In this document: one piece after another, positions 1 through 64,000 of the stretch
Position numbering within the stretch: the first letter of the stretch is position 1
Layout of the letters: each line of letters opens with the position of its first letter
NCBI GenBank assembly: GCA_032622095.1
Contig: CP136069.1
Span: forward strand, 10,744,036-10,808,035
Source of the DNA: Siphonodentalium dalli
Lineage: Eukaryota > Mollusca > Scaphopoda > Gadilida > Siphonodentaliidae
Reading direction: 5' to 3'
DNA: 64,000 nt
Made by a program: the position numbers and the translations under genes
The notes under the pieces: model-generated
What the model was told of the DNA's origin: nothing
What the model saw: only the letters and a program-made list of their open reading frames with translations
The model's database searches: none

Positions 1-840
1 TTCGGTCATGGATTCAGTAGCCTGTGATTGGTCAGTTAGGTTTAACTGTGTTGGTGGGCATTTCCACATTTGGGAACGTCATCAGGGGTCAAATGCCATG
101 GCTTCTTGCATCTTCGTCAGGGATATCTCGAACTCCAGGCTTCAAACTAAGTTTTGTGCTGTGAAACTCCAATTCTGAGCCCTGTTCTTCATACTTTGCC
201 TGTGCCTTGCAACATATGTCCGTGTAATACCCATTCGCTTCCCGGTCAGACTGTTGGTCAATGATACCTCCTCCTCATTGACAATAGCATGTCGCCAATT
301 AGTTGGTGTCGGGCCCCTTTTTGGGAGCTTGCAGCTGTTTTTTCATTGGGCTCTCATCGTTTATTGGGACACGGCCCAACCCACTCAAGATTTGGTTCGG
401 GGGTTGGTTCTATTGTTTTTAAGGGGGGGTCTTCTTTATAACTTGCGGCTTTTGCTGCCTGGGTTAGCCTGTTAGGTGAGTTATTAGTATTCAGCCATCC
501 CGGGGCTTATAATACCCGGCTGGGGATTTCTTGTCAACAGGGGGGAGGGTGTTACCCGTACCTTTCCCGGCACGTACTCGGCTGATACATTATTAGCCCT
601 AAGTTCCGATGCGAATGTCGTCTCCGTCTCAATGTCTTCTGAAGCTATTTACTTTACTTGCAGGGGTCTTAAACTCTTTAAGTGGCCACTTTTTGTTCGT
701 TTGAGCTTACTGACAGGTATTAGTTTTAGGATGTAATATTACATTGGCTTATGGTCCTATTGGGCATGTGTATATATATATGTCTGTGCATGTATATGTA
801 TATATTGTAGGTTATCAGGTCAATCCAGTTCTTTGATTCA
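1..840. other. No gene recognised
   Basis: G/T-rich sequence with short ORFs only. The preceding Munc18 exon is expected upstream of 2480 but nothing here encodes it. The GGGGGGAGGGTGTTACCCG stretch near 540-560 and the surrounding base composition would fit a retroelement LTR, but I see no paired copy. Confidence 0.5.
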
Positions 841-898
841 GATGCATAGCGGTGTTTTTGTTTCCTCGTGGCCTCCACCTGTTAGAAAATTCTATGCT

Positions 899-1270
899 TT
901 ACCATATAGTTCAGTGGGCAAGATACCTTTGACAGAGATACAATATTTTCCTAAATAAGTAAAATATATATCTCCTAGAGGTATCTTGCCCACTGAACGC
1001 TGAGCTCCCTCCCAGGGTTTCCCACCCACCCCGCTCACGAGGAATGTCCTACTGGGGATAAAAAATATGGCGAATACTTCACTATGTGTCAGAAATCACA
1101 TAATTACACGGGTCATGAACATGACAGAGGATATGTACCATAGAATTTCGTACCGTTTTTTCAACTCGGAGAGTTAACCCCTCCTACTTGGGATAATATA
1201 CCATATAGTTCAGTGGGCAAGATACTTCTAGGAGATATATATTTTACTTATTTAGGAAAATATTGTTTCT
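899..1270. repeat. Inverted repeat pair, GTTCAGTGGGCAAGATAC arms
   Basis: Bases 941-998 are the near-exact reverse complement of 1208-1265 (about 58 bp), and the first copy also holds a small hairpin between 909-927 and 980-998. The intervening 210 bp are not repeated in the window. The structure fits a decayed inverted-repeat element. Confidence 0.8.
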
Positions 1271-1350
1271 GTTAATCTGCCAAACCCAGCTCAGCATATT
1301 GAATAGAATCCAGCCCAAAACAATGTAAAAGGCCAATAGAAAAAGAGTTT

Positions 1351-1630
1351 TGTTTCATGGTCCCTGGTGCATTGTATTTCATTATTTCACAGTCCCTGGT
1401 GCATTGTATTTTATTGTTTCACAGTCCCTGGTGCATTGTATTTTATTGTTTCATGGTCCCTGGTGCATTGTATTTTATTGTTTCACGGTCCCTGGTGCAT
1501 TGTATTTTATTGTTTCACGGTCCCTGCTGCATTGTATTCCATTGTTTCACGGTCCCTGGTGCATTGTATTTCATTGTTTCACGGTCCCTGGTGCATTGTA
1601 TTTTATTATTTCACAGGCCCTGCTGCATTG
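1351..1630. repeat. 33-bp minisatellite, about 8.5 copies
   Basis: The unit contains GGTCCCTGGTGCATTGTATT followed by TTATTGTTTCAC. Variation is limited to a few transitions (CACGG/CATGG/CACAG; CTGG/CTGC). Thirty-three is a multiple of three, which explains overlapping open frames here; they are not genes. Confidence 0.93.
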
Positions 1631-1864
1631 CAAAAAAAAATTAAAAACTCTAGTTATAAGAATAAAACGAAAATATGCAACATAATACCTAATTCAAATG
1701 GAGCATCTTGTTTCATTGTAATCTTGAGCATTGTTTTCCATCTATCTTTGCTTATTTGATGCAACTGCATTTTAGTCCAAGTTAGACCATAAATTAGGCT
1801 GCTGATAATAAATTTATTAAAGGAAATAGCTCATTCGGTCAAGTGAAAAAGTTGTAATCACCCT

Positions 1865-2197
1865 TGGAGAATAATCTTGTTCAAAGTAGTTATTTTTACA
1901 AATATTATATGTAAATTGACAACACACACCGTCATTCTTATATATTAATTAAATGCAGTGACTGTCGATGGCGAAAACGTTTTCATTAGTTTTTCGCCCA
2001 TAGATGTGTCCCGAATTGAGTAGTAAATATATTTACAATTGAGCGTAGTTCAGACGATGTTTTCTATGCAGTGGTACGGTCAATTTGCTTGAGATTTTCG
2101 GTGATGCTAGTAGAATGCTACATTCCTCCAGTTGGCATAGTAACTGAATACTAACTTATCAGTTTCACCCACCCGAACAAGTACATAGTATGTCTTT
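1865..2197. repeat. Dispersed repeat, paralogous to 41601-41934
   Basis: The two segments share long near-identical runs, for example ATTAATTAAATGCAGTGACT and CGTACATAATATGTCTTTAA-like ends. The 41.6 kb copy continues into sequence shared with a Harbinger-like element at 48968-49429, so this is a fragment of a larger mobile unit. Confidence 0.75.
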
Positions 2198-2232
2198 AAA
2201 TGAAAATGTTCCGGTTTTGAGTTTTAATATTA

Positions 2233-2362
2233 GACCTCAGCAGAATGAGGTTCCCAGAGGGTGAATTTGGTGATGCTAGCCTGCTATGCGGGGTAGTATC
2301 ACTAAATGCACCACATGGGGGACCTCTTTCTGCAAATGACAGACACACTATTTCAAGACTTG
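2233..2362. repeat. Palindromic CAGAATGAGG element (PAL-2)
   Basis: A self-complementary unit: GCAGAATGAGGTTCCCAGAG on the left is answered by GGACCTC.TTCTGC on the right, around a short GC core (GCTATGCGGGG). It is followed by the family's flank AATGACAGACAC..TATTTCAAG. It lies about 120 bp before the first Munc18 exon. Confidence 0.8.
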
Positions 2363-2479
2363 CCACTGATCGGTGCACAAATTTATTTTTGAATACAGCT
2401 CACTGCCATTGACAATGATGTCCAGTTTAAAATGGGCATTTATCACAGTATTATTGATAAATCATGTTCTCTTTTATAG

Positions 2480-2587
2480 GTACGAGAGTTCGACTGGCAC
2501 AGAAGTGTGTGAGAAGGAAGTGTTGTTAGATCAGAACGACGATCTGTGGATAGAACTCCGACATCAACATATCGCTGTCGTCTCACA
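2480..2587 (+). CDS. STXBP1: Munc18 exon 1 in window (about residues 266-301)
   Basis: The exon follows a CTTTTATAG acceptor and ends at a GTAAGC donor. The first base completes a split Lys/Arg codon; the protein then starts YESSTGTEV and runs through [20 protein letters not shown] to VVS, with the last Gln codon split CA|G across the next intron. Human Munc18-1 has [20 protein letters not shown] at the same place, so the acidic LLDxxDDLW signature is intact. The stretch links domain 2 to the start of domain 3a. It is 108 bp long and has no in-frame stop. The upstream exon that should supply the conserved segment before it was not found in the first 2.4 kb. Confidence 0.93.
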
Positions 2588-2630
2588 GTAAGCATCGCCA
2601 GCATTCCTGAAAATGTGGTCTGGAACATTT

Positions 2631-2723
2631 GCAGAATGAGGTACCCAGAGGATGAAATTAGTGACGCTACCCTGCACAGCGGGCTAGTGTCACCAAATTA
2701 ATCCTCTGGGGACATCATTCTGC
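2631..2723. repeat. PAL-2 copy, diverged
   Basis: GCAGAATGAGGTACCCAGAG ... CTCTGGGGACATCATTCTGC, a diverged palindromic copy starting about 43 bp after the donor at 2588. Confidence 0.8.
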
Positions 2724-2744
2724 AACTTTAGATATTCTTAACTG

Positions 2745-2950
2745 AATGGAATGAAATTTGGTATGTGTTATGGCCCTTTTGTTGGAATTTGCACTTTATT
2801 TTCATTTCCAGATAATAACTTTAGTAAATCTGAACTGGAATGGAACGAAATTTGGTATGTGAGTTTACTAGCTCATAGTACAGGTCAAGTTCAAATTTGG
2901 ATTCCAACCACCAATTTTCACCAGAGTTGTGACCCTTTGTTGGAATTACT
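2745..2950. repeat. Fragment of the AAATTTGGTATGTGAG tandem family (ARR-1)
   Basis: Two partial units (GGAATGAAATTTGGTATGTG, TTATGGCCCTTTTGTTGGAA, then GGAACGAAATTTGGTATGTG) match the repeat arrays at 16758-17640 and 39374-39910. Confidence 0.65.
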
Positions 2951-3167
2951 ATAGGTGTATTTTGCCTTGCCCCAGCGATGTTCTTGTTCTATCTTAAAAA
3001 TAATTTTGATTAAAGTTGTAATTGTTACAAGTTGGCAGTTTTCAGTGGTCAAATCTATCACAAGTTCATACCAGATATACTCCATCCACATAGTTCTTTT
3101 AGCATCATATGATTTGTCACAAATAGCTTTCTTGTCAATTTGTGATCTGAAATGTTTTAATTTACAG

Positions 3168-3375
3168 GTTGGTTACGAAGAAATTAAAGCAGTTTGCTGA
3201 AGCTAAGAAGATGAAGACGGGAGAGAAAACAGGATTGAGGGACCTGTCTCAAATGTTTAAGAAAATGCCACAGTATCAGAAAGAACTGAGCAAATATTCA
3301 ACTCACCTTAACCTGGCAGAGGATTGTATGAAGCAATACCAGAAACACGTTGACAAACTGTGTAAAGTCGAGCAG
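3168..3375 (+). CDS. STXBP1: Munc18 exon 2 in window (about residues 301-370, domain 3a)
   Basis: Acceptor TTTACAG, donor GTAAGA. The exon completes the Gln codon and encodes 69 residues from [20 protein letters not shown] through MRDLSQM-like [20 protein letters not shown] to KLCKVEQ. This is the helical hairpin of domain 3a that contacts synaptobrevin and syntaxin; the hinge proline equivalent to P335 of Munc18-1 is present in KKMPQ. The two PKC-target serines of the mammalian protein (S306, S313) are Lys and Ala here. The exon's last 60 bp are repeated in tandem immediately downstream in the intron. Reading through the donor gives a stop after four codons, so the splice is needed. Confidence 0.96.
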
Positions 3376-3380
3376 GTAAG

Positions 3381-3682
3381 AACGATATGAAGCAATACCA
3401 GAAACATGTTGACAAACAAACTCTGTAAAGTCGAACAGGTGAAAATTATATGAAGCATTACCAGAAACATGTCGACAAACAAACTTTGTAAAGTCGAACA
3501 GGCGAAAATTATATGAAGCAATACCAGAAACATGTTGACAAACAAACTCTGTAAAGTCGAACAGGCGAGGATTGTATGAAAAACAGAAAGTTTAATAAAA
3601 TAAACTAAAAAGAATAAAGAAAATGAGAGAAATTGTATGAAGCAGTATCAGAAATATTTCTACAAGTTAAACAGGTTAATTA
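3381..3682 (+). repeat. Tandem copies of the 3-prime end of the preceding exon
   Basis: Three copies start at ATATGAAGCA (3385, 3448, 3511) with an exact 63-bp period, and a more diverged copy lies at 3629-3682. Each repeats the exon tail that encodes [16 protein letters not shown] plus the sequence around its donor. All three carry a 4-bp insertion relative to the exon, so they cannot be read in the exon frame. The first copy keeps CAG|GT at its end; the next two read CAG|GC. These look like intronic exon-tail duplicates, not functional exons. Confidence 0.85.
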
Positions 3683-3769
3683 ATTATTGTATTGAAATAT
3701 AAATAAATATACTATAAATATTATTTTTTGTTACACTCCTACACACCCTCTCAAAATAAGTGTCCATTT

Positions 3770-3990
3770 TAACGCAGTCCTCAACATGGTCGTAACTCGG
3801 TCGTAACGTCAACGCAACACGGTCGTTGCGTTGATAGATAATGCGTTTGCGAGACGTTACGACCGCGTTGGAAATCAACAAGTTTAACGCAGACCGCATT
3901 GAAGTTTAACGCAGACCGCGTTTACGTTAAACGTGTTGCATTAAGAATCAACGCACACACGTTGAAGATTACAATCACCGCGCCGAAAAG
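3770..3990. repeat. Left subterminal AACGC/CGGTCG irregular repeats
   Basis: Recurrent motifs GGTCGTAAC, TTTAACGCAGACCGC and CAACGCA occur in irregular spacing. They mirror the CCGCGTTG motifs at 12055-12265. They are probably binding sites or duplicated ends of the same mobile element. Confidence 0.7.
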
Positions 3991-4265
3991 TAAACAGACG
4001 TTAAAATGAGTCGCGTTATTTGGATTTATACCATTCAATTTTTGTTTCAAATAAGGCAATTTATTTGCAGCTTTTGACTCGCGTTAGACATTTTTGTGAT
4101 ATATACAGGTACAATGTGCATGTATCAGTGTATCGCACGGAGCGGTCGTGTGGTTGTGTTTCCCAATGTATGGAGTAAAACACTATGTCTGCTACAGAGC
4201 TGCTGGAGAGTGAATATATGTACACGTCGTTGCAAATGGAACGAAGAATACATCTAATAGGCTTA

Positions 4266-5493
4266 GGCCATTAAAAATTGGAAGTTTGGGTTCACGGGCC
4301 CCGCCCGCATCACTAAAAGTCTGCCGCATCAAAACTATTTATCGCAATCTCAAATGTTTTAGGTTTTCCCTCCATACGCTAGTGATAGGGACTTATTTTT
4401 GCATCACCGGTCACATTTTTAAGAGCACCGCCATGGGGGACCGGTCATATTTCTAAGAGTACCGGTTATATTTACTTTCGTTGACAAAGCACATGGTCGA
4501 GATTATCGTTTGTCTATTTTTCCGCTATTTTGGACTAATTAAAATGGGAAAATGAGTTTATTTTCTGTGTGCATTACGTCAGGGATCATAGTTATCCTGC
4601 AGTGGTGGAAGATTAACCGAAGGAACATCTGATGTTGAACTTTATGAGACAATAAAATGCAATAAATCTGATGATTTTGGCGAAATCCCGAAAATTCCAA
4701 ACGATTTGAAAGACATGTTTTGATAGCAATTGTGGGATACCAGTTATTTTTTTTTTAATTAAATAAAAAATAAAAATGAAGTTATTTACAAATACTTTCT
4801 TCTTCTTGAATTTATTCCCAATGAATTCAACCAATTTATCAGAACTGTCACTTTGACACCACATGCACAGACATGTACCCACATCAGCAGCGATCAGTAC
4901 AAAAGTATAATGGTATAAACCAGTATATAGGATTCTTGTGGAACACTAGAAAAATTACTTCAGTGTCACTGAGAATTGTTCCCGATGGTGGATATTCATT
5001 GGCATTGCAGTAAATAAATACATGCAAAGCAATTTATGGCACTGCTACATTTGAATCAGCTTTCTCAGAATTCCTAATTCAATTGTCAGAAGTTTTTGTA
5101 ATTTGAGTGGTGTGTGTTTCTCTACATGTGTGGTTCCTTGTACAGTTCTGATATTTTGTGGGAGACATTGAGCGGTTCTGACTTTATAAACCATATCCCT
5201 CACCATATCATGAATAGAACCAGACAAAACTCATGCTATGCCTTTCCTCAATATCCATTTAGAGCCATGCTTTGGGAATTGGGGCAACAGAGGTGTCAGA
5301 ATATTCCCACGTATTGAGCTATACATGTGATTACACAGAGACAATTTGTATTACCTGGAATCATGAAAAAAGATTATTCAATTTCGAGGTATGTTTTGAA
5401 GAATTTAAAATAAATAATAAATATAAAAAGCCTCCCTCATCAAAAAATTTAGACATAATTGCCCGTGAACCCAGAATTTAATTTTTAATGGCC
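4266..5493. mobile_element. Nested Harbinger-like element, TTA duplication
   Basis: Left end GGCCATTAAAAATTGGAAGT and right end (reverse complement) GGCCATTAAAAATTAAATTC, both continuing to TGGGTTCACGGG. TTA flanks both ends (4263-4265, 5494-5496). The GGCC terminus and 3-bp TWA duplication are typical of PIF/Harbinger elements. The 1.2 kb interior has only short ORFs, none resembling a transposase. Confidence 0.8.
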
Positions 5494-5496
5494 TTA

Positions 5497-7328
5497 GTAG
5501 TAGTAAATAAACCACAATTGACCTAAATTCTGGTTTTGTAGTTGACAAAACCAGAATAACTTTGTCAACTTTAATAAAATGCGTAGTATAAGCATGATGT
5601 CTGTCGTTTCATTGCGCCAGTATGTCAGTCTCCGTTCAGGATGTGAATCTGACCAATTAGAAGATAAATTGTCAAATATGGTTGGAGTTACAGAAAAATT
5701 ATGGAGGTTTGTGTGTGATTTTTTTTTAGTGGGACATAGAATTACCATACATATTTTGTCCGGCATCGGCGTTTGAAATCAAATGGGTATGCCATTATGT
5801 GTAGACTTGTTTTTTATTTGAATTGTTGCTATTTTATGATGTACTTACATGTATCATCAGAAATGACAACGAATTTCTGAGAATACTGTAAATAAATGTG
5901 CTAAAGGTAAAATGCACAGGGGCTGTGCAACTTTTTATTTTATTACAATATTTTTGAAAATAATATCATAAAATAATTTAAAAAAAAATTTCCCGTACCC
6001 CTGTGTGTAAAAGATATCATTGCATGTTTATCTTTGTGTGGTTATTATGCACAACGCATGCCGTTTTATTCCTAATGTAATACTTGTACATATATCATAC
6101 CATGAACTTATAAGGTTTCTATAATTGGCATACTGGTATTGACGTTTTGATGGCCAGCTATCGGCTTTCGAGAGAATAAATTTTACTCATTTGTTGTCAG
6201 CCTTGCAAAAATTCCAATTATCGCCTCTTATAAAGAGCGTCCATACTTCCGTCGAAACGTGGTAGGCAATAAAGAGTGTTTAAATTATGATAATTTGTAC
6301 TGGTTTTTAACGTAAAACCTGGTTTTTAATGTAAAACCATCGAGGTATGTAAATATAGATCGATGGTAAAACGGGTGGACACTTTTGTGTGTTTTCGCGA
6401 TGCCTGTGACATAATAAGTGATGGTGACTATTTTAAAGTTTTCTTTTAACTTGGAATGCTGGAAAAATAAAATTTTGTCTAATTTGGTATCGACTGCGTG
6501 GGACCGTGCTTGGATCTTGAAATTTATATGTTTTGTGTTTAAATATTTGATGAGGACAAATAAATAATTGAATTGCAATTATTTAATTATGGTAAGAAAA
6601 ACAGAAGTAAGTTAATATTTAATATATGCTTGTCCATACAATAACGGACAATTACTGACGTTGATCTCGTATACTCGCTCACACTTGTATCTCTTCGAAG
6701 CCACATTGAATACGATTTCATTATTACATCATCATGAAAGTAACACGACCTCGTCGAGTGATCATTGTGGCGCAAGCTGTCAACTAGCCAATCAAATCCG
6801 ACGATGTTATGACGGCACGTGTTCAAACGAGAATTCTGTGTTGGAAGCTTCGGGATACACCGAAGACACGCCCCTATTGTATTTGAGTTCATTGACACCG
6901 CTGTCAATCATTCGCGGTAGGCCTTTGATCCGTGGCCTGTCAGTAAAAATGACAACTCATTGGTTACCAGTCAGAGCGCTGCGTGTGTTGAAGAACACAT
7001 GGATAATTAATATGTTAAATTATTTACATCATTGTAGATCTGTTATCGAGTTATCATATCCTCACAAAGATTTCAAATGACATCGGACGCTAAAAGTCTT
7101 GGCATACAGATAAACGACCTTTAATTGGATGTGACGCTGAATATTAAATATTCGAAAATATATGTACATGTACATTGCGACGTGAACTCAAAGAGTGTTT
7201 TGTTTTTTAGAAATCTCAATTGCATCTCTATTAATTCGTGCAGTGCGATCAATGCGATCTACATTTATTTATTAGCTTTTTCCAGAAAAATTCTAATGAA
7301 GATGTAAAACATTTCACACCAATCAATC
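5497..7328. other. Element interior, no gene recognised
   Basis: Non-repeated AT-rich sequence between the nested element and the minisatellite. The longest open frames (6661-7080 and a few around 100 codons) show no recognisable domain. Confidence 0.5.
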
Positions 7329-7330
7329 AT

Positions 7331-10300
7331 GCGTTATCCATGCCTCCCACCACGTTATCCATGCCTCCCACCACGTTATCCATGCCTCCCACCACGTTAT
7401 CCATGCCTCCCACCGCGTTATCCATGCCTCCCACCACGTTATCCATGCCTCGTTATCCATGCCTCCCACCACGTTATCCATGCCTCCCACCGCGTTATCC
7501 ATGCCTCCCACCACGTTATCCATGCCTCGTTATCCATGCCTCCCACCACGTTATCCATGCCTCCCACCACGTTATCCATGCCTCCCACCACGTTATCCAT
7601 GCCTCCCACCACGTTATCCATGCCTCCCACCACGTTATCCATGCCTCCCACCACGTTATCCATGCATCCCACCACGTTATCCATGCCTCGTTATCCATGC
7701 CTCCCACCACGTTATCCATGCCTCCCACGCGTTATCCGTGCCTCCCACCACGTTATCCATGCCTCCCACCACGTTATCCATGCCTCCCACCACGTTATCC
7801 ATGCCTCCCACCACGTTATCCGTGCCTCCCACCACGTTATCCGTGCCTCCCACCACGTTATCCGTGCCTCCCACCACGTTATCCGTGCCTCCCACCACGT
7901 TATCCGTGCCTCCCACCACGTTATCCGTGCCTCCCACCACGTTATCCGTGCCTCCCACCACGTTATCCGTGCCTCCCACCACGTTATCCGTGCCTCCCAC
8001 CACGTTATCCGTGCCTCCCACCGCGTTATCCGTGCCTCCCACCGCGTTATCCGTGCCTCCCACCGCGTTATCCATGCCTCCCACCGCGTTATCCATGCCT
8101 CCCACCACGTTATCCATGCCTCCCACCACGTTATCCGTGCCTCCCATCACGTTATCCGTGCCTCCCACCACGTTATCCGTGCCTCCCACCACGTTATCCA
8201 TGCCTCCCACCACGTTATCCATGCCTCCCACCACGTTATCCATGCCTCCCACCACGTTATCCATGCCTCCCACCACGTTATCCATGCCTCCCACCACGTT
8301 ATCCGTGCCTCCCACCACGTTATCCGTGCCTCCCACCACGTTATCCGTGCCTCCCACCACGTTATCCATGCCTCCCACCACGTTATCCATGCCTCCCACC
8401 ACGTTATCCATGCCTCCCACCACGTTATCCATGCCTCCCACCACGTTATCCATGCCTCCCACCACGTTATCCATGCCTCCCACCACGTTATCCATGCCTC
8501 CCATCACGTTATCCATGCCTCCCACCACGTTATCCATGCCTCCCACCACGTTATCCATGCCTCCCACCACGTTATCCATGCCTCCCACCACGTTATCCAT
8601 GCCTCCCACCACGTTATCCATGCCTCCCACCACGTTATCCATGCCTCCCACCGCGTTATCCATGCCTCCCACCACGTTATCCATGCCTCGTTATCCATGC
8701 CTCCCACCGCGTTATCCATGCCTCCCACCACGTTATCCATGCCTCGTTATCCATGCCTCCCACCACGTTATCCATGCCTCCCACCGCGTTATCCATGCCT
8801 CCCACCACGTTATCCATGCCACGTTATCCGTGCCTCCCACCACGTTATCCATGCCTCCCACCACGTTATCCATGCCTCCCACCGCGTTATCCATGCCTCC
8901 CACCACGTTATCCATGCCTCGTTATCCATGCCTCCCACCACGTTATCCATGCCTCGTTATCCATGCCTCCCACCACGTTATCCATGCCTCCCACCACGTT
9001 ATCCATGCCTCCCACCACGTTATCCATGCCTCCCACCACGTTATCCATGCCTCCCACCACGTTATCCATGCCTCCCACCGCGTTATCCCTGCCTCCCACC
9101 GCGTTATCCATGCCTCCCACCACGTTATCCATGCCTCGTTATCCATGCCTCCCACCACGTTATCCATGCCTCCCACCGCGTTATCCATGCCTCCCACCAC
9201 GTTATCCATGCCTCGTTATCCATGCCTCCCACCACGTTATCCATGCCTCCCACCGCGTTATCCATGCCTCCCACCACGTTATCCATGCCTCGTTATCCAT
9301 GCCTCCCACCACGTTATCCATGCCTCCCACCACGTTATCCATGCCTCCCACCACGTTATCCATGCCTCCCACCACGTTATCCGTGCCTCCCACCACGTTA
9401 TCCGTGCCTCCCACCACGTTATCCGTGCCTCCCACCACGTTATCCGTGCCTCCCACCACGTTATCCATGCCTCCCACCACGTTATCCATGCATCCCACCA
9501 CGTTATCCATGCCTCGTTATCCATGCCTCCCACCACGTTATCCGTGCCTCCCACCACGTTATCCGTGCCTCCCACCACGTTATCCGTGCCTCCCACCACG
9601 TTATCCATGCCTCCCACCTCGTTATCCGTGCCTCCCACCACGTTATCCGTGCCTCCCACCACGTTATCCGTGCCTCCCACCACGTTATCCGTGCCTCCCA
9701 CCACGTTATCCATGCCTCCCACCACGTTATCCGTGCCTCCCACCGCGTTATCCATGCCTCCCACCACGTTATCGATGCCTCCCACCACGTTATCCATGCC
9801 TCCCACCACGTTATCCATGCCTCCCACCACGTTATCCATGCCTCCCACCACGTTATCCGTGCCTCCCACCGCGTTATCCATGCCTCCCACCACGTTATCG
9901 ATGCCTCCCACCACGTTATCCATGCCTCCCACCACGTTATCCATGCCTCCCACCACGTTATCCATGCCTCCCACCACGTTATCCATGCCTCCCACCGCGT
10001 TATCCATGCCTCCCACCACGTTATCCATGCCTCCCACCGCGTTATCCATGCCTCCCACCACGTTATCCATGCCTCGTTATCCATGCCTCCCACCACGTTA
10101 TCCATGCCTCCCACCGCGTTATCCATGCCTCCCATCACGTTATCCATGCCTCGTTATCCATGCCTCCCACCACGTTATCCATGCCTCCCACCACGTTATC
10201 CATGCCTCCCACCACGTTATCCATGCCTCCCACCACGTTATCCATGCCTCCCACCACGTTATCCATGCCTCCCACCACGTTATCCATGCCTCCCACTGCG

Positions 10301-12040
10301 TTATCCATGCCTCCCACCGCGTTATCCATGCCTCCCACCACGTTATCCATGCCTCCCACCACGTTATCCATGCCTCCCACCACGTTATCCATGCCTCCCA
10401 CCGCGTTATCCATGCCTCCCACCGCGTTATCCATGCCTCCCACCACGTTATCCATGCCTCCCACCCCATTATCCGTGCCTCCCACCACGTTATCCATGCC
10501 TCCCACCACGTTATCCATGCCTCCCACCACGTTATCCATGCCTCCCACCACGTTATCCGTGCCTCCCACCACGTTATCCGTGCCTCCCACCACGTTATCC
10601 ATGCCTCCCACCACGTTATCCATGCCTCCCACCACGTTATCCATGCCTCCCACCACGTTATCCATGCATCCCACCACGTTATCCATGCATCCCACCACGT
10701 TATCCATGCCTCCCACCACGTTATCCGTGCCTCCCACCACGTTATCCGTGCCTCCCACCACGTTATCCATGCCTCCCACCACGTTATCCATGCATCCCAC
10801 CACGTTATCCATGCCTCCCACCACGTTATCCATGCATCCCACCACGTTATCCATGCCTCCCACCACGTTATCCATGCATCCCACCACGTTATCCATGCCT
10901 CCCACCACGTTATCCATGCCTCCCACCACGTTATCCATGCCTCCCACCACGTTATCCGTGCCTCCCACCGCGTTATCCGTGCCTCCCACCGCGTTATCCG
11001 TGCCTCCCACCGCGTTATCCGTGCCTCCCACCACGTTATCCGTGCCTCCCACCCCGTTATCCGTGCCTCCCACCACGTTATCCATGCCTCCCACCACGTT
11101 ATCCATGCCTCCCACCACGTTATCCATGTCTCCCACCACGTTATCCATGCCTCCCACCACGTTATCCATGCCTCCCACCGCGTTATCCATGCCTCCCACC
11201 GCGTTATCCATGCCTCCCACCGCGTTATCCATGCATCCCACCACGTTATCCATGCATCCCACCACGTTATCCATGCATCCCACCACGTTATCCATGCCTC
11301 CCACCACGTTATCCATGCCTCCCACCACGTTATCCATGCATCCCACCACGTTATCCGTGCCTCCCACCACGTTATCCGTGCCTCCCACCACGTTATCCAT
11401 GCCTCCCACCACGTTATCCATGCCTCCCACCACGTTATCCATGCATCCCACCACGTTATCCATGCATCCCACCGCGTTATCCATGCCTCCCACCGCGTTA
11501 TCCATGCCTCCCACCACGTTATCCGTGCCTCCCACCGTGTTATCCGTGCCTCCCACCGTGTTATCCGTGCCTCCCACCGTGTTATCCATGCCTCCCACCG
11601 CGTTATCCGTGCCTCCCACCGCGTTATCCGTGCCTCCCACCACGTTATCCGTGCCTCCCACCGTGTTATCCATGCCTCCCACCACGTTATCCATGCCTCC
11701 CACCACGTTATCCATGCCTCCCACCACGTTATCCATGCCTCCCACCGCGTTATCCATGCCTCCCACCGCGTTATCCGTGCCTCCCACCGCGTTATCCGTG
11801 CCTCCCACCGCGTTATCCGTGCCTCCCACCGCGTTATCCGTGCCTCCCACCGCGTTATCCGTGCCTCCCACCACGTTATCCGTGCCTCCCACCACGTTAT
11901 CCGTGCCTCCCACCACGTTATCCGTGCCTCCCACCACGTTATCCGTGCCTCCCACCCCGTTATCCGTGCCTCCCACCCCGTTATCCGTGCCTCCCACCAC
12001 GTTATCCTGCCTCCCACCACGTTATCCATGCCTCCCACCC
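7331..12040. repeat. 21-bp minisatellite, more than 200 units (4.7 kb)
   Basis: The unit is CCCACCACGTTATCCATGCC plus T. Variants are mainly CCACG/CCGCG and CCATGCC/CCGTGCC, with rarer GCATCCC. In 7440-10165 the array is broken about a dozen times by a 14-bp unit lacking CCCACCA, which shifts the reading frame; from 10165 to the end it is almost pure 21-mers. Several stretches show a 77-bp higher-order unit (14+21+21+21). Because 21 is seven codons and no frame contains a stop, three forward frames and stretches of the reverse strand are open for up to about 1600 codons; these are artefacts. Confidence 0.97.
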
Positions 12041-12289
12041 CCATTGTATTATGTTGGCAACGTTCCGTTTCGTTGACGGTTATCTCAACCGCGTTTGTTG
12101 CATTGACGTCATGCCAACCGCGTTATGTTGCGTTGACGGTTACCTCGACCGCGTTGAGAAAATTCACAACCGCGTTGGAGTAACGTTACGACTGCGTTAA
12201 CACAAGAACCGCGTTGATGGTCAATTCTCAACGCGGTCTCAACGTGGTTCCAACGCGGTCGGGAGGGACACTAATTTTGAGAAGGTGTG
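12041..12289. repeat. Right subterminal CCGCGTTG repeats and terminal repeat
   Basis: Repeats of TTGACGGTTA.CTC.ACCGCGTT and CAACGCGGTC, ending in the terminal inverted repeat. Motifs such as CCAACCGCGTTATG closely resemble the minisatellite's CCCACCGCGTTATCC. Confidence 0.75.
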
Positions 12290-12500
12290 TATGTGCGATT
12301 TCCATTGAAAACGCTGTTTATTAAAATGGTAATGTCACTAGTGAATTATGTCATTTCCCATGACGTCATTGATGTTACGTCACTTACTGATCTAGACTAA
12401 ATTTTCTATGGTTGATATTTTTCCACATCGGGACTTCCATGCATTAATTCTGTGTGTTTAATCATATTTGGCGAACCAAATTGATGCAGAAGTGTAATAA
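12290..12500. other. Flank, nothing recognised
   Basis: Intron sequence between the large element and the next inverted repeat; no repeat or exon seen. Confidence 0.4.
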
Positions 12501-12502
12501 AT

Positions 12503-12664
12503 AGAGTAATCAATTAGTTTCGAGAATTACGTTCAATAATTCACTCGAGGCGAGAGACGTTTGGGTAAGAAACTCGTGCTGTAACGCGCACTCGTTTCTT
12601 ACCGACGTCTCTCGCCTCTCATGAATTATTTAAGATAATTATCGGAACCAATTGATTACTCTCT
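12503..12664. repeat. Palindromic MITE-like inverted repeat
   Basis: AGAGTAATCAATT at the left is answered by AATTGATTACTCTCT at the right, with an inner stem CGAGGCGAGAGACGT...GACGTCTCTCGCCTC and GTAAGAAACTCGTGC...GCACTCGTTTCTTAC around a TGTAACGC loop. It is about 160 bp long and almost completely self-complementary. Confidence 0.88.
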
Positions 12665-13000
12665 ATATTATAAATATTAATCAAATATTATATTTGCATT
12701 ATTATCACAAGTTATATCTAACTTTTTTATCTTCTAGAATATTTGCTTACGGTTTAGTGAAGCAGTAATCCGTATACTGTACAGAAATGATCTTTGAGTG
12801 CAGGAATTTCCTCACAGCAACATGCGATATCGAGACAACATCACTATAAAGTTCCAATTATTCAACAATATTTCCAACACAAAATTTTCATGTTGAATTT
12901 TTTACTTGGATGGAATAATTTGAATGTTGGTGATTTGGGCCCAGTGTTTTTATAAGCGTCATAATGAAATTAACGATTATTGATTAATTAAATATTTTAG

Positions 13001-13139
13001 GACCTTGCCATGGGAACGGATGCAGAAGGCGAAAAGATAAAGGATCACATGAGAAACATTGTTCCGATATTGCTTGATCAGAACATCACCGCCTACGATA
13101 AAGTGCGGATCATTCTTCTCTACATAATACATAAAGGAG
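13001..13139 (+). CDS. STXBP1: Munc18 exon 3 in window (about residues 371-417)
   Basis: Acceptor ATATTTTAG, donor GTAGGT. It encodes 46 residues beginning [20 protein letters not shown] and ending LLYIIHKG, with one base left over for the next exon. Human Munc18-1 reads [20 protein letters not shown] here. The arginines equivalent to R388 and R406, both sites of human STXBP1 disease variants, are conserved, as is the DK(V/I)RIILLY helix of domain 3. The donor is weaker than those of the other exons, and a GTGACCC-family repeat begins about 17 bp after it, so the intron's 5-prime end has been rebuilt by an insertion. Confidence 0.96.
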
Positions 13140-13156
13140 GTAGGTGTAATGTCAAC

Positions 13157-13425
13157 ATAGAATATCAAATCCAGTCGTAAGTCGGGATTTTTTTTACCCT
13201 GTGCCAGTGCATTCTCTTATATATGCGAGTCGACCATAGGTCGCCTCGCATATATAAGAGAATGCATTGGCCTAACAATTTTTTACAATTTGAATAATTT
13301 TTTCTTGTATTCTTTAACAATTTTATAATGTCACCCATACTGAGCCCCAGACAAACATGAGCAGACGACACTCTTCTATATGCTTCTATATATGTGTGGG
13401 GCTCCCTGCAGGGTAATGGATGTCT
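13157..13425. mobile_element. GTGACCC-family element, truncated left end
   Basis: Starts ATCAAATCCAGTCGTAAGTC (the family end lacking its first bases), then one hairpin module (13202-13270), a T/A spacer and the GAGCCCCAGACAAACATG ... GGGGCTCCCTGCAGGGTAAT cargo. The second hairpin and right end are missing. It begins about 17 bp after the Munc18 donor at 13140. Confidence 0.8.
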
Positions 13426-13494
13426 CTGATTATTCTACTGTTCATCATGATGATTTTCAAGTAAAATGGTAAAATTTTTAGATTTCATGATCGT

Positions 13495-13882
13495 TTAACC
13501 CTTTACCCAACAAACCGGCCAAAACCGGCCAAATAAAGCTTCAACAGCCTAAAATATCTTCGGTCTGTCTCAATAGAACCATACAAATATGGATATCATT
13601 GGAACCGGCTCCTTGACCACATTGTGATAGTTACAGTTATGCCCTGTGCCAATGCATTCTCTTATATATGCGAGTCGACCATAGGTCGCCTCGCATATAT
13701 AAGAGAATGCATTTTTTTTAACACTTTTTACCATTTTTTCTTACATTCTTTAACAATTTTATAATTTTTAATGTGTTAAGCCAATGCATTCTCTTATATA
13801 TGCGAGGCGACCTATGGTCGACTCGCATATATAAGAGAATGCATTGGCACCCCTAGGGCCCTTCTGTTGGGTAAAGGGTTAA
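13495..13882. mobile_element. TTAA-A element (piggyBac-like MITE)
   Basis: TTAACCCTTTACCCAACA at the left and its complement TTGGGTAAAGGGTTAA at the right, with TTAA at both edges. Two hairpin modules (13644-13712, 13781-13849) in mirror orientation flank an A/T-rich spacer. TTAA target duplication and a CCCT start are hallmarks of piggyBac-type elements; there is no transposase. Confidence 0.9.
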
Positions 13883-14062
13883 GATTATTTTGAAAATTCC
13901 ATTTACCAGCCTAGATATTTCAAACTGGGAGAAGACATTTCTTCTGATTTGTTTCTTAGGGAGAAGTCATTTTTCTTTATTTGTTTCTTAGGGAGAAGTC
14001 ATTTATCTCTAGTTTCTTAAGGAGAAGCAATTTATTAAAACAAACCTATTTATCATTATTAT

Positions 14063-14240
14063 TAGCTCAACTTTACTTTGTAAAGTTCGAGCTATTGCCG
14101 TGGGTTGGTGTCCATCATCAGTCCGTCAACAATTTCGTTTGGCTCACCCTACAGGCCCCATCCCTCATCAAATCATCACCAAACTTCATATGGATCTTCG
14201 GGGTGACCTCCAATATGCTTGGAATGCTTTATGATAACTT
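14063..14240. repeat. ARR-2 fragment (AGCTCAACTT family)
   Basis: TTAGCTCAACTTTACTTTGT then GAGCTATTGCCGTGG and a CCGTCAACAATTTCGTTTGG unit match the start of the arrays at 20553 and 62380. Confidence 0.7.
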
Positions 14241-14601
14241 GCTTATCACTATATATTTACACACTAAGTGTTGTCATCACTAAATCCAGCATTCTGATTG
14301 GTCGGCGCCCACGTGGCTAGTTGCAGTTATTTCTCGGTGAATGCGCAACGCCTCATAACACCAAGCTAATAACACCATCGATACGTCATTAGGTTTGGAA
14401 ATACGAACACGTAATGTTTTGGGCGCATTTGGACTCGCGCAGGATTGACTTAATACATCATCGGGTTTCAATATGAAGATAAATTGTTCCTATTAACTTT
14501 TGGCAAGGGTGCTATTGGGTATTTTGGGCTGATCTTGTCACGATACACTTTTCGATTTAAATATATTTACAAAAGTGACTTTCTCGCTAAATGTACATAA
14601 A

Positions 14602-14764
14602 TATAAGGATTAACTGTCATGTGGACTATTTTTATGGAGATGTAACGGTGAGGTAAGTGGTCATAACTTGTATGTAAAACCCTTCGGGTTTTACACAAGT
14701 TATGTCCACTTACCCCACCGTTACATCTCCATAAAAACAGTCCACATGACAGTTAATCCTTATA
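14602..14764. repeat. Long palindrome with TTCGGG loop
   Basis: TATAAGGATTAACTGTCATG at the left pairs with CATGACAGTTAATCCTTATA at the right; the stem continues through GGAGATGTAACGGTG and ends in AAACCCTTCGGGTTT. This is a MITE-like element with about 75-bp arms. Confidence 0.92.
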
Positions 14765-15360
14765 TAACGGCTCAAACAGTTTGGGGAGTAAATCTCCGAG
14801 TCCTCATAATCAGCGAATCTACTATTCAAATTATCTCCAGAACAAACGCTAACTTCCTGCAGGCTGACACTGCGTCTTGTCTAAGTTTAGGTCCATCTTT
14901 AATGTCATGTCTGTGAGTGTCATTGTCCCATTCAACACTGTCCACTGCATTAACGTCAATGAAATGTGAGAAGCTATTGAATTGGGCGTATATATGACTT
15001 CACTCTTTTGCAATCAGTTTAAAACACCGTAAAATAAAGCCCTTTTGTTACACAAGAAGCCATTTCATAAATCTATGTTTACTCAATTGTGATGGCGTCT
15101 AAATAATCTATCTCTAAACGATCACTAACTAATTGCCCAGGGCGTGAAACTAACGCCCGATAGTATAGCTAATCGAACACATTCGTGATCTAATCCTTCT
15201 CGTCAGCTTTTGTGAACAATGTTAAGTCGTCTTGTGCTAAGCCGGTTAATTTTTTTTTTTTACAATAAATTGTAGTTCAGTCCGCGGTCGACACGAAAAA
15301 TGCCTGTAGCCATATTTTGAGCCACCAGCATATTTATTTTAGCCACTTCGTATTTTTTTT
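14765..15360. other. Intron sequence, nothing recognised
   Basis: AT-rich intron sequence before the exon 4 copies; no repeat, splice-worthy ORF or RNA gene seen. Confidence 0.45.
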
Positions 15361-15370
15361 TGCAATTTGC

Positions 15371-15705
15371 TAAAATGGCTGTTCAGCACGCTCAGAATGT
15401 TATAGCGGAGAAGTTTATCATTAACATAAATAATCTGACTGTCTATATTTGGACACCTCGTCCTGGTCTGGGCTCTTAATGTTATGTTATAGGAATCTCA
15501 GAAGAGTTTCTCACTAAGCTCGTTCAGCGCACTTAGATTCTTATAGCGGAGAAGTTTATCATTAATATAAATAATCTGACTGTCTATATTTGGACACCTT
15601 ATCTGGTCTGGGCTCTTAATGTTGTGTTTCGTCAATCTCAGAAGAGTATCTCACTAAGCTTGTTTAGCGCGCTTAGATCCTTATGTATCTAATATAAAAA
15701 ATCTG
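15371..15705 (+). pseudogene. Decayed tandem copies of Munc18 exon 4, upstream
   Basis: Copy a (15371-15430) matches the middle and end of the exon; copy b (15491-15590) starts AGGAATCTCAGAAGAG like the real acceptor junction; copy c (15629-15705) starts at CAATCTCAGAAGAG with the acceptor AG lost. Copies b and c start 140 bp apart, and the intervening intron sequence (GGACACCT...TGGTCT...CTTAATGTT) is repeated too, so the duplicated unit is exon plus flanking intron. Copy b has an in-frame TAG after 13 codons and copy c after 10, which disables them. Confidence 0.85.
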
Positions 15706-15756
15706 CCTGATGTGTTTTTTGGTGTCCTGGTCTTGAATCCTAATATTTTGTTTCAG

Positions 15757-15866
15757 GAATCTCAGAAGAGAATCTAGCTAAACTTGTACAGCACGCTCAG
15801 ATTCCGATGGAGGAGAAATGTATCATTAATAACATGCAAATGCTTGGCGTTCCCATCATACAGGAT
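15757..15866 (+). CDS. STXBP1: Munc18 exon 4 in window (about residues 417-453)
   Basis: Acceptor TTTGTTTCAG, donor GTAAGT. The two first bases complete a Gly codon; the exon then encodes [20 protein letters not shown] and ends [13 protein letters not shown] in phase 0. Human has [20 protein letters not shown] and MAHLGVPIVTD. The exon is embedded in its own debris: at least three decayed copies of the exon and its acceptor intron lie upstream, and three copies of its tail and donor lie downstream. Only this copy is open and has both a good acceptor and a good donor, so it is the functional one. Confidence 0.95.
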
Positions 15867-16157
15867 GTAAGTAGATATCAGAATTATCTCATAACTCATA
15901 GTGTGTCATTAATAACATGCAAATGCTTGGCTGTCCCATCATACAGGATGTAAGTAGATATCAGAATTATCTCATAACTCATAGTGTGTCATTAATAACA
16001 TGCAAATGCTTGGCGTTCCGTTCCCATCATACAGGATGTAAGTAGATATCAGATTTATCTCATAACTCATAGTGTATCATTATTAACATGCAAATGCTTG
16101 GCGTTCCCATCATATAGGATGTAAGTAGATATCAGATTTATCTCATAACTCATCATA
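15825..16157 (+). repeat. Tandem copies of the Munc18 exon 4 tail with donor site
   Basis: The exon tail from CATTAATAACATGCAAATGC through the donor and about 35 bp of intron is repeated three times after the true exon. GTAAGTAGATATCAGA donors occur at 15867 (used), 15950, 16038 and 16121, i.e. spacings 83, 88 and 83 bp. The copies are nearly identical, so the expansion is recent. Use of the second donor would extend the exon by 83 nt with no stop but shift the frame; use of the third meets an in-frame TAA at 15951. Confidence 0.9.
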
Positions 16158-16279
16158 AATCATTGTATGGTGAAATGAACATTGTGGCAAAAATATACTG
16201 TTTTGTTTCATTGACAATCTGCACTCATTTCTGAGGGCCTCATTTTGGAAATTCAAAAGTCTGGAAATACTGTGTCCAA

Positions 16280-16412
16280 CATTTGTTAAGCCAATGTATT
16301 CTCTTATATATGCGAGGATCACTATGGGAGACTCGCATATATAAGAGAATGCATTGGCACAGGGTTTTCGCAAAATTTCAGGAAGCATCCAGTCATGGAA
16401 GTGGTAATAGAT
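16280..16412. mobile_element. TTAA-C element fragment with hairpin
   Basis: A hairpin variant with a GATCACTATGGGAGA loop, followed by GCACAGGGTTTTCGCAAAAT and CCAGTCATGGAAGTGGTAA, which is the degenerate right end of the CATGACGGGA family. Confidence 0.65.
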
Positions 16413-16757
16413 GGAATTTTTTCTCTGCATCTTTCTATTTCACGTGTATAATTCAGGTCCTTCTATTAACCCTTTACCCAACAAAACGGCCAAATAAAGC
16501 TTCAACAGCCTAAAATATCTTCGGTCTGTCTCACTAACACCATACAAATATGGATATCATTGGAACTGGTTCATTGACCACATTGTGATGGTTACAGTTA
16601 GGCCCTGTGCCAATGCATTCTCTTATATATGCGAGTCGACCATAGGTCGCCTCGCATATATAAGAGAATGCATTGGCCTAAAAAAATTCTTTTTTGAACA
16701 CTTTTTACCATTTTTTCTTACATTCTTTAACAATTTTATAATTTTTTCTTACATTTT

Positions 16758-16826
16758 TATGTTTACCCATACCATAGTATGGTAAACATAGTGTCGTTGC
16801 CCGGATTGACCACTCGTCGTTCGTCC

Positions 16827-16868
<42 letters not shown>

Positions 16869-18640
16869 CTGTCTGTCTGTCCGTAGACACTTTACGAGTA
16901 ATGCGATAACTCAAACATTTTCTATCCAATCGAAACCAAATTTTGTATATGGGTTTCTCAGCCCAAAATACAGATCGAGTTCGAATTTGGGTTTGATCCG
17001 AGATTTTGTTACAGAGTTATGGCCCTTTTTCAACTTAGAATTCACGCATTCTGCCATAACTCAAACATTTTTTATCTGATTGGAACCAAATTTGGTATGT
17101 GAGTTTCACAGCCAAAAATACAGATCGAGTTCGAATATGGGTTTGATCCGATTTATTTTAAAGGAGTTATGACCCTTTTTTCGAAAATAAAATAAATTAA
17201 AAAAAAATCCGATGCTCTAACCGAAATATTTTTTTGTCCGATTGTGTTCATATTTGATATGTAGGTTTATGATGACACACCCCTCACCTGTATAGTTTTT
17301 GGTATTGATTGGTTGATCAGTTTAGAAAATAATTAACCCTTTACACACATGCTATCCAATGCAATAAGTTGAACATATTTCTTCTGATCTGCCTCATATT
17401 TCTTACCTAGGTTTTTCTTAGCACGTTCTTCATCTGTATGGTTTTTGGTATTGTTTAATTAACCCTTTTCACTCTTATGTTTACTTAGAATTCACCCAAG
17501 CTGCTATGACTCAAAACATTTTTCATCTGATCAACACAAAATTTGGTATATTAATTTATCACCCCTAAATACAGATCGAGTTCGAATATGGGTTTGATCC
17601 GATATATTTTAACAGAGTTATGACCCTTTATAATTCAAGTAATTACTGCTGGGAATTTGAAGAGAACATATATCCCACAGCAATGTGTGTTATTGAAATG
17701 AGTTAATTATCACTATGACATTAGATACTACCTGCTATAAAGCATGATAGTGGTACCACTGGCTGGCTGGACTTGTTATCATAATTATGTCAAACTGTGA
17801 TTGATTACTCACTCTCTGGTGGAGTTCTGCTTTCTGTGCAATATGAAGTTAACCCCTTTGTTGAAACAGGTTTATTACATTAGCTATATGCACACACTAT
17901 ATGACACCTATTCTAAAATAATAAATTGGAATAGTCCATTGTTACTTTGTAGTGTTGTTTTACAGACATTGTTCTTTACAAACACTGTTGTCTTATCTTA
18001 GACAAAAATTTATCCACACATTCCTTAGTTCCATAACATGATGTCATTGAAAATGATTAACCCTCTCCACACATCATATGGTTTTGATGCTTTTCATTTA
18101 ATCATTCTCCTATGTTATGTCCAGGTTGATGGTGATCCACTTTTGATTTGCATGGATTTGGGATTAAAATTAAACCATTCCATAGACACATATTATGCGA
18201 TAGACAGATATAATATTATCCCTTTCACTTTGAGCCAGGTTCAGTAAGGGTTTCAATACATCACCAAATGACATGCTTTTCATAGACTATTTTGTGTTTA
18301 TCAGTTCATTAGTTTGGGTAAGATTAACCCCATTCTATCCGATTTGATAACTCAAATATTTCCATTGATTATGTTTATAGTTCTTGGCATAGTTGACGAT
18401 AACACACCCCTAACCTGCATAGTGAGGGTCATTTGGTTTATTTGCTTAAAAATATTAACATCATCCACCAATCCTGTTGACACAATGTGATAACTAAATA
18501 TTTTTCACACGATCACTATATAAAGTGTGAATTGTTGAAACTTTTGCACTCATGAAAAGGTTGGTGTAAGGATTTATAAAAATAGCTAATCGCTATCGCC
18601 AAGGTATGGGTTAAACATCTGCCGATCGTGATCGGCCTCT
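16758..18640. repeat. ARR-1 repeat element
   Basis: Starts with a palindrome TTTACCCATACCATAGTATGG, followed by a GTCT-rich microsatellite and at least three diverged units of about 130 bp (GGAACCAAATTTGGTATGTG, CAGATCGAGTTCGAATATGG, AGAGTTATGACCC). It fades into unique-looking sequence and ends GCTATCGCCAAGGTATGGGT, TTAAACAT. The same start and end occur at 39374 and 40533. Start and end share an inverted ATGTTTA(A)CCCATACC motif. Confidence 0.75.
16826..16885. repeat. (GTCT)n microsatellite
   Basis: About fourteen GTCT/GTCC units inside the ARR-1 element; a shorter version is at 39448-39468. Confidence 0.95.
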
Positions 18641-18879
18641 CGTTTATAATATTTTTATAATATTTTTCTACATTCTTTGACAATTTTATCATTTTAAATA
18701 TGTGTTAAGCCAATGCATTCTCTTATATATGCGAGGCGACCTATGGTCGACTCGCATATATAAGAGAATGCATTGGCACAGGGCCGTTCTGTTGGGTAAA
18801 GGGTTAACTCATCAGGAATAAAATATCAAATTAAAATCCTCCCTTTCTCAACCTTTTTTGACCCCTTCTATAATAAATA

Positions 18880-19165
18880 GATTCTCCCACTCAGTTATAA
18901 AGTTATTATACAATGTTAACCCACAGGGAGCCTCCCCAGATGGAAGCATGCACTACAGAGTGTCGTCTGCTCCAGTCTATGTGGGGCTCTCTATGGGTTA
19001 TACTATAAAGTTATTATACAATGTTGTGTACAGGATGTGTTTTTCTTGTACGAGTCCAGGTTGTGGTGAAAATTCATATTGGATGAGACACGCAGTATGA
19101 CTTTTTCACCACAACCTGGACGAGTACAAGAAAAACACACTGTGCACAACATTGTATAACGACAT
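18880..19165. repeat. Compound inverted repeats
   Basis: CCCACAGGGAGCC...GGGGCTCTCTATGGGT forms one stem, flanked by the duplicated TATAAAGTTATTATACAATG. A second stem pairs TTTTTCTTGTACGAGTCCAG, GTTGTGGTGAAAA with TTTTCACCACAACCTGGAC near 19110. Confidence 0.8.
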
Positions 19166-19605
19166 TTTTATTATCCATCTGTATGTTTATCCAAATTTTG
19201 GGAATAAAACTTTTGTGTTTTTTTATGGTATTTGTCGGCACTTAACTCTCTATTAAGGCCTGTATTTGATCATCAGAAAGCATGAATTGGAACAGTAAAC
19301 ACGGAAGTGAAAAAAAACTCAATGCGGAAGTGAAACGTCTGCTAAATCCACCAGTGTTGCGTGCGCATTACAATTTCACTGATTCATTTCCCAATAAAGT
19401 TAATTCGTGACGTCACAGAGTCCTGTAAAAAAGTCATATTGCACACTTGGGAGTCCAATATGACATTCGGGAGTCCAATATGACTTTTCCCCGGATTATC
19501 ACGTGGCGGCTTTTGCCCAATCAGAAATAGTGTTAGTTAAGGGATGGATAATAAACAGTGATATTATTCATCTCGAAGGGTTCTCATTGAAAATAAGCAG
19601 ACAAC
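19166..19605. other. Intron sequence, nothing recognised
   Basis: Contains GGGAGTCCAATATGAC twice (19448-19485) but no gene or larger structure. Confidence 0.4.
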
Positions 19606-19610
19606 AGATA

Positions 19611-19716
19611 TAGTAATGCTCTAAGTAATCGACCCCTTAACCACAGCAGAATTATGGGTAACTTTTCAGGATTTAGTCGGAAATATGGCTTGTTGCCATT
19701 CATCGGAAAGCTCTCA
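19611..19716. repeat. PAL-1 half copy
   Basis: AGTAATGCTCTAAGTAATCG to TTCATCGGAAAGCTCTC; the complementary half is missing. Confidence 0.8.
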
Positions 19717-19810
19717 TTAGCATTTGGTAAAAAAGGGTTAATTAGTTGTTTGTGAAACAAAACATATTTTTCCTTTGCCTGTTCTCATTCACTTGATGCT
19801 ATTTTTGATG

Positions 19811-20022
19811 CATTAATGCCCTAAGTAATCGACTCCTTAACCACAGCAGAATTATGGGTAACTTTTCAGGATTTAGTCGGAAATATGGCTTGTTGCCATT
19901 CATCGGAAAGCTCTCCCTGAGAGCTTTCCGAATGGCAACAAGCCATATTTCCGACTAAATCCTGAAAAGTTACCCATAATTTTGCTGTGGTTAAGGAGTC
20001 GATTACTCAGGGCATTACTGTA
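19811..20022. mobile_element. PAL-1 palindromic element (Tc1/mariner-like ends)
   Basis: ATTAATGCCCTAAGTAATCG to CGATTACTCAGGGCATTACTG, self-complementary along its full 210 bp with the centre at CTCTCCCTGAGAG. Elsewhere the family is bounded by TA and reads CAGTAATGCCC...GGGCATTACTG, which fits a TA-duplicating MITE. Confidence 0.88.
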
Positions 20023-20040
20023 TGGGAAGTTAGTTTGATA

Positions 20041-20243
20041 TTATCATATATAACGGTGAAGGTTAATTTTACTAAATCATTTCTATTTGATATCATGTTT
20101 AACGGTGAAGGGATAATTTTGATATCATGTATAACGGTGAAGGTTAATTTTACTAAATCATTTCTATTTGATATCATGTTTAACGGTGAAGGGATAATTT
20201 TGATATCATGTATAACGGTGAAGGTTAATTTTACTGACCTAGT
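20041..20243. repeat. 81-bp tandem repeat, about 2.5 copies
   Basis: TAACGGTGAAGGTTAATTTT recurs at 20051, 20132 and 20213. Confidence 0.9.
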
Positions 20244-20293
20244 TAACTCAAATTACAACTAATCTTGTTTTTATTCTTATAACTTACTGATAT

Positions 20294-23200
20294 TTAACCC
20301 TTTACCCAACAAACCGGCCAAAACCGGCCAAATAAAGCTTCAACAGCCTAAAATATCTTCGGTCTGTCTCAATAGAACCATACAAATATGGATATCATTG
20401 GAACCGGCTCCTTGACCACATTGTGATGGTTACAGTTATGCCTTGTGCCAATGCATTCTCTTATATATGTGAGTCGACCATAGGTCGCCTCGCATATATA
20501 AGTGAATGAATTGGCCTAAACAAAATCTTTTTTTATCACTTTTTACCATTTTTAGCTCAACTTACTTTTGTAAGTTTGAGCTATTGCCATGGCTTGGCGT
20601 CCGTCGTCCGTGTGTCCGTGTGTGCGTGTGTCCGTGTGTCCGTCAACAATTTCCTTTGGCGCGGGCTACAGGTCGTATCTTTGGTCTGATCTTTATGAAA
20701 TTTTGCATGAATGTTGACATTGACATGTAGATGGGAACGAGTCATTTTGGGGTCATTCGGCCAAAAAACATGGCCGCTGGTGGCCATCTTGGATTTCAAA
20801 ATTCAATCCATTGGCGCGGGCTACAGGTCGTACTGTTCTTTTGATCATCATGAAATTTGTCATGAATGTTAATATTGACATGTAGATGGGAACGAGTCAT
20901 TTTGGGGTCGTTCGGCCAAAAAACATGGCCGTCAGCAGCCATCTTGGATTTTACTCTTTGCATGACTAAATCATGTGGCGCGGGCTACAGGTCGTAGTTT
21001 TGATTGGAACTTCATGAAATTTGTCATGGATGTTAACAATGACATGTAGATGGGAACGAGTGATTTTGGGGTTGTTCGGCCAAAAAACATGGCCGCCAGC
21101 AGCCATCTTGGATATTACTCTTTGCATGACTAAATCCTTTGGCGCGGGCTACAGGTCGTACCTTTGGTCTGATCTTTATGAAATTTGTCATGAATGTTGA
21201 CATTGGCATGTAGATGGGAACGAGTCATTTTGGGGTCATTCGGCCAAAAAACATGGCCACTGGTGGCCATTTTGGATTTCAAAATTCAATCCATTGGCGC
21301 GGGCTACAGGTCGTACTGTTCGTCTGATCATTATGAAATTTGTCATGGATGTTAATATTAACATGTAGATGGGAACGAGTGATTTTGGGGTCGTTCGGCC
21401 AAAAAACATGGCCGCTGGCAGCCATCATGGATTTTACTCTTTGCATGACTAAATCCTTTGGCGCGGGCTACAGGTCGTACCTTTGGTCTGACCTTTATTA
21501 AATTTGTCATGAATATTGATATTGACATGTATATGGGAACGAGTCATTTTGGGGTCATACGGCCAAAAAACATGGCCACTGGCAGCCATCTTGGATTTTA
21601 CTCTTTGCATGACTAAATCCTTTGCCGCAGGCTACAGGTCGTAGTTTTGATCAGAACTTCATGAAATTTGTCATGGATGTTAACAATGACATGTCGATGG
21701 GAACGAGTGATTTTGGGGTTGTTCGGCCAAAAAACATGGCCGCCAGCAGCCATCATGGATTTTACTCTTTGCATGACTAAATCCTTTGGCGCGGGCTACA
21801 GGTCGTACCTATGGTCTGATCTTTATGAATTTTGTCATGAATGTTGACATTGACATGTAGATGGGAACGAGTGATTTTGGGGTTATTCGGCCAAAAAACA
21901 TGGCCGCTGGTGGCCATTTTGGATTTCAAAATTCAATCCATTGGCGCGGGCTACAGGTCGTGCTGTTCGTCTGATCATCATGAAATTTGTCATGGATGTT
22001 AATATTGACATGTAGATGGGAACGAGTGATTTTGGGGTCGTTCGGCCAAAAAACATGGCCGCTGGCAGCCATCATGGATTTTACTCTTTGCATGACTAAA
22101 TCCTTTGGCACGGGCTACAGGTCGTACCTATGGTCTGATCTTTATGAATTTTGTCATGAATGTTGACATTGACATGTAGATGGGAACGAGTGATCTTGGG
22201 GTCATTCGGCCAAAAAACATGGCCGCTGGTGGCCATTTTGGATTTCAAAATTCAATCCATTGGCGCGGGCTACAGGTCGTGCTGTTCGTCTGATCATCAT
22301 GAAATTTGTCATGGATGTTAATATTGACATGTAGATGGGAAACGAGTGATTTTGGGGTCGTTCAGCCAAAAAACATGGCCGCCAGCAGCCATCTTGGATT
22401 TTACTCTTTGCATGACTAAATTCTTTGGCGCGGGCTACAGGTTGTAGCTTTGGTCAGAACTTCATGAAATTTGTCATGGATGTTAACAATGACATGTAGA
22501 TGGGAACGAGTGATTTTGGGGTTGTTCGGCCAAAAAACATGGCCGCCAGCAGCCATCATGGATTTTACTCTTTGCATGACTAAATCCTTTGGCGCGGGCT
22601 ACAGGTCGTACCTATGGTCTGATCTTTATGAATTTTGTCATGAATGTTGACATTGACATGTAGATGGGAACGAGTCATTTTGGGGTCATTCGGCCAAAAA
22701 ACATGGCCGCTGGTGGCCATTTTGGATTTCAAAATTCAATCCATTGGCGCGGGCTACAGGTCGTGCTGTTCGTCTGATCATCATGAAATTTGTCATGGAT
22801 GTTAATATTGACATGTAGATGGGAAACGAGTGATTTTGGGGTCGTTCAGCCAAAAAACATGGCCGCCAGCAGCCATCTTGGATTTTACTCTTTGCATGAC
22901 TAAATTCTTTGGCGCGGGCTACAGGTTGTAGCTTTGGTCAGAACTTCATGAAATTTGTCATGGATGTTAACAATGACATGTAGATGGGAACGAGTGATTT
23001 TGGGGTCGATCGGCCAAAAAACATGGCCGCCAGCAGCCATCTTGGATTTTACTCTTTGCATGACTAAATCCTTTGGCGCAGGTTACAGGTCGTACCTTTG
23101 GTCTGACCTTTATGAAATTTGTCATGAATATTGATATTGACATGTATATGGGAACGAGTCATTTTGGGGTCATACGGCCAAAAAACATGGCCGCTGGCAG

Positions 23201-24032
23201 CCATCTTGGATTTCAAAATTCAATCCATTGGCACGGGCTACAGGTCGTACTGTTTGTCTGATCATGATATTTATCATGGATGTTAATATTAACATGTAGA
23301 TGGGAACGAGTCATTTTGGGGTCGTTTGGCTAAAAAACATGTCCGCCAGCAGCCATATTGGATTTTACTCTTTGCATGAATAAATCCTTTGGTGCGGGCT
23401 ACAGGTCGTAGCTTTGGTCGGAACTTCATGAAATTTGTCATGTATGTTAACAATGACATGTAGATGGGAAACGAGTCATTTTGGGGTCGTTCAGCCGAAA
23501 AACATGGCCGCCAGCAGCCATCTTGGATTTTACTCTTTGCATGACTAAATCCATTGGCACAGGCTACAGGTCATACCTTTGATCAGATCATTATGAGATT
23601 TGTAAAGGCTGTAGATTGGAACAAGTCATTTTGGGGTAATTCGGAAAAAAAACATGGCTGTCGGTGGCCATTTTAGAATTTACTCTTTGCATCAATAAAT
23701 CCTTTGGCACACCATAATCACCACATCCCTGATCCGATCATTATGAAACCTGTTATGAATGTTGATATTGACATGTACATCTAGTCTTACTTAGACATTT
23801 CAATTAGCACTTTTCCTATTCCTCCATTTACTGTCGACCATTAAATTATTCCCCTACCTAAGTTGAGCTACAGTGTCATTGACACTTTCATTTCTTACAT
23901 TCTTTAACAATTTTATAATTTTTAATGTGTTAAGCCAATGCATTCTCTTATATATGCGAGGCGACCTATGGTCGACTCGCATATATAAGAGAATGCATTG
24001 GCACAGGGTCGTTCTGTTGGGTAAAGGGTTAA
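20294..24032. mobile_element. TTAA-A element split by the ARR-2 array
   Basis: Left half 20294-20550 (TTAACCCTTTACCCAACAAA, hairpin 20448-20515 with two point changes, then TTTTTACCATTTTT) and right half 23886-24032 (TTTCTTACATTC, hairpin 23936-24001, TTGGGTAAAGGGTTAA) make one TTAA-A element. A 3.3 kb array is inserted in the poly-T spacer, with a few T bases present on both sides. Confidence 0.85.
20553..23885. repeat. ARR-2 array: about 20 diverged units of about 165 bp
   Basis: Begins TAGCTCAACTTA and ends TAAGTTGAGCTA (12-bp perfect inverted ends), then ACAGTGTCATTGACACT. Units carry GGCGCGGGCTACAGGTCGTA, GACATGTAGATGGGAACGAG, CATTTTGGGGTCATTCGGCC and AAAACATGGCCGC. Several unit types alternate, so the array expanded as multi-unit blocks: the block near 21790-22250 recurs at 22110 and 22590. 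Short ORFs here are repeat translations. Confidence 0.92.
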
Positions 24033-24076
24033 ACAAAGATTTTACCACAATTTATATTATTTTTCATATGAACACT

Positions 24077-24245
24077 ATTGTTGAGATTGACTCTCCGCAC
24101 ACAATTATAATTGTCCATTCAATTCAACGAAGGAACATTTCATAGTATATATAACTCATTACCATATTAACCCTCTCCGCACACAATTATAATTGTCCAT
24201 TCAATTCAACGAAGGAACGTTTCATAGTATATTACCATATTAACC
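24077..24245. repeat. Tandem duplication, about 95 bp
   Basis: CTCTCCGCACACAATTATAA ... GAAGGAAC.TTTCATAGTATAT occurs twice in a row. Confidence 0.85.
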
Positions 24246-24774
24246 CTCTTATTATTTTCCCTGTGGACTCAGTAAACTTGGAAGTCGTACTATTTTTTCT
24301 CAGTATTAAACTCCTAGCTGTTATACGTCAATACTGAGTATGGACATAAAATGGCACACTGTGTGCTATACGCAGGGTCCGCGCTGGACCGAAATTTACT
24401 TTTGCCAAATGAAAATATTTTTTGCCAAATTCAATTAGAATTTGCCAAATGTTATCCCTGATAGTATTATTTTCTGCAACCTTGATTGAGATTTATATTT
24501 CGACACTCGCGGTTTGAACGCCGTTTGATATCGATAGGAAAGCAGTTAGTTAATAATTGTACTCGCATATCTATTGTGGTTTATCATACAACAATAAACC
24601 AATCACCGAACAATAAAATGGAAGAAGAGTTGCTTCATCAGAAGGGAACATCACAAGAGGATTAGCTATGTACACACCACCACCACACTAAATACTGGTA
24701 ATCAATCCACCCATCGATAATAATGTCACCAGATTAACATCATCTTTATGGAGGTGTTCTTTTTTTCGAAACCA
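24246..24774. other. Intron sequence, nothing recognised
   Basis: Contains a few TTTGCCAAAT repeats near 24400-24450, echoed at 25270-25300, so this may be one arm of a decayed element around the TTAA-A copy. No gene seen. Confidence 0.4.
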
Positions 24775-25172
24775 TTAACCCTTTACCCAACAGAAGGGAC
24801 ATTTGCCAATGCATTCTCTTATATATGCGAGTCGACCATAGGTCGCCTCGCATATATAAGAGAATGCATTGGCTTAACACATTAAAAATTATAAAATTGT
24901 TAAAGAATGTAAGAAAAAATGGTAAAAAGTGTTAAAAAAAGATTTTTTAGGCCAATGCATTCTCTTATATATGCGAGGCGACCTATGGTCGACTCGCATA
25001 TATAAGAGAATGCATTGGCACAGGGCATAACTGTAACTATCACAATGTGGTCAAGGAGCCGGTTCCAATGATATCCATATTTGTATGGTTCTATTGAGAC
25101 AGACCGAAGATATTTTAGGCTGTTGAAGCTTTATTTGGGCGGTTTTGGCCGGTTTGTTGGGTAAAGGGTTAA
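24775..25172. mobile_element. TTAA-A element, reverse orientation
   Basis: TTAA at both edges, short arm CCCTTTACCCAACAGAAGGG on the left and the long CCGGTTTTGGCC arm on the right; hairpins at 24803-24872 and 24951-25019. Confidence 0.92.
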
Positions 25173-25304
25173 AACAACACTAATATAATTCTATTGTAAC
25201 AGTTTCCTAAAATTAATGGTATTGATTAATCAATATTTTTCAACTTTTATATTGAGGAATTAAAAAGTGACTTGCCAAAACTTTTACCAAATTAAAATAT
25301 CTTT

Positions 25305-25640
25305 TGCGGCGGGGCCTGAGAACCAAAACTTTTTTTTTTTGGCCTTACTTTCCAGAATTCTTGGAATAAATTAAAATGAAAAGCCTCCCTTCCTCATCAA
25401 ATTTTCTCAATCTAATTGCCTGAGAACACTCTATCTAATTGCCTGAGAACACTCTATCTAATTGCCTGAGAACACTCTATCTAATTGCCTGAGAACACTC
25501 TATCTAATTGCCTGAGAACACTCTATCTAATTGCCTGAGAACACTCTATCAATTTCCTGAGAACACTCTATCTAATTGCCTGAGAACACTCTATCTAATT
25601 GCCTGAGAACACAGGTATTTGTTTTGAATGGCCTTAGTTT
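25305..25640. mobile_element. Harbinger-like ends with 23-bp expansion
   Basis: GGCCTGAGAACCAAAAC then a T-run and GGCCTTA (25313-25354), and a second right end AAGCCTCCCTTCCTC ... GAATGGCCTTAG (25381-25638), both matching ends of the elements at 4266-5493 and 43931-44608. Full element borders could not be paired. Confidence 0.6.
25411..25612. repeat. 23-bp minisatellite, about 9 copies
   Basis: Unit TCTAATTGCCTGAGAACACT plus CTA; one unit reads TCAATTTCCTGAG. The unit is a piece of the Harbinger-like terminal repeat (AATTGCC.GAGAAC), so the array grew from an element end. Confidence 0.95.
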
Positions 25641-25673
25641 TAGAAAACTAAATAAAATTTAATCAGAAAATTT

Positions 25674-26220
25674 ACTGGTCCTAGTTTCCTTCGATGCAAA
25701 CCAGCTAACGAAATTGGTTGGGATAATGCAGTTTTACGTCAAAGTTCTGTGTATTTGTCTTTCTATAGTAGACTTTGCGCCCAGATCATTGGCGGATTTT
25801 TTGTCAGTTTAATCGATTTTACCCAACGAATCAATACATTGGAATGAGTTACATCTGACGGTCATAATGATGTATTATAATATGTTAAATTGTGCATTGA
25901 ATATTCCGCGTACTTACGAGTAACCTTGTTTACAATCAATTCACACTGTCACGTCACGAGGTCACTTGATAAAATATATATTTCACATTATATTACTACT
26001 TTCAGTTGAAAACTCTTGTGGAGTTCAGAACAAATACAATATTTTCTATAGAATAAATCAGTTTACTGTCACAATATGTCACAGTTATTAGGGATTTTAG
26101 GTGAGCTAAACCCCGATATAGTAAGATATACTAGTATACACAGGGCTTCAAAATAAAATATCATTATCCCAACCGATTTCACTATCTCATTTACGTCGAA
26201 GGAAACTAAGACTAAAAACT
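25674..26220. mobile_element. TIR element, CTAGTTTCCTTCGA ends
   Basis: Left ACTGGTCCTAGTTTCCTTCG and CGAAATTGGTTGGGATAATG; right, reversed, AGTCTTAGTTTCCTTCGACG and TGAAATCGGTTGGGATAATG. Arms of about 60 bp; the interior is AT-rich with no ORF of note. Confidence 0.82.
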
Positions 26221-26543
26221 TACCACATAATTAGGTTTTAGTTACAACTTACACCATCATAATCCATATATGTTGACATTATGCACAGGAAATATTTAAT
26301 TTACTAGCACTGCATTCCACACATATACACAGATATGATACAAACACATTTAGTAGTAAATAAAGATTTTCCTCCATATCAAAACATGTAGGTATGTAAA
26401 ATATATATTATTGCTGGTAAAGGTTTTTCCTTCATTTCTCTGTACATGCCTGTAGGTGTGTAAAATATATATTATTGCTCTACTGTGAATTATCATCCTG
26501 AAATACATTTGACAACTCATTTAAGTTAACTGAGCATATTCTA

Positions 26544-26756
26544 CAGTAATGCCATAAATAATCGACTCCTTAACCACAACAGAATTATGGGTAACTTTTC
26601 AGGATTTAGTCAGAAATATGGCTTGTTGCCATTCATCGGAAAGCTCTCAGTGAGAGCTTTCCGATGAATGGCAACAAGCCATATTTCCGACTAAATCCTG
26701 AAAAGTTACCCATAATTCTGCTGTGGTTAAGGAGTCGATTATTTATGGCATTACTC
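26544..26756. mobile_element. PAL-1 palindromic element
   Basis: Full-length self-complementary copy bounded by TA at its left; centre GCTCTCAGTGAGAGC. Confidence 0.92.
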
Positions 26757-27712
26757 TATCGGATCAGGCTTGGAAATAAGGTGCCTGTTCATTTCAATTA
26801 AATTTGTTTTTTTCTTATAAAATTAGTAGAAATTCATTTGCGTTAACCGAGCATGTTCGAGCATGTTCTATCAAATAAAGTGATTGAATTAGTTATTTCT
26901 TATAAAAAGAGTAGAAATTTAAATGTTTTCTAAAAAAAAAATGTATTTGTGAATTGACATTAAATTTAAATAGAACTAACTAATTTTTCACAGCAACAAG
27001 CAGGTCGAGTAAGTACCCGGACCTTGTTGCAGAAATAGTTTTGACTTTTAGATTCCTGATTTTGTCTATTATTTTATGAGCATCGATGTTTAAACATTGT
27101 TTAGACAGTTTCGGCGAGATGTATGAAGCTTGTGTATTACATTCATGTGTGAATCCATGGCATATACTCAAGCAATCACATGAGAAGTGTTACCTGTGTA
27201 TTGTGCATGTCGCCACGGCTGGGCATTGTCTGCTATATGGAGTGATCATTATTAGCTAACCTCATGTGTTATATTGGTATTGAGATTAATGGTTTGTACT
27301 GCCAAGTCGATATTGCTGTTGGATCACATTTCATCAAATTAGTCAATGGCAAAAATAGACGCCCTTTTAGTTTTGGATTTTGCACCTTATTTATCGCTTT
27401 TGGTATTTTGTAGTCTGGTATATTTTACATAGACATTATATATAGTCAATTAAAATCAAATTGCCTGGTTACGGCATGCAGGCCTGTAAGACAATGATTG
27501 TGCTATCAACTGATACGGACGACCGATCGCCCAAAGGTTACATGAGGATACACATGCACTGTCACGTTGTTGCAAAAGAACCAACGAGTTTTGCTTGTGT
27601 ATATCCCCCTGGATACACATGTGTATAATACACAAGCTTTATACATCTCACTGTTTGTTTTTATTATCTTAGTTCGGTTGATTTTTCACACTTTAGCCTT
27701 TGTGTTGCATTC
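26757..27712. other. Intron sequence, nothing recognised
   Basis: Mostly unique AT-rich sequence, including an open frame of 63 codons on the reverse strand without recognisable content. Confidence 0.45.
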
Positions 27713-27713
27713 T

Positions 27714-28044
27714 TTAACCCTTTCATGACGGGACCTTCCTGAATTTTTGCAAAAACCCTGTGCCAATACATTCTATTATATATGCGAGTCGACAATAGGT
27801 CACCTCGCATATATAAGAGAATGCAATGGCCTGACAAATTTTATATTATTTTTTATAATTGTTAGAGAATGTAAGAAAAAATGATAAAAAATGAAAAAAA
27901 TTGTTAAAGAATATAAGAAAAAAATATAAAAATTATTATAGAATGTAAGAGGCAACCTATGGTCGACTCGCATATATAAGAGAATGCACTGGCACAGGGT
28001 CTTTAATGTTGCACCAGCGCAGCTCAGGTCATGAAAGGGATAAC
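27714..28044. mobile_element. TTAA-C element with hairpins
   Basis: Left TTAACCCTTTCATGACGGGA, right GGTCATGAAAGGGATAA, where the target copy has one change. The left hairpin is complete but mutated; the right one has lost its first arm (GGCAACCTATGGTCGACTCG onward). The short TGCACCAGCGCAGC stretch near the right end is typical of this family. Confidence 0.82.
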
Positions 28045-28133
28045 ATTTATCAAAGCACTTAAAATAACTTATATATTCCCCCCGACTTCCTCCTTGGGAT
28101 GATTTTCTTGTTGTGATGTTATTTTGTTTGAGC

Positions 28134-28284
28134 TACAGTAATGCCCTAAATAATCGACTCCTTAACCACAGCAGTGAGAGCTTTCCGATGAATGGCAACA
28201 AGCCATATTTCCCACTAAATCCTGAAAAGTTACCCATAATTCTGCTGTGGTTAAGGAGTCGATTATTTAGAGCATTACTGTAAC
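28134..28284. mobile_element. PAL-1 element, internally deleted
   Basis: CAGTAATGCCCTAAATAATC and GCATTACTG ends present; most of the left arm is missing after CCACAGCAG. Confidence 0.88.
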
Positions 28285-28461
28285 TCCATTGTATGTCCAT
28301 GATCAGAATCAAACATGCTCCACATTCTCAATCGTCCAATGAAAACTGAGATAAATATAAGGGCAACCAGTGGCTCAGTTGGTAAGGTGGATATACATTT
28401 GCTAGCAGATGATAAATTCAGCAACAAACTGCAATGAAACATTTTATTGGGGTTCTGGCAC

Positions 28462-28720
28462 TGATTCCAAGCCTGAGTTTAATGTGCCTGTCATTCACAG
28501 AATGAAGTCCCCAGAGGGTGAATTTAGTGATGGTATCCTGCATAGTGGGCTAGCACCAAAATCAACCTCTGGGGACCTTATTCTGCATGGCCTCATCTGC
28601 TATGGGAGACATAGACTCAGATTTAAGTTCCCAAATAGTGAATATTGTGATGTACACCCATTGGGAACCTCGATTATTCAATGTGTCGTCTGCCAATTTG
28701 GGGATATAGAGAAACTAAAC
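28462..28720. repeat. PAL-2 composite
   Basis: CTGTCATTCACAGAATGAAG...CCTTATTCTGC palindrome followed by the associated GCTATGGGAGACATAGACTC and GTTCCCAAATAGTGAA...CCCATTGGGAACC stem. The same composite is at 54465-54765. Confidence 0.8.
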
Positions 28721-28807
28721 TGAAAAAGAAATAAAATCTACATGTATGTGAAGAAGTTTCAATAGAAATTTCATAATAAAGAAACTTTCCAGAGAAGATG
28801 AGACATA

Positions 28808-28862
28808 AGCAGAATGAGGTCCCCAGAGTGTGAATTTGGTGATGCTAGCCCGCTATGCTATA
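28808..28862. repeat. PAL-2 fragment
   Basis: GCAGAATGAGGTCCCCAGAG to GCCCGCTATGC, half a palindrome. Confidence 0.75.
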
Positions 28863-28869
28863 CTCAGAC

Positions 28870-29298
28870 TTGACTTGTTCCAACTCTGGTTCCTAATGTT
28901 AAATTGACAACATAATTAAAACTCAATTTAACACAATGTTGGCTAATCTCAATGTGAAGGCTATAGTCATAATGATTGAGGTCGCAGGACTGTGGCTAGA
29001 GGGACTCTCATGGGGTTGTCAATTCTTAAAATTTCAAACTGAAACCCCCTCTCAACTTGTCCTCCCCATTGCTGTGAAATTCACCCCCTTCCTTCCTTTG
29101 GAAATTTTCAACCTAACACTCCCTGTGATTGAGAATGTTCCTACTGATGGTATGGTATTTTAATAAAGGTTCAAAATTTAACCGACAACAGCAATTTAAT
29201 CCACTTTTGGTCTGAAAACATCAAATTTCACAATAAATACTGTTTGGAAAGTCAATCTAGAAGAATAGTTTCAACCTATTTGTCAGTCATGAAATTTC
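28870..29298. other. Intron sequence, nothing recognised
   Basis: An open frame of 75 codons (28936-29163) has no recognisable motif and ordinary flanks. Confidence 0.4.
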
Positions 29299-29515
29299 TT
29301 AACTCTTTCATGATGGATGCTGTGCTGGTGCAGCATTAAATGTCCTGTGCCAGTGCATTCTCTTATATATCCGATTCTGCCATAGGGAGCATCGCATATA
29401 TAAGAGAGTGCACTGGCTTACAAGGTCAAAGTAAATATTGTTAGGCCATTGCATTAAAAACTGGGTTTTCGAGGAAAAGAAAATTCATGCAGCTCCAGTC
29501 ATGGAAGGGGTAACT
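29299..29515. mobile_element. TTAA-C element, diverged
   Basis: TTAACTCTTTCATGATGG, a hairpin with a CGATTCTGCCATAGGGAGC loop, and the right end CCAGTCATGGAAGGGGTAA. The second hairpin is reduced to GTTAGGCCATTGCAT. Confidence 0.75.
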
Positions 29516-29542
29516 GTTTAAAATAAAATTGTTATCAAAGTT

Positions 29543-29565
29543 GGGGGGGGGGGGGGGGGTGGGGG
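29543..29565. repeat. Poly-G tract
   Basis: Seventeen G in a row, then T and five G; potential G-quadruplex, or a point where assembly length is uncertain. Confidence 0.9.
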
Positions 29566-29599
29566 TGTCCACATCCCTGTCTATCTCATGTCTTCATAT

Positions 29600-29732
29600 A
29601 CAGTAATGCCCTAAGTAATCGACCCCTTAACCCACAGCAGAGTTATGGGTAACTTTTCAGAATTAGGTCGGAAATATGGCTTGTTGCCATTCATCGGAAA
29701 GCTCTCCCCGAGATTACTTAGGGCATTACTGT
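29600..29732. mobile_element. PAL-1 element, internally deleted
   Basis: Complete left arm, centre GCTCTCCCCGAG, then directly ATTACTTAGGGCATTACTG. Confidence 0.88.
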
Positions 29733-30330
29733 ACCAGTTCATTCTCATTCATGTAACCATTTCACAGATTCAATTTTTTAAAGTGAAAATTTTCTAATAA
29801 AAAACGTTCTTTCTGTCAGCATGATTCTGTAATCATCCTCATTTATGTAACCACATTACCGTAATATTTAAATCTGAAAACTTATCTGCGACAATTTTCT
29901 AATTTGAAGTGATAAAAAATGTATTTTTATCAGCATGATTCTGTAATCGTTGTGATTTTCTGCTCTCTCTCACAGAGCTCCAAAACCAATAGTTACGGAA
30001 CATTTCAAAGCAACATTCAGGTAATCGCTGTTTACTGATTGGTCAGCCTAATCATTATTTCTGTCAATTATATTCTGTTTGGTTCGTTGTCCTAAATTTC
30101 AGTTCAGATAAATCTGATCAGTTAACCCATTGTATGCTAAATGGATTCTCCCAGTCAGTTAAAAAATATCCTATCGGAATGGTCTATTATTGATTTACAG
30201 GGATGTGCAGGTAATATGAGCAGACGACAGATAAATACAAGTACAGAAGGAGTCCTATTTATTGAGGAAATTGTTTAGATAATAAATTCAACAAATGACC
30301 TATATGAACTTTTCCTATGGGATAACTACT
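29733..30330. other. Intron sequence with a short direct repeat
   Basis: ATCAGCATGATTCTGTAATC-like segments occur at 29815 and 29929. No gene seen. Confidence 0.4.
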
Positions 30331-30334
30331 CGTC

Positions 30335-30562
30335 AATGATGCTTAACAATTTTATTACGGGAGCTGCGCTGGTGCAGTATTAGAGATCTTGTGCCAGTGT
30401 GTTATCTTATATATAAGATAATGCACTGGCTTAAAATGTCAAGTTAAATATTTTTAGGCCGATGTATTCTCTTATGCGAGGCTTGATCACTATGAGAGAC
30501 TTGCATATATAAGAGAATGCATTTTTGCCAAATTCAGGAAGCTCCAGTCATGGAAGGGTTCA
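30335..30562. mobile_element. TTAA-C element, degenerate
   Basis: GCTGCGCTGGTGCAGTATTA, a shortened hairpin ATCTTATATATAAGATAATG, a second damaged hairpin and CCAGTCATGGAAGGG. Confidence 0.65.
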
Positions 30563-30569
30563 AGCCTTG

Positions 30570-30925
30570 AAATACGGTGTCTGTCATTTGCAGAATGAGG
30601 TCCCCAGAGGGTGAATTTAGTGGCGCTATCCTGCATAGTGGGCTAGCATCACTAAATTTACCCTCTGGGGACCTCATTCTGCTTAGGCCTCATCTTCTGG
30701 GAAGTATCTATGGTATCAAATTAACATCGGTTTTAGTTACGTTTTACCATCTGGGAAGTTTCTATATCCCCTAATTTGCAGAACTTCAATTGGGGAACTT
30801 CAATCTGATCCTTGGTCTGCCATAGCAGTTGAGGGCCTTAGCAGAATGAGGTTCCCAGAGGGTGAATTTAGTCACTAATTTCACCCTCTGGGGACCTCAT
30901 TCTGCAAATGACAGACACGCTATTT
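30570..30925. repeat. Two PAL-2 palindromes with associated spacer
   Basis: GTGTCTGTCATTTGCAGAAT opens the first palindrome (30590-30682), and a short second one follows at 30841-30905. The spacer (CTGGGAAGTATCTATGGTAT, CTGGGAAGTTTCTATATCCC) recurs at 46734 and 51990. Confidence 0.85.
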
Positions 30926-31284
30926 GCAGAGTTGATCATTCCATGGAAATATTACATGTATTTTATATGTTATCGGGGAAAACTATGCAGATGAGAGATA
31001 ATGAAGTACAGAAGAATTTACATGTAACAAGTCTCAAAATAATAATGTTTTTACTTACACAAAATGACAGACACTAAATGGATTGTGTTGTTCATTTCAA
31101 AATGGTGACTGTCAAATTCAGATTTACTGTATGAGACAGTATTTAAATTTCCAATCGACTTATTATTCGTCAATGATGCGCACATATACTAAGTGAGCAT
31201 CTAATCTCTACCCAGGCAAAATCCATGTCATTTTTGTTTTAAAAAGATCAAAAACTTTACATTGATTGATAAATACACATGCAA

Positions 31285-31565
31285 TTCACCCATACAGAGC
31301 CCCAGACAACCATGAGCAGACGACACTCTTCTATATGCTTCTATATATGTGTGGGGCTCCCTGCAGGGTAATGGATGTTTTTTATTTTATGTCCTAAAAA
31401 TTGTAAGGAACATTTATTTTTTTTAAATGATAAAAAATTGTTAGGCCAATGCATTCTCTTATATATGCGAGGCGACCTATGGTCGACTCGCATATATAAG
31501 AGAATGCATTGGCACAGGGTATATGGGTTGATACAAAAATCGGACTTGGCACTAAAAGGGTTAAT
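31285..31565. mobile_element. Mosaic: GAGCCCCAGACAA cargo plus TTAA-B right half
   Basis: CCCATACAGAGCCCCAGACA...GCTCCCTGCAGGGTAATGG followed by spacer, one hairpin (31443-31513), TGATACAAAAATCGGACTTG and AAAAGGGTTAA. The left end of the TTAA-B element is absent. Confidence 0.75.
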
Positions 31566-31912
31566 AAATACACATGCAATTCACAAACGAGATAATTATA
31601 TTCACTGTGAATTTATCTGAAATTAAAAAAAGAACTATTTTTTACTTTCAATGTCCAATTTGGCCAGTAATGGCTCCTTGGATGTACCCAAACAGATACG
31701 ATTGTTTAAAATTATGCATTGGACAAAATGTCTGACAGATACAGATGTGCACTGGACATAATCTATTTGTGGTCTTTTCCCAAGGGTATAACTACTCATC
31801 AATGAGTATTTAGTATAGAAAGTTTTATATTTAATGGTCCTCAATCTAATCAGTTGGTCCCTATATCATCAGATTTCAACAACAACAACAACAACATTTC
31901 ATGAAATGCTGC

Positions 31913-32361
31913 TTAACCCTTTCAGTGCCAGGAGCCGATCTCATCGGCCCTAATTTTTTTTTTTTTTTATATAGATTGTTTTGGGTTGAATTTTTTTTGG
32001 GTACCGGTATGTTTAAGCATGCTATAGCGAATTTAAAAACAAACTGGATAAAACCTTAGGAGCATGTTATAACTCAAAACTATCACCAAGTATTCATAGT
32101 AATAATTTTGATGCCCATTGAAAAAACGTAAGATTCCCTGGCACTAAACCTACAAAATAAGTCTGTTAAAGAATATAAGAAAAAATTATTAAAATTGTAA
32201 AAAATTGTAAAACATAATAACAAATGATGAAAAATTGTTAGGCCAATGCATTCTCTTATATATGCGAGGCGACCTATGGTCGACTCGCATATATAAGAGA
32301 ATGCATTGGCACAGGGTATATGGGTTGATACAAAAATCGGACTTGGCACAAAAAGGGTTAA
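31913..32361. mobile_element. TTAA-B element (GTGCCAGG ends)
   Basis: Left TTAACCCTTTCAGTGCCAGG then GCCGATCTCATCGGCC; right ACTTGGCACAAAAAGGGTTAA. TTAA on both sides. One complete hairpin (32243-32312) sits near the right end and the long AATTTAAAAACAAACTGGAT arm lies at the left. Confidence 0.9.
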
Positions 32362-32686
32362 TAAATACACATGCAATTCACAAACGAGATAATTATATTC
32401 ACTCAATTTATCTTAAAGTAAAAAAAGAACTATTTTTTACTTTCAATGTCCAATTTGGCCAGTAATGGCTCCTTGGATGTACCCAAACAGATACGATTGT
32501 TTAAAATTATGCATTGGACAAAATGTCTGACAGATACAGATGTGCACTGGACATAATCTATTTGTGGTCTTTTCCCAAGGGTATAACTACTCATCAATGA
32601 GTATTTAGTATAGAAAGTGTTATATTTAAAGGTCCTCAATCTGATCAAGTGGTCCCCATATCATCAGATTTCAACAACGACAACAA

Positions 32687-33052
32687 CAGGGGCGCCGGAA
32701 GAGGGGGGCAGCTGACCCCCCTGCCCTTGACCAAGGGGGGCGAGCGGGGGCAGGACTTGTCCTTTTTCTGGAGACAGAAATTGCTTTTTGTGTGTTTAAT
32801 CTCGTGTTTTTATAGCAAAATGTGACTTTTTTGGTCCAAATACCACCAATTTCACAAGGAATATTAATTTTTTGTCAATTTTATCACAAAACGGCCATAA
32901 AAACTGACAAATACCATTAAAATAGGGATTTTTGCCACAATGAATTTATGGTTATTTTCCCGAGTTTGTGGAGAAAATGCCCTTTTTTTGCGGAAAAGTG
33001 CCCTTTTTGTAGGCTCTGCCCCCCCTGCCCTTGGATGCTTCCAGCGCCCCTG
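32687..33052. mobile_element. hAT-like element, CAGGGGCGCC ends
   Basis: CAGGGGCGCCGGAAG at the left and CTTCCAGCGCCCCTG at the right, with 8-bp flanks GACAACAA and AACAACAA (one mismatch). The paralogous unit at 31870 has an uninterrupted CAA repeat, i.e. the empty site. Terminal CAGGG and an 8-bp duplication are typical of hAT elements. No ORF. Confidence 0.87.
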
Positions 33053-33085
33053 AACAACAACAACAACATTTCATGAAATGCTGCT

Positions 33086-33463
33086 TAACCCTTTCAGTGC
33101 CAGGAGCCGATCTCATCTACCCTTATTTACGGTCTGTAAAATCGGCCCTAAAATTAGTTTTTTTATATATAGATTTTTTTGGGTTGAATTTTTTTTGGGT
33201 ATGTTTAAGCATGATATAGCGAATTTAAAAACAAACTGGATAAAACCTTAGGAGCATGTTATAACTCAAAACTATCACCAAGTATTCATAGTAATAATTT
33301 TGATGCCCATGCAAAAACATAAGATTCCCTGGCACTAAACCTACAAAATAAGTCGGTTAAAGAATATAAGAAAAAATTATTAAAATTGTAAAAAATAATA
33401 ACAAATGATGTAAAATTGTTAGGCCAATGCATTCTCTTATATATGCGAGGCGACCTATGGCCA
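33086..33463. mobile_element. TTAA-B element truncated in its hairpin loop
   Basis: Left end TTAACCCTTTCAGTGCCAGG is intact; sequence stops at GCGAGGCGACCTATGG, the centre of the hairpin, and joins unrelated CCATATTACCACTTG. Confidence 0.88.
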
Positions 33464-33995
33464 TATTACCACTTGATTATCACAAAATTTGGCCATATTC
33501 CCACTTGATTTTAGAGTTATCCATCTTCATCCGCAATTTTGTCCGAGACTGTCGATTTGAAGACATTTAACCCTTTGAGTGCCAGGTTGATTTTTGTATC
33601 AACCCATATACCCTGTGCCAATGCATTCTCTTATATATGCGAGTATAGGTCGCCTCGCATATATAAGAGAATGCATTGGCCTAACAATTTTTTTTTTTTT
33701 TGTTTGTTTGTTACAATTTTTTACAATTTTAATAATTTATTCTTATATTCTTTAACAGACTTATTTTGTAGGTTTAGGGCCGATGAGATCGGCCCCTCGA
33801 TGAGATCGGCCCCTCGATGAGATCGGCGCCTGGTACTCAAAGGGTTAACCAGGCCACAAATAAGTACACATCTTGAGAAATAACAAATTTCAAAAATCGT
33901 TATCTGATCACTCTGAGCTTTGATGGGTGGGTTCCTCGACTCGAATCAAATATTTTTTTACCTCTGAAGCCAAAGAAATAGAAATTTCGGAGCGT
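33464..33995. repeat. Dispersed repeat paralogous to 47281-47660
   Basis: GAGTTATCCATCTTCATCCG and TCTGAGCTTTGATGGGTGGG are shared. This copy is interrupted by a TTAA-B element (33567-33848); the other is interrupted elsewhere. Confidence 0.85.
33567..33848. mobile_element. TTAA-B element
   Basis: TTAACCCTTTGAGTGCCAGG to GGTACTCAAAGGGTTAA, TTAA both sides; one hairpin with 8 bases missing from its centre, and three tandem GATGAGATCGGCCCCTC units near the right end. Confidence 0.9.
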
Positions 33996-35262
33996 TAATT
34001 CGGATTATGAATCTTTAATAAATTATTTAGTCAGATGATTCACAAACACATTTCAGTCAGGTCATCAGTCGATAATATTATTAGATTATGTCTCTGGAAC
34101 AGCGACTTTTTCTGTATTGATCGGCAGGGGTCAATTTAATTTTTTTAATTTGCATAGCATTTTGCAGCACTAGGTAGATTTTGTTTAGCATTCCCTACCA
34201 ATTAGTGCTGAAATGGTTGACCTATTTTTGTAGCCGGTTAACCGTGACGTGTAACCAGATCATAACCGGATATCGCTATTTTCAACCTATGACTTTACAC
34301 TCATTATTTACACCATAATATGAACCAATATATCATCATAATTTGATTTGTTAACTGTATTGCGAATTCACGTAATGTTTACATAGACATAGCTTGTATT
34401 AAATGAATGAAAATCACCGAACAGTGAACGGCCATGCGTTGACAGGTGACACAGGTGAACTACAACTCGCAGTGTTTATAAATAGACGCATCATGCTTGA
34501 CTTGTTTGCATTGCAGTCGCGACTGCTGCCCGACTTGTCGTTCTCGTTTGGGAAGAATATTGCATGACCTATATAAATTTTTGTACATGCAAATCGCGGC
34601 AGCTTTTTATTGTCATTATAGCGGGGCTGGAGAATATTAGGTCATGTGATTCTTCGGCGATTTGAGATGCAAATGATGACCAACGGCAGATAAACACAAT
34701 TATGAAGTGTCATGAACTTTATGTAGTTAACACTGAAATGAAAATTTAAAAAATCAGCTGAAAACAGTGTCCCAGACATCTGATTTACGCATTTCTTCAG
34801 TAGATGTCAAATGACCAGGCCTTACTCCATTGAAAATGATTGCATTGATCTTGCCATTCATGCAACACTTTTCATCTCGCACCAGATTGTGATTTTTAAT
34901 ACACGTAATTTTGACTATACTCCTCAGAGTGATAAAGATTATAGCACAATTGATAATGTACACGTGTTTAAAACCTACTGTTGTCAGTCTCGTGCTGATT
35001 AAGAACCTAATATGTTTGTTTTTGTCGTTGGCATCGCGTGTGTGCAATACATAGCGCTTAACCGGTTTATCGTAGTTCAACCGCTTGTCGACAATAGCCA
35101 GTTGTCAACTGGATATCCGGATAAACAGGATAATAAACCTATTTTCACTGGCTCTGATATAATTCACAACAATGCCTTATGCGGGTAGAATTAACTTTAG
35201 TCGAATAACAAAATATTTATTGTACGCACTCTTACTTTCATGTCAAACAATCAGTACTGAAT
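33996..35262. other. Intron sequence, nothing recognised
   Basis: Includes AACCGG-rich stretches at 34230-34280 and 35060-35130 that could be ends of an old element but do not pair convincingly. A reverse-strand open frame of 108 codons (34754-35080) has no recognisable feature. Confidence 0.45.
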
Positions 35263-35263
35263 T

Positions 35264-35628
35264 ATATGTGACCCGCCATATCAAATCCAGTCGTAAGTCA
35301 GGATTTTTTTACCCTGTGCCAATGCATTCTCTTATATATGCGAGTCGACCATCATTTTTTTTTTTTAAATGATACATTTTTTAGGACATAAAATAAAAAA
35401 CATCCATTACCCTGCAGGGAGCCCCACACATATATAGAAGCATATAGAAGAGTGTCGTCTGCTCATGTTTGTCTGGGGCTCTGTATGGGTGAAATTATAA
35501 AATTGTTAAAGAATACAAGAAAAAATTATTAAAATTGAAAAAAATTGTTAGACCAATGCATTCTCTTATATATGCGAGGCGACCTATGGTAGACTCGCAT
35601 ATATAAGAGAATGCATTGGCACAGGGTT
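35264..35628. mobile_element. GTGACCC-family element, broken in hairpin
   Basis: ATGTGACCCGCCATATCAAA, TCCAGTCGTAAGTCAGG, then a hairpin that stops at its loop (GTCGACCAT) and runs into the GAGCCCCACACATATATAG cargo in reverse, followed by a second hairpin (35552-35621). The right GTGACCC end is missing. Confidence 0.78.
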
Positions 35629-35744
35629 TCAGCACTACTACCAATACATGTTTTTTCAATGTAAATTGGTTAGCAGAAATTGCAAATTGTGATGTGAATC
35701 CATTTAAATCAAGCCCTGTTGATGGGATTAAGCCTGGATTTAGT

Positions 35745-36190
35745 GTGTCTGTCATTTGCAGAATGAGGTCCTGAGAGGGTGAAGATAAAATGCACAATCG
35801 AGGTGACTAATGGGTGAACATTACCAACTTCAACTGTGGAACTTCAATCTGATCCGCTCATTGCAAGGCATAATCCAGATGAGACAGTATTTAAATTTCC
35901 AACCGACTTACTATTCGTCAATGATGCATTCATTTTAGTGAGCGTCCAATCACCACCCAGGAAAAACCCGTATTATTTTTGTTTTCAAAAGTTCTAAACT
36001 TTACGTTGATTAATAAATACACATGCAATTCACAAATGAGATAATTATATTCACTGTGAATTGATCTGAAATTAAAAAAGAACTATTTTTTTAATTTCAA
36101 TGTCCGATTTGGCCGGTAGTGTCTCCTTGATTGTTTTAAAATTTGCATTGGACAAAATGTCTGACAGATACAGAAATGCACTGGACATGA
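35745..36190. repeat. PAL-2 fragment and diverged copy of the 31.1-31.8 kb region
   Basis: GTGTCTGTCATTTGCAGAAT at 35743, then CCAACCGACTTACTATTCGT and AATAAATACACATGCAATTC segments that match 31150-31750 with deletions. Confidence 0.65.
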
Positions 36191-36399
36191 GCTATTTTTA
36201 GTCAGACAATGACCGTGACCGGCCACTTATTTTTAGCCTTGCTCAATATATTTCGTAGTGCATTCAAAAAAGTACATTAGTTTCGTTGGTGAAAATGTTT
36301 TCCTCATTTGCCGTAGCTTTTCAAATTCGTTTCAGCATGAATAGATTGCATTAAAGTTGATGTTATGTGTTTAGATAGAACTATCACTCTATGTGAATA

Positions 36400-36580
36400 C
36401 AGTAATGCCCAAAGTAATTGACCACTTAACCACAGCAGAATTATGGGTAATTTTTCAGGATTTAGTCAGAAATATGGCTTGTTGCCATTCATCGGAAAGC
36501 CATATTTCCGACTAAATCCTGAAAAATTACCCATAATTCTGCTGTGGTTAAGGGGTCAATTACTTTGGGCATTACTGTAC
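36400..36580. mobile_element. PAL-1 element, CAAAGTAATTGACC subtype
   Basis: CAGTAATGCCCAAAGTAATT to AATTACTTTGGGCATTACTG; slightly different from the ATAATCGAC subtype, so at least two subfamilies exist. Part of one inner arm is missing. Confidence 0.9.
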
Positions 36581-36726
36581 GCTCTACCCTCACATTTAGC
36601 ATGATTTTCATTTCTCATTATTAGATTTGAATGCCACCATCTCTGTCAGACTACTCATTTGTGATCATCTCTCTCGTGTGTTATTATTTGTTATCAGAAT
36701 ATTACTGATATCACATGTTATGAAGT

Positions 36727-36904
36727 ACAGTAATGCCCTAAATAATCGACTCCTTAACCACAGCAGAATTATGGGTAACTTTTCAGGATTTCGTCGGAAA
36801 TATGGCTTGTTGCCATTCATCGGAAAGCTCTCGCCGACTAAATCCTGAAAAGTTACCCATAATTCTGCTGTGGTTAAGGAGTCAATTAATTAGTGCATTA
36901 CTGT
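36727..36904. mobile_element. PAL-1 element, internally deleted
   Basis: Both CAGTAATG/CATTACTG-type ends; the right inner arm is shortened after GCTCTCG. The 25 bp before it (TATCACATGTTATGAAGTA) are repeated before the copy at 37833. Confidence 0.9.
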
Positions 36905-36983
36905 AACATGCTTTGATTTATTGCTATTCAATTATTACATGTGGTTGTAGATGAATTATATGGTAGCTATACAGAAATACAAT

Positions 36984-37215
36984 TTAACCCTTCAAGGGAG
37001 CTTCATGAAATTTTGCAAAAACCCTGTGCCAATACCATAGGGAGCCTCGCATATATAAGAGAATAAATTCATCTGGCAAGATTTACCTTGACATTACCAT
37101 GTGCATTCTCGTATATATGCGAGGCTCCCTATGGGAGACTGGCATATATAAGAGAATGCACTGGCACAGGGTTTTTAATGCTGCACCAGCACAGCTTCAG
37201 TATATAAAGGGTTAA
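36984..37215. mobile_element. TTAA-C element
   Basis: TTAACCCTTCAAGGGAG to TATATAAAGGGTTAA with TTAA at both sides. The left hairpin has lost its first arm (CCTGTGCCAATACCATAGGG); the right hairpin at 37101-37168 is complete. GCACCAGCACAGC lies near the right end. Confidence 0.82.
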
Positions 37216-37832
37216 ATGGAGTCTTTCTCTTTCCGACAGTTCTTATATAGATTTTGATTGACACAATAATAATTCTGAATTGACTAATTTTCTTTTAAAT
37301 TTGTTTCCACACACTGAGATTTTGGGACAGAAAATGTAACTATTTTTAGAACACAAAATGTATGCAGTTCACTCGTGAATTTGTATCAGTTTTTATACCC
37401 CCCCCCCCCCTCTTAATGAAGTTATGGTGGGGGTAGAATATTTGAATCAGCTTGACTGTCTGTAGACGCAATTTTGTCCAAGCTTGTATTGGAAACAAGG
37501 CATAGATGTTTAGTACCTTGGGAATCTATGCACCGGCGATTATGAGATTCATCCGACTTTTTTAGTCAAGTTAAAAAATAAGTAGATGACAGATAATTAA
37601 AATGCAAAGGTAGTCCTATTTTATTGGAATGAAATATTCAGATAATAAGTTCAACATTTCCTAAGGGATAACTACTCACTCATTTGACTTAGAATTTTTT
37701 GCAACATTCATAATTTTGTTCTAGTTTATTTTGATTGAAAAAAGTCTCTTGGTTCAAGTATATGCACCAGATTCTCTCTGGTGTGTTATTACTGTGTTAT
37801 CAGAATATCACTCATATCACATGTTATGAAGT
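37216..37832. other. Intron sequence with a C-tract
   Basis: Contains a CCCCCCCCCCC run near 37399 and a direct repeat of the 36700 region (TGTTATCAGAATATCACT). No gene seen. Confidence 0.4.
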
Positions 37833-38040
37833 ACAGTAATGCCCTAAATAATCGACTTCTTAACCACAGCCGAATTATGGCTAACTATCAGCTGTAACTT
37901 TTCAGGATTTAGTCGGAAATACGGCTTGTTGCCGATGAATGGCAACAAGCCATATTTCCGATGAATGGCAACAAGCCATATTTCCGACTAAATCCTGAAA
38001 AGTTACCCATAATTCTGCTGTAGTTAAGGAGTCGATTTTA
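37833..38040. mobile_element. PAL-1 element, rearranged
   Basis: Left end intact, inner arm duplicated (GATGAATGGCAACAAGCCAT occurs twice in a row), right end lost after GGAGTCGATTTTATTT. Confidence 0.85.
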
Positions 38041-38550
38041 TTTATATGCATCAGATTGTTCTCACGTGTTTGTGGGAGATACTATATTAGAAACTTGTCA
38101 TCAAAATGAGTTTATTTAAATATTCTGTGTTGTCAGGTAAGGGAGAATCTATTTGAATGGCGCACCACTAAGGTAGAATCTATCATTAATTACTTATAAT
38201 TTTAACTGATATATTGTTCTAAGGTCAAGAACAGTTGAAAGTTATACAGTTTAGCTAGGGCCCTGCGAAGCTTGGAAGATTCGACATTGGTGGTCAGATT
38301 TGGGATCGATACCGAATGGGGCCCATTCTTTCCCGTTTATGGGGACAAACAACTAAAAAAAATTATGGAGCTCAATTGACAGGGCAATTGTCGTATTTTC
38401 CTGTATGGAGGTCTCGTCTGCGGCGCTTATGATCGCAGCCGCCACCCTTTTGCAGATTGTGAGTGTGTGACGTCATGGGCATTGATAATTATGCATGCCA
38501 TTGTTTATGATACAGCTATTACAGAAATTACAGCAGTCTTGGTATCCTTA
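38041..38550. other. Intron sequence, nothing recognised
   Basis: A GGGCCCTGCGAAGCTTGG segment near 38260 matches the end of the TAGGGCCCTGCGAA element at 45620. Confidence 0.4.
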
Positions 38551-38552
38551 AA

Positions 38553-38663
38553 GTGAGAGCTTTCCGATGAATGGCAACAAGCCATATTTCCGACTAAATT
38601 CTGAAAAGTTAACCATAATTCTGCTGTGGTTAAGTAGTCAATTATTTAGGGCATTACTGTAGT
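38553..38663. repeat. PAL-1 half copy
   Basis: GAGAGCTTTCCGATGAATGG to GGGCATTACTGTA; only the right arm. Confidence 0.88.
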
Positions 38664-38984
38664 TTTATGTGATTGATTAAAACTATATATGAGCCTTGAA
38701 CAAATTCAGGAATTATATACTTTTACAGGTTGTCATCTTAACAGACTAAATTCTATTTTAGCTTGTCATTTTTTGTCTTATCTTTGTTAAGAAAATGTTA
38801 TATAAAAATATAAATAGCTTGTGTATCCTAAAAAAAAATGGAAATAAGTTATCTCCGTCTCTTTTTTTTTGAGATACGGACCATTAAAAATACCAGGGCC
38901 ATGGATAGTGTTTTGACATTTGTTTAACATTATAACTTATTTTACCAAGGTGGAGAATATCCAGATAGACATTTATATAGAGGA

Positions 38985-39125
38985 TCTCCAATGAGTTATG
39001 TTGGGATATAAGATTTTATGAAATGTGTTTGATAAATTTGATTCACATTGAGTCGTAGACAAGTTGTGAATCAAATTTATGAAACAAGTTTCATAAAATC
39101 TTATATCCCAACATAACGAGTTGAA
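38985..39125. repeat. Inverted repeat
   Basis: GTTATGTTGGGATATAAGAT on the left pairs with ATCTTATATCCCAACATAAC on the right, with an inner stem AAATTTGATTCACA/TGTGAATCAAATTT. Confidence 0.9.
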
Positions 39126-39373
39126 GATCTTGTATATCACATGAAAAAAACTAGAGCTTTGTGCCTTTTTAACAAGTCAAAATCCTTAAGCTTAAAAATT
39201 CACACATTTCCATTGTTGGCTGAGACACTTCATAGCCTTATATGACAGTATTGCGCACTCGAGCTACCGACGGAAAATATAGTCCCCCAATTTGCCTCTT
39301 TGTTTTGTGTCTATTTTGGTTAGTGCAACGAAGTTAGACAATAATTTAACTTTAATAAACAAAGCAATAATTT

Positions 39374-40545
39374 TTATGTTTACCCATACCATAGTATGGT
39401 AAACATAATGTCGACGTCCGGATTGACCACTCGTCGTGCGTGCGTCCGTCCGTCTGTCTGTCTGTCTGTAGACACTTTACGCATGGTGCGATAACTCAAA
39501 TATTTTCTATCTGATCGGAACCAAATTTGGTATGCGAGTTTCAGAGCCCAAAATACAGATCGAGTTCGAATATGGGTTTGATCCAAGTTTTTTTTATGGA
39601 GTTATGGCCCTTTTTCGACTTCAAATTCATGGATGCTACGATAACTAAAAAAAATATTATCTCATGAGAACCAAATTTGGTATGTGAGTTTCTCTATCTA
39701 AAATACAATTCGAGTTCGAATATGGGTTTGATCAGATTATTTTTAATGGAGTTATGGCCCTTTGATATAGAATTCATCCATGCTTCGATAGCTCAACCAG
39801 TTATCGTCTGATAGGAACCAAATTTGGTATGTGAGTTTCTCAACTCAAAATACAGATCAAGTTTGAATATGGGTTAGATCCTGTTTTTTATACCAGAGTT
39901 ATGGCCCTTTTTAACTAAGGATTGAACAGATTCGATATTTTTATGCTTATCATGTAGAACCATAGCAGCTAACCCCTGTGATATCAGTTAGCACTGAGAG
40001 AGAGAATAGATTAACTTGTATTATTGGAAATTAGAGTTATTTTTAGCCATCATATTGTCAGGGCACAGTGGAAGGTGTAATTGGACAGAGAACCATCTGT
40101 TGTTTATTGTATTTCCATACAGCTCTCTGGTTTAGGATATCAATGCAGTGTTCCAGTGACATACCTGTACCTAATTTTATTGAGTTAAAATTGTTAACCA
40201 TTGTCATCAATTTTATGCTTTTGTATATTTTTCATGTAATCATTCTCCTATTATATCCCTTTCACTTGTATGGATTTTTGTGGTTAAAATGAACCCTTAA
40301 TACTCAACATTCCTTATACTTAGCAGAAATACCTTTCATCTGATATATCTCATTTTATTGAGATGTATGTAAATTTTGTATGTGAATTTCTCTGCCCAAA
40401 ATACAGATAGATTTCGAATTTGGGTTTTATCCATTTTTTTTATATTTTAAACAGAGTTATGGCTTATGGATTTTCGTGTCAGAACTGAAAATAGCTGATC
40501 ACTATCGCCAAGGTATGGGTTAAACATTGTGTGGTGTTGTTGCCA
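39374..40545. repeat. ARR-1 element, second copy
   Basis: Starts ATGTTTACCCATACCATAGT at 39377, holds about four AAATTTGGTATG units, and ends ATCACTATCGCCAAGGTATG, GGTTAAACAT near 40535. Unlike the copy at 16758 it is not inside a TTAA-A element. Confidence 0.8.
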
Positions 40546-40898
40546 TTTGCGGCTTTACAAGATAGTATTAATCCGCTTGATTCAATGTAAAGTCATTTGT
40601 TGGCACGCTGCCAAGTTGGCGGAAAGCCTGCGCTTATTATTCACTAGTGAGTGATACTAAAATATTTAATGGCTTTTTTAATGATATAATATGGGTTTCA
40701 TGTGATATAACATAACTTACATGTATATTACCAAGGTAAAGAATATCCTTGATTAACATTTAATAGGGTATATGTTTGTTTCATGAGATTTTTTTCCAGC
40801 TAATATTTATTTCAGAATTGAAAGAGAAAACAGTCCACAAGAAAATTGTGAAGTTGAGAAAATGTTCAAATGCAAAAATCTATGTCATTGCACACTAA
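40546..40898. other. Intron sequence, nothing recognised
   Basis: AT-rich, no repeat pairing or coding signal seen. Confidence 0.4.
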
Positions 40899-40900
40899 TA

Positions 40901-41106
40901 TACAGTAATGCCCTAAGTAATCGACCCCTTAACCATAGCAGAACTTTTCAGAATTAGTCAGAAATATGGCTTGTTCCTATTCATCGGAAAGCTCTCGGGG
41001 AGAGCTTTCCGATGAATGCAACAAGCCATATTTCCGACTAATTCCTGAAAAGTTACCCATAATTCTGCTGTGTTTAAGGAGTCGATTAATTAGGGCGTTA
41101 CTGTAA
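40901..41106. mobile_element. PAL-1 element
   Basis: TACAGTAATGCCCTAAGTAA to TTAGGGCGTTACTGTA; full palindrome with small deletions in the left arm. Confidence 0.92.
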
Positions 41107-41332
41107 TTCATCTTGAACTTTATCAATAATCTTTTCGAAAATCGCTCGCATGACATTTGGAGGGTCATGACCTTTCTAGGGTCATGTAACATCATTGGCT
41201 TCTTTAACTTTCCTCTTAATAAAATCAGGCAATTGTCGGAATGCCATTATAAAGGAAGCGATCCCAGTGGACCTCGCCATATAGCTGAAAATTTGCACAT
41301 TGTTTACAAATTTTGAGATTACGACATCTAAT

Positions 41333-41562
41333 TAACCCTTTGAGTGCCAGGGGCCGATCTCATCGGCCCTAAACCTACAAAATAGGTCTGTTTAAGAATA
41401 TAAGAATAAATTATTAAAATTGTAAAAAAAAAAAAAAAAAAAAAAATTGTTAGGCCAATGCATTCTCTTATATATGCGAGGCGACTCGCATATATAAGAG
41501 AATGCATTGGCACAGGGTATATGGGTTGATACAAAAATCGGACCTGGCACTCAAAGGGTTAA
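41333..41562. mobile_element. TTAA-B element, short form
   Basis: TTAACCCTTTGAGTGCCAGG to GGCACTCAAAGGGTTAA with TTAA at both sides; a 22-base A-run in the spacer and one hairpin whose centre is reduced to GCGAGGCGACTCGC. Confidence 0.93.
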
Positions 41563-41600
41563 AGTGATGTGAAACACTCTGTTAGAGTGATCAAATAGAA

Positions 41601-42597
41601 ATGGAGAATAATATTGTTCAAAGTAGATAGTTTTACAAATATTATTTCTAAATTCACGACACACATCGTCATTCTTAGATATTAATTAAATGCAGTGACT
41701 ATCGATGGTGAAATTTCTTTTGTTAGTTTATCGCCGATAAATGCGTCCCGAATCGAGAAGTAAATATTTACAATTGAGTGTATAGTTTAGACAATATTTT
41801 CTATGGAGTGGTACAGTCGATTTGCTTCAGATTTTCGCGGTGTTAGTGGAATGCTACATTCCTCCAATTGGCATAGCTAACTTATCAGTTTCACGCACCC
41901 GAACACGTACATAATATGTCTTTAAACACTAAAAAGATTAGAATATACATGTAGTGTAATTTATAGTTTTATTGAATAAAACATGAACAAATTTATTTGA
42001 TTCAGCTGTGACGTAACTGAAGTGTGGTATAATTTCCGGTTTAACCCTTTGAGTGCCAAGTCCGATTTTTTTTGCTCGCATATATAAGAGAATGCATTGG
42101 CCTAACAATTTTTCATCATTTGTATTATTATTTTTTTTTTTTTTTTTTACAATTTTAATAAATTTTTCTTTTATTCTAACTCTTTCAGTGCCAGACTTAT
42201 TTTGTATGTTTAGTGCTAGGGAATCTTACGCTTTTCATAGGCATCAAAATTATTACTATGAATACTTGGTGATAGTTTTGAGTTATAACATGCCCGTAAG
42301 GTTTTACCCAGTTTGTTTTTAAATTCGCTATAGCATGCTTAAGCATACCAAAAAAAAAAAAAAAAAATTATTTTTTTTAGGGTTGATTTTACAGACCGTA
42401 AATTAGGGCCGATCAGATCGGCCCCTGGCACTGAAAGGGTTAACAGTGTGTCCATTTTTTCGGAAATGAATCGGTTTACAAGGAAAATAAATTCGGATGC
42501 GTACTAATTTTGCAAAATCAATTAAATGAAAAAGGTCGGGGCGCCGAAATAGGGGAGGGGCGGGTCACCGGAAACACAGGTCTTTTTTATTTTGGCC
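41601..42597. repeat. Dispersed repeat, interrupted by a TTAA-B element
   Basis: The left part matches 1865-2197; the right part matches 49140-49430 and ends with a Harbinger-like end (ACACAGGTCTTTTTTATTTT, GGCCTAA). It is interrupted at 42041-42443. Confidence 0.85.
42041..42443. mobile_element. TTAA-B element with empty-site paralogue
   Basis: Filled site TTTCCGGTTTAACCCTTTGA ... GAAAGGGTTAACAGTGTG; the paralogue at 49253-49275 reads TTTCCGGTTTAACAGCACAC with a single TTAA. The hairpin is reduced to its second arm (GCTCGCATATATAAGAG onward). Confidence 0.95.
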
Positions 42598-42954
42598 TAA
42601 ACACTAAAAAGCATACTAGTATATGAAGAGTCCAGATTTGACCAATATAAATACCCAGCATAGAGATTAGAATTAAATGTTTTCAGGAATTTCAAGAGTT
42701 AACACCGAATTTGTTATTCGAGAAAAAGAAATGAAAGGAAATATCTGTCAATCGTAAAACTATTTTTTAATGCGAAATGTGCACTGTGACGTCATACTGC
42801 CAGGATTGCCTGGAGAAGCTATGTACATGTATAGTGGTGATAAAATTAATGATGGTGAAATCGTTCAGTCTCTCCAAGTGGTCTGTATTTAAATCAGGCT
42901 GCTATCAACACTGTTGTTCTCTACAAATCTCATCACACTCGAGTTATATTTCAG
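42598..42954. other. Intron end before exon 5, nothing recognised
   Basis: Pyrimidine-rich only in the last 20 bp; no repeat identified. Confidence 0.45.
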
Positions 42955-43068
42955 GGCGGAAGGAAGAAGATTTACCAGCCTTATCAACCATTTAACCGGA
43001 AAGAGCGACTGTCGGAGCATACGTACCAGATGTCACGATGGACGCCCTACATCAAGGATGTTATGGAG
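42955..43068 (+). CDS. STXBP1: Munc18 exon 5 in window (about residues 454-487)
   Basis: Acceptor TTATATTTCAG, donor GTTTGA. It encodes 38 residues, [20 protein letters not shown] then [18 protein letters not shown], in phase 0 at both ends. The RKER(L/I)SE.TYQ(L/M)SRWTP core is the strongest match; the tyrosine equivalent to Y473 (a phosphorylation site in mammals) and the proline equivalent to P480 are retained. The segment before RKER is about four residues longer than in human and unlike it, as expected for this variable loop. The donor GTTTGA is weak, which is odd for a constitutive exon. It follows a 27 kb intron made largely of repeats. Confidence 0.94.
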
Positions 43069-43087
43069 GTTTGATAACAGTCATACT

Positions 43088-43624
43088 ACAGTAATGCCCT
43101 AAATAATCGACTCCTTAACCACAGAAGAATTATGGGTGTATTATTTTTTTCTGATGAATGGCAACAAGCCATATTTCCGACTAAATCCTGAAAAATTACC
43201 CTTAATTCTTCTGTGGTTAACCCTTTACCCAACAGAACGGCCCTGTGCCAATGCATTCTCTTATATATGCGAGTCGACCATAGGTCGCCTCGCATATATA
43301 AGAGAATGCATTGGCTTAACACATTAAAAATTATAAAATTGTTAAAGAATGTAAGAAAAAATGGTAAAAAGTGTTAAAAAAATAATTTTTTAGGCCAATG
43401 CATTCTCTTATATATGCGAGGCGACCTATGGTCGACTCGCATATATAAGAGAATGCATTGGCACAGGGCATAACTGTAACCATCACAATGTGGTCAATGA
43501 GCCGGTTCCAATGATATCCATATTTGTATGGTTTTATTGAGACAGACCCAAGATAATTTAGGCTGTTGCAGCTTTATTTGGCCGTTTTTGGTTGGGTAAA
43601 GTCGATTATTTAGGGCATTACTGT
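43088..43624. mobile_element. PAL-1 element containing a TTAA-A element
   Basis: CAGTAATGCCCTAAATAATC at 43089; the right arm resumes GTCGATTATTTAGGGCATTA at 43601. Inserted at the TTAA of TCTGTGGTTAA is a TTAA-A element (43217-43600) with hairpins 43241-43310 and 43391-43459; its last GGGTTAA bases are lost with the adjoining GGA. Confidence 0.92.
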
Positions 43625-43763
43625 ACTTTTATCTATGATCTAAGTTGGATCTGTATGTCTGTCAGTCTGTTTGGTGTGGTGACTCGTACTACCCTGGCGG
43701 GTGTTAAAACGTCATTAGTTTTTATTTAAACAAAAATTAAATTGAGCAAGGAGTTTAATCTAA

Positions 43764-43868
43764 AAATGAAGTTCCCAGAGGGTGAATTTGTTGATGCTAG
43801 CCCACTTCGGTTAGCATCGCTATATTCACCCTCTTGGGACCTCATTCTGCAAATGACAGACACTATTT
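43764..43868. repeat. PAL-2 palindrome
   Basis: AAGTTCCCAGAGGGTGAATT to CTCTTGGGACCTCATTCTGC, then AATGACAGACACTATTT. Confidence 0.88.
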
Positions 43869-43890
43869 AATAATAATAATAATAATAATG
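43869..43890. repeat. (TAA)n microsatellite
   Basis: Seven TAA units directly after the PAL-2 copy. Confidence 0.9.
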
Positions 43891-43930
43891 GATGGAGCTT
43901 ATATAGTGCCTATCCCCACGAGGGCCCTAA

Positions 43931-44608
43931 GGCCAAAAAAAGGTTTTGGTTCTCAGGCCCCGCCACCTTGAATAAAAAGGGCGTATTAGGTCTTTTTATT
44001 GCAATGCCTGATGTTATGACAAAAAAACTTAAGAAAAAATAAATTTGAAGAAAAAAAAAATGGTTTTTTTTATTTGGATTTTATCAACATGTCCATAGCA
44101 GATATGTGTTGAATATTAGTGTGCATTGAGCTCTAACATGTAATGTGTTAAACGTGACTTGCAGGCTTACAACATGAAGTAGATGACTACAATTAAGAAA
44201 ATGATTAGCTGATCCTCACGCTCTTCTTACAATTAGTCATTGTGAACAACTTACACTATTTGTAACTTTATACAATTGAAAGGCATATGACTAAATTCAG
44301 GATCACATATTATAATGGGGAGGTATCAGTTTTTAGACAACAATAACAGTAGTTAATGTCAGGGGCATTATATATTGTTAGGTAATCCCAGTCATACACT
44401 GGTAGTACAATGCCATTTTTATATAAGACTAAATGAGTTTATATGCATAACAGTTCCCTCTACCTTTCTGGTTATTACTAGACAGAGGAAGGTATCTTTG
44501 TCCATGCTTACTATGCGCAGAAAAAAATAAAAAATAAAAATAAAACTCCCTCCCTCAATGATTTGAAAAAAAAATTGCGCGAGAACTAAAAAACTTTTTT
44601 TTTTGGCC
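43931..44608. mobile_element. Harbinger-like element, TAA duplication
   Basis: GGCCAAAAAAAGGTTTTGGT with GGTTCTCAGGCC at the left; reversed right end GGCCAAAAAAAAAAGTTTTT with AGTTCTCGCGC. TAA flanks both ends (43928-43930, 44609-44611). The CTCCCTCCCTC segment near the right end matches the elements ending at 5493 and 25638. Non-coding interior. Confidence 0.85.
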
Positions 44609-44814
44609 TAAGTATGTCACATTATTCCCCCAGCTGTTGTGTAATGCCGAGTCTTACAGGCGCTTCACAAGAGCAGCTTACACTTACCCAACAACCAGGT
44701 CCCTATTTCTCGTCTAGGTACGACGAAGCGAGCACAGTACAAGTGACCTTGCTCAAGGGTCACAACCTGGCGCGAGATTTGAAACAGCTTGTGGCTAATA
44801 TAGCACACACACTG

Positions 44815-45148
44815 CCAAGCCTTGAAATAGTGTGTCTGTCATTTGCAGAATGAGGTCCCCAGAGGGTGAATTTAGTGATGCTACCCCGCATAGCAGACTA
44901 GCATCACCAAATTCACCCTATGGGGACCTCATTCTGCTTACCCCTCGGCAGAATGAGGTTCGCAGATGGTGAATTTGGTGATGCTAGTCCCCTATGCGGG
45001 GTAGCATCACTAAATTCACCCTCTGGGGACCTCATTCTGCAAATGAAAGACACCCTATTTCAAGGCTTGTTAGTAAATCTAGTAATGTTTTTATATTGGC
45101 CTGGAGGAATCAATTTTCTGAGTTGTTTCTATAGAAACCCTCTTTTCA
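44815..45148. repeat. Two PAL-2 palindromes plus 80-bp flank
   Basis: Palindromes at 44845-44938 and 44948-45040 followed by TTTCAAGGCTTGTTAGTAAA and an 80-bp tail that ends CCTCTTTT. The whole unit, tail included, recurs inverted at 54855-55190. Confidence 0.9.
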
Positions 45149-45149
45149 G

Positions 45150-45185
45150 GATGCGATTGATGAGAAATTAGATATCAAACATTAC
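45150..45185 (+). pseudogene. Partial duplicate of Munc18 exon 6 with its own acceptor
   Basis: Thirty-six bases after CCTCTTTTCAG match the first 36 bases of the real exon that starts 81 bp later, with one difference (ATC for ATG). Translation gives DAIDEKLDIKHY and then diverges into ten unrelated residues and a TAA stop. If this acceptor were used the protein would end prematurely in a new tail. The near identity implies a recent duplication. Confidence 0.85.
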
Positions 45186-45230
45186 GACAATTTCAAGGCT
45201 TGTTATATAACTAGTTAATTACTGTTTCAG

Positions 45231-45316
45231 GATGCGATTGATGAGAAATTAGATATGAAACATTACCCATTCCTGAGCGGAGGGGCGTCTCGACAAGGAT
45301 ACAGACCTGCGATGAG
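45231..45316 (+). CDS. STXBP1: Munc18 exon 6 in window (about residues 488-515)
   Basis: Acceptor TTACTGTTTCAG, donor GTAAGA. It encodes DAIDEKLDMKHYPFLSGGAS and RQGYRPAM, leaving two bases (AG) for the next exon. Human reads DTIEDKLDTKHYPYIS and fly Rop has FLSGG at the same point. The second half is the linker before the last conserved C-terminal block, which is variable in length between species. A TTAA-B element starts 14 bp after the donor, and a partial copy of the exon start lies 81 bp upstream. Confidence 0.94.
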
Positions 45317-45330
45317 GTAAGATTCGGGAC

Positions 45331-45568
45331 TTAACCCTTTGAGTGCCAGGTTGATTTTTGTATCAACCCATATACCCTGTGCCAATGCATTCTCATATAT
45401 AAGAGAAGCATTGGACTAACATTTTTTTTTTAAATTTTTTTTACAATTTTAATAATTTATTCTTATATTGTTTAACAGACTTATTTTGTAGGTTTAGGGC
45501 CGATGAGATCGGCCCCTCGATGAGATCGGCCCCTCGATGAGATCGGCCCCTGGCACTCAAAGTGTTAA
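45331..45568. mobile_element. TTAA-B element next to exon 6
   Basis: TTAACCCTTTGAGTGCCAGG to GGCACTCAAAGTGTTAA; TTAA both sides. The hairpin is heavily reduced (GCATTCTCATATATAAGAG). Three GATGAGATCGGCCCCTC units near the right end, as at 33780. Starts 14 bp after the donor at 45317. Confidence 0.9.
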
Positions 45569-45619
45569 TAGGAGTTCCTCTATATTCTAAACTACTGTTT
45601 CAGTCCAGATATCTGAGAG

Positions 45620-46486
45620 TAGGGCCCTGCGAATTGGGCATTTTAATTTCGAATCGAATCAGCCAAATGATTCCGAATCGAATCGAATCGAATCTCGAAT
45701 CGAATCATTGCATCTGTACTCAAGAGTGAAGATATAGATATCACTGGACTGAGTGGCCATACCAGTATCAATTTGCTCACTTGGTAACGACGATAAGTGA
45801 TCGTCGGTATATAATGTAAATATTATCCATAAAAGGATCAAATTCTCATTTAACCAATTAGGTGTGCATTTGTTGTGTCTATCTCTGCTATAAAATAATG
45901 AAACAATATCTTAACCCTTTACCCAACAGAAGGGCCCTGTGCCAATGCATTCTCTTATATATGCGAGTCGACCATAGGTCGCCTCGCATATATAAGAGAA
46001 TGCATTGGCTTAACACATTAAAAATTATAAAATTGTTAAAGAATGTAAGAAAAAATGGTAAAAAGTGTTAAAAAAGATTTTTGTTTAGGCCAATGCATTC
46101 TCTTATATATGCGAGGCGACCTATGGTCGACTCGCATATATAAGAGAATGCATTGGCACAGGGCTAACTATAACTATCACAATGTGTTCAAGGAGCCGGT
46201 TCCAATGATATCCATATTTGTATGGTTCTATTGAGACAGACCGAAGATATTTTAGGCTGTTGAAGCTTTATTTGGCCGGTTTTGGCCGGTTTGTTGGGTA
46301 AAGGGTTAAGCAACAACAACAACAACAACAACGTCAGTAAGCACATTCATGCAGCTGAAGTTCGACATATATGAAATTTTGCTAGATCAGTCGTGCAATG
46401 CATCGGTGGTCTATATAGTATGGCTAGAAATGAATCGAATCGAATCAGACAAAAGATTCCAAATAACATCGATTCGCAGGGCCCTA
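45620..46486. mobile_element. TAGGGCCCTGCGAA element with nested TTAA-A
   Basis: TAGGGCCCTGCGAATTGGGC at the left and GATTCGCAGGGCCCTA at the right, with GAATC repeats inside both ends. A TTAA-A element (45911-46309, hairpins 45942-46010 and 46089-46158) is inserted in it. Similar ends occur at 50817 and 51192. Target duplication not clear. Confidence 0.75.
46312..46331. repeat. (CAA)n microsatellite
   Basis: Six to seven CAA units directly after the TTAA-A element; other CAA runs are at 31871 and 33053. Confidence 0.9.
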
Positions 46487-46502
46487 AAGGATGGATACTA
46501 AA

Positions 46503-46942
46503 CAAGCCTTGAAATAGGGTGTCTGTCATTTGCAGAATGAGGTCCCCAGAGGGTGAATTTAGTGATGCTACCCCGCATAGCGGGCTAGCATCACCAAATT
46601 CACCCTCTGGGGACCTCATTCTGCTTAGGCCATCAACTGCTATGGCAGACCTAGGATCAGAATGAAGTTCCCAGTTGAAGTTGGTGATGTTCACCCATTG
46701 GGCACCTAAATTATGAATGTTATCTTCTGCAAATTAGGGGATATAGAAACTTCCCAGAAGGGAAAAAGTATCTAAAACCAATGTTAATTTGATACAGTAG
46801 ATACTTCCCAGAAGATCAAGCCTAAGCAGAATGAGGTCCCCAGAGGGTGAATTTGGTGATGCTAGCCCGCTATGCGGGATAGCATCACTAAATCCACCCT
46901 CTGGGGACCTCATTCTGCAAATGACAGACACGCTATTTGCAA
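46503..46942. repeat. Two PAL-2 palindromes in mirror arrangement
   Basis: First palindrome 46532-46625, spacer with GGGGATATAGAAACTTCCCA, second palindrome 46827-46920. CTTGAAATAGGGTGTCTGTC and GACAGACACGCTATTTGCAA close the ends, so the pair behaves as one inverted-repeat unit of about 430 bp. Confidence 0.88.
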
Positions 46943-47280
46943 GCTTGGTCAAGTTAATACTACATTTAGTTGTAATGAGTTTAAATCTATATTGAGTTAG
47001 AAGTTGCCTTCACTTTGGCTGATGGGGTCATTGTCACAAGGCATCGACCACATTTGAAGTCAGCTTTTCAAATCGATCACATTTGTAGCGAGCTTTTAAA
47101 AATCCATAGTTTTTTTAAATGGCGTGATGTAGACTATGACATCATCACGTCTTTGAATAAATGGCGACGTCAATCCGATCAGACGGTTCCCATATCATCA
47201 AGTTACAACAACAACATTTCTTCATACGTGTTATTTATCAACATGTTGTTCAACACGAAATATAGCCATATTCTATGAGT

Positions 47281-47660
47281 ATCACGAAATTTGGCTGTAT
47301 TACCATTTTATTTTAGAGTTATCCATCTTCATCCGCAATTTTGTCCGAGACAGTTGATTTGACAGCTCTTTTCTGGGCCACAAATAATTCCACATTTCGA
47401 GAAGTAACAAATTTCTAAAATCGATATATGATCACTCTATGACTATGATTATTTATTCATAACTCATTCATATGATATATACAATTATATACACAGTGTA
47501 ATAGTATAACATTCAATGAGCTATCGGGGACAGCATAACTAAGAAGGTTGTCTACCTGCCGTCACTCTGAGCTTTGATGGGTGGGTTCCTAGACTCGATT
47601 CAAATATGTTTTATCCCCGAAGCCAAAAAAATTGTAATTTGGGAGCATTATTTCATTTTA
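47281..47660. repeat. Dispersed repeat, paralogous to 33480-33990
   Basis: Shares GAGTTATCCATCTTCATCCG and TCTGAGCTTTGATGGGTGGG. It lacks the TTAA-B insertion but holds about 125 bp extra (47438-47565) bordered by TCACTCT on both sides, a probable small insertion with a 7-bp duplication. Confidence 0.82.
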
Positions 47661-47744
47661 TGCATCTTCAAGCTAATAGAACTTGAGCTACTCAAAAATG
47701 TGATTAGTCTAACTGGTCTTGTTCATTAGACTCCCATAGATATG

Positions 47745-48028
47745 AAAAGCTCGCTACAAATGTGATCGCTCTTTAAAAGCTCGCTACAAATGTCATCGCC
47801 CTTTAAAAGCTCGCTACAAATGTGATCGCCCTTTAAAAGCTCGCTACAAATGTGATCGCCCTTTAAAAGCTCGCTACAAATGTGATCGCCCTTTAAAAGC
47901 TCGCTACAAATGTCATCGCCCTTTAAAAGCTCGCTACAAATGTGATCGCCCTTTAAAAGCTTGCTACAAATGTCATCGCCCTTTAAAAGCTCGCTACAAA
48001 TGTCATCGCCCTTTAAAAGCTCGCTACA
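47745..48028. repeat. 30-bp minisatellite, about 9 copies
   Basis: Unit TTTAAAAGCTCGCTACAAAT plus GTGATCGCCC, with GTG/GTC alternation. Thirty is a multiple of three, so a reverse-strand frame of 114 codons is open; it is a repeat artefact. Related single motifs lie at 47080, 52830 and 53900. Confidence 0.96.
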
Positions 48029-48335
48029 CCGATTTAAAAAATCTGGCTGCAATGACCCCATTAACTTCACTTGACCCCATTAACTTCACTTAGTAGGTTT
48101 CAGTTTGCTTGGAAAATGATGAAATGTTTTATGTTCTGAGTGAATCTCAATGTTGTCTTGTGTGCATTTTTAAATTCTTTGTGGATTATCTGTGAAAAGT
48201 TTATTTGATAAAACTTAATATTCTGCTTATGATTACAGACAATCTACACTGTCATTATCTTTCTGTGTTTTTTCTCTCGAATAAACAGGGTTTAGATCTG
48301 CATATATATGTATGACAGGCATATTTATACATTTC
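48029..48335. other. Intron sequence, nothing recognised
   Basis: Starts with a short tandem TTGACCCCATTAACTTCACT; otherwise unique. Confidence 0.4.
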
Positions 48336-48725
48336 TTAACCCTTTACTCAACAAACCGACCAAAAACGGCCAAATAAAGCTGCAACAGCCTAAATTATCT
48401 TGGGTCTGTATCAATAAAACCATACAAATATGGATATCATTGGAACCGACTCATTGACCACATTGTGATGGTTACAGTTATGCCCTGTGCCAATGCATTC
48501 TCTTATATATGCGAGTCGACCATAGGTCGCCTCGCATATATAAGAGAATGCATTGGCCTAAAAAAAATATTTTTTTACCATTTTTTCTTACATTCTTTAA
48601 CAATTTTATAATTTTTAATGTGTTAAGCCAATGCATTCTCTTATATATGCGAGGCGACCTATGGTCGACTCGCATATATAAGAGAATGCATTGGCACAGG
48701 GCCATTCTGTTGGGTAAAGGGTTAA
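48336..48725. mobile_element. TTAA-A element
   Basis: TTAACCCTTTACTCAACAAA to TTGGGTAAAGGGTTAA; hairpins 48488-48555 and 48626-48696; TTAA both sides. Confidence 0.93.
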
Positions 48726-48967
48726 TCTTGATAGACACAAACTACCCAAACTTTTCGCTAATTGTGTTGTAAATTCATATATTTTAGTCTGAATATGATT
48801 TTTAGAATATTTTTCAATGCTTTGACCTTTTCCAAAGTTTACCGTCAAGTTTTGATTAAACTTTGATATCTTATTGGTCTTCTATCGGTAAATATTCCAC
48901 TGGTTATATAATAACGGTTTTGACATGCAAAATCTCATTATTGGAGAGTTTTTAATAACGAAAATAA

Positions 48968-49429
48968 GGCCAAAAAAAATATACCTGTGTTTCTGGTGAC
49001 ATGCAAGAAAATAATAGGGGCGGGCTGGTGGCTTTTCATTTTATATTATTTTTTCATTTTATTTTCAACTTTGCTCAAAATAAATATGAATACCCCCCGC
49101 TCCCAGACTTCTTATCCTTGTTTGTAATGTACTATAAAATAATAAATCTAAGTACTATTAGAATATACATGTAGTGTAATTCATTGTTTTATTGAATAAA
49201 ACATGAAAATATTAATTTTGATTCAGCTGTGACCTAACTGAAGTGTGGTATAATTTCCGGTTTAACAGCACACGTGATGTTTCCATTTTTTCGGAAATGA
49301 ATCAGTTTACAAGGAAAATAAAATAGGATGCGTACTAATTTTGCAAATTAAATAAAAATGAAAACGGTCGGGGTCACCGGAATAGGGGCGGGTGGGTCAC
49401 CAGAAACACAGGTCTTTTTTATTTTTGCC
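48968..49429. mobile_element. Harbinger-like element, TAA duplication
   Basis: GGCCAAAAAAAATATACCTG and TGTTTCTGGTGAC at the left; GTCACCAGAAACACAGG then TTTTTGCC at the right. TAA on both sides (48965-48967, 49430-49432). Its right half contains the empty TTAA site paralogous to 42041. Confidence 0.82.
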
Positions 49430-49518
49430 TAAGAACAAATTCAATCAATTTTTTTTCTCTATTGCTTGTTGATGATAGTTGTTTTACAGTCTTTTATGTT
49501 TATTCTCTTCAAAGGCCT

Positions 49519-49775
49519 TTAACCCTTTGAGTGCCAGGGGCCGATCTCATCGGCACTAAACCTACAAAATAAGTCTCGCACTGAAAGAGTTAAAGAATAT
49601 AAGAAAAAATTACTAAAATTGTAAAAAATAATAACAAATGATGAAAATTTGTTAGGCCAATGCATTCTCTTATATATGCGAGGCGACCTATGGTTGACTC
49701 GCATATATAAGAGAATGCATTGGCACAGGGTATATGGGTTGATACCAAAATCGGACTTGGCACTGAAAGGGTTAA
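49519..49775. mobile_element. TTAA-B element
   Basis: TTAACCCTTTGAGTGCCAGG to GGCACTGAAAGGGTTAA, TTAA both sides, one complete hairpin (49657-49725). Confidence 0.93.
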
Positions 49776-49928
49776 GGTATGATATTTGTAAATCTCACCT
49801 GGCGAGAATGACTGATATTTAAACAATAAGTTTCCCTGTGTTTTAGAGATAATTACGGTTCATTGGAAAGGTAAACTATCTAAATGATGACAAAGTACAT
49901 AGAGAATTACTAAATTATGAACAGTCTC

Positions 49929-50328
49929 TTAACCCTTTACCCAACAGAAGGGCCCTGTGCCAATGCATTCTCTTATATATGCGAGTCGACCATAGGTCGC
50001 CTCGCATATATAAGAGAATGCATTGGCTTAACACATTAAAAATTATAAAATTGTTAAAGAATGTAAGAAAAAATGGTAAAAAGTGTTAAAAAAAGATTTT
50101 GTTTAGGCCAATGCATTCTCTTATATATGCGAGGCGACCTATGGTCGACTCGCATATATAAGAGAATGCATTGGCACAGGGTATAACTGTAACTATCACA
50201 ATGTGGTCAAGGAGCCGGTTCCAATGATATCCATATTTGTATGGTTCTATTGAGACAGACCGAAGATATTTTAGGCTGTTGAAGCTTTATTTGGCCGGTT
50301 TTGGCCGGTTTGTTGGGTAAAGGGTTAA
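49929..50328. mobile_element. TTAA-A element, reverse orientation
   Basis: TTAACCCTTTACCCAACAGA to GGTTTGTTGGGTAAAGGGTT with TTAA at both sides; hairpins 49958-50026 and 50106-50175. Confidence 0.94.
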
Positions 50329-50815
50329 TTAATACAAGCTTTGACATGCATCAGTTTTATATCGGTGACTTTCATGTCACATGTTTTGTTTAGAAATAGA
50401 TTTCCATTAAGTTCTCTTTGGTTTTGTTTGAATTAGTTGAGAATAATGCCTTATTATTGTGTGTAGTTTCTGGGATGGACATTTTGATTTATAATATTAT
50501 GGATTTGGGTTTCGCAAGTTTTCCCAGAAAAAGTGTGAATTAGATTCGTTGGGTTGTGGGTTATTAGGCCCAGAACATATAGAGTTCAACTATTCAACAT
50601 CACAGCTGATTTAGCAGAATGACCCTACATCATAGCGTGAACAGCTCACAAATCATCACAGTTCGAAAGCAGGGCTCAAATACATTTAATTTTGCGAGAA
50701 TTACATGCCGAATAAAGTTAGTCATAAAGCACTGTAAATTGAAAAGTTTCGCAAGAATCATTACAAGAATCGATTCGGTGATTCTCATCTAATCCTAGGC
50801 CTCTGAAAGGGTTGA
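50329..50815. other. Intron sequence, nothing recognised
   Basis: AT-rich, no pairing or coding signal. Confidence 0.4.
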
Positions 50816-50816
50816 A

Positions 50817-51195
50817 TAAGGGCCCTGAAAATATAGGAGATTTAATTTGATGTGATTGGTGTCGACACAGAATCGACCACTGATTTCTCCCCATCATTAA
50901 CGCATGTATGGGTGGGGTGATTATGAAATGACATTTGCGATATTTGTCACAACACGCGTATTGTCTTTAATTATCAGTGGTTGGGTCACTTAGGTATTGT
51001 CAAAAAAAAATGACTTGAGAACCTATTCACCGGCAGCTAGCCGATATTAATCGCGACCCACTTGAGGACCTATACACCGGTAGCTAACCGATATTAATCG
51101 AGAATCGATTTGATATCTACATAGGCATCCCGATTCAATATCAGATAATGAATTTGCGGTAAAGTGCTGATATACATGTATCGCAGGGCCCTAAG
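50817..51195. mobile_element. TAGGGCCCTGCGA-type element, partial
   Basis: AAGGGCCCTGAAAATATAGG at the left and ATCGCAGGGCCCTAAG at the right, related to 45620-46486. It includes a 60-bp tandem pair around ACCGATATTAATCG. Confidence 0.6.
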
Positions 51196-51217
51196 TTCTC
51201 AATCCTTGGTTAAGTTG

Positions 51218-51862
51218 TCCTGCTATAATCCTATGATGTTGGTGGGTCCTGCTATAATCCTATGATGTTGGTGGGTCCTGCTATAATCCTATGATGTTGG
51301 TGGGTCCTGCTATAATCCTATGATGTTGGTGGGTCCTGCTATAATCCTATGATGTTGGTGGGTCCTGCTATAATCCTATGATGTTGGTGGGTCCTGCTAT
51401 AATCCTATGATGTTGGTGGGTCCTGCTATAATCCTATGATGTTGGTGGGTCCTGCTATAATCCTATGATGTTGGTGGGTCCTGCTATAATCCTATGATGT
51501 TGGTGGGTCCTGCTATAATCCTATGATGTTGGTGGGTCCTGCTATAATCCTATGATGTTGGTGGGTCCTGCTATAATCCTATGATGTTGGTGGGTCCTGC
51601 TATAATCCTATGATGTTGGTGGGTCCTGCTATAATCCTATGATGTTGGTGGGTCCTGCTATAATCCTATGATGTTCGTGGGTCCTGCTATAATCCTATGA
51701 TGTTGGTGGGTCCTGCTATAATCCTATGATGTTCGTGGGTCCTGCTATAATCCTATGATGTTGGTGGGTCCTGCTATAATCCTATGATGTTCGTGGGTCC
51801 TGCTATAATCCTATGATGTTCGTGGGTCCTGCTATAATCCTACGATGTTGGTGGGTCCTGCT
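51218..51862. repeat. 29-bp minisatellite, about 22 copies
   Basis: Unit TCCTGCTATAATCCTATGAT plus GTTGGTGGG. Most units are identical; five near the end read GTTCGTGGG and one reads CCTACGATG. The high identity implies recent expansion. Confidence 0.97.
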
Positions 51863-51884
51863 GATTTAGGTGTGATGTTGGTGG

Positions 51885-52295
51885 GTCCTGAAATAGTGTC
51901 TGTCATTTGCAGAATGAGTGCCCCAGAGGGTAAATTTAGTGATGCTATTCCGCACAGTGGGCTAGCATCACTAAATTCTCCATCTGGGGATCTCATTCTG
52001 CTCAGGTCTCATCTGCTGGGAAGTATCTATAGTCTAAAATTACCATTGTTTTTAGTTACTTTTTCCCTTCTGTTTTATATCCCTTAATTTGCAGAAGATA
52101 AAATGCATAATCGAGGTGACTAAGGGGTGAACATCAACTGGGGAACATCAATCTGATTCTTGGACTCCCCAAGCAGTTGAGACCTCGGAAGAATGAGGGC
52201 CTCAGGGGGTGTATTTAGTAACAATATCCTGCCATGCAGGATAGTGTTACTAAATTCACCCTCTGGGGACCTCATTCTGTTTTGACAGACACACT
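51885..52295. repeat. Two PAL-2 palindromes with spacer
   Basis: Palindromes 51910-52002 and 52188-52280 with the GGGAAGTATCTATAG spacer; same layout as 46503-46942 and 30570-30925. Confidence 0.85.
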
Positions 52296-52376
52296 ATATT
52301 TGATAACTGAGTGGAAAAATCCATTTAGCATAGACAAGGTTAAAAGAATTTCTAAATATAAATGTAAATAGATTTA

Positions 52377-52591
52377 CAGTAATGCCCAAAGTAATTGACC
52401 CCTTAACCACAGCAGAATTATGGGTAATATTTCAGGATTTAGTCGGAAATTTGGCTTGTTGCCATTAATCGGAAAGCTCTCACCGAGAGTTTCCGATGAA
52501 TGGCAACAAGCCATATTTCCGACTAAATCCTGAAAAATTACCCATAATTCTGCTTTGGTTAAGTGGTTAATTACTTTGGGCATTACTGTAC
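52377..52591. mobile_element. PAL-1 element, CAAAGTAATTGACC subtype
   Basis: CAGTAATGCCCAAAGTAATT to AATTACTTTGGGCATTACTG with TA outside; full length. Confidence 0.93.
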
Positions 52592-52860
52592 GCTATCAAT
52601 ATATTTGCTATTCCAATTCTCTATGTACTTGTGTCTAGTGGAATGGAGATTTTTTTTTAGCTTATACTTTAACATTGACACTTTATGTGGAGTGATTCCT
52701 CTTGGAGCTTTAGACCCAGCACGTAACTAATATCATCCATTCTGTACGGACGCTATCATTCTGTACGGACACTATGTCTTTAATTCTCGATACTAGTGCT
52801 GATGAGGTCATTGTCACAAGTCATCAATTACATTCGTAGCCAGCATTTAAAATTGATCTC
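52592..52860. other. Intron sequence with a short tandem
   Basis: CATTCTGTACGGACGCTAT occurs twice around 52740. Nothing else recognised. Confidence 0.4.
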
Positions 52861-52863
52861 AAA

Positions 52864-53337
52864 TATGTGACCCGCCATATCAAATCCAGTCGTAAGTCGG
52901 GATTTTTTTACCCTGTGCCAATGCATTCTCTTATATATGCGAGTCGACCATAGGTCGCCTCGCATATATAAGAGAATGCATTGGCCTAACAATTTTTTAT
53001 CATTTTTTTTAAAATTAATGTTTCTTACAATTTTTAGGACATCAAATAAAAAACATCCATTACCCTGCAGGGAGCCCCACACATATATAGAAGCATATAG
53101 AAGAGTGTCGTCTGCTCATGTTTGTCTGGGGCTCTGTATGGGTGAAATTATAAAATTGTTAAAGAATACAAGAAAAAATTATTAAAATTGTAAAATTGTA
53201 AAAAATTGTTAGGCCAATGCATTCTCTTATATATGCGAGGCGACCTATGGTCGACTCGCATATATAAGAGAATGCATTGGCACAGGGTAAAAAAAATCCA
53301 GACTTACAACTGGATTTGATATGGCGGGTCACATATA
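52864..53337. mobile_element. GTGACCC-family element, complete
   Basis: ATGTGACCCGCCATATCAAA and TCCAGTCGTAAGTCGGGA at the left, complement at the right ending ATATGGCGGGTCACAT. Hairpins 52917-52984 and 53213-53281 flank a spacer holding the GGGAGCCCCACACATATATA ... GTTTGTCTGGGGCTCTGTAT cargo. This is the best reference copy of the family. Confidence 0.92.
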
Positions 53338-53359
53338 GCTAGCTGTTCACAGGCAATCA

Positions 53360-53490
53360 CATTCGTAGCCAGCTAGTCATATTCATGTGGGTCTAATGAA
53401 CGAGACTAATTGTTTGGCTAATCATATTCGTAGCCAGCTAGTCATACTCATGTGGGTCTAATGAACGAGACTAATTGTTTGTCAAATCAC
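53360..53490. repeat. Tandem duplication, about 67 bp
   Basis: AGCCAGCTAGTCATATTCAT ... GAGACTAATTGTTTG twice in a row. Confidence 0.88.
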
Positions 53491-53642
53491 TTTCTTGAGT
53501 AGATGAATGAAAAACAACTTCAATTTATAATGGAAGAAATAAATTTTAAATACCAGTTACTCATTTATGCATACATTAGGTTTTTAATCGATGTCCTCAA
53601 ATTGCTTGAATTCTGTTCATATAGCTAAATAAATGAACACAC

Positions 53643-53793
53643 AAGCCTTGAAATATTGTGTCTGTCATTTGCAGAATGAGGTCCCCAGAGGGTGAATTTA
53701 GTTATGCTACCCTGCATAGTGGGCTATCATCACCAAATTCACCCTCTGGGGACCTCATTCTGCAAATAACAGACACACTATTTCAAGGCTTGT
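53643..53793. repeat. PAL-2 palindrome, complete
   Basis: AAGCCTTGAAATATTGTGTC...GACACACTATTTCAAGGCTT; here the outer arms are also complementary, which defines the family's full 150-bp extent. Confidence 0.92.
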
Positions 53794-54228
53794 GAACACA
53801 GTTTTAGTGCCCGACATTGCCGTTTGAGTGACATGTTCACGCGATGACGTCATATATTGTGTGATAAAACAATGGAATTGGAAAAACTAGCTACAAATGT
53901 TGATCGCCTGTTTAAAGTTGACTACATTTGTGATCGATTAGAAAAGCTAGCCATGAATTCGATCGGTGCCGTGTGACAATGTAATCGGTTCCTTGTGACC
54001 TTGACTCCATCGGTATTACTGGTGGATGTCCCACACTACTTTTTTTCCAATTTGGAACATATTTCTTTAGGAGAACCCGCTTCATTATGATTTGCATCAT
54101 TTTAGTTGCACTGATTTGTGGGTAACTATTTTCAAATCGTAATACAATGCTAACAGATTGATAACATGACAGTATTTTCTTTGAAAGTAGTAAATTTTTC
54201 TCCGCCTACAGTAATTCATAAGACTTAG
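53794..54228. other. Intron sequence, nothing recognised
   Basis: Holds degenerate CTACAAATGTTGATCGC motifs related to the 30-bp minisatellite; no gene. Confidence 0.4.
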
Positions 54229-54230
54229 TA

Positions 54231-54448
54231 CCGTAATGCCCTAAGTAATCGACCTCTTAACCAAAGCAGAATTATGGGATAACTTTTCAGGATTTAGTCG
54301 GAAATATGGCTTGTTGCCATTCATCGGAAAGCTCTTGGGGAGAGCTTTCCGATGAATGGCAACAAGCCTTATTTCCGACTAAATCCTGAAAAGTTACCCA
54401 TAATTCTGCTTTGGTTAAGAGGTCGATTACTTAGGGCATTACTGTAGG
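54231..54448. mobile_element. PAL-1 element
   Basis: CCGTAATGCCCTAAGTAATC to GATTACTTAGGGCATTACTG; complete palindrome. Confidence 0.92.
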
Positions 54449-54461
54449 TCAAATAAAAATA

Positions 54462-54770
54462 AAGTGTTCAAGTCTGAGTTTAGTGTTCCTGTCATTTGCA
54501 GAATGAGGTCCCCGGAGGGTGAATTTGGTGACGCTATCCCACACAGTGGGCTAGCATCACCAAATTCACCCTCTGTGGACCTCATTCTGCATGGCCTCAT
54601 GTGCTATGGGAGACATAGACTCAGATTGAAGTTCCCAAATGGTGAATATTGTGATGTACACCCATTGGGAACCTCGGTTATGCAATGTGTCGATGGGGGA
54701 TAGCGTCACTAAATTCACCCTCTGGGGACCTCATTCTTCAAATTACAGGCACACTAAACTCATGCTTGAA
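54462..54770. repeat. PAL-2 composite
   Basis: Same layout as 28462-28720, with the GTTCCCAAATGGTGAA...CCCATTGGGAACC inner stem, followed by half a palindrome. Confidence 0.82.
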
Positions 54771-54854
54771 TATGTTCTTCGGCATATGTCCGTATCTCTT
54801 GGAAGAGGCACAAATCACATTAAAAACTTTTAGTCGCAAATTCATTGCTAAAAA

Positions 54855-55190
54855 TCAACAAAAGAGGGTTTCTATAGAAACAACTCAGAAAATTGATTCC
54901 TCCAGGCCAATATAAAAACATTACTAGATTTACTAACACGCCTTGAAATAGGGTGTCTTTCATTTGCAGAATGAGGTCCCCAGAGGGTGAATTTAGTGAT
55001 GCTACCCCCGCATAGCGGGCTAGCATCACCAAATTCACCCTCTGGGGACCTTTCTGCTTACACCTCAGCAGAATGAGGTTCCCAGAGGGGGAATTTGGTG
55101 ATGCTAGCCCGCTATGCGGGGTAGCATCACTAAATTCACCCTCTGGGAACCTCATTCTGCAAATGACAGACACCCTATTTCAAGACTTGT
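54855..55190. repeat. Inverted copy of the unit at 44815-45148
   Basis: AAAAGAGGGTTTCTATAGAA, CAACTCAGAAAATTGATTCC, then two PAL-2 palindromes (54966-55052 and 55068-55160). It reproduces both palindromes and the 80-bp tail in opposite orientation. Confidence 0.9.
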
Positions 55191-55267
55191 TTACTAATAC
55201 GTCCCTCTAGACCCTATTTTTAGTCCCTAACATTTTGTTTTATTTGGATAATTTTATGTGAACTTAA

Positions 55268-56215
55268 TATGTGACCCGCCATATAATCCACAGGGAGCCT
55301 CACACAGATGGAAGCATGCACTACATAGTGTCGTCTGCTCCAGGCTGTTTGGGGCTCTCTATGGGTTAATAGACCCGCCATATCAAATCCAGTCGTAAGT
55401 CGGGATTTTTTTACCCTGTGCCAATGCATTCTCTTATATATGCGAGTCGACCATAGGTCGCCTCACATATATAAGAGAATGCATTGGCCTAACAATTTTT
55501 TATAATTTTTTCTTGTATTCTTTAACAATTTTATAATTTCACCCATACAGAGCCCCAGACAAACATGAGCAGATGACACTCTTCTATATGCTTCTATATA
55601 TATGTGGGGCTCCCTGCAGGGTAATGGATGTTTTTTATTTGATGTCCTAAAAATTGTAAGAAACATTTATTTAACCCTTTACCCAACAGAAGGGCCCTGT
55701 GCCAATGCATTCTCTTATATATGCGAGTCGACCATAGGTCGCCTCGCATATATAAGAGAATGCATTGGCTTAACACATTAAAAATTATAAAATTGTTAAA
55801 GAATGTAAGAAAAAATGGTAAAAAGTGTTAAAAAAAGATTTTTTTTAGGCCAATGCATTCTCTTATATATGCGAGGCGACCTATGGTCGACTCGCATATA
55901 TAAGAGAATGCATTGGCACAGGGCTAACTGTAACTATCACAATGTGGTCAATGAGCCGGTTCCAATGATATCCATATTTGTATGGTTTTATTGAGACAGA
56001 CCCAAGATATTTTAGGCTGTTGAAGCTTTATTTGGCCGGTTTTGGCCGGTTTGTTGGGTAAAGGGTTAAAAAACATGATAAAAAATTGTTAGGCCAATGC
56101 ATTCTCTTATATATGCGAGGCGACCTATGGTCGACTCGCATATATAAGAGAATGCATTGGCACAGGGTAAAAAAAATCCCGACTTACGACTGGATTTGAT
56201 ATGGCGGGTCACATT
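55268..56215. mobile_element. GTGACCC-family element with two nested insertions
   Basis: ATGTGACCCGCCATATA, then a CACAGGGAGCCTCACACAGA...GGGGCTCTCTATGGGTT stem unit, after which the end restarts ACCCGCCATATCAAATCC (a duplicated target). Hairpin 55422-55489, cargo, then a TTAA-A element (55671-56069, hairpins 55701-55769 and 55849-55917), second hairpin 56093-56161, and the right end ATATGGCGGGTCACAT. Confidence 0.9.
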
Positions 56216-56868
56216 ATAAACCATCAAATGATGTTTCGAAGACCAATAAATCAATCTATTTTGATCAAATTGGACAATCTAAATCAACTTGTATTATTAC
56301 ATAAGATATGATTATGCTTCAATATCTTGAACTGACCATCAACATTTATTTTAGGAACAAATTTAAAAAATGAAAATTGCCCTCCCGCCCCAGTTTATGA
56401 AAAAAATTGGATGTAAATCTAGCAATGTATTTATATTGGACTAATTATAGTTGAATTTTTGGGGGAAAACTGTTTGATTTCCTTTTTTGGGATAATGAAA
56501 TACTTTTGAAAAGCTGAACTGGATTTATGTCCTGATATCTTCCGGTGTACTGAACTGTATTTGGGTTTCTGAAACATCCAGGCATCATGAGTTATTTCTG
56601 GGGGGAATAGCATTCAGTTATTAGTACATTCAAACCTCCAGAATGTTAAATACAGCTTGTAGATTAAAAACTAACTGCACATGAGAATGATAAGTACGAC
56701 TAGAATGTAGGCATGCAGTAGGAGTTGACTAAAATAAATTAAATATAAAGCTACTTTTGACTTGAGTTACTAAGTAATTTTACTAATAAATATAACATGA
56801 TTTTGAAGGGCATTACAGTTTATTAGACCGAAATGATTAACAGCCCAACATCTTATTAAGGTTAGTCT
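56216..56868. other. Intron sequence, nothing recognised
   Basis: AT-rich; short ORFs only. Confidence 0.4.
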
Positions 56869-56900
56869 CGGGCCGCTAATAGAATGGAGGGCTGTTAATA

Positions 56901-57341
56901 ATAACCCTTTCAGTGCCAGGGGCCGATCTCATCGGGCCTAATTTACGGTCTGTAAAATCGGCCCTAAATTTGGGTTTAATTTTTTTGGGTATGCTTAAGC
57001 ATGCTATAGCGAATTTAAAAACAAACTGGATAAAACCTTAGGGGCATGTTATAACTCAAAACTATCACCAAGTATTGATAGTAATAATTTTGATGCCCAT
57101 GAAAAACGTAAGATTCCCTGGCACTAAACCTACAAAATAAGTCTGTTAAAGAATATAAGAAAAAATTATTAAAATTGTAAAAAATTGTAAAAAATAATAA
57201 CAAATGATGAAAAATTGTTAGGCCAATGCATTCTCTTATATATGCGAGGCGACCTATGGTCGACTCGCATATATAAGAGAATGCATTGGCACAGGGTATA
57301 TGGGTTGATACAAAAATCGGACCTGGCACTGAAAGGGTTAA
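56901..57341. mobile_element. TTAA-B element
   Basis: ATAACCCTTTCAGTGCCAGG to GGCACTGAAAGGGTTAA; one TTAA has become ATAA. Hairpin 57224-57293 complete. The flanks GGGCCGCTAATAGAATG and AAGGGCCACTAATAGAAC suggest it sits in another repeat or a duplicated target. Confidence 0.88.
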
Positions 57342-57693
57342 TAATATTAGAAGGGCCACTAATAGAACATTAATGCCCAAGAAACTCAACTTATTACTAT
57401 TATTATCATTTGTGAACTATGACCCAAAAGATTGTCATGTGTAATGCATGGTAGTTATTCCTGAAAAATTTGTCAAATATTCCATCTAAACAATGTCATA
57501 TCTTATAATAATTTTTGTCGGGTTTGCTGTATGTGTTAATATTTTACGATTCTCCATTTTTTAAGTAACATCTAATCTTTGTCTAATGTGTGATTCATTC
57601 TATTCTTGAGTAACCTCCCTTGTGTGGTTCATTCTATTCTGTGTTTTTAAGTAACATCTTTGTCTAATGTTTGCTTAAGTCTCTATTCTTACT

Positions 57694-59075
57694 GGTCCAA
57701 GTTTCCTTTGATGTATAGCAGTCAGTGAAGTCAGTAGGGATAGATACTGTGTTTACGTCCAAGACCCATCCATACACACTTCTATATCAGGGTTTAAATG
57801 TCCACTTAATGTCGAGCCCCCAGATCACATTATATAAAATATATACGATTTGAAATAGGAAGCTCCAAAACATTTTATTATCAACTTACTCGGTGTAATA
57901 AACTGTGAACACTTTGTTTTTGTTGAAGTAACGACATGTTTTCTGTGCTTAAGTTTCATCTGGAATGTTCTGCAGTCTTATTTTCAATGGAAGGGGAATA
58001 ACTATATCTTAGTTTGAATTCTGTTGCATTCTGGGAGCAAAACGGGAGAAATATTTCTATGATTTCAGCTGTTTTCTCTCACTCTATGGGCACCTTCTGA
58101 GACACAGATGATCCAAATGGTGATGAATTATTGTATTTTAATGATATTTTATGTCATATATTGTTATTAAAACCGTATATCAAGGCACTATAAACAAATT
58201 TTCAGTGACGCGAAAATAAAAGGGGCCTTAAAGCATCAATTACAGTAATGCTCTAATTAATCGACCTCTTAAGCACAGCAGAATTATGGGGAGCATTACT
58301 GTACCGGCTCATCCTAAATAACCCATAACTGTAATAAAATATCATAATTGTGACAATAAACCAGTTTATTCCATAGAATACATTTGTTATGAACGACACA
58401 TGTTGTCAATTGAAAATAGTAAATTAATGTGAAAAATATATTTTATCACAAATTGTTTATTTAATTTCAAAAGAATACTAACTCATTGACCATCATGCAG
58501 TAAATGGCCACGTGGTTGGCGATGAAACGAATTTCTACCATGTATATCTGTTAATTTCTAAATGGGAAATTTGATATACATCGCGAGAAGTCCATTGTAA
58601 GAAATGTTAAACTAACAACAAATATGGGATCACTTACAATTTAAAAAAAAAACAACAGTAATGGGAGTTTGGTATAAAATTACAGCGCACATGTTCCAAA
58701 ATGTTTTGTTTTGGGGTGTACTCGGTTTTTGGCATGGAAGCTGAACGTTGCTGATTTAACTTCAGAACAGTTCAGTTCTTCTCTAAGCGTAAACAAATGC
58801 ATGATTGCTTCTGATTATACGGCATATTCTGTGCGTAATTTCACATGAAAGTTAGATTATAATACATCATTGTGACCATAAGATATCACTTATTCTGATA
58901 AATATAGCATTCTGTATTGATAAAGTCGATTAAAATTCACAAAAAATCCTGCCACTGGATCTGGGTGTAAACTCCGCTATAGAATGGTATATGGATGGGT
59001 CTTAGACTTAAACACAGTATCTATCTCTACTGACTTCACCGGCTGCTTTACATTGAAGGAAACTTGGGCTATATT
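57694..59075. mobile_element. TIR element, CAAGTTTCCTT ends
   Basis: About 95-bp inverted arms: left ACTGGTCCAAGTTTCCTTTG, GTGAAGTCAGTAGGGATAGA, TACTGTGTTTACGTCCAAGA; the right end carries the complements (TAGCCCAAGTTTCCTTCAAT reversed and so on). Related ends at 25674-26220. The interior of about 1.2 kb has no transposase-like ORF. A PAL-1 fragment lies inside it. Confidence 0.88.
58241..58304. repeat. PAL-1 fragment
   Basis: CAGTAATGCTCTAATTAATC through CAGCAGAATTATGGG and then directly GAGCATTACTG; most of both arms deleted. Confidence 0.85.
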
Positions 59076-59371
59076 CTTATGTGTTATTTTGTTCACTGTA
59101 TAAATATCGTGTTTCCTTCTTTTATTGTAATTATAAGTCATAAACGCATTTAATTTATCATGTCTCCAATTCAAATCAAATAATAATCAAAATTTGTGAT
59201 GCAAATTGTCCATTCCAACTAGTATCCAGGGACATCAGGTAAATATATGATAAAATCAACGCTCTTTTAAAGAAGATCTTGGCCGCTGGCCTTCTTCAGC
59301 AAGTATATATTCGTATAATTACATCTTGCATATGCATATACATGTACATGTACACGTAAACAATAATTTTA

Positions 59372-59429
59372 CAGTTCACTTGACCGGATGGTCATATTGT
59401 ACGTTATAAACATCCGGTCAAGTGAACTG
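59372..59429. repeat. Hairpin, 19-bp perfect arms
   Basis: CAGTTCACTTGACCGGATG and CATCCGGTCAAGTGAACTG around a 20-base spacer. Confidence 0.92.
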
Positions 59430-59570
59430 ATAGCCAAAGCTTTTGTAAAAGAGCATTGTTTTCATCATAATATACAAAAGGTCAAAATTACTGACATCTT
59501 ATGATGTACATGTATAATATCATGTCACTAAGCTAGTAGTGTGCATATATCATGCAAGAACACGATAATA

Positions 59571-59652
59571 ACATGAACATTGTACAGCGTAGCATACAGG
59601 CAGCAGCTTTATCATGAACATTGTACAGCGTAGCATACAGGCAGCAGCTTTG
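59571..59652. repeat. 41-bp tandem duplication
   Basis: ATGAACATTGTACAGCGTAG ... CAGGCAGCAGCTTT twice in a row. Confidence 0.92.
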
Positions 59653-59693
59653 AAATCGCCACCTTGAGAAAGAATCATTATGATGATACCAGT

Positions 59694-59896
59694 ACAGTAA
59701 TGCCTTAAATAATCGACTCCTTAACCACAACATTTTCAGGATTTAGTTGGAAATATGGCTTGTTGCCATTCATCGGAAAGCTCTCACTGAGAGCTTTCCG
59801 ATGAATGGCAACAAGCCATATTTCCAACTAAATCCTGAAAATTTACCCATAATTCTGCTGTGTTTTAGGAGTCAATTATTTAGGGCTTTACTGTAT
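59694..59896. mobile_element. PAL-1 element
   Basis: CAGTAATGCCTTAAATAATC to TTAGGGCTTTACTG; nearly complete, small deletion in the left arm. Confidence 0.9.
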
Positions 59897-60169
59897 CTCT
59901 CTTATGTTTAGTAGAGAGCTTCCGCTTTTAGTGATCGTAGGGTGTGTTAGGGTTTCTACGTGTGTATTCTTGGTAACTTGTAAAATATTCTTGTGTATCA
60001 TGTGGATGAGACTTGGCGACAATAATGTTACTTGTAATATATGTGAACGACGAAACACAAGTTGCAATAAAACATAATAAATGCAATAGAATTCTTGAAT
60101 TATTAACGCAAACTGCTGTGTACATGTATGCCTCAACAACTGTTGATTATAAGCAAATGCTACGTTAAT

Positions 60170-60553
60170 TTAACCCTTTACCCAACAAACCGGCCAAAAC
60201 CGGCCAAATAAAGCTCCAACAGCCTAAAATATCTTCGGTCTGTCTCAATAGAGCCGTACAAATATGGATATCATTGGAACCGGCTCCTTGACCACATTGT
60301 GATAGTTACAGTTATGCCCTGTGCCAATGCATTCTCTTATATATTCGAGTCGACCATAGGTCGCCTCGCATATATAAGAGAATGCATTGGCCTAAAAAAA
60401 ATCTTTTTTTTAACACTTTTTACCATTTTTTCTTACATTCTTTAACAATTTTATAATTTTTAATGTGTTAAGCCAATGCATTCTCTTATAAATGCGAGGC
60501 GACCTATAAGAGAATGCATTGGCACAGGGCCCTTCTGTTGGGTAAAGGGTTAA
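60170..60553. mobile_element. TTAA-A element
   Basis: TTAACCCTTTACCCAACAAA to TTGGGTAAAGGGTTAA, TTAA both sides. Left hairpin 60322-60389 complete; the right one (60473-60529) is missing about 14 bases at its loop. Confidence 0.93.
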
Positions 60554-60767
60554 TATAGCATGCAATTTTTCAGGCATCATAAACGTTCGTCAGCTCATCG
60601 AATATGTCCACATTTTGGACATTTATAAATGCTCATGACTCGAAACAGAGTGTGGGGTAACTGCTGTTACTAAAAGTCTTTTGTCAACATGACATTTATG
60701 CACAATCACGTAATTAGCAAAATGTTATTTAAAATAGAATTATACCCTGTAAATTCAAGTAAACATA

Positions 60768-61292
60768 CAGTAATGCCCTAAATAATCTCCGAATAAATCC
60801 TGAAAAATTACCCATAATTCTGCTGTGGTTAACCATTTACCCAACAGAACGGCCCTGTGCCAATGCAAACCATAGGTCGCCTCGCATATATAAGAGAATG
60901 CATTGGCTTAACACATATTAAAAATGATAAAATTTTCAAAGAATGTAGAAAAATATTATAAAAATTGTTAAAAAATGTAAGAAAAAATTATAAAATTGTT
61001 AAAGAATATAAGAAAAAAATGGTAAAAAAGACTTTTTTTTAGGCCAATGCATTCTCTTATATATGCGAGGCGACCTATGGTCGACTCGCATATATAAGAG
61101 AATGCATTGGCACAGGGCATAACTGTAACCATCACAATGTGGTCAATGAACCGGTTCCAATGATATCCATATTTGTATGGTGTTATTGAAACAGACCGAA
61201 GATATTTTAGGCTGTTGAAGCTTTATTTGGGCGTTTTTGGCCGTTTTGTTGTGTAAAGGGTTAATGAGTTGATTATTTAGGGCATTAATGTA
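60768..61292. mobile_element. PAL-1 element containing a TTAA-A element
   Basis: CAGTAATGCCCTAAATAATC, shortened arm, then TTAA-A inserted at GCTGTGGTTAA (60829-61264, TTAA at both ends), then TGAGTTGATTATTTAGGGCA. The left hairpin of the inserted element has lost part of its first arm (CCAATGCAAACCATAGG); the right one (61044-61112) is complete. The insertion site is the same as in 43088-43624. Confidence 0.92.
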
Positions 61293-61482
61293 TAGCCGCA
61301 CTCACGCAAGTCAATGGTTTATAAACAACGAGCATGTAGAATCATGTGACCTGTGACATAGAGTTACACTCACACAAAAATTCACAATCGTTTGAAGCGG
61401 AACCTCTCTATTATATAAATAGCCTTTGGTTCCTGAGATAAATTTACTCTGTTGAGTAGGCAACTTGGATATTCGGTAATTT

Positions 61483-61690
61483 GAAATAGTGTGTCTGTCA
61501 TTTGCAGAGTGAGGTCCCCAGAGGGTGAATTTAGTGACGCTATCCCGCACTATGGGCTATCATCACCATGTTCACCCTCTGGGAACCTCATTCTCTCAGG
61601 CCTCAACTGCTATGGTAGACAAAGGATCAGATTGAAGTCACTAAATTAACCCTCTGGGGACGTCATTCTGCAAATAACAGATACAGACAG
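61483..61690. repeat. PAL-2 composite, diverged
   Basis: GTGTGTCTGTCATTTGCAGA, palindrome 61505-61597, and a further half copy ending CATTCTGCAAATAACAGA. Confidence 0.82.
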
Positions 61691-61904
61691 CATGATAATA
61701 GTTGTGAAAGACAAAATTCATCACCAAATGATTTGAATACATTAAAACAATACATTGAATATATTTGTGTTTTAGCGGTGAAGCATTGGACAGGTATACT
61801 CTTCGGATGTACATTTAGCTGTCAACTGACCCTTAACGACACCTTTCAAGTTTTTTCTTGAAAAATTTCCAGCCCTTAGTCAGAACACTAATAATTTATT
61901 TCAC

Positions 61905-62290
61905 AGTTACTTACAAGTGTACATGTACTAAATCATGTGTGAATACCTGGTCGCGAATACCGGGTCGCAGGGTCCTACCAGTTACTCACAAGCTCAGTAA
62001 ATCATGTGTGAATACCAAGTCGTGAATACCGGGTCGCAGGGGCCTACCAGTCAATGACTAGCTCACTAAATCATGTGTGAATACTGCGTTGTGAATACTG
62101 GGTCACAGAGGCTGCCAGTTACTTGCAGCTCACTAAATCGCGTGTGAATACTGGGTTGCAAATACCTGTCTCAAGGGGCTTACCAGTTACTTACAAACCA
62201 ACTAAATCATGTGCGAATACTGGGTCACGAATACCGGGTTGCAGGGGCCTACCAGTTACATGTACTTACAACCTCACTAAATCACATGTG
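61905..62290. repeat. About 65-bp tandem repeat, 6 diverged copies
   Basis: Unit: ACCAGTTACTTACAAGCTCA, CTAAATCATGTGTGAATAC, GGGTCGCAGGGGCCT. Divergence is higher than in the other minisatellites. Confidence 0.9.
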
Positions 62291-62379
62291 AATAGCAGGA
62301 TGTTGTTTTTGTTGTTGTTGGTAATAATGGTCGATACACCTCATTTGAAATATGGTACAATATGCAGCTTGATGCAGTT

Positions 62380-63935
62380 TGAGCTATTGCCATGGCTTTG
62401 TCGTCCGTCGTCCGTGTGTGCGTGGGTGTGTGCATGATTCGTCAACAATTTCCTTTAGCACGGGCTACAGGTCGTACCTTTGGTCGGATCTTTATAAAAT
62501 TTATCACAGCTGTTGACATTGACATGTTGATGGGAGCGAGTCATTTTGGGGTCATTCGGAAAAAAACATGGCCACCAGTGGCCATCTTGGATTTCAAAAT
62601 TAAATCCATTAGCACGGGCTACAGGTCCTACTGTTCGTTTGATCATCATGAAATTTGTCATGGATGTTAATATTGACATGTAGATGGGAATGAGTCATTT
62701 TGGGGTCATTCGGCCAAAAAACATGGCCGCCAGCAGCCATCTTGGATTTTACTCTTTGCATAACTAAATTGTTTGGCACGGGCTACAGGTCCTACCTTTG
62801 GTCGGATCATAATGAAATTTGTCATGGATGTTAACATTGACATATAGATGGGAACGAGTCATTTTGGGGTCATTCGACCATAAAACATGTCCATGGTCAG
62901 CCATCTTGGATTTTACTCTTTGCATGACTAAATAATTTGGCACGGGCTACAGGTCAAACCTTTGGTTGGATCATTATGAAATTTGTCATGGGCGTTGACA
63001 TTGACAAGTAGATGGGAAACGAGTCAATTTGGGGTCATTCGGCAAAAAAACATGGCCGCTAGTGGCCATAATGAAATTGGTCATGGAAGTTAATATTGAC
63101 ATGTAGATGGGAACGACTAATTTTGGGGTCGTTCGGCAAAAAAACATGGCCGCCAGCAGCCATCTTGAATTTTGTTCTTTGCATGACTAAATCCATTGGC
63201 ACGGGCTGCAGGTTGTAGCTTTGGTCGGATCATTATGAAATTTGTCATGGCTGTTAACATTGACATATAGATCGGAACGAGTCATTTTGGGGTCATTCGG
63301 CAAAAAAACATGGCCACCAGTGGCCATCTTGGATTTCATAATTCAATCAATTAGCACAGACTACAGGCCGGAGTGTTCGTCTGATCATCATGAAATTTGT
63401 CGTGGAAGTTAATATTGACATGTAGATGGGAATGAGTCATTTTGGGGGCATTCGGCCAAAAAACATGGCCACCAGTGGCCATCTTGGATTTCATAATTCA
63501 ATCAATTAGCACAGACTACAGGCCGGAGTGTTCGTCTGATCATCATGAAATTTGTCGTGGAAGTTAATATTGACATGTAGATGGGAACGAGTAATTTTGG
63601 GGTCGTTCGGCCATAAAAAAACATGTCTGCCAGCAGCCATCTTGGATTTTACTCTTTACATGACTAAATCCTTTGACTCAGGCTACATGTTGTATCTTTT
63701 GTCGGATCATCATGAAATTTGTGATGGATGTTAACAATGACATGTAAATGGGAACGAGTCTTTTTGGGGTCAATCGGCAAAAAAACATGGCTAGCAGTGG
63801 CCATCTTGGATTTTACTATTTGCATAACTAGGCCTTTCAACTTAACACATTCCTAATCACTCCATTGACTGAATGACTGTACACATGAAATTATTCCCTT
63901 TCCAAGTTGAGCTACAGTGTCATTGACACTATCAT
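62380..63935. repeat. ARR-2 array, second copy
   Basis: Starts TTTGAGCTATTGCCATGGCT and carries about nine units with GCACGGGCTACAGGTC, GACATGTAGATGGGAACGAG and ACATGGCCGCCAGCAGCC; ends CCAAGTTGAGCTACAGTGTC, ATTGACACT. It is less uniform than 20553-23885 and has no TTAA-A halves beside it. Confidence 0.9.
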
Positions 63936-64000
63936 CTGCCACTATGTTAGACCAAGGCAAGGCTCAAAATAAGTGGCCAGTCACGGTCATTGTCCCGACG

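Follow-up and report, generated by a model that had tools for sequence, protein, structure and literature searches.

One Hairpin in Four Families of Small DNA Transposons of Siphonodentalium dalli

The Hairpin and Its Copies at the Locus

The window, by which we mean the whole stretch of 64,000 nucleotides analysed here from the scaphopod Siphonodentalium dalli, holds many copies of a 67-bp hairpin, and this hairpin is carried by small non-autonomous DNA transposons of four families, E1, E2, E3, and E4. The annotated copies are as follows.

13495–13882, plus strand: E1, complete (from TTAA end and left flank through hairpin, spacer, and second hairpin to the right end)
24775–25172, minus strand: E1, complete
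45911–46309, minus strand: E1, complete
48336–48725, plus strand: E1, complete
49929–50328, minus strand: E1, complete
55671–56069, minus strand: E1, complete, between two E4 fragments
60170–60553, plus strand: E1, complete ends, one damaged hairpin
60829–61264, minus strand: E1, complete ends, one damaged hairpin
41332–41562, plus strand: E2, with a left part derived from a solo element, a spacer, a single shortened hairpin, and E2 right end
49519–49775, plus strand: E2 with an internal TIR remnant, CGCACTGAAAGAGTTAAAGAATATAAG, at the solo/spacer junction
42041–42443, minus strand: E2 with an internal TIR remnant, TGGCACTGAAAGAGTTAGAATAAAAG, hairpin rearranged
56901–57341, plus strand: E2, long form
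31913–32361, plus strand: E2, long form
27714–28043, plus strand: E3, newer hairpin type, AT-rich spacer
29299–29513, plus strand: E3, older hairpin type
16291–16357, minus strand: E3 hairpin, older loop stem TCTCCCATAGTGATC
37098–37164, minus strand: E3 hairpin, loop stem CTCCC/GGGAG
52867–53332, plus strand: E4, complete, with two hairpins between GTGACCC ends and ATAT on either side
35268–35619, plus strand: E4, damaged; left end kept, right side running past CACAGGG into unrelated sequence
55370–55487, plus strand: E4, left part with hairpin
56094–56212, minus strand: E4, right part with hairpin
19833–19847, plus strand: unoccupied repeat site, CTCCTTAACCACAGC; the same site holds a solo E2 at two other loci (L110, L116)
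24806–24872, plus strand: 67-bp hairpin of typical form (arms of 26 bp, T/C mismatch, CGACC/GGTCG, ATA loop)

When an 81-nt stretch with this last hairpin is folded as DNA, the energy is −36.3 kcal/mol (z −14.1). The hairpin is polar: CCCTGTG lies on the outside, (CC/CT)TAACA or CCTAAAA on the inside, and the T/C mismatch gives the direction.

An earlier note, made from the letters of the window alone, described a palindrome of about 70 bp in some 40 copies between 13495 and 61292. This observation stands in part. The repeat is real and far above chance, with 81 matches to the 20-base arm (at most three mismatches) vs none in 100 dinucleotide shuffles; these pair up into 36 intact hairpins plus fragments, and the arms begin slightly earlier, at 13204, and reach 61110. 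By strict typing of their outer flanks, the intact hairpins divide into 11 of the E1 left side, nine of the E1 right side, six of E2, five of E4, four of E3, and one without family, which is the one at 35553–35619 on the right side of the damaged E4. The genome-wide search that the note had suggested returned 180,836 + 180,488 matches (∼361,000) to the 26-base arm with at most one mismatch in the 2.23-Gb genome, and none for a reversed control pattern. The genome contains well over a hundred thousand copies of the 67-base hairpin.

As for its sequence, the 67-bp consensus is identical on the left and right sides of E1 and in E2 and E4 (zero differences), and the interior is therefore better conserved across families than the TIRs. 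E3 has a common hairpin type of its own, and E3 flanks were recognized by eye at 19 of 20 loci bearing the E3 loop type. The two types differ by compensated base pairs and retain the T/C mismatch and the ATA loop. A TC on the outer side is met by the matching GA in 49 of the 53 hairpins listed (partner letters left free; read by eye), while in L176–L195 pairs 29/39 and 30/38 are compensated because these loci were picked by their compensated loop stem. Two of them, L176 and L177, have one flank in common.

Ends, Spacers, and Target Sites

The piggyBac-type MITEs are recognized by a TTAA duplication, CC[C/T]T ends, and no coding capacity. Complete copies of E1, E2, and E3 have TTAA at both ends, directly followed by CCCTTT, and share the terminal string TTAACCCTTT; CTCTTT stands at the E2 inner end and at several E2 solo ends. 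E4 is another kind of element, because its ends begin with GTGACCC (end string GTGACCCGCCATATCAAATC) and its target duplication is mostly a 4-bp ATAT: among ten usable pairs of flanks (L085 and L071 were dropped), ATAT was present on both sides in six and TTAA in none. The four outer ends, which the earlier note took to be unrelated, are all present, but only E4 differs from the first base onward. The likeness of E1–E3 is limited to the first ten bases, and the outer flanks of E1, E2, and E4 are dissimilar by eye. The 7-bp target duplication of Foldback and Galileo is absent, the duplications here being TTAA or the 4-bp ATAT.

Two mirrored hairpins per complete copy, another feature noted earlier, are the rule in E1, E3, and E4, but one is normal for E2. 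Similarly, the spacer is of one type throughout in being AT-rich with TTGTTAAAGAATRYAAG, but that of E1 is unlike that of E2 and E4.

A Nested Origin for E2

E2 arose when a solo TTAA element inserted into a spacer and became nested there, and each of the steps survives. The internal E2 TIR occurs exactly at 361 places, vs 13,398 E2 right flanks; among the first 100 places listed, it is followed by spacer at 88, by other DNA at 11, and one is ambiguous. Ten of the 11 places with other DNA were fetched, and seven are solo elements with a recognizable left end. The solo E2 at L110 and L116 occupies a TTAA between CTCC and CCACAGC, and the unoccupied form of this site occurs seven times in the window, both strands counted. 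Two loci (L117, L119) are composites having inner and outer ends, and in most of the E2 copies fetched the inner TIR lacks 12 bp. No E2 ancestor with two hairpins was seen.

Hybrids Joining Flanks of Different Families

Genome-wide, 180 hairpins have an E4-like outer and an E1 inner flank, and 47 have an E2 outer and an E1 inner flank; set against 31,180 native E1 right hairpins, the hybrid frequency is at most about 0.7%. The 47 E2/E1 hybrids are dispersed over all nine contigs, and the first 100 listed of the E4-like/E1 hybrids are spread over C1–C8. The hybrids that were fetched contain several distinct junctions and are mostly short patches beside the hairpin.

In 16 of 20 fetched E4-like/E1 hybrids the patched side keeps the E1 TIR, and in 15 of these 16 the far side is a normal E1 left flank. 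Nine distinct junctions were found; one is common to six copies, which may descend from a single event that spread. A longer E4 string (TCGGGATT or more) is present in only eight of the 20, the donor of the other 12 being judged from a T-run before ACCCTGTG (L097 also has GGGA). One hybrid E1, L092, sits in the TTAA of an E2 spacer. Among the 12 fetched E2/E1 hybrids, L123 and L126 are E1 carrying an E2 patch, L128 is E2 carrying a 37-base E1 patch, and L134 is E2 with an 11-base E1-type insertion. L125 and L131 have one end from each family, while L124 may reflect small native changes instead of a patch.

The earlier note had offered two explanations, exchange of termini around a common core or a core that itself moves, and had seen no exchange if the hairpin phylogeny mirrored that of the families completely. 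Compared on consensus sequences, it does not: E3 has its own type, but E1, E2, and E4 share one. Together with the dispersed hybrids and their several junctions, this speaks for exchange, and the interpretation of the note is partly supported overall.

How Was the Hairpin Shared?

Observed here are a common hairpin under different ends, hybrids, and the steps of nested capture. The probable explanation is that a polar 67-bp hairpin and an AT-rich, TTAA-containing spacer were handed between four MITE-like families by nested capture and patch exchange. In nested capture, a solo TTAA element would land in the TTAA of a spacer, later copies would lose most of the inner end of the solo, and the solo outer end and the far end across the hairpin would then bound one unit, the single-hairpin E2. 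In patch exchange, synthesis reaching the hairpin would continue on the hairpin of another family, copy a short stretch of donor flank, and then return or end at nearby sequence. The movement of E1–E3 is presumably due to piggyBac-like transposases, and the exchange may be template switching instead of ordinary gene conversion. The same processes may have founded E1, E2, and E4; ancestors of E1 or E4 lacking the hairpin were not found, and these founding swaps are therefore inferred.

Does the hairpin need to have any special part in this? Hairpin copies could also produce the hybrids through unequal recombination or plain ectopic gene conversion, a possibility to which we give about one chance in three: homology is plentiful in very many near-identical 67-bp tracts, and such chimeras are described for Galileo of Drosophila mojavensis in the available text of PMC3573991. 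The patches are short and the return junctions have small insertions, which by eye looks more like switching than like long conversion tracts, yet the hybrid data fit replication template switching and break-repair conversion alike. An assembly artefact could be feared, as high-copy palindromes are difficult to assemble, but it is scarcely credible, since a single junction is found at distinct TTAA sites and on different contigs (L089, L091, L094, L105, L106) and the hybrids have TTAA flanks.

It is very unlikely that the four families simply diverged from one element by changes at their ends. The string common to E1, E2, and E3 and the E3 flanks at nearly all loci of the E3 loop type would suit such a descent, but E4 has unrelated ends and a different target duplication, flanks are dissimilar while the hairpin is identical, and hybrids exist. 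Nor does the cassette (hairpin, spacer, hairpin) behave as a transposon inserted into four hosts, an idea we regard as very improbable although CCCTGTG...CACAGGG forms inverted ends and one locus, L096, has a cassette that lacks known outer ends, with direct repeats of ∼55 bp on its two sides. The flanks nearly always travel along, continuing into the hairpin at 99 of 100 listed places for E2 right and 98 of 100 for E1 left (an E2 far flank without hairpin was found at one of 100), and the hairpin lies within about 60 bases of the end in 18 of 20 fetched E4 ends. Moreover, in the standard families we saw no target duplication on either side of the cassette, only one half of the cassette is present in E2, and L096, set in locally repetitive sequence, may be a product of repair.

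Is the Hairpin Kept for a Function?

In 27 E1 copies, changes common to at least two copies affect six of 3,536 cells in the hairpins vs 141 of 6,188 elsewhere, whereas private changes are similar, 22 (0.62%) vs 54 (0.87%), p = 0.19. The E1 hairpin therefore hardly varies between subfamilies, and in single copies it decays like its surroundings. Eight E4 copies, oriented by score and with the truncated L071 left out, gave no contrast (15 private changes in 1,072 hairpin cells; 29 private and five shared in 1,745 interior cells). A lower hairpin divergence in single copies, hinted at by the eight E1 copies of the window and by an E4 set with one misoriented copy (L079), was not upheld in these comparisons of 27 E1 and eight E4 copies.

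A tentative reading, well short of even chances, is that the hairpin is kept as a cis requirement for mobilization or amplification and is shared via descent and selection. The scarcity of shared changes in E1 hairpins argues for it, as do the two hairpin types with their compensated pairs and constant mismatch and loop; however, shared cells are not independent, E4 is without contrast, exchange between source copies would equally keep the hairpin uniform, and no hairpin lies near the 36 piggyBac loci described below. Bolder, and rather unlikely, is the proposal that the hairpin is a selfish cis-acting module, which would not transpose but would raise the copy number of, or exchange into, the transposon ends attached to it. 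It would spread between families by template switching and TTAA/ATAT landing sites, be taken up by at least two transposase types, and stay near letter-for-letter constant in source lineages. That private changes show no contrast between hairpin and surroundings in E1 or in E4 lowers the odds for both of these readings.

The Search for Partners and Further Families

A profile search with PF13843 scored 116 candidates and gave 128 match rows, and 36 piggyBac loci were inspected (16 on both sides, 20 upstream only), an end being recognized at part of them. The autonomous element with exactly the same ends that the earlier note envisaged was not found: none of the 36 loci has a transposase with ends identical to those of E1, E2, or E3, and none has a hairpin beside it. 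Ends near those of E2 do occur, TTAACTCTTTCACTGCCAAACG at L152 and TTAACACGTTGAGTGCCGG at L001 and L063.

A fifth large end family was sought among the 972 hairpins preceded by C/T genome-wide and was rejected, the first 100 listed being mostly point variants of E1, E3, and E4 by eye. A few single junctions of unknown type occur among these 100. Families preceded by A/G were sampled through the C1 loci only, where four of 53 hairpins are without family: L023, L034, and the pair L038/L041, which has one flank in common.

The samples were chosen in different ways: L007–L046 by an exact match to the arm within the initial 4 Mb of C1, L067–L086 by the exact E4 end, L087–L106 and L123–L134 by a nearly exact hairpin, and L156–L175 by the E1 left 22-mer. 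Lists of places follow contig order up to the hundredth entry and contain tandem copies as well, such as ten 11-kb repeats on C1 in the E2 right list.

Known Systems and Outlook

The closest precedent, as far as the available text of PMC2872659 goes, is the CMITE of Acropora corals (Wang et al. 2010), a shared core with different TIRs. These are TTAA elements of ∼100 bp with CC[C/T]T ends and a conserved 75-bp interior, estimated at ∼1,600 copies in A. millepora; one has the interior of another family, and a nested TTAA insertion led to a new mobile element, CMITE-IN. The ends, the interior shared under different TIRs, and the nested origin are as here, but that text describes no hairpin pair, non-TTAA family, or patch hybrids, and the 60-bp interior printed in it shows no resemblance by eye. 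Its background also gives the traits of piggyBac-type MITEs (TTAA duplication, CC[C/T]T ends, non-coding), from which the present case differs in that one core serves several end types, E4 included.

Galileo, a foldback-like element of the P superfamily with long TIRs, is similar in its chimeras: the portions available of PMC3573991 report copies whose ends come from different subfamilies and copies whose interior comes from another subfamily, and read them as sequence exchange, although among subfamilies of one element only. The 12 chimeras there have non-matching 7-bp flanks. The highly conserved domains of SINEs offer another parallel, a short domain common to families whose other parts differ and found also inside a DNA-transposon MITE, MER6. 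The accessible part of PMC6887750 proposes that MER6 acquired its V domain via SINE insertion, a retroposon-based route unlike patch exchange.

These findings bear on how non-autonomous elements are built and renewed: how they acquire fresh ends, persist beyond their transposase, and multiply to very high copy number. In S. dalli the steps are preserved as a solo element, a nested composite, the loss of an inner end, and dispersed hybrids that break next to a defined hairpin. Families that differ in target duplication are linked by this case. A role of the hairpin in promoting exchange or amplification, which the available coral text (PMC2872659) had left as a question about its own conserved interior, becomes testable here.

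The hairpin and its abundance

The arm CCAATGCATTCTCTTATATA has 81 matches in the window at up to three mismatches and none in 100 shuffles of it, so the recurrent near-palindrome of about 70 bp described in the earlier note is real. The arms pair into 36 intact hairpins, together with fragments. Each hairpin is 67 bp long, with 26-bp arms, a T/C mismatch, five further pairs and an ATA loop; folded as DNA, an 81-nt stretch with one hairpin gives −36.3 kcal/mol, against a shuffle mean of −6.9. It also has a polarity, with CCCTGTG on its outer side and TAACA or CCTAAAA on its inner (spacer) side. The genome comprises 2.23 Gb in nine contigs, and the whole-genome search proposed in that note returned the 26-base arm about 361,000 times (at most one mismatch; control, 0). 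About half of these matches lie on each strand, and hairpins therefore number of the order of 180,000. The window gave no Rfam match at gathering thresholds, and its longest listed ORF outside a minisatellite has at most 139 codons.

Four families around one hairpin

Four families of small non-autonomous DNA transposons carry the hairpin. E1 (TTAACCCTTTACCCAACA) runs from a long left flank through a hairpin, an 81-bp spacer and a second hairpin to a short right end. E2 (TTAACCCTTTSAGTGCCAGG) consists of a left part, the spacer, a single hairpin and a right end, and no facing pair of E2 right flanks within 500 bp was seen among the first 100 flanks listed. In E3 (TTAACCCTTYCATGAC), a more diverged family, a second arm begins 94–97 bases past the start of the first hairpin at 13 of 20 loci, a set picked for its compensated stem. 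E4 (GTGACCCGCCATATCAAATC) contains two hairpins, and its interior measures 220 bp; its target flanks are ATAT on both sides in six of ten usable pairs and TTAA in none of the ten (left out were L085, which repeats L084 in inverted orientation, and L071, one side of which is truncated). The two hairpins claimed for complete copies thus stand in E1 and E4, and at the 13 loci of E3, whereas E2 normally has one. Forty loci from the first 4 Mb of contig C1 gave the same families: 49 of 53 hairpins in 36 loci were assigned under a strict rule, and the four loci with no fully paired hairpin (L008, L010, L043, L044) are E1- or E3-like by eye.

The E4 interior (e.g., window 52867–53332) contains ACCCTGCAGGGAGCCCC...GGGGCTCTGTATGGGT, apparently a nested element bounded by inverted ends of its own, and a related piece lies near the hairpin at L023. 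Loci L038 and L041 combine an E4-type interior with an outer flank of no known family and are probably one duplicated locus, because they have that flank in common. At L043 and L044, an E3-type end and a one-armed hairpin adjoin long arrays whose ~30-bp unit resembles TAAAAATTGTTAAAGAATGTAAGAAAAAATGA; the spacer may have come from these arrays.

E1 (left and right hairpins alike), E2 and E4 have one and the same hairpin consensus. In the common E3 type, CTCCC/GGGAG replaces CGACC/GGTCG and, often, CCAGTGC/GCACTGG replaces CCAATGC/GCATTGG; these are compensated changes, and pairing is retained. Among 34 E3-type hairpins, from loci picked for the compensated stem, the T/C mismatch is kept in 31 and the ATA loop in 30; the remaining three for the mismatch, and three more for the loop, are hairpins read in the opposite direction. 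When the partner letters were left free, the matching GA was present in 49 of the 53 listed hairpins whose outer side reads TC. Selection may maintain this pairing, or one arm may be copied from the other. The hairpin is therefore tied to family in E3 but not in E1, E2 and E4, so that the complete mirroring of family by hairpin that the earlier note set against exchange is not what is seen. Possible intermediates are E3 copies in the window that combine the newer stem with an AT-rich spacer (27714–28043).

A mobile core or exchanged ends

Does the cassette of hairpin, spacer and hairpin move by itself, or are ends exchanged around it? Both had been proposed. Of 13,398 places with the E2 right flank, the first 100 were inspected (with point changes tolerated; ten belong to one tandem array), and in 99 of them the flank leads into the hairpin. 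For the E1 left flank, with 43,625 places, the figure is 98 among the first 100, and the remaining two lead into rearranged hairpin remnants. A hairpin lies inside about 60 bases at 18 of 20 fetched E4 ends, the exceptions being L077 (an insertion between end and hairpin) and L067 (a truncated arm). No hairpin-free E1 or E4 was found among these E1 left flanks and E4 ends. Because the flanks accompany the hairpin almost throughout, these samples give no sign of a cassette inserting autonomously.

Exchange is the reading that gained ground. In the first samples outer and inner flanks matched by family, with one clear exception, L073 (E4 outside, E1 inside). Across the genome, with one mismatch allowed, 180 places combine an outer TTTTTACCCTGTG with an E1 inner flank and 47 combine an E2 outer with an E1 inner flank; the native E1 right flank GGGCCCTGTG with E1 inside occurs at least 31,180 times, a count that is too low because E1's AACGG variant consumes the allowed mismatch. 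Twenty of the 180 E4-like/E1 hybrids, from eight contigs, and 12 of the 47 E2/E1 hybrids were fetched.

Sixteen of the 20 consist of an E1 TIR, a patch ending in a T-run and ACCCTGTG, the hairpin and the E1 core; their far side is a normal E1 left flank in 15 and a second E4-like patch in L106. They show nine distinct patch junctions, and one of these, CAACAG followed by TCGGGATT, is common to six copies at different TTAA sites, so that either a single hybrid multiplied or the exchange is a recurrent one. E4 sequence at least as long as TCGGGATT is present in 8 of the 20, and in the other 12 the E4 donor is indicated just by the T-run and ACCC (with GGGA in L097). A TIR is missing from the patched side in L088, L096, L098 and L104. 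About 75 bp of flank is duplicated in L088 and about 55 bp in L096, the latter amid local repeats; in L098 the E1 core stands between two E4 flanks.

Among the E2/E1 hybrids, L123 and L126 are E1 carrying an E2 patch, L128 is E2 carrying a 37-base E1 patch, L134 is E2 into which 11 bases of E1 type have been inserted, and L127 is an E2 whose hairpin is duplicated around an 11-base E1-type stretch; the 11-base change in L124 could be native. L125, where the TTAA at the E1 end is changed, and L131 have opposite ends from different families, one E2 and one E1. The E2 side is without a full TIR in L129, L130, L132 and L133.

How would such patches arise? For those that start at the hairpin and rejoin the original sequence within a few tens of bases, we prefer template switching at the hairpin, during repair or replication, to a long conversion tract. 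The exchange of flanking pieces between families is well supported, and its guidance by the hairpin is likely.

Origin of E2 by nested insertion

In some E2 copies a remnant of an E2-type end, TGGCACTGAAAGAGTTAA, separates the left part from the spacer, and the sequence after it, AGAATATAAG, belongs to the spacer. This internal end occurs at 361 places genome-wide; of the first 100, judged by eye, 88 continue into spacer, 11 into other DNA, and one is unclear. Ten of the 11 were fetched. Seven (L107, L108, L110, L111, L112, L113, L116) are hairpin-free solo elements whose left end can be recognised, in L109 an E1 occupies the place of the solo's left part, and L114 and L115 are truncated or decayed. 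L110 and L116 lie in the site CTCC-TTAA-CCACAGC, of which the window contains seven unoccupied copies. Each of L117 and L119 is a composite: a solo with both ends, then spacer, hairpin and E2 right end. In most E2 copies inspected the inner end is 12 bp short.

Taken together, solos, composites and remnants indicate that E2 acquired its hairpin by nested insertion and lost the inner end later; the origin of the far E2 end lies outside this explanation. A solo TTAA element would have inserted into the spacer of a hairpin-bearing element, and loss of its inner end would have left E2 with a single hairpin. An E1 hybrid in a TTAA of an E2 spacer (L092) represents the same first step with another family. 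At L086 an E4 landed in ATATAT of a hairpin arm.

Other repeats in the window

7332–12039: 21-bp minisatellite, about 229 copies, strong strand skew; GC 59% across 8001–12000; three overlapping forward ORFs of 1,574–1,623 codons
19808–20023, 36398–36579, 54277–54399, 59732–59842: second palindrome (AGGATTTAGTCGGAAATATGGCTTGTTGCCATTCATCGGAAAGCTCTC); CTCCTTAACCACAGCAGAATTATGGG at the ends of some copies, its TTAA being a landing site of the E2 solos L110 and L116
2629–2725, 46532–46918, 54497–54591, 55006–55160 and others: third palindrome family (GCAGAATGAGGTCCCCAGAGGGTGAATTTAGTGATGCTAGCCCGC), arms about 45 bp
20652–23603, 62454–63813: satellite in two arrays, units about 155–164 bp, motifs CATGGCCGCC...GGCCATCTTG

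In the genome at large, tandem arrays on C1 at 727–786 kb and 820–926 kb have units of about 14.5 kb and 11.2 kb, within which E1 and E2 copies sit.

Transposases and known systems

An autonomous piggyBac element with the same ends had been suggested as a check. A genome search for piggyBac transposase gave 128 match rows, and many of these have open frames. No hairpin arm was found in the sequence read beside 36 loci, which covers 1.5 kb on each side at 6 of them, about 1 kb on each side at 10, and the upstream side at 20. Ends were recognised at part of the 36: near-E2 ends at some (TTAACTCTTTCACTGCCAAACG at L152; TTAACACGTTGAGTGCCGG at L001 and L063), and no E1 ends among those recognised. 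One piggyBac group with a 562-codon frame has an in-frame TGA in 14 listed PF13843 rows (two also with TAG), and is an amplified dead copy or possibly a case of recoding.

In the article excerpts consulted, the closest case is CMITE of Acropora, with TTAA families, different TIRs, a conserved interior of unknown role and an estimated 1,600 or so copies in A. millepora (PMC2872659). Galileo has chimeric ends between subfamilies (PMC3573991), and MER6 and the conserved domains of SINEs offer a short domain common to different elements (PMC6887750). In the titles and abstract openings listed by searches of open-licence papers, no description of a hairpin cassette common to TTAA and non-TTAA elements was recognised.

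Evolution of the hairpin

Private changes mostly follow insertion, and changes shared by two or more copies mark subfamilies. In 27 complete E1 copies (8 from the window and 19 of 20 picked by the E1 left 22-mer; L173 was dropped as incomplete), private changes amount to 22/3,536 (0.62%) in hairpins versus 54/6,188 (0.87%) elsewhere, leaving out the stretch matched by the 22-mer (p = 0.19). Changes common to at least two copies fill 6 cells in hairpins and 141 elsewhere; private and shared changes together give p = 1e-15, with shared cells not independent. The E1 hairpin thus decays in single copies like its surroundings, yet differs little between subfamilies.

In E4, eight orientation-checked copies (15/1,072 private changes in hairpins; 29 private and 5 shared of 1,745 in the interior) give no support for such a contrast; an earlier apparent one, from a data set that had included a reversed copy, was dropped.

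The near-uniformity in E1 implies that source copies need the hairpin, or that exchange keeps it uniform. The hairpin is possibly a module with an evolutionary interest of its own.
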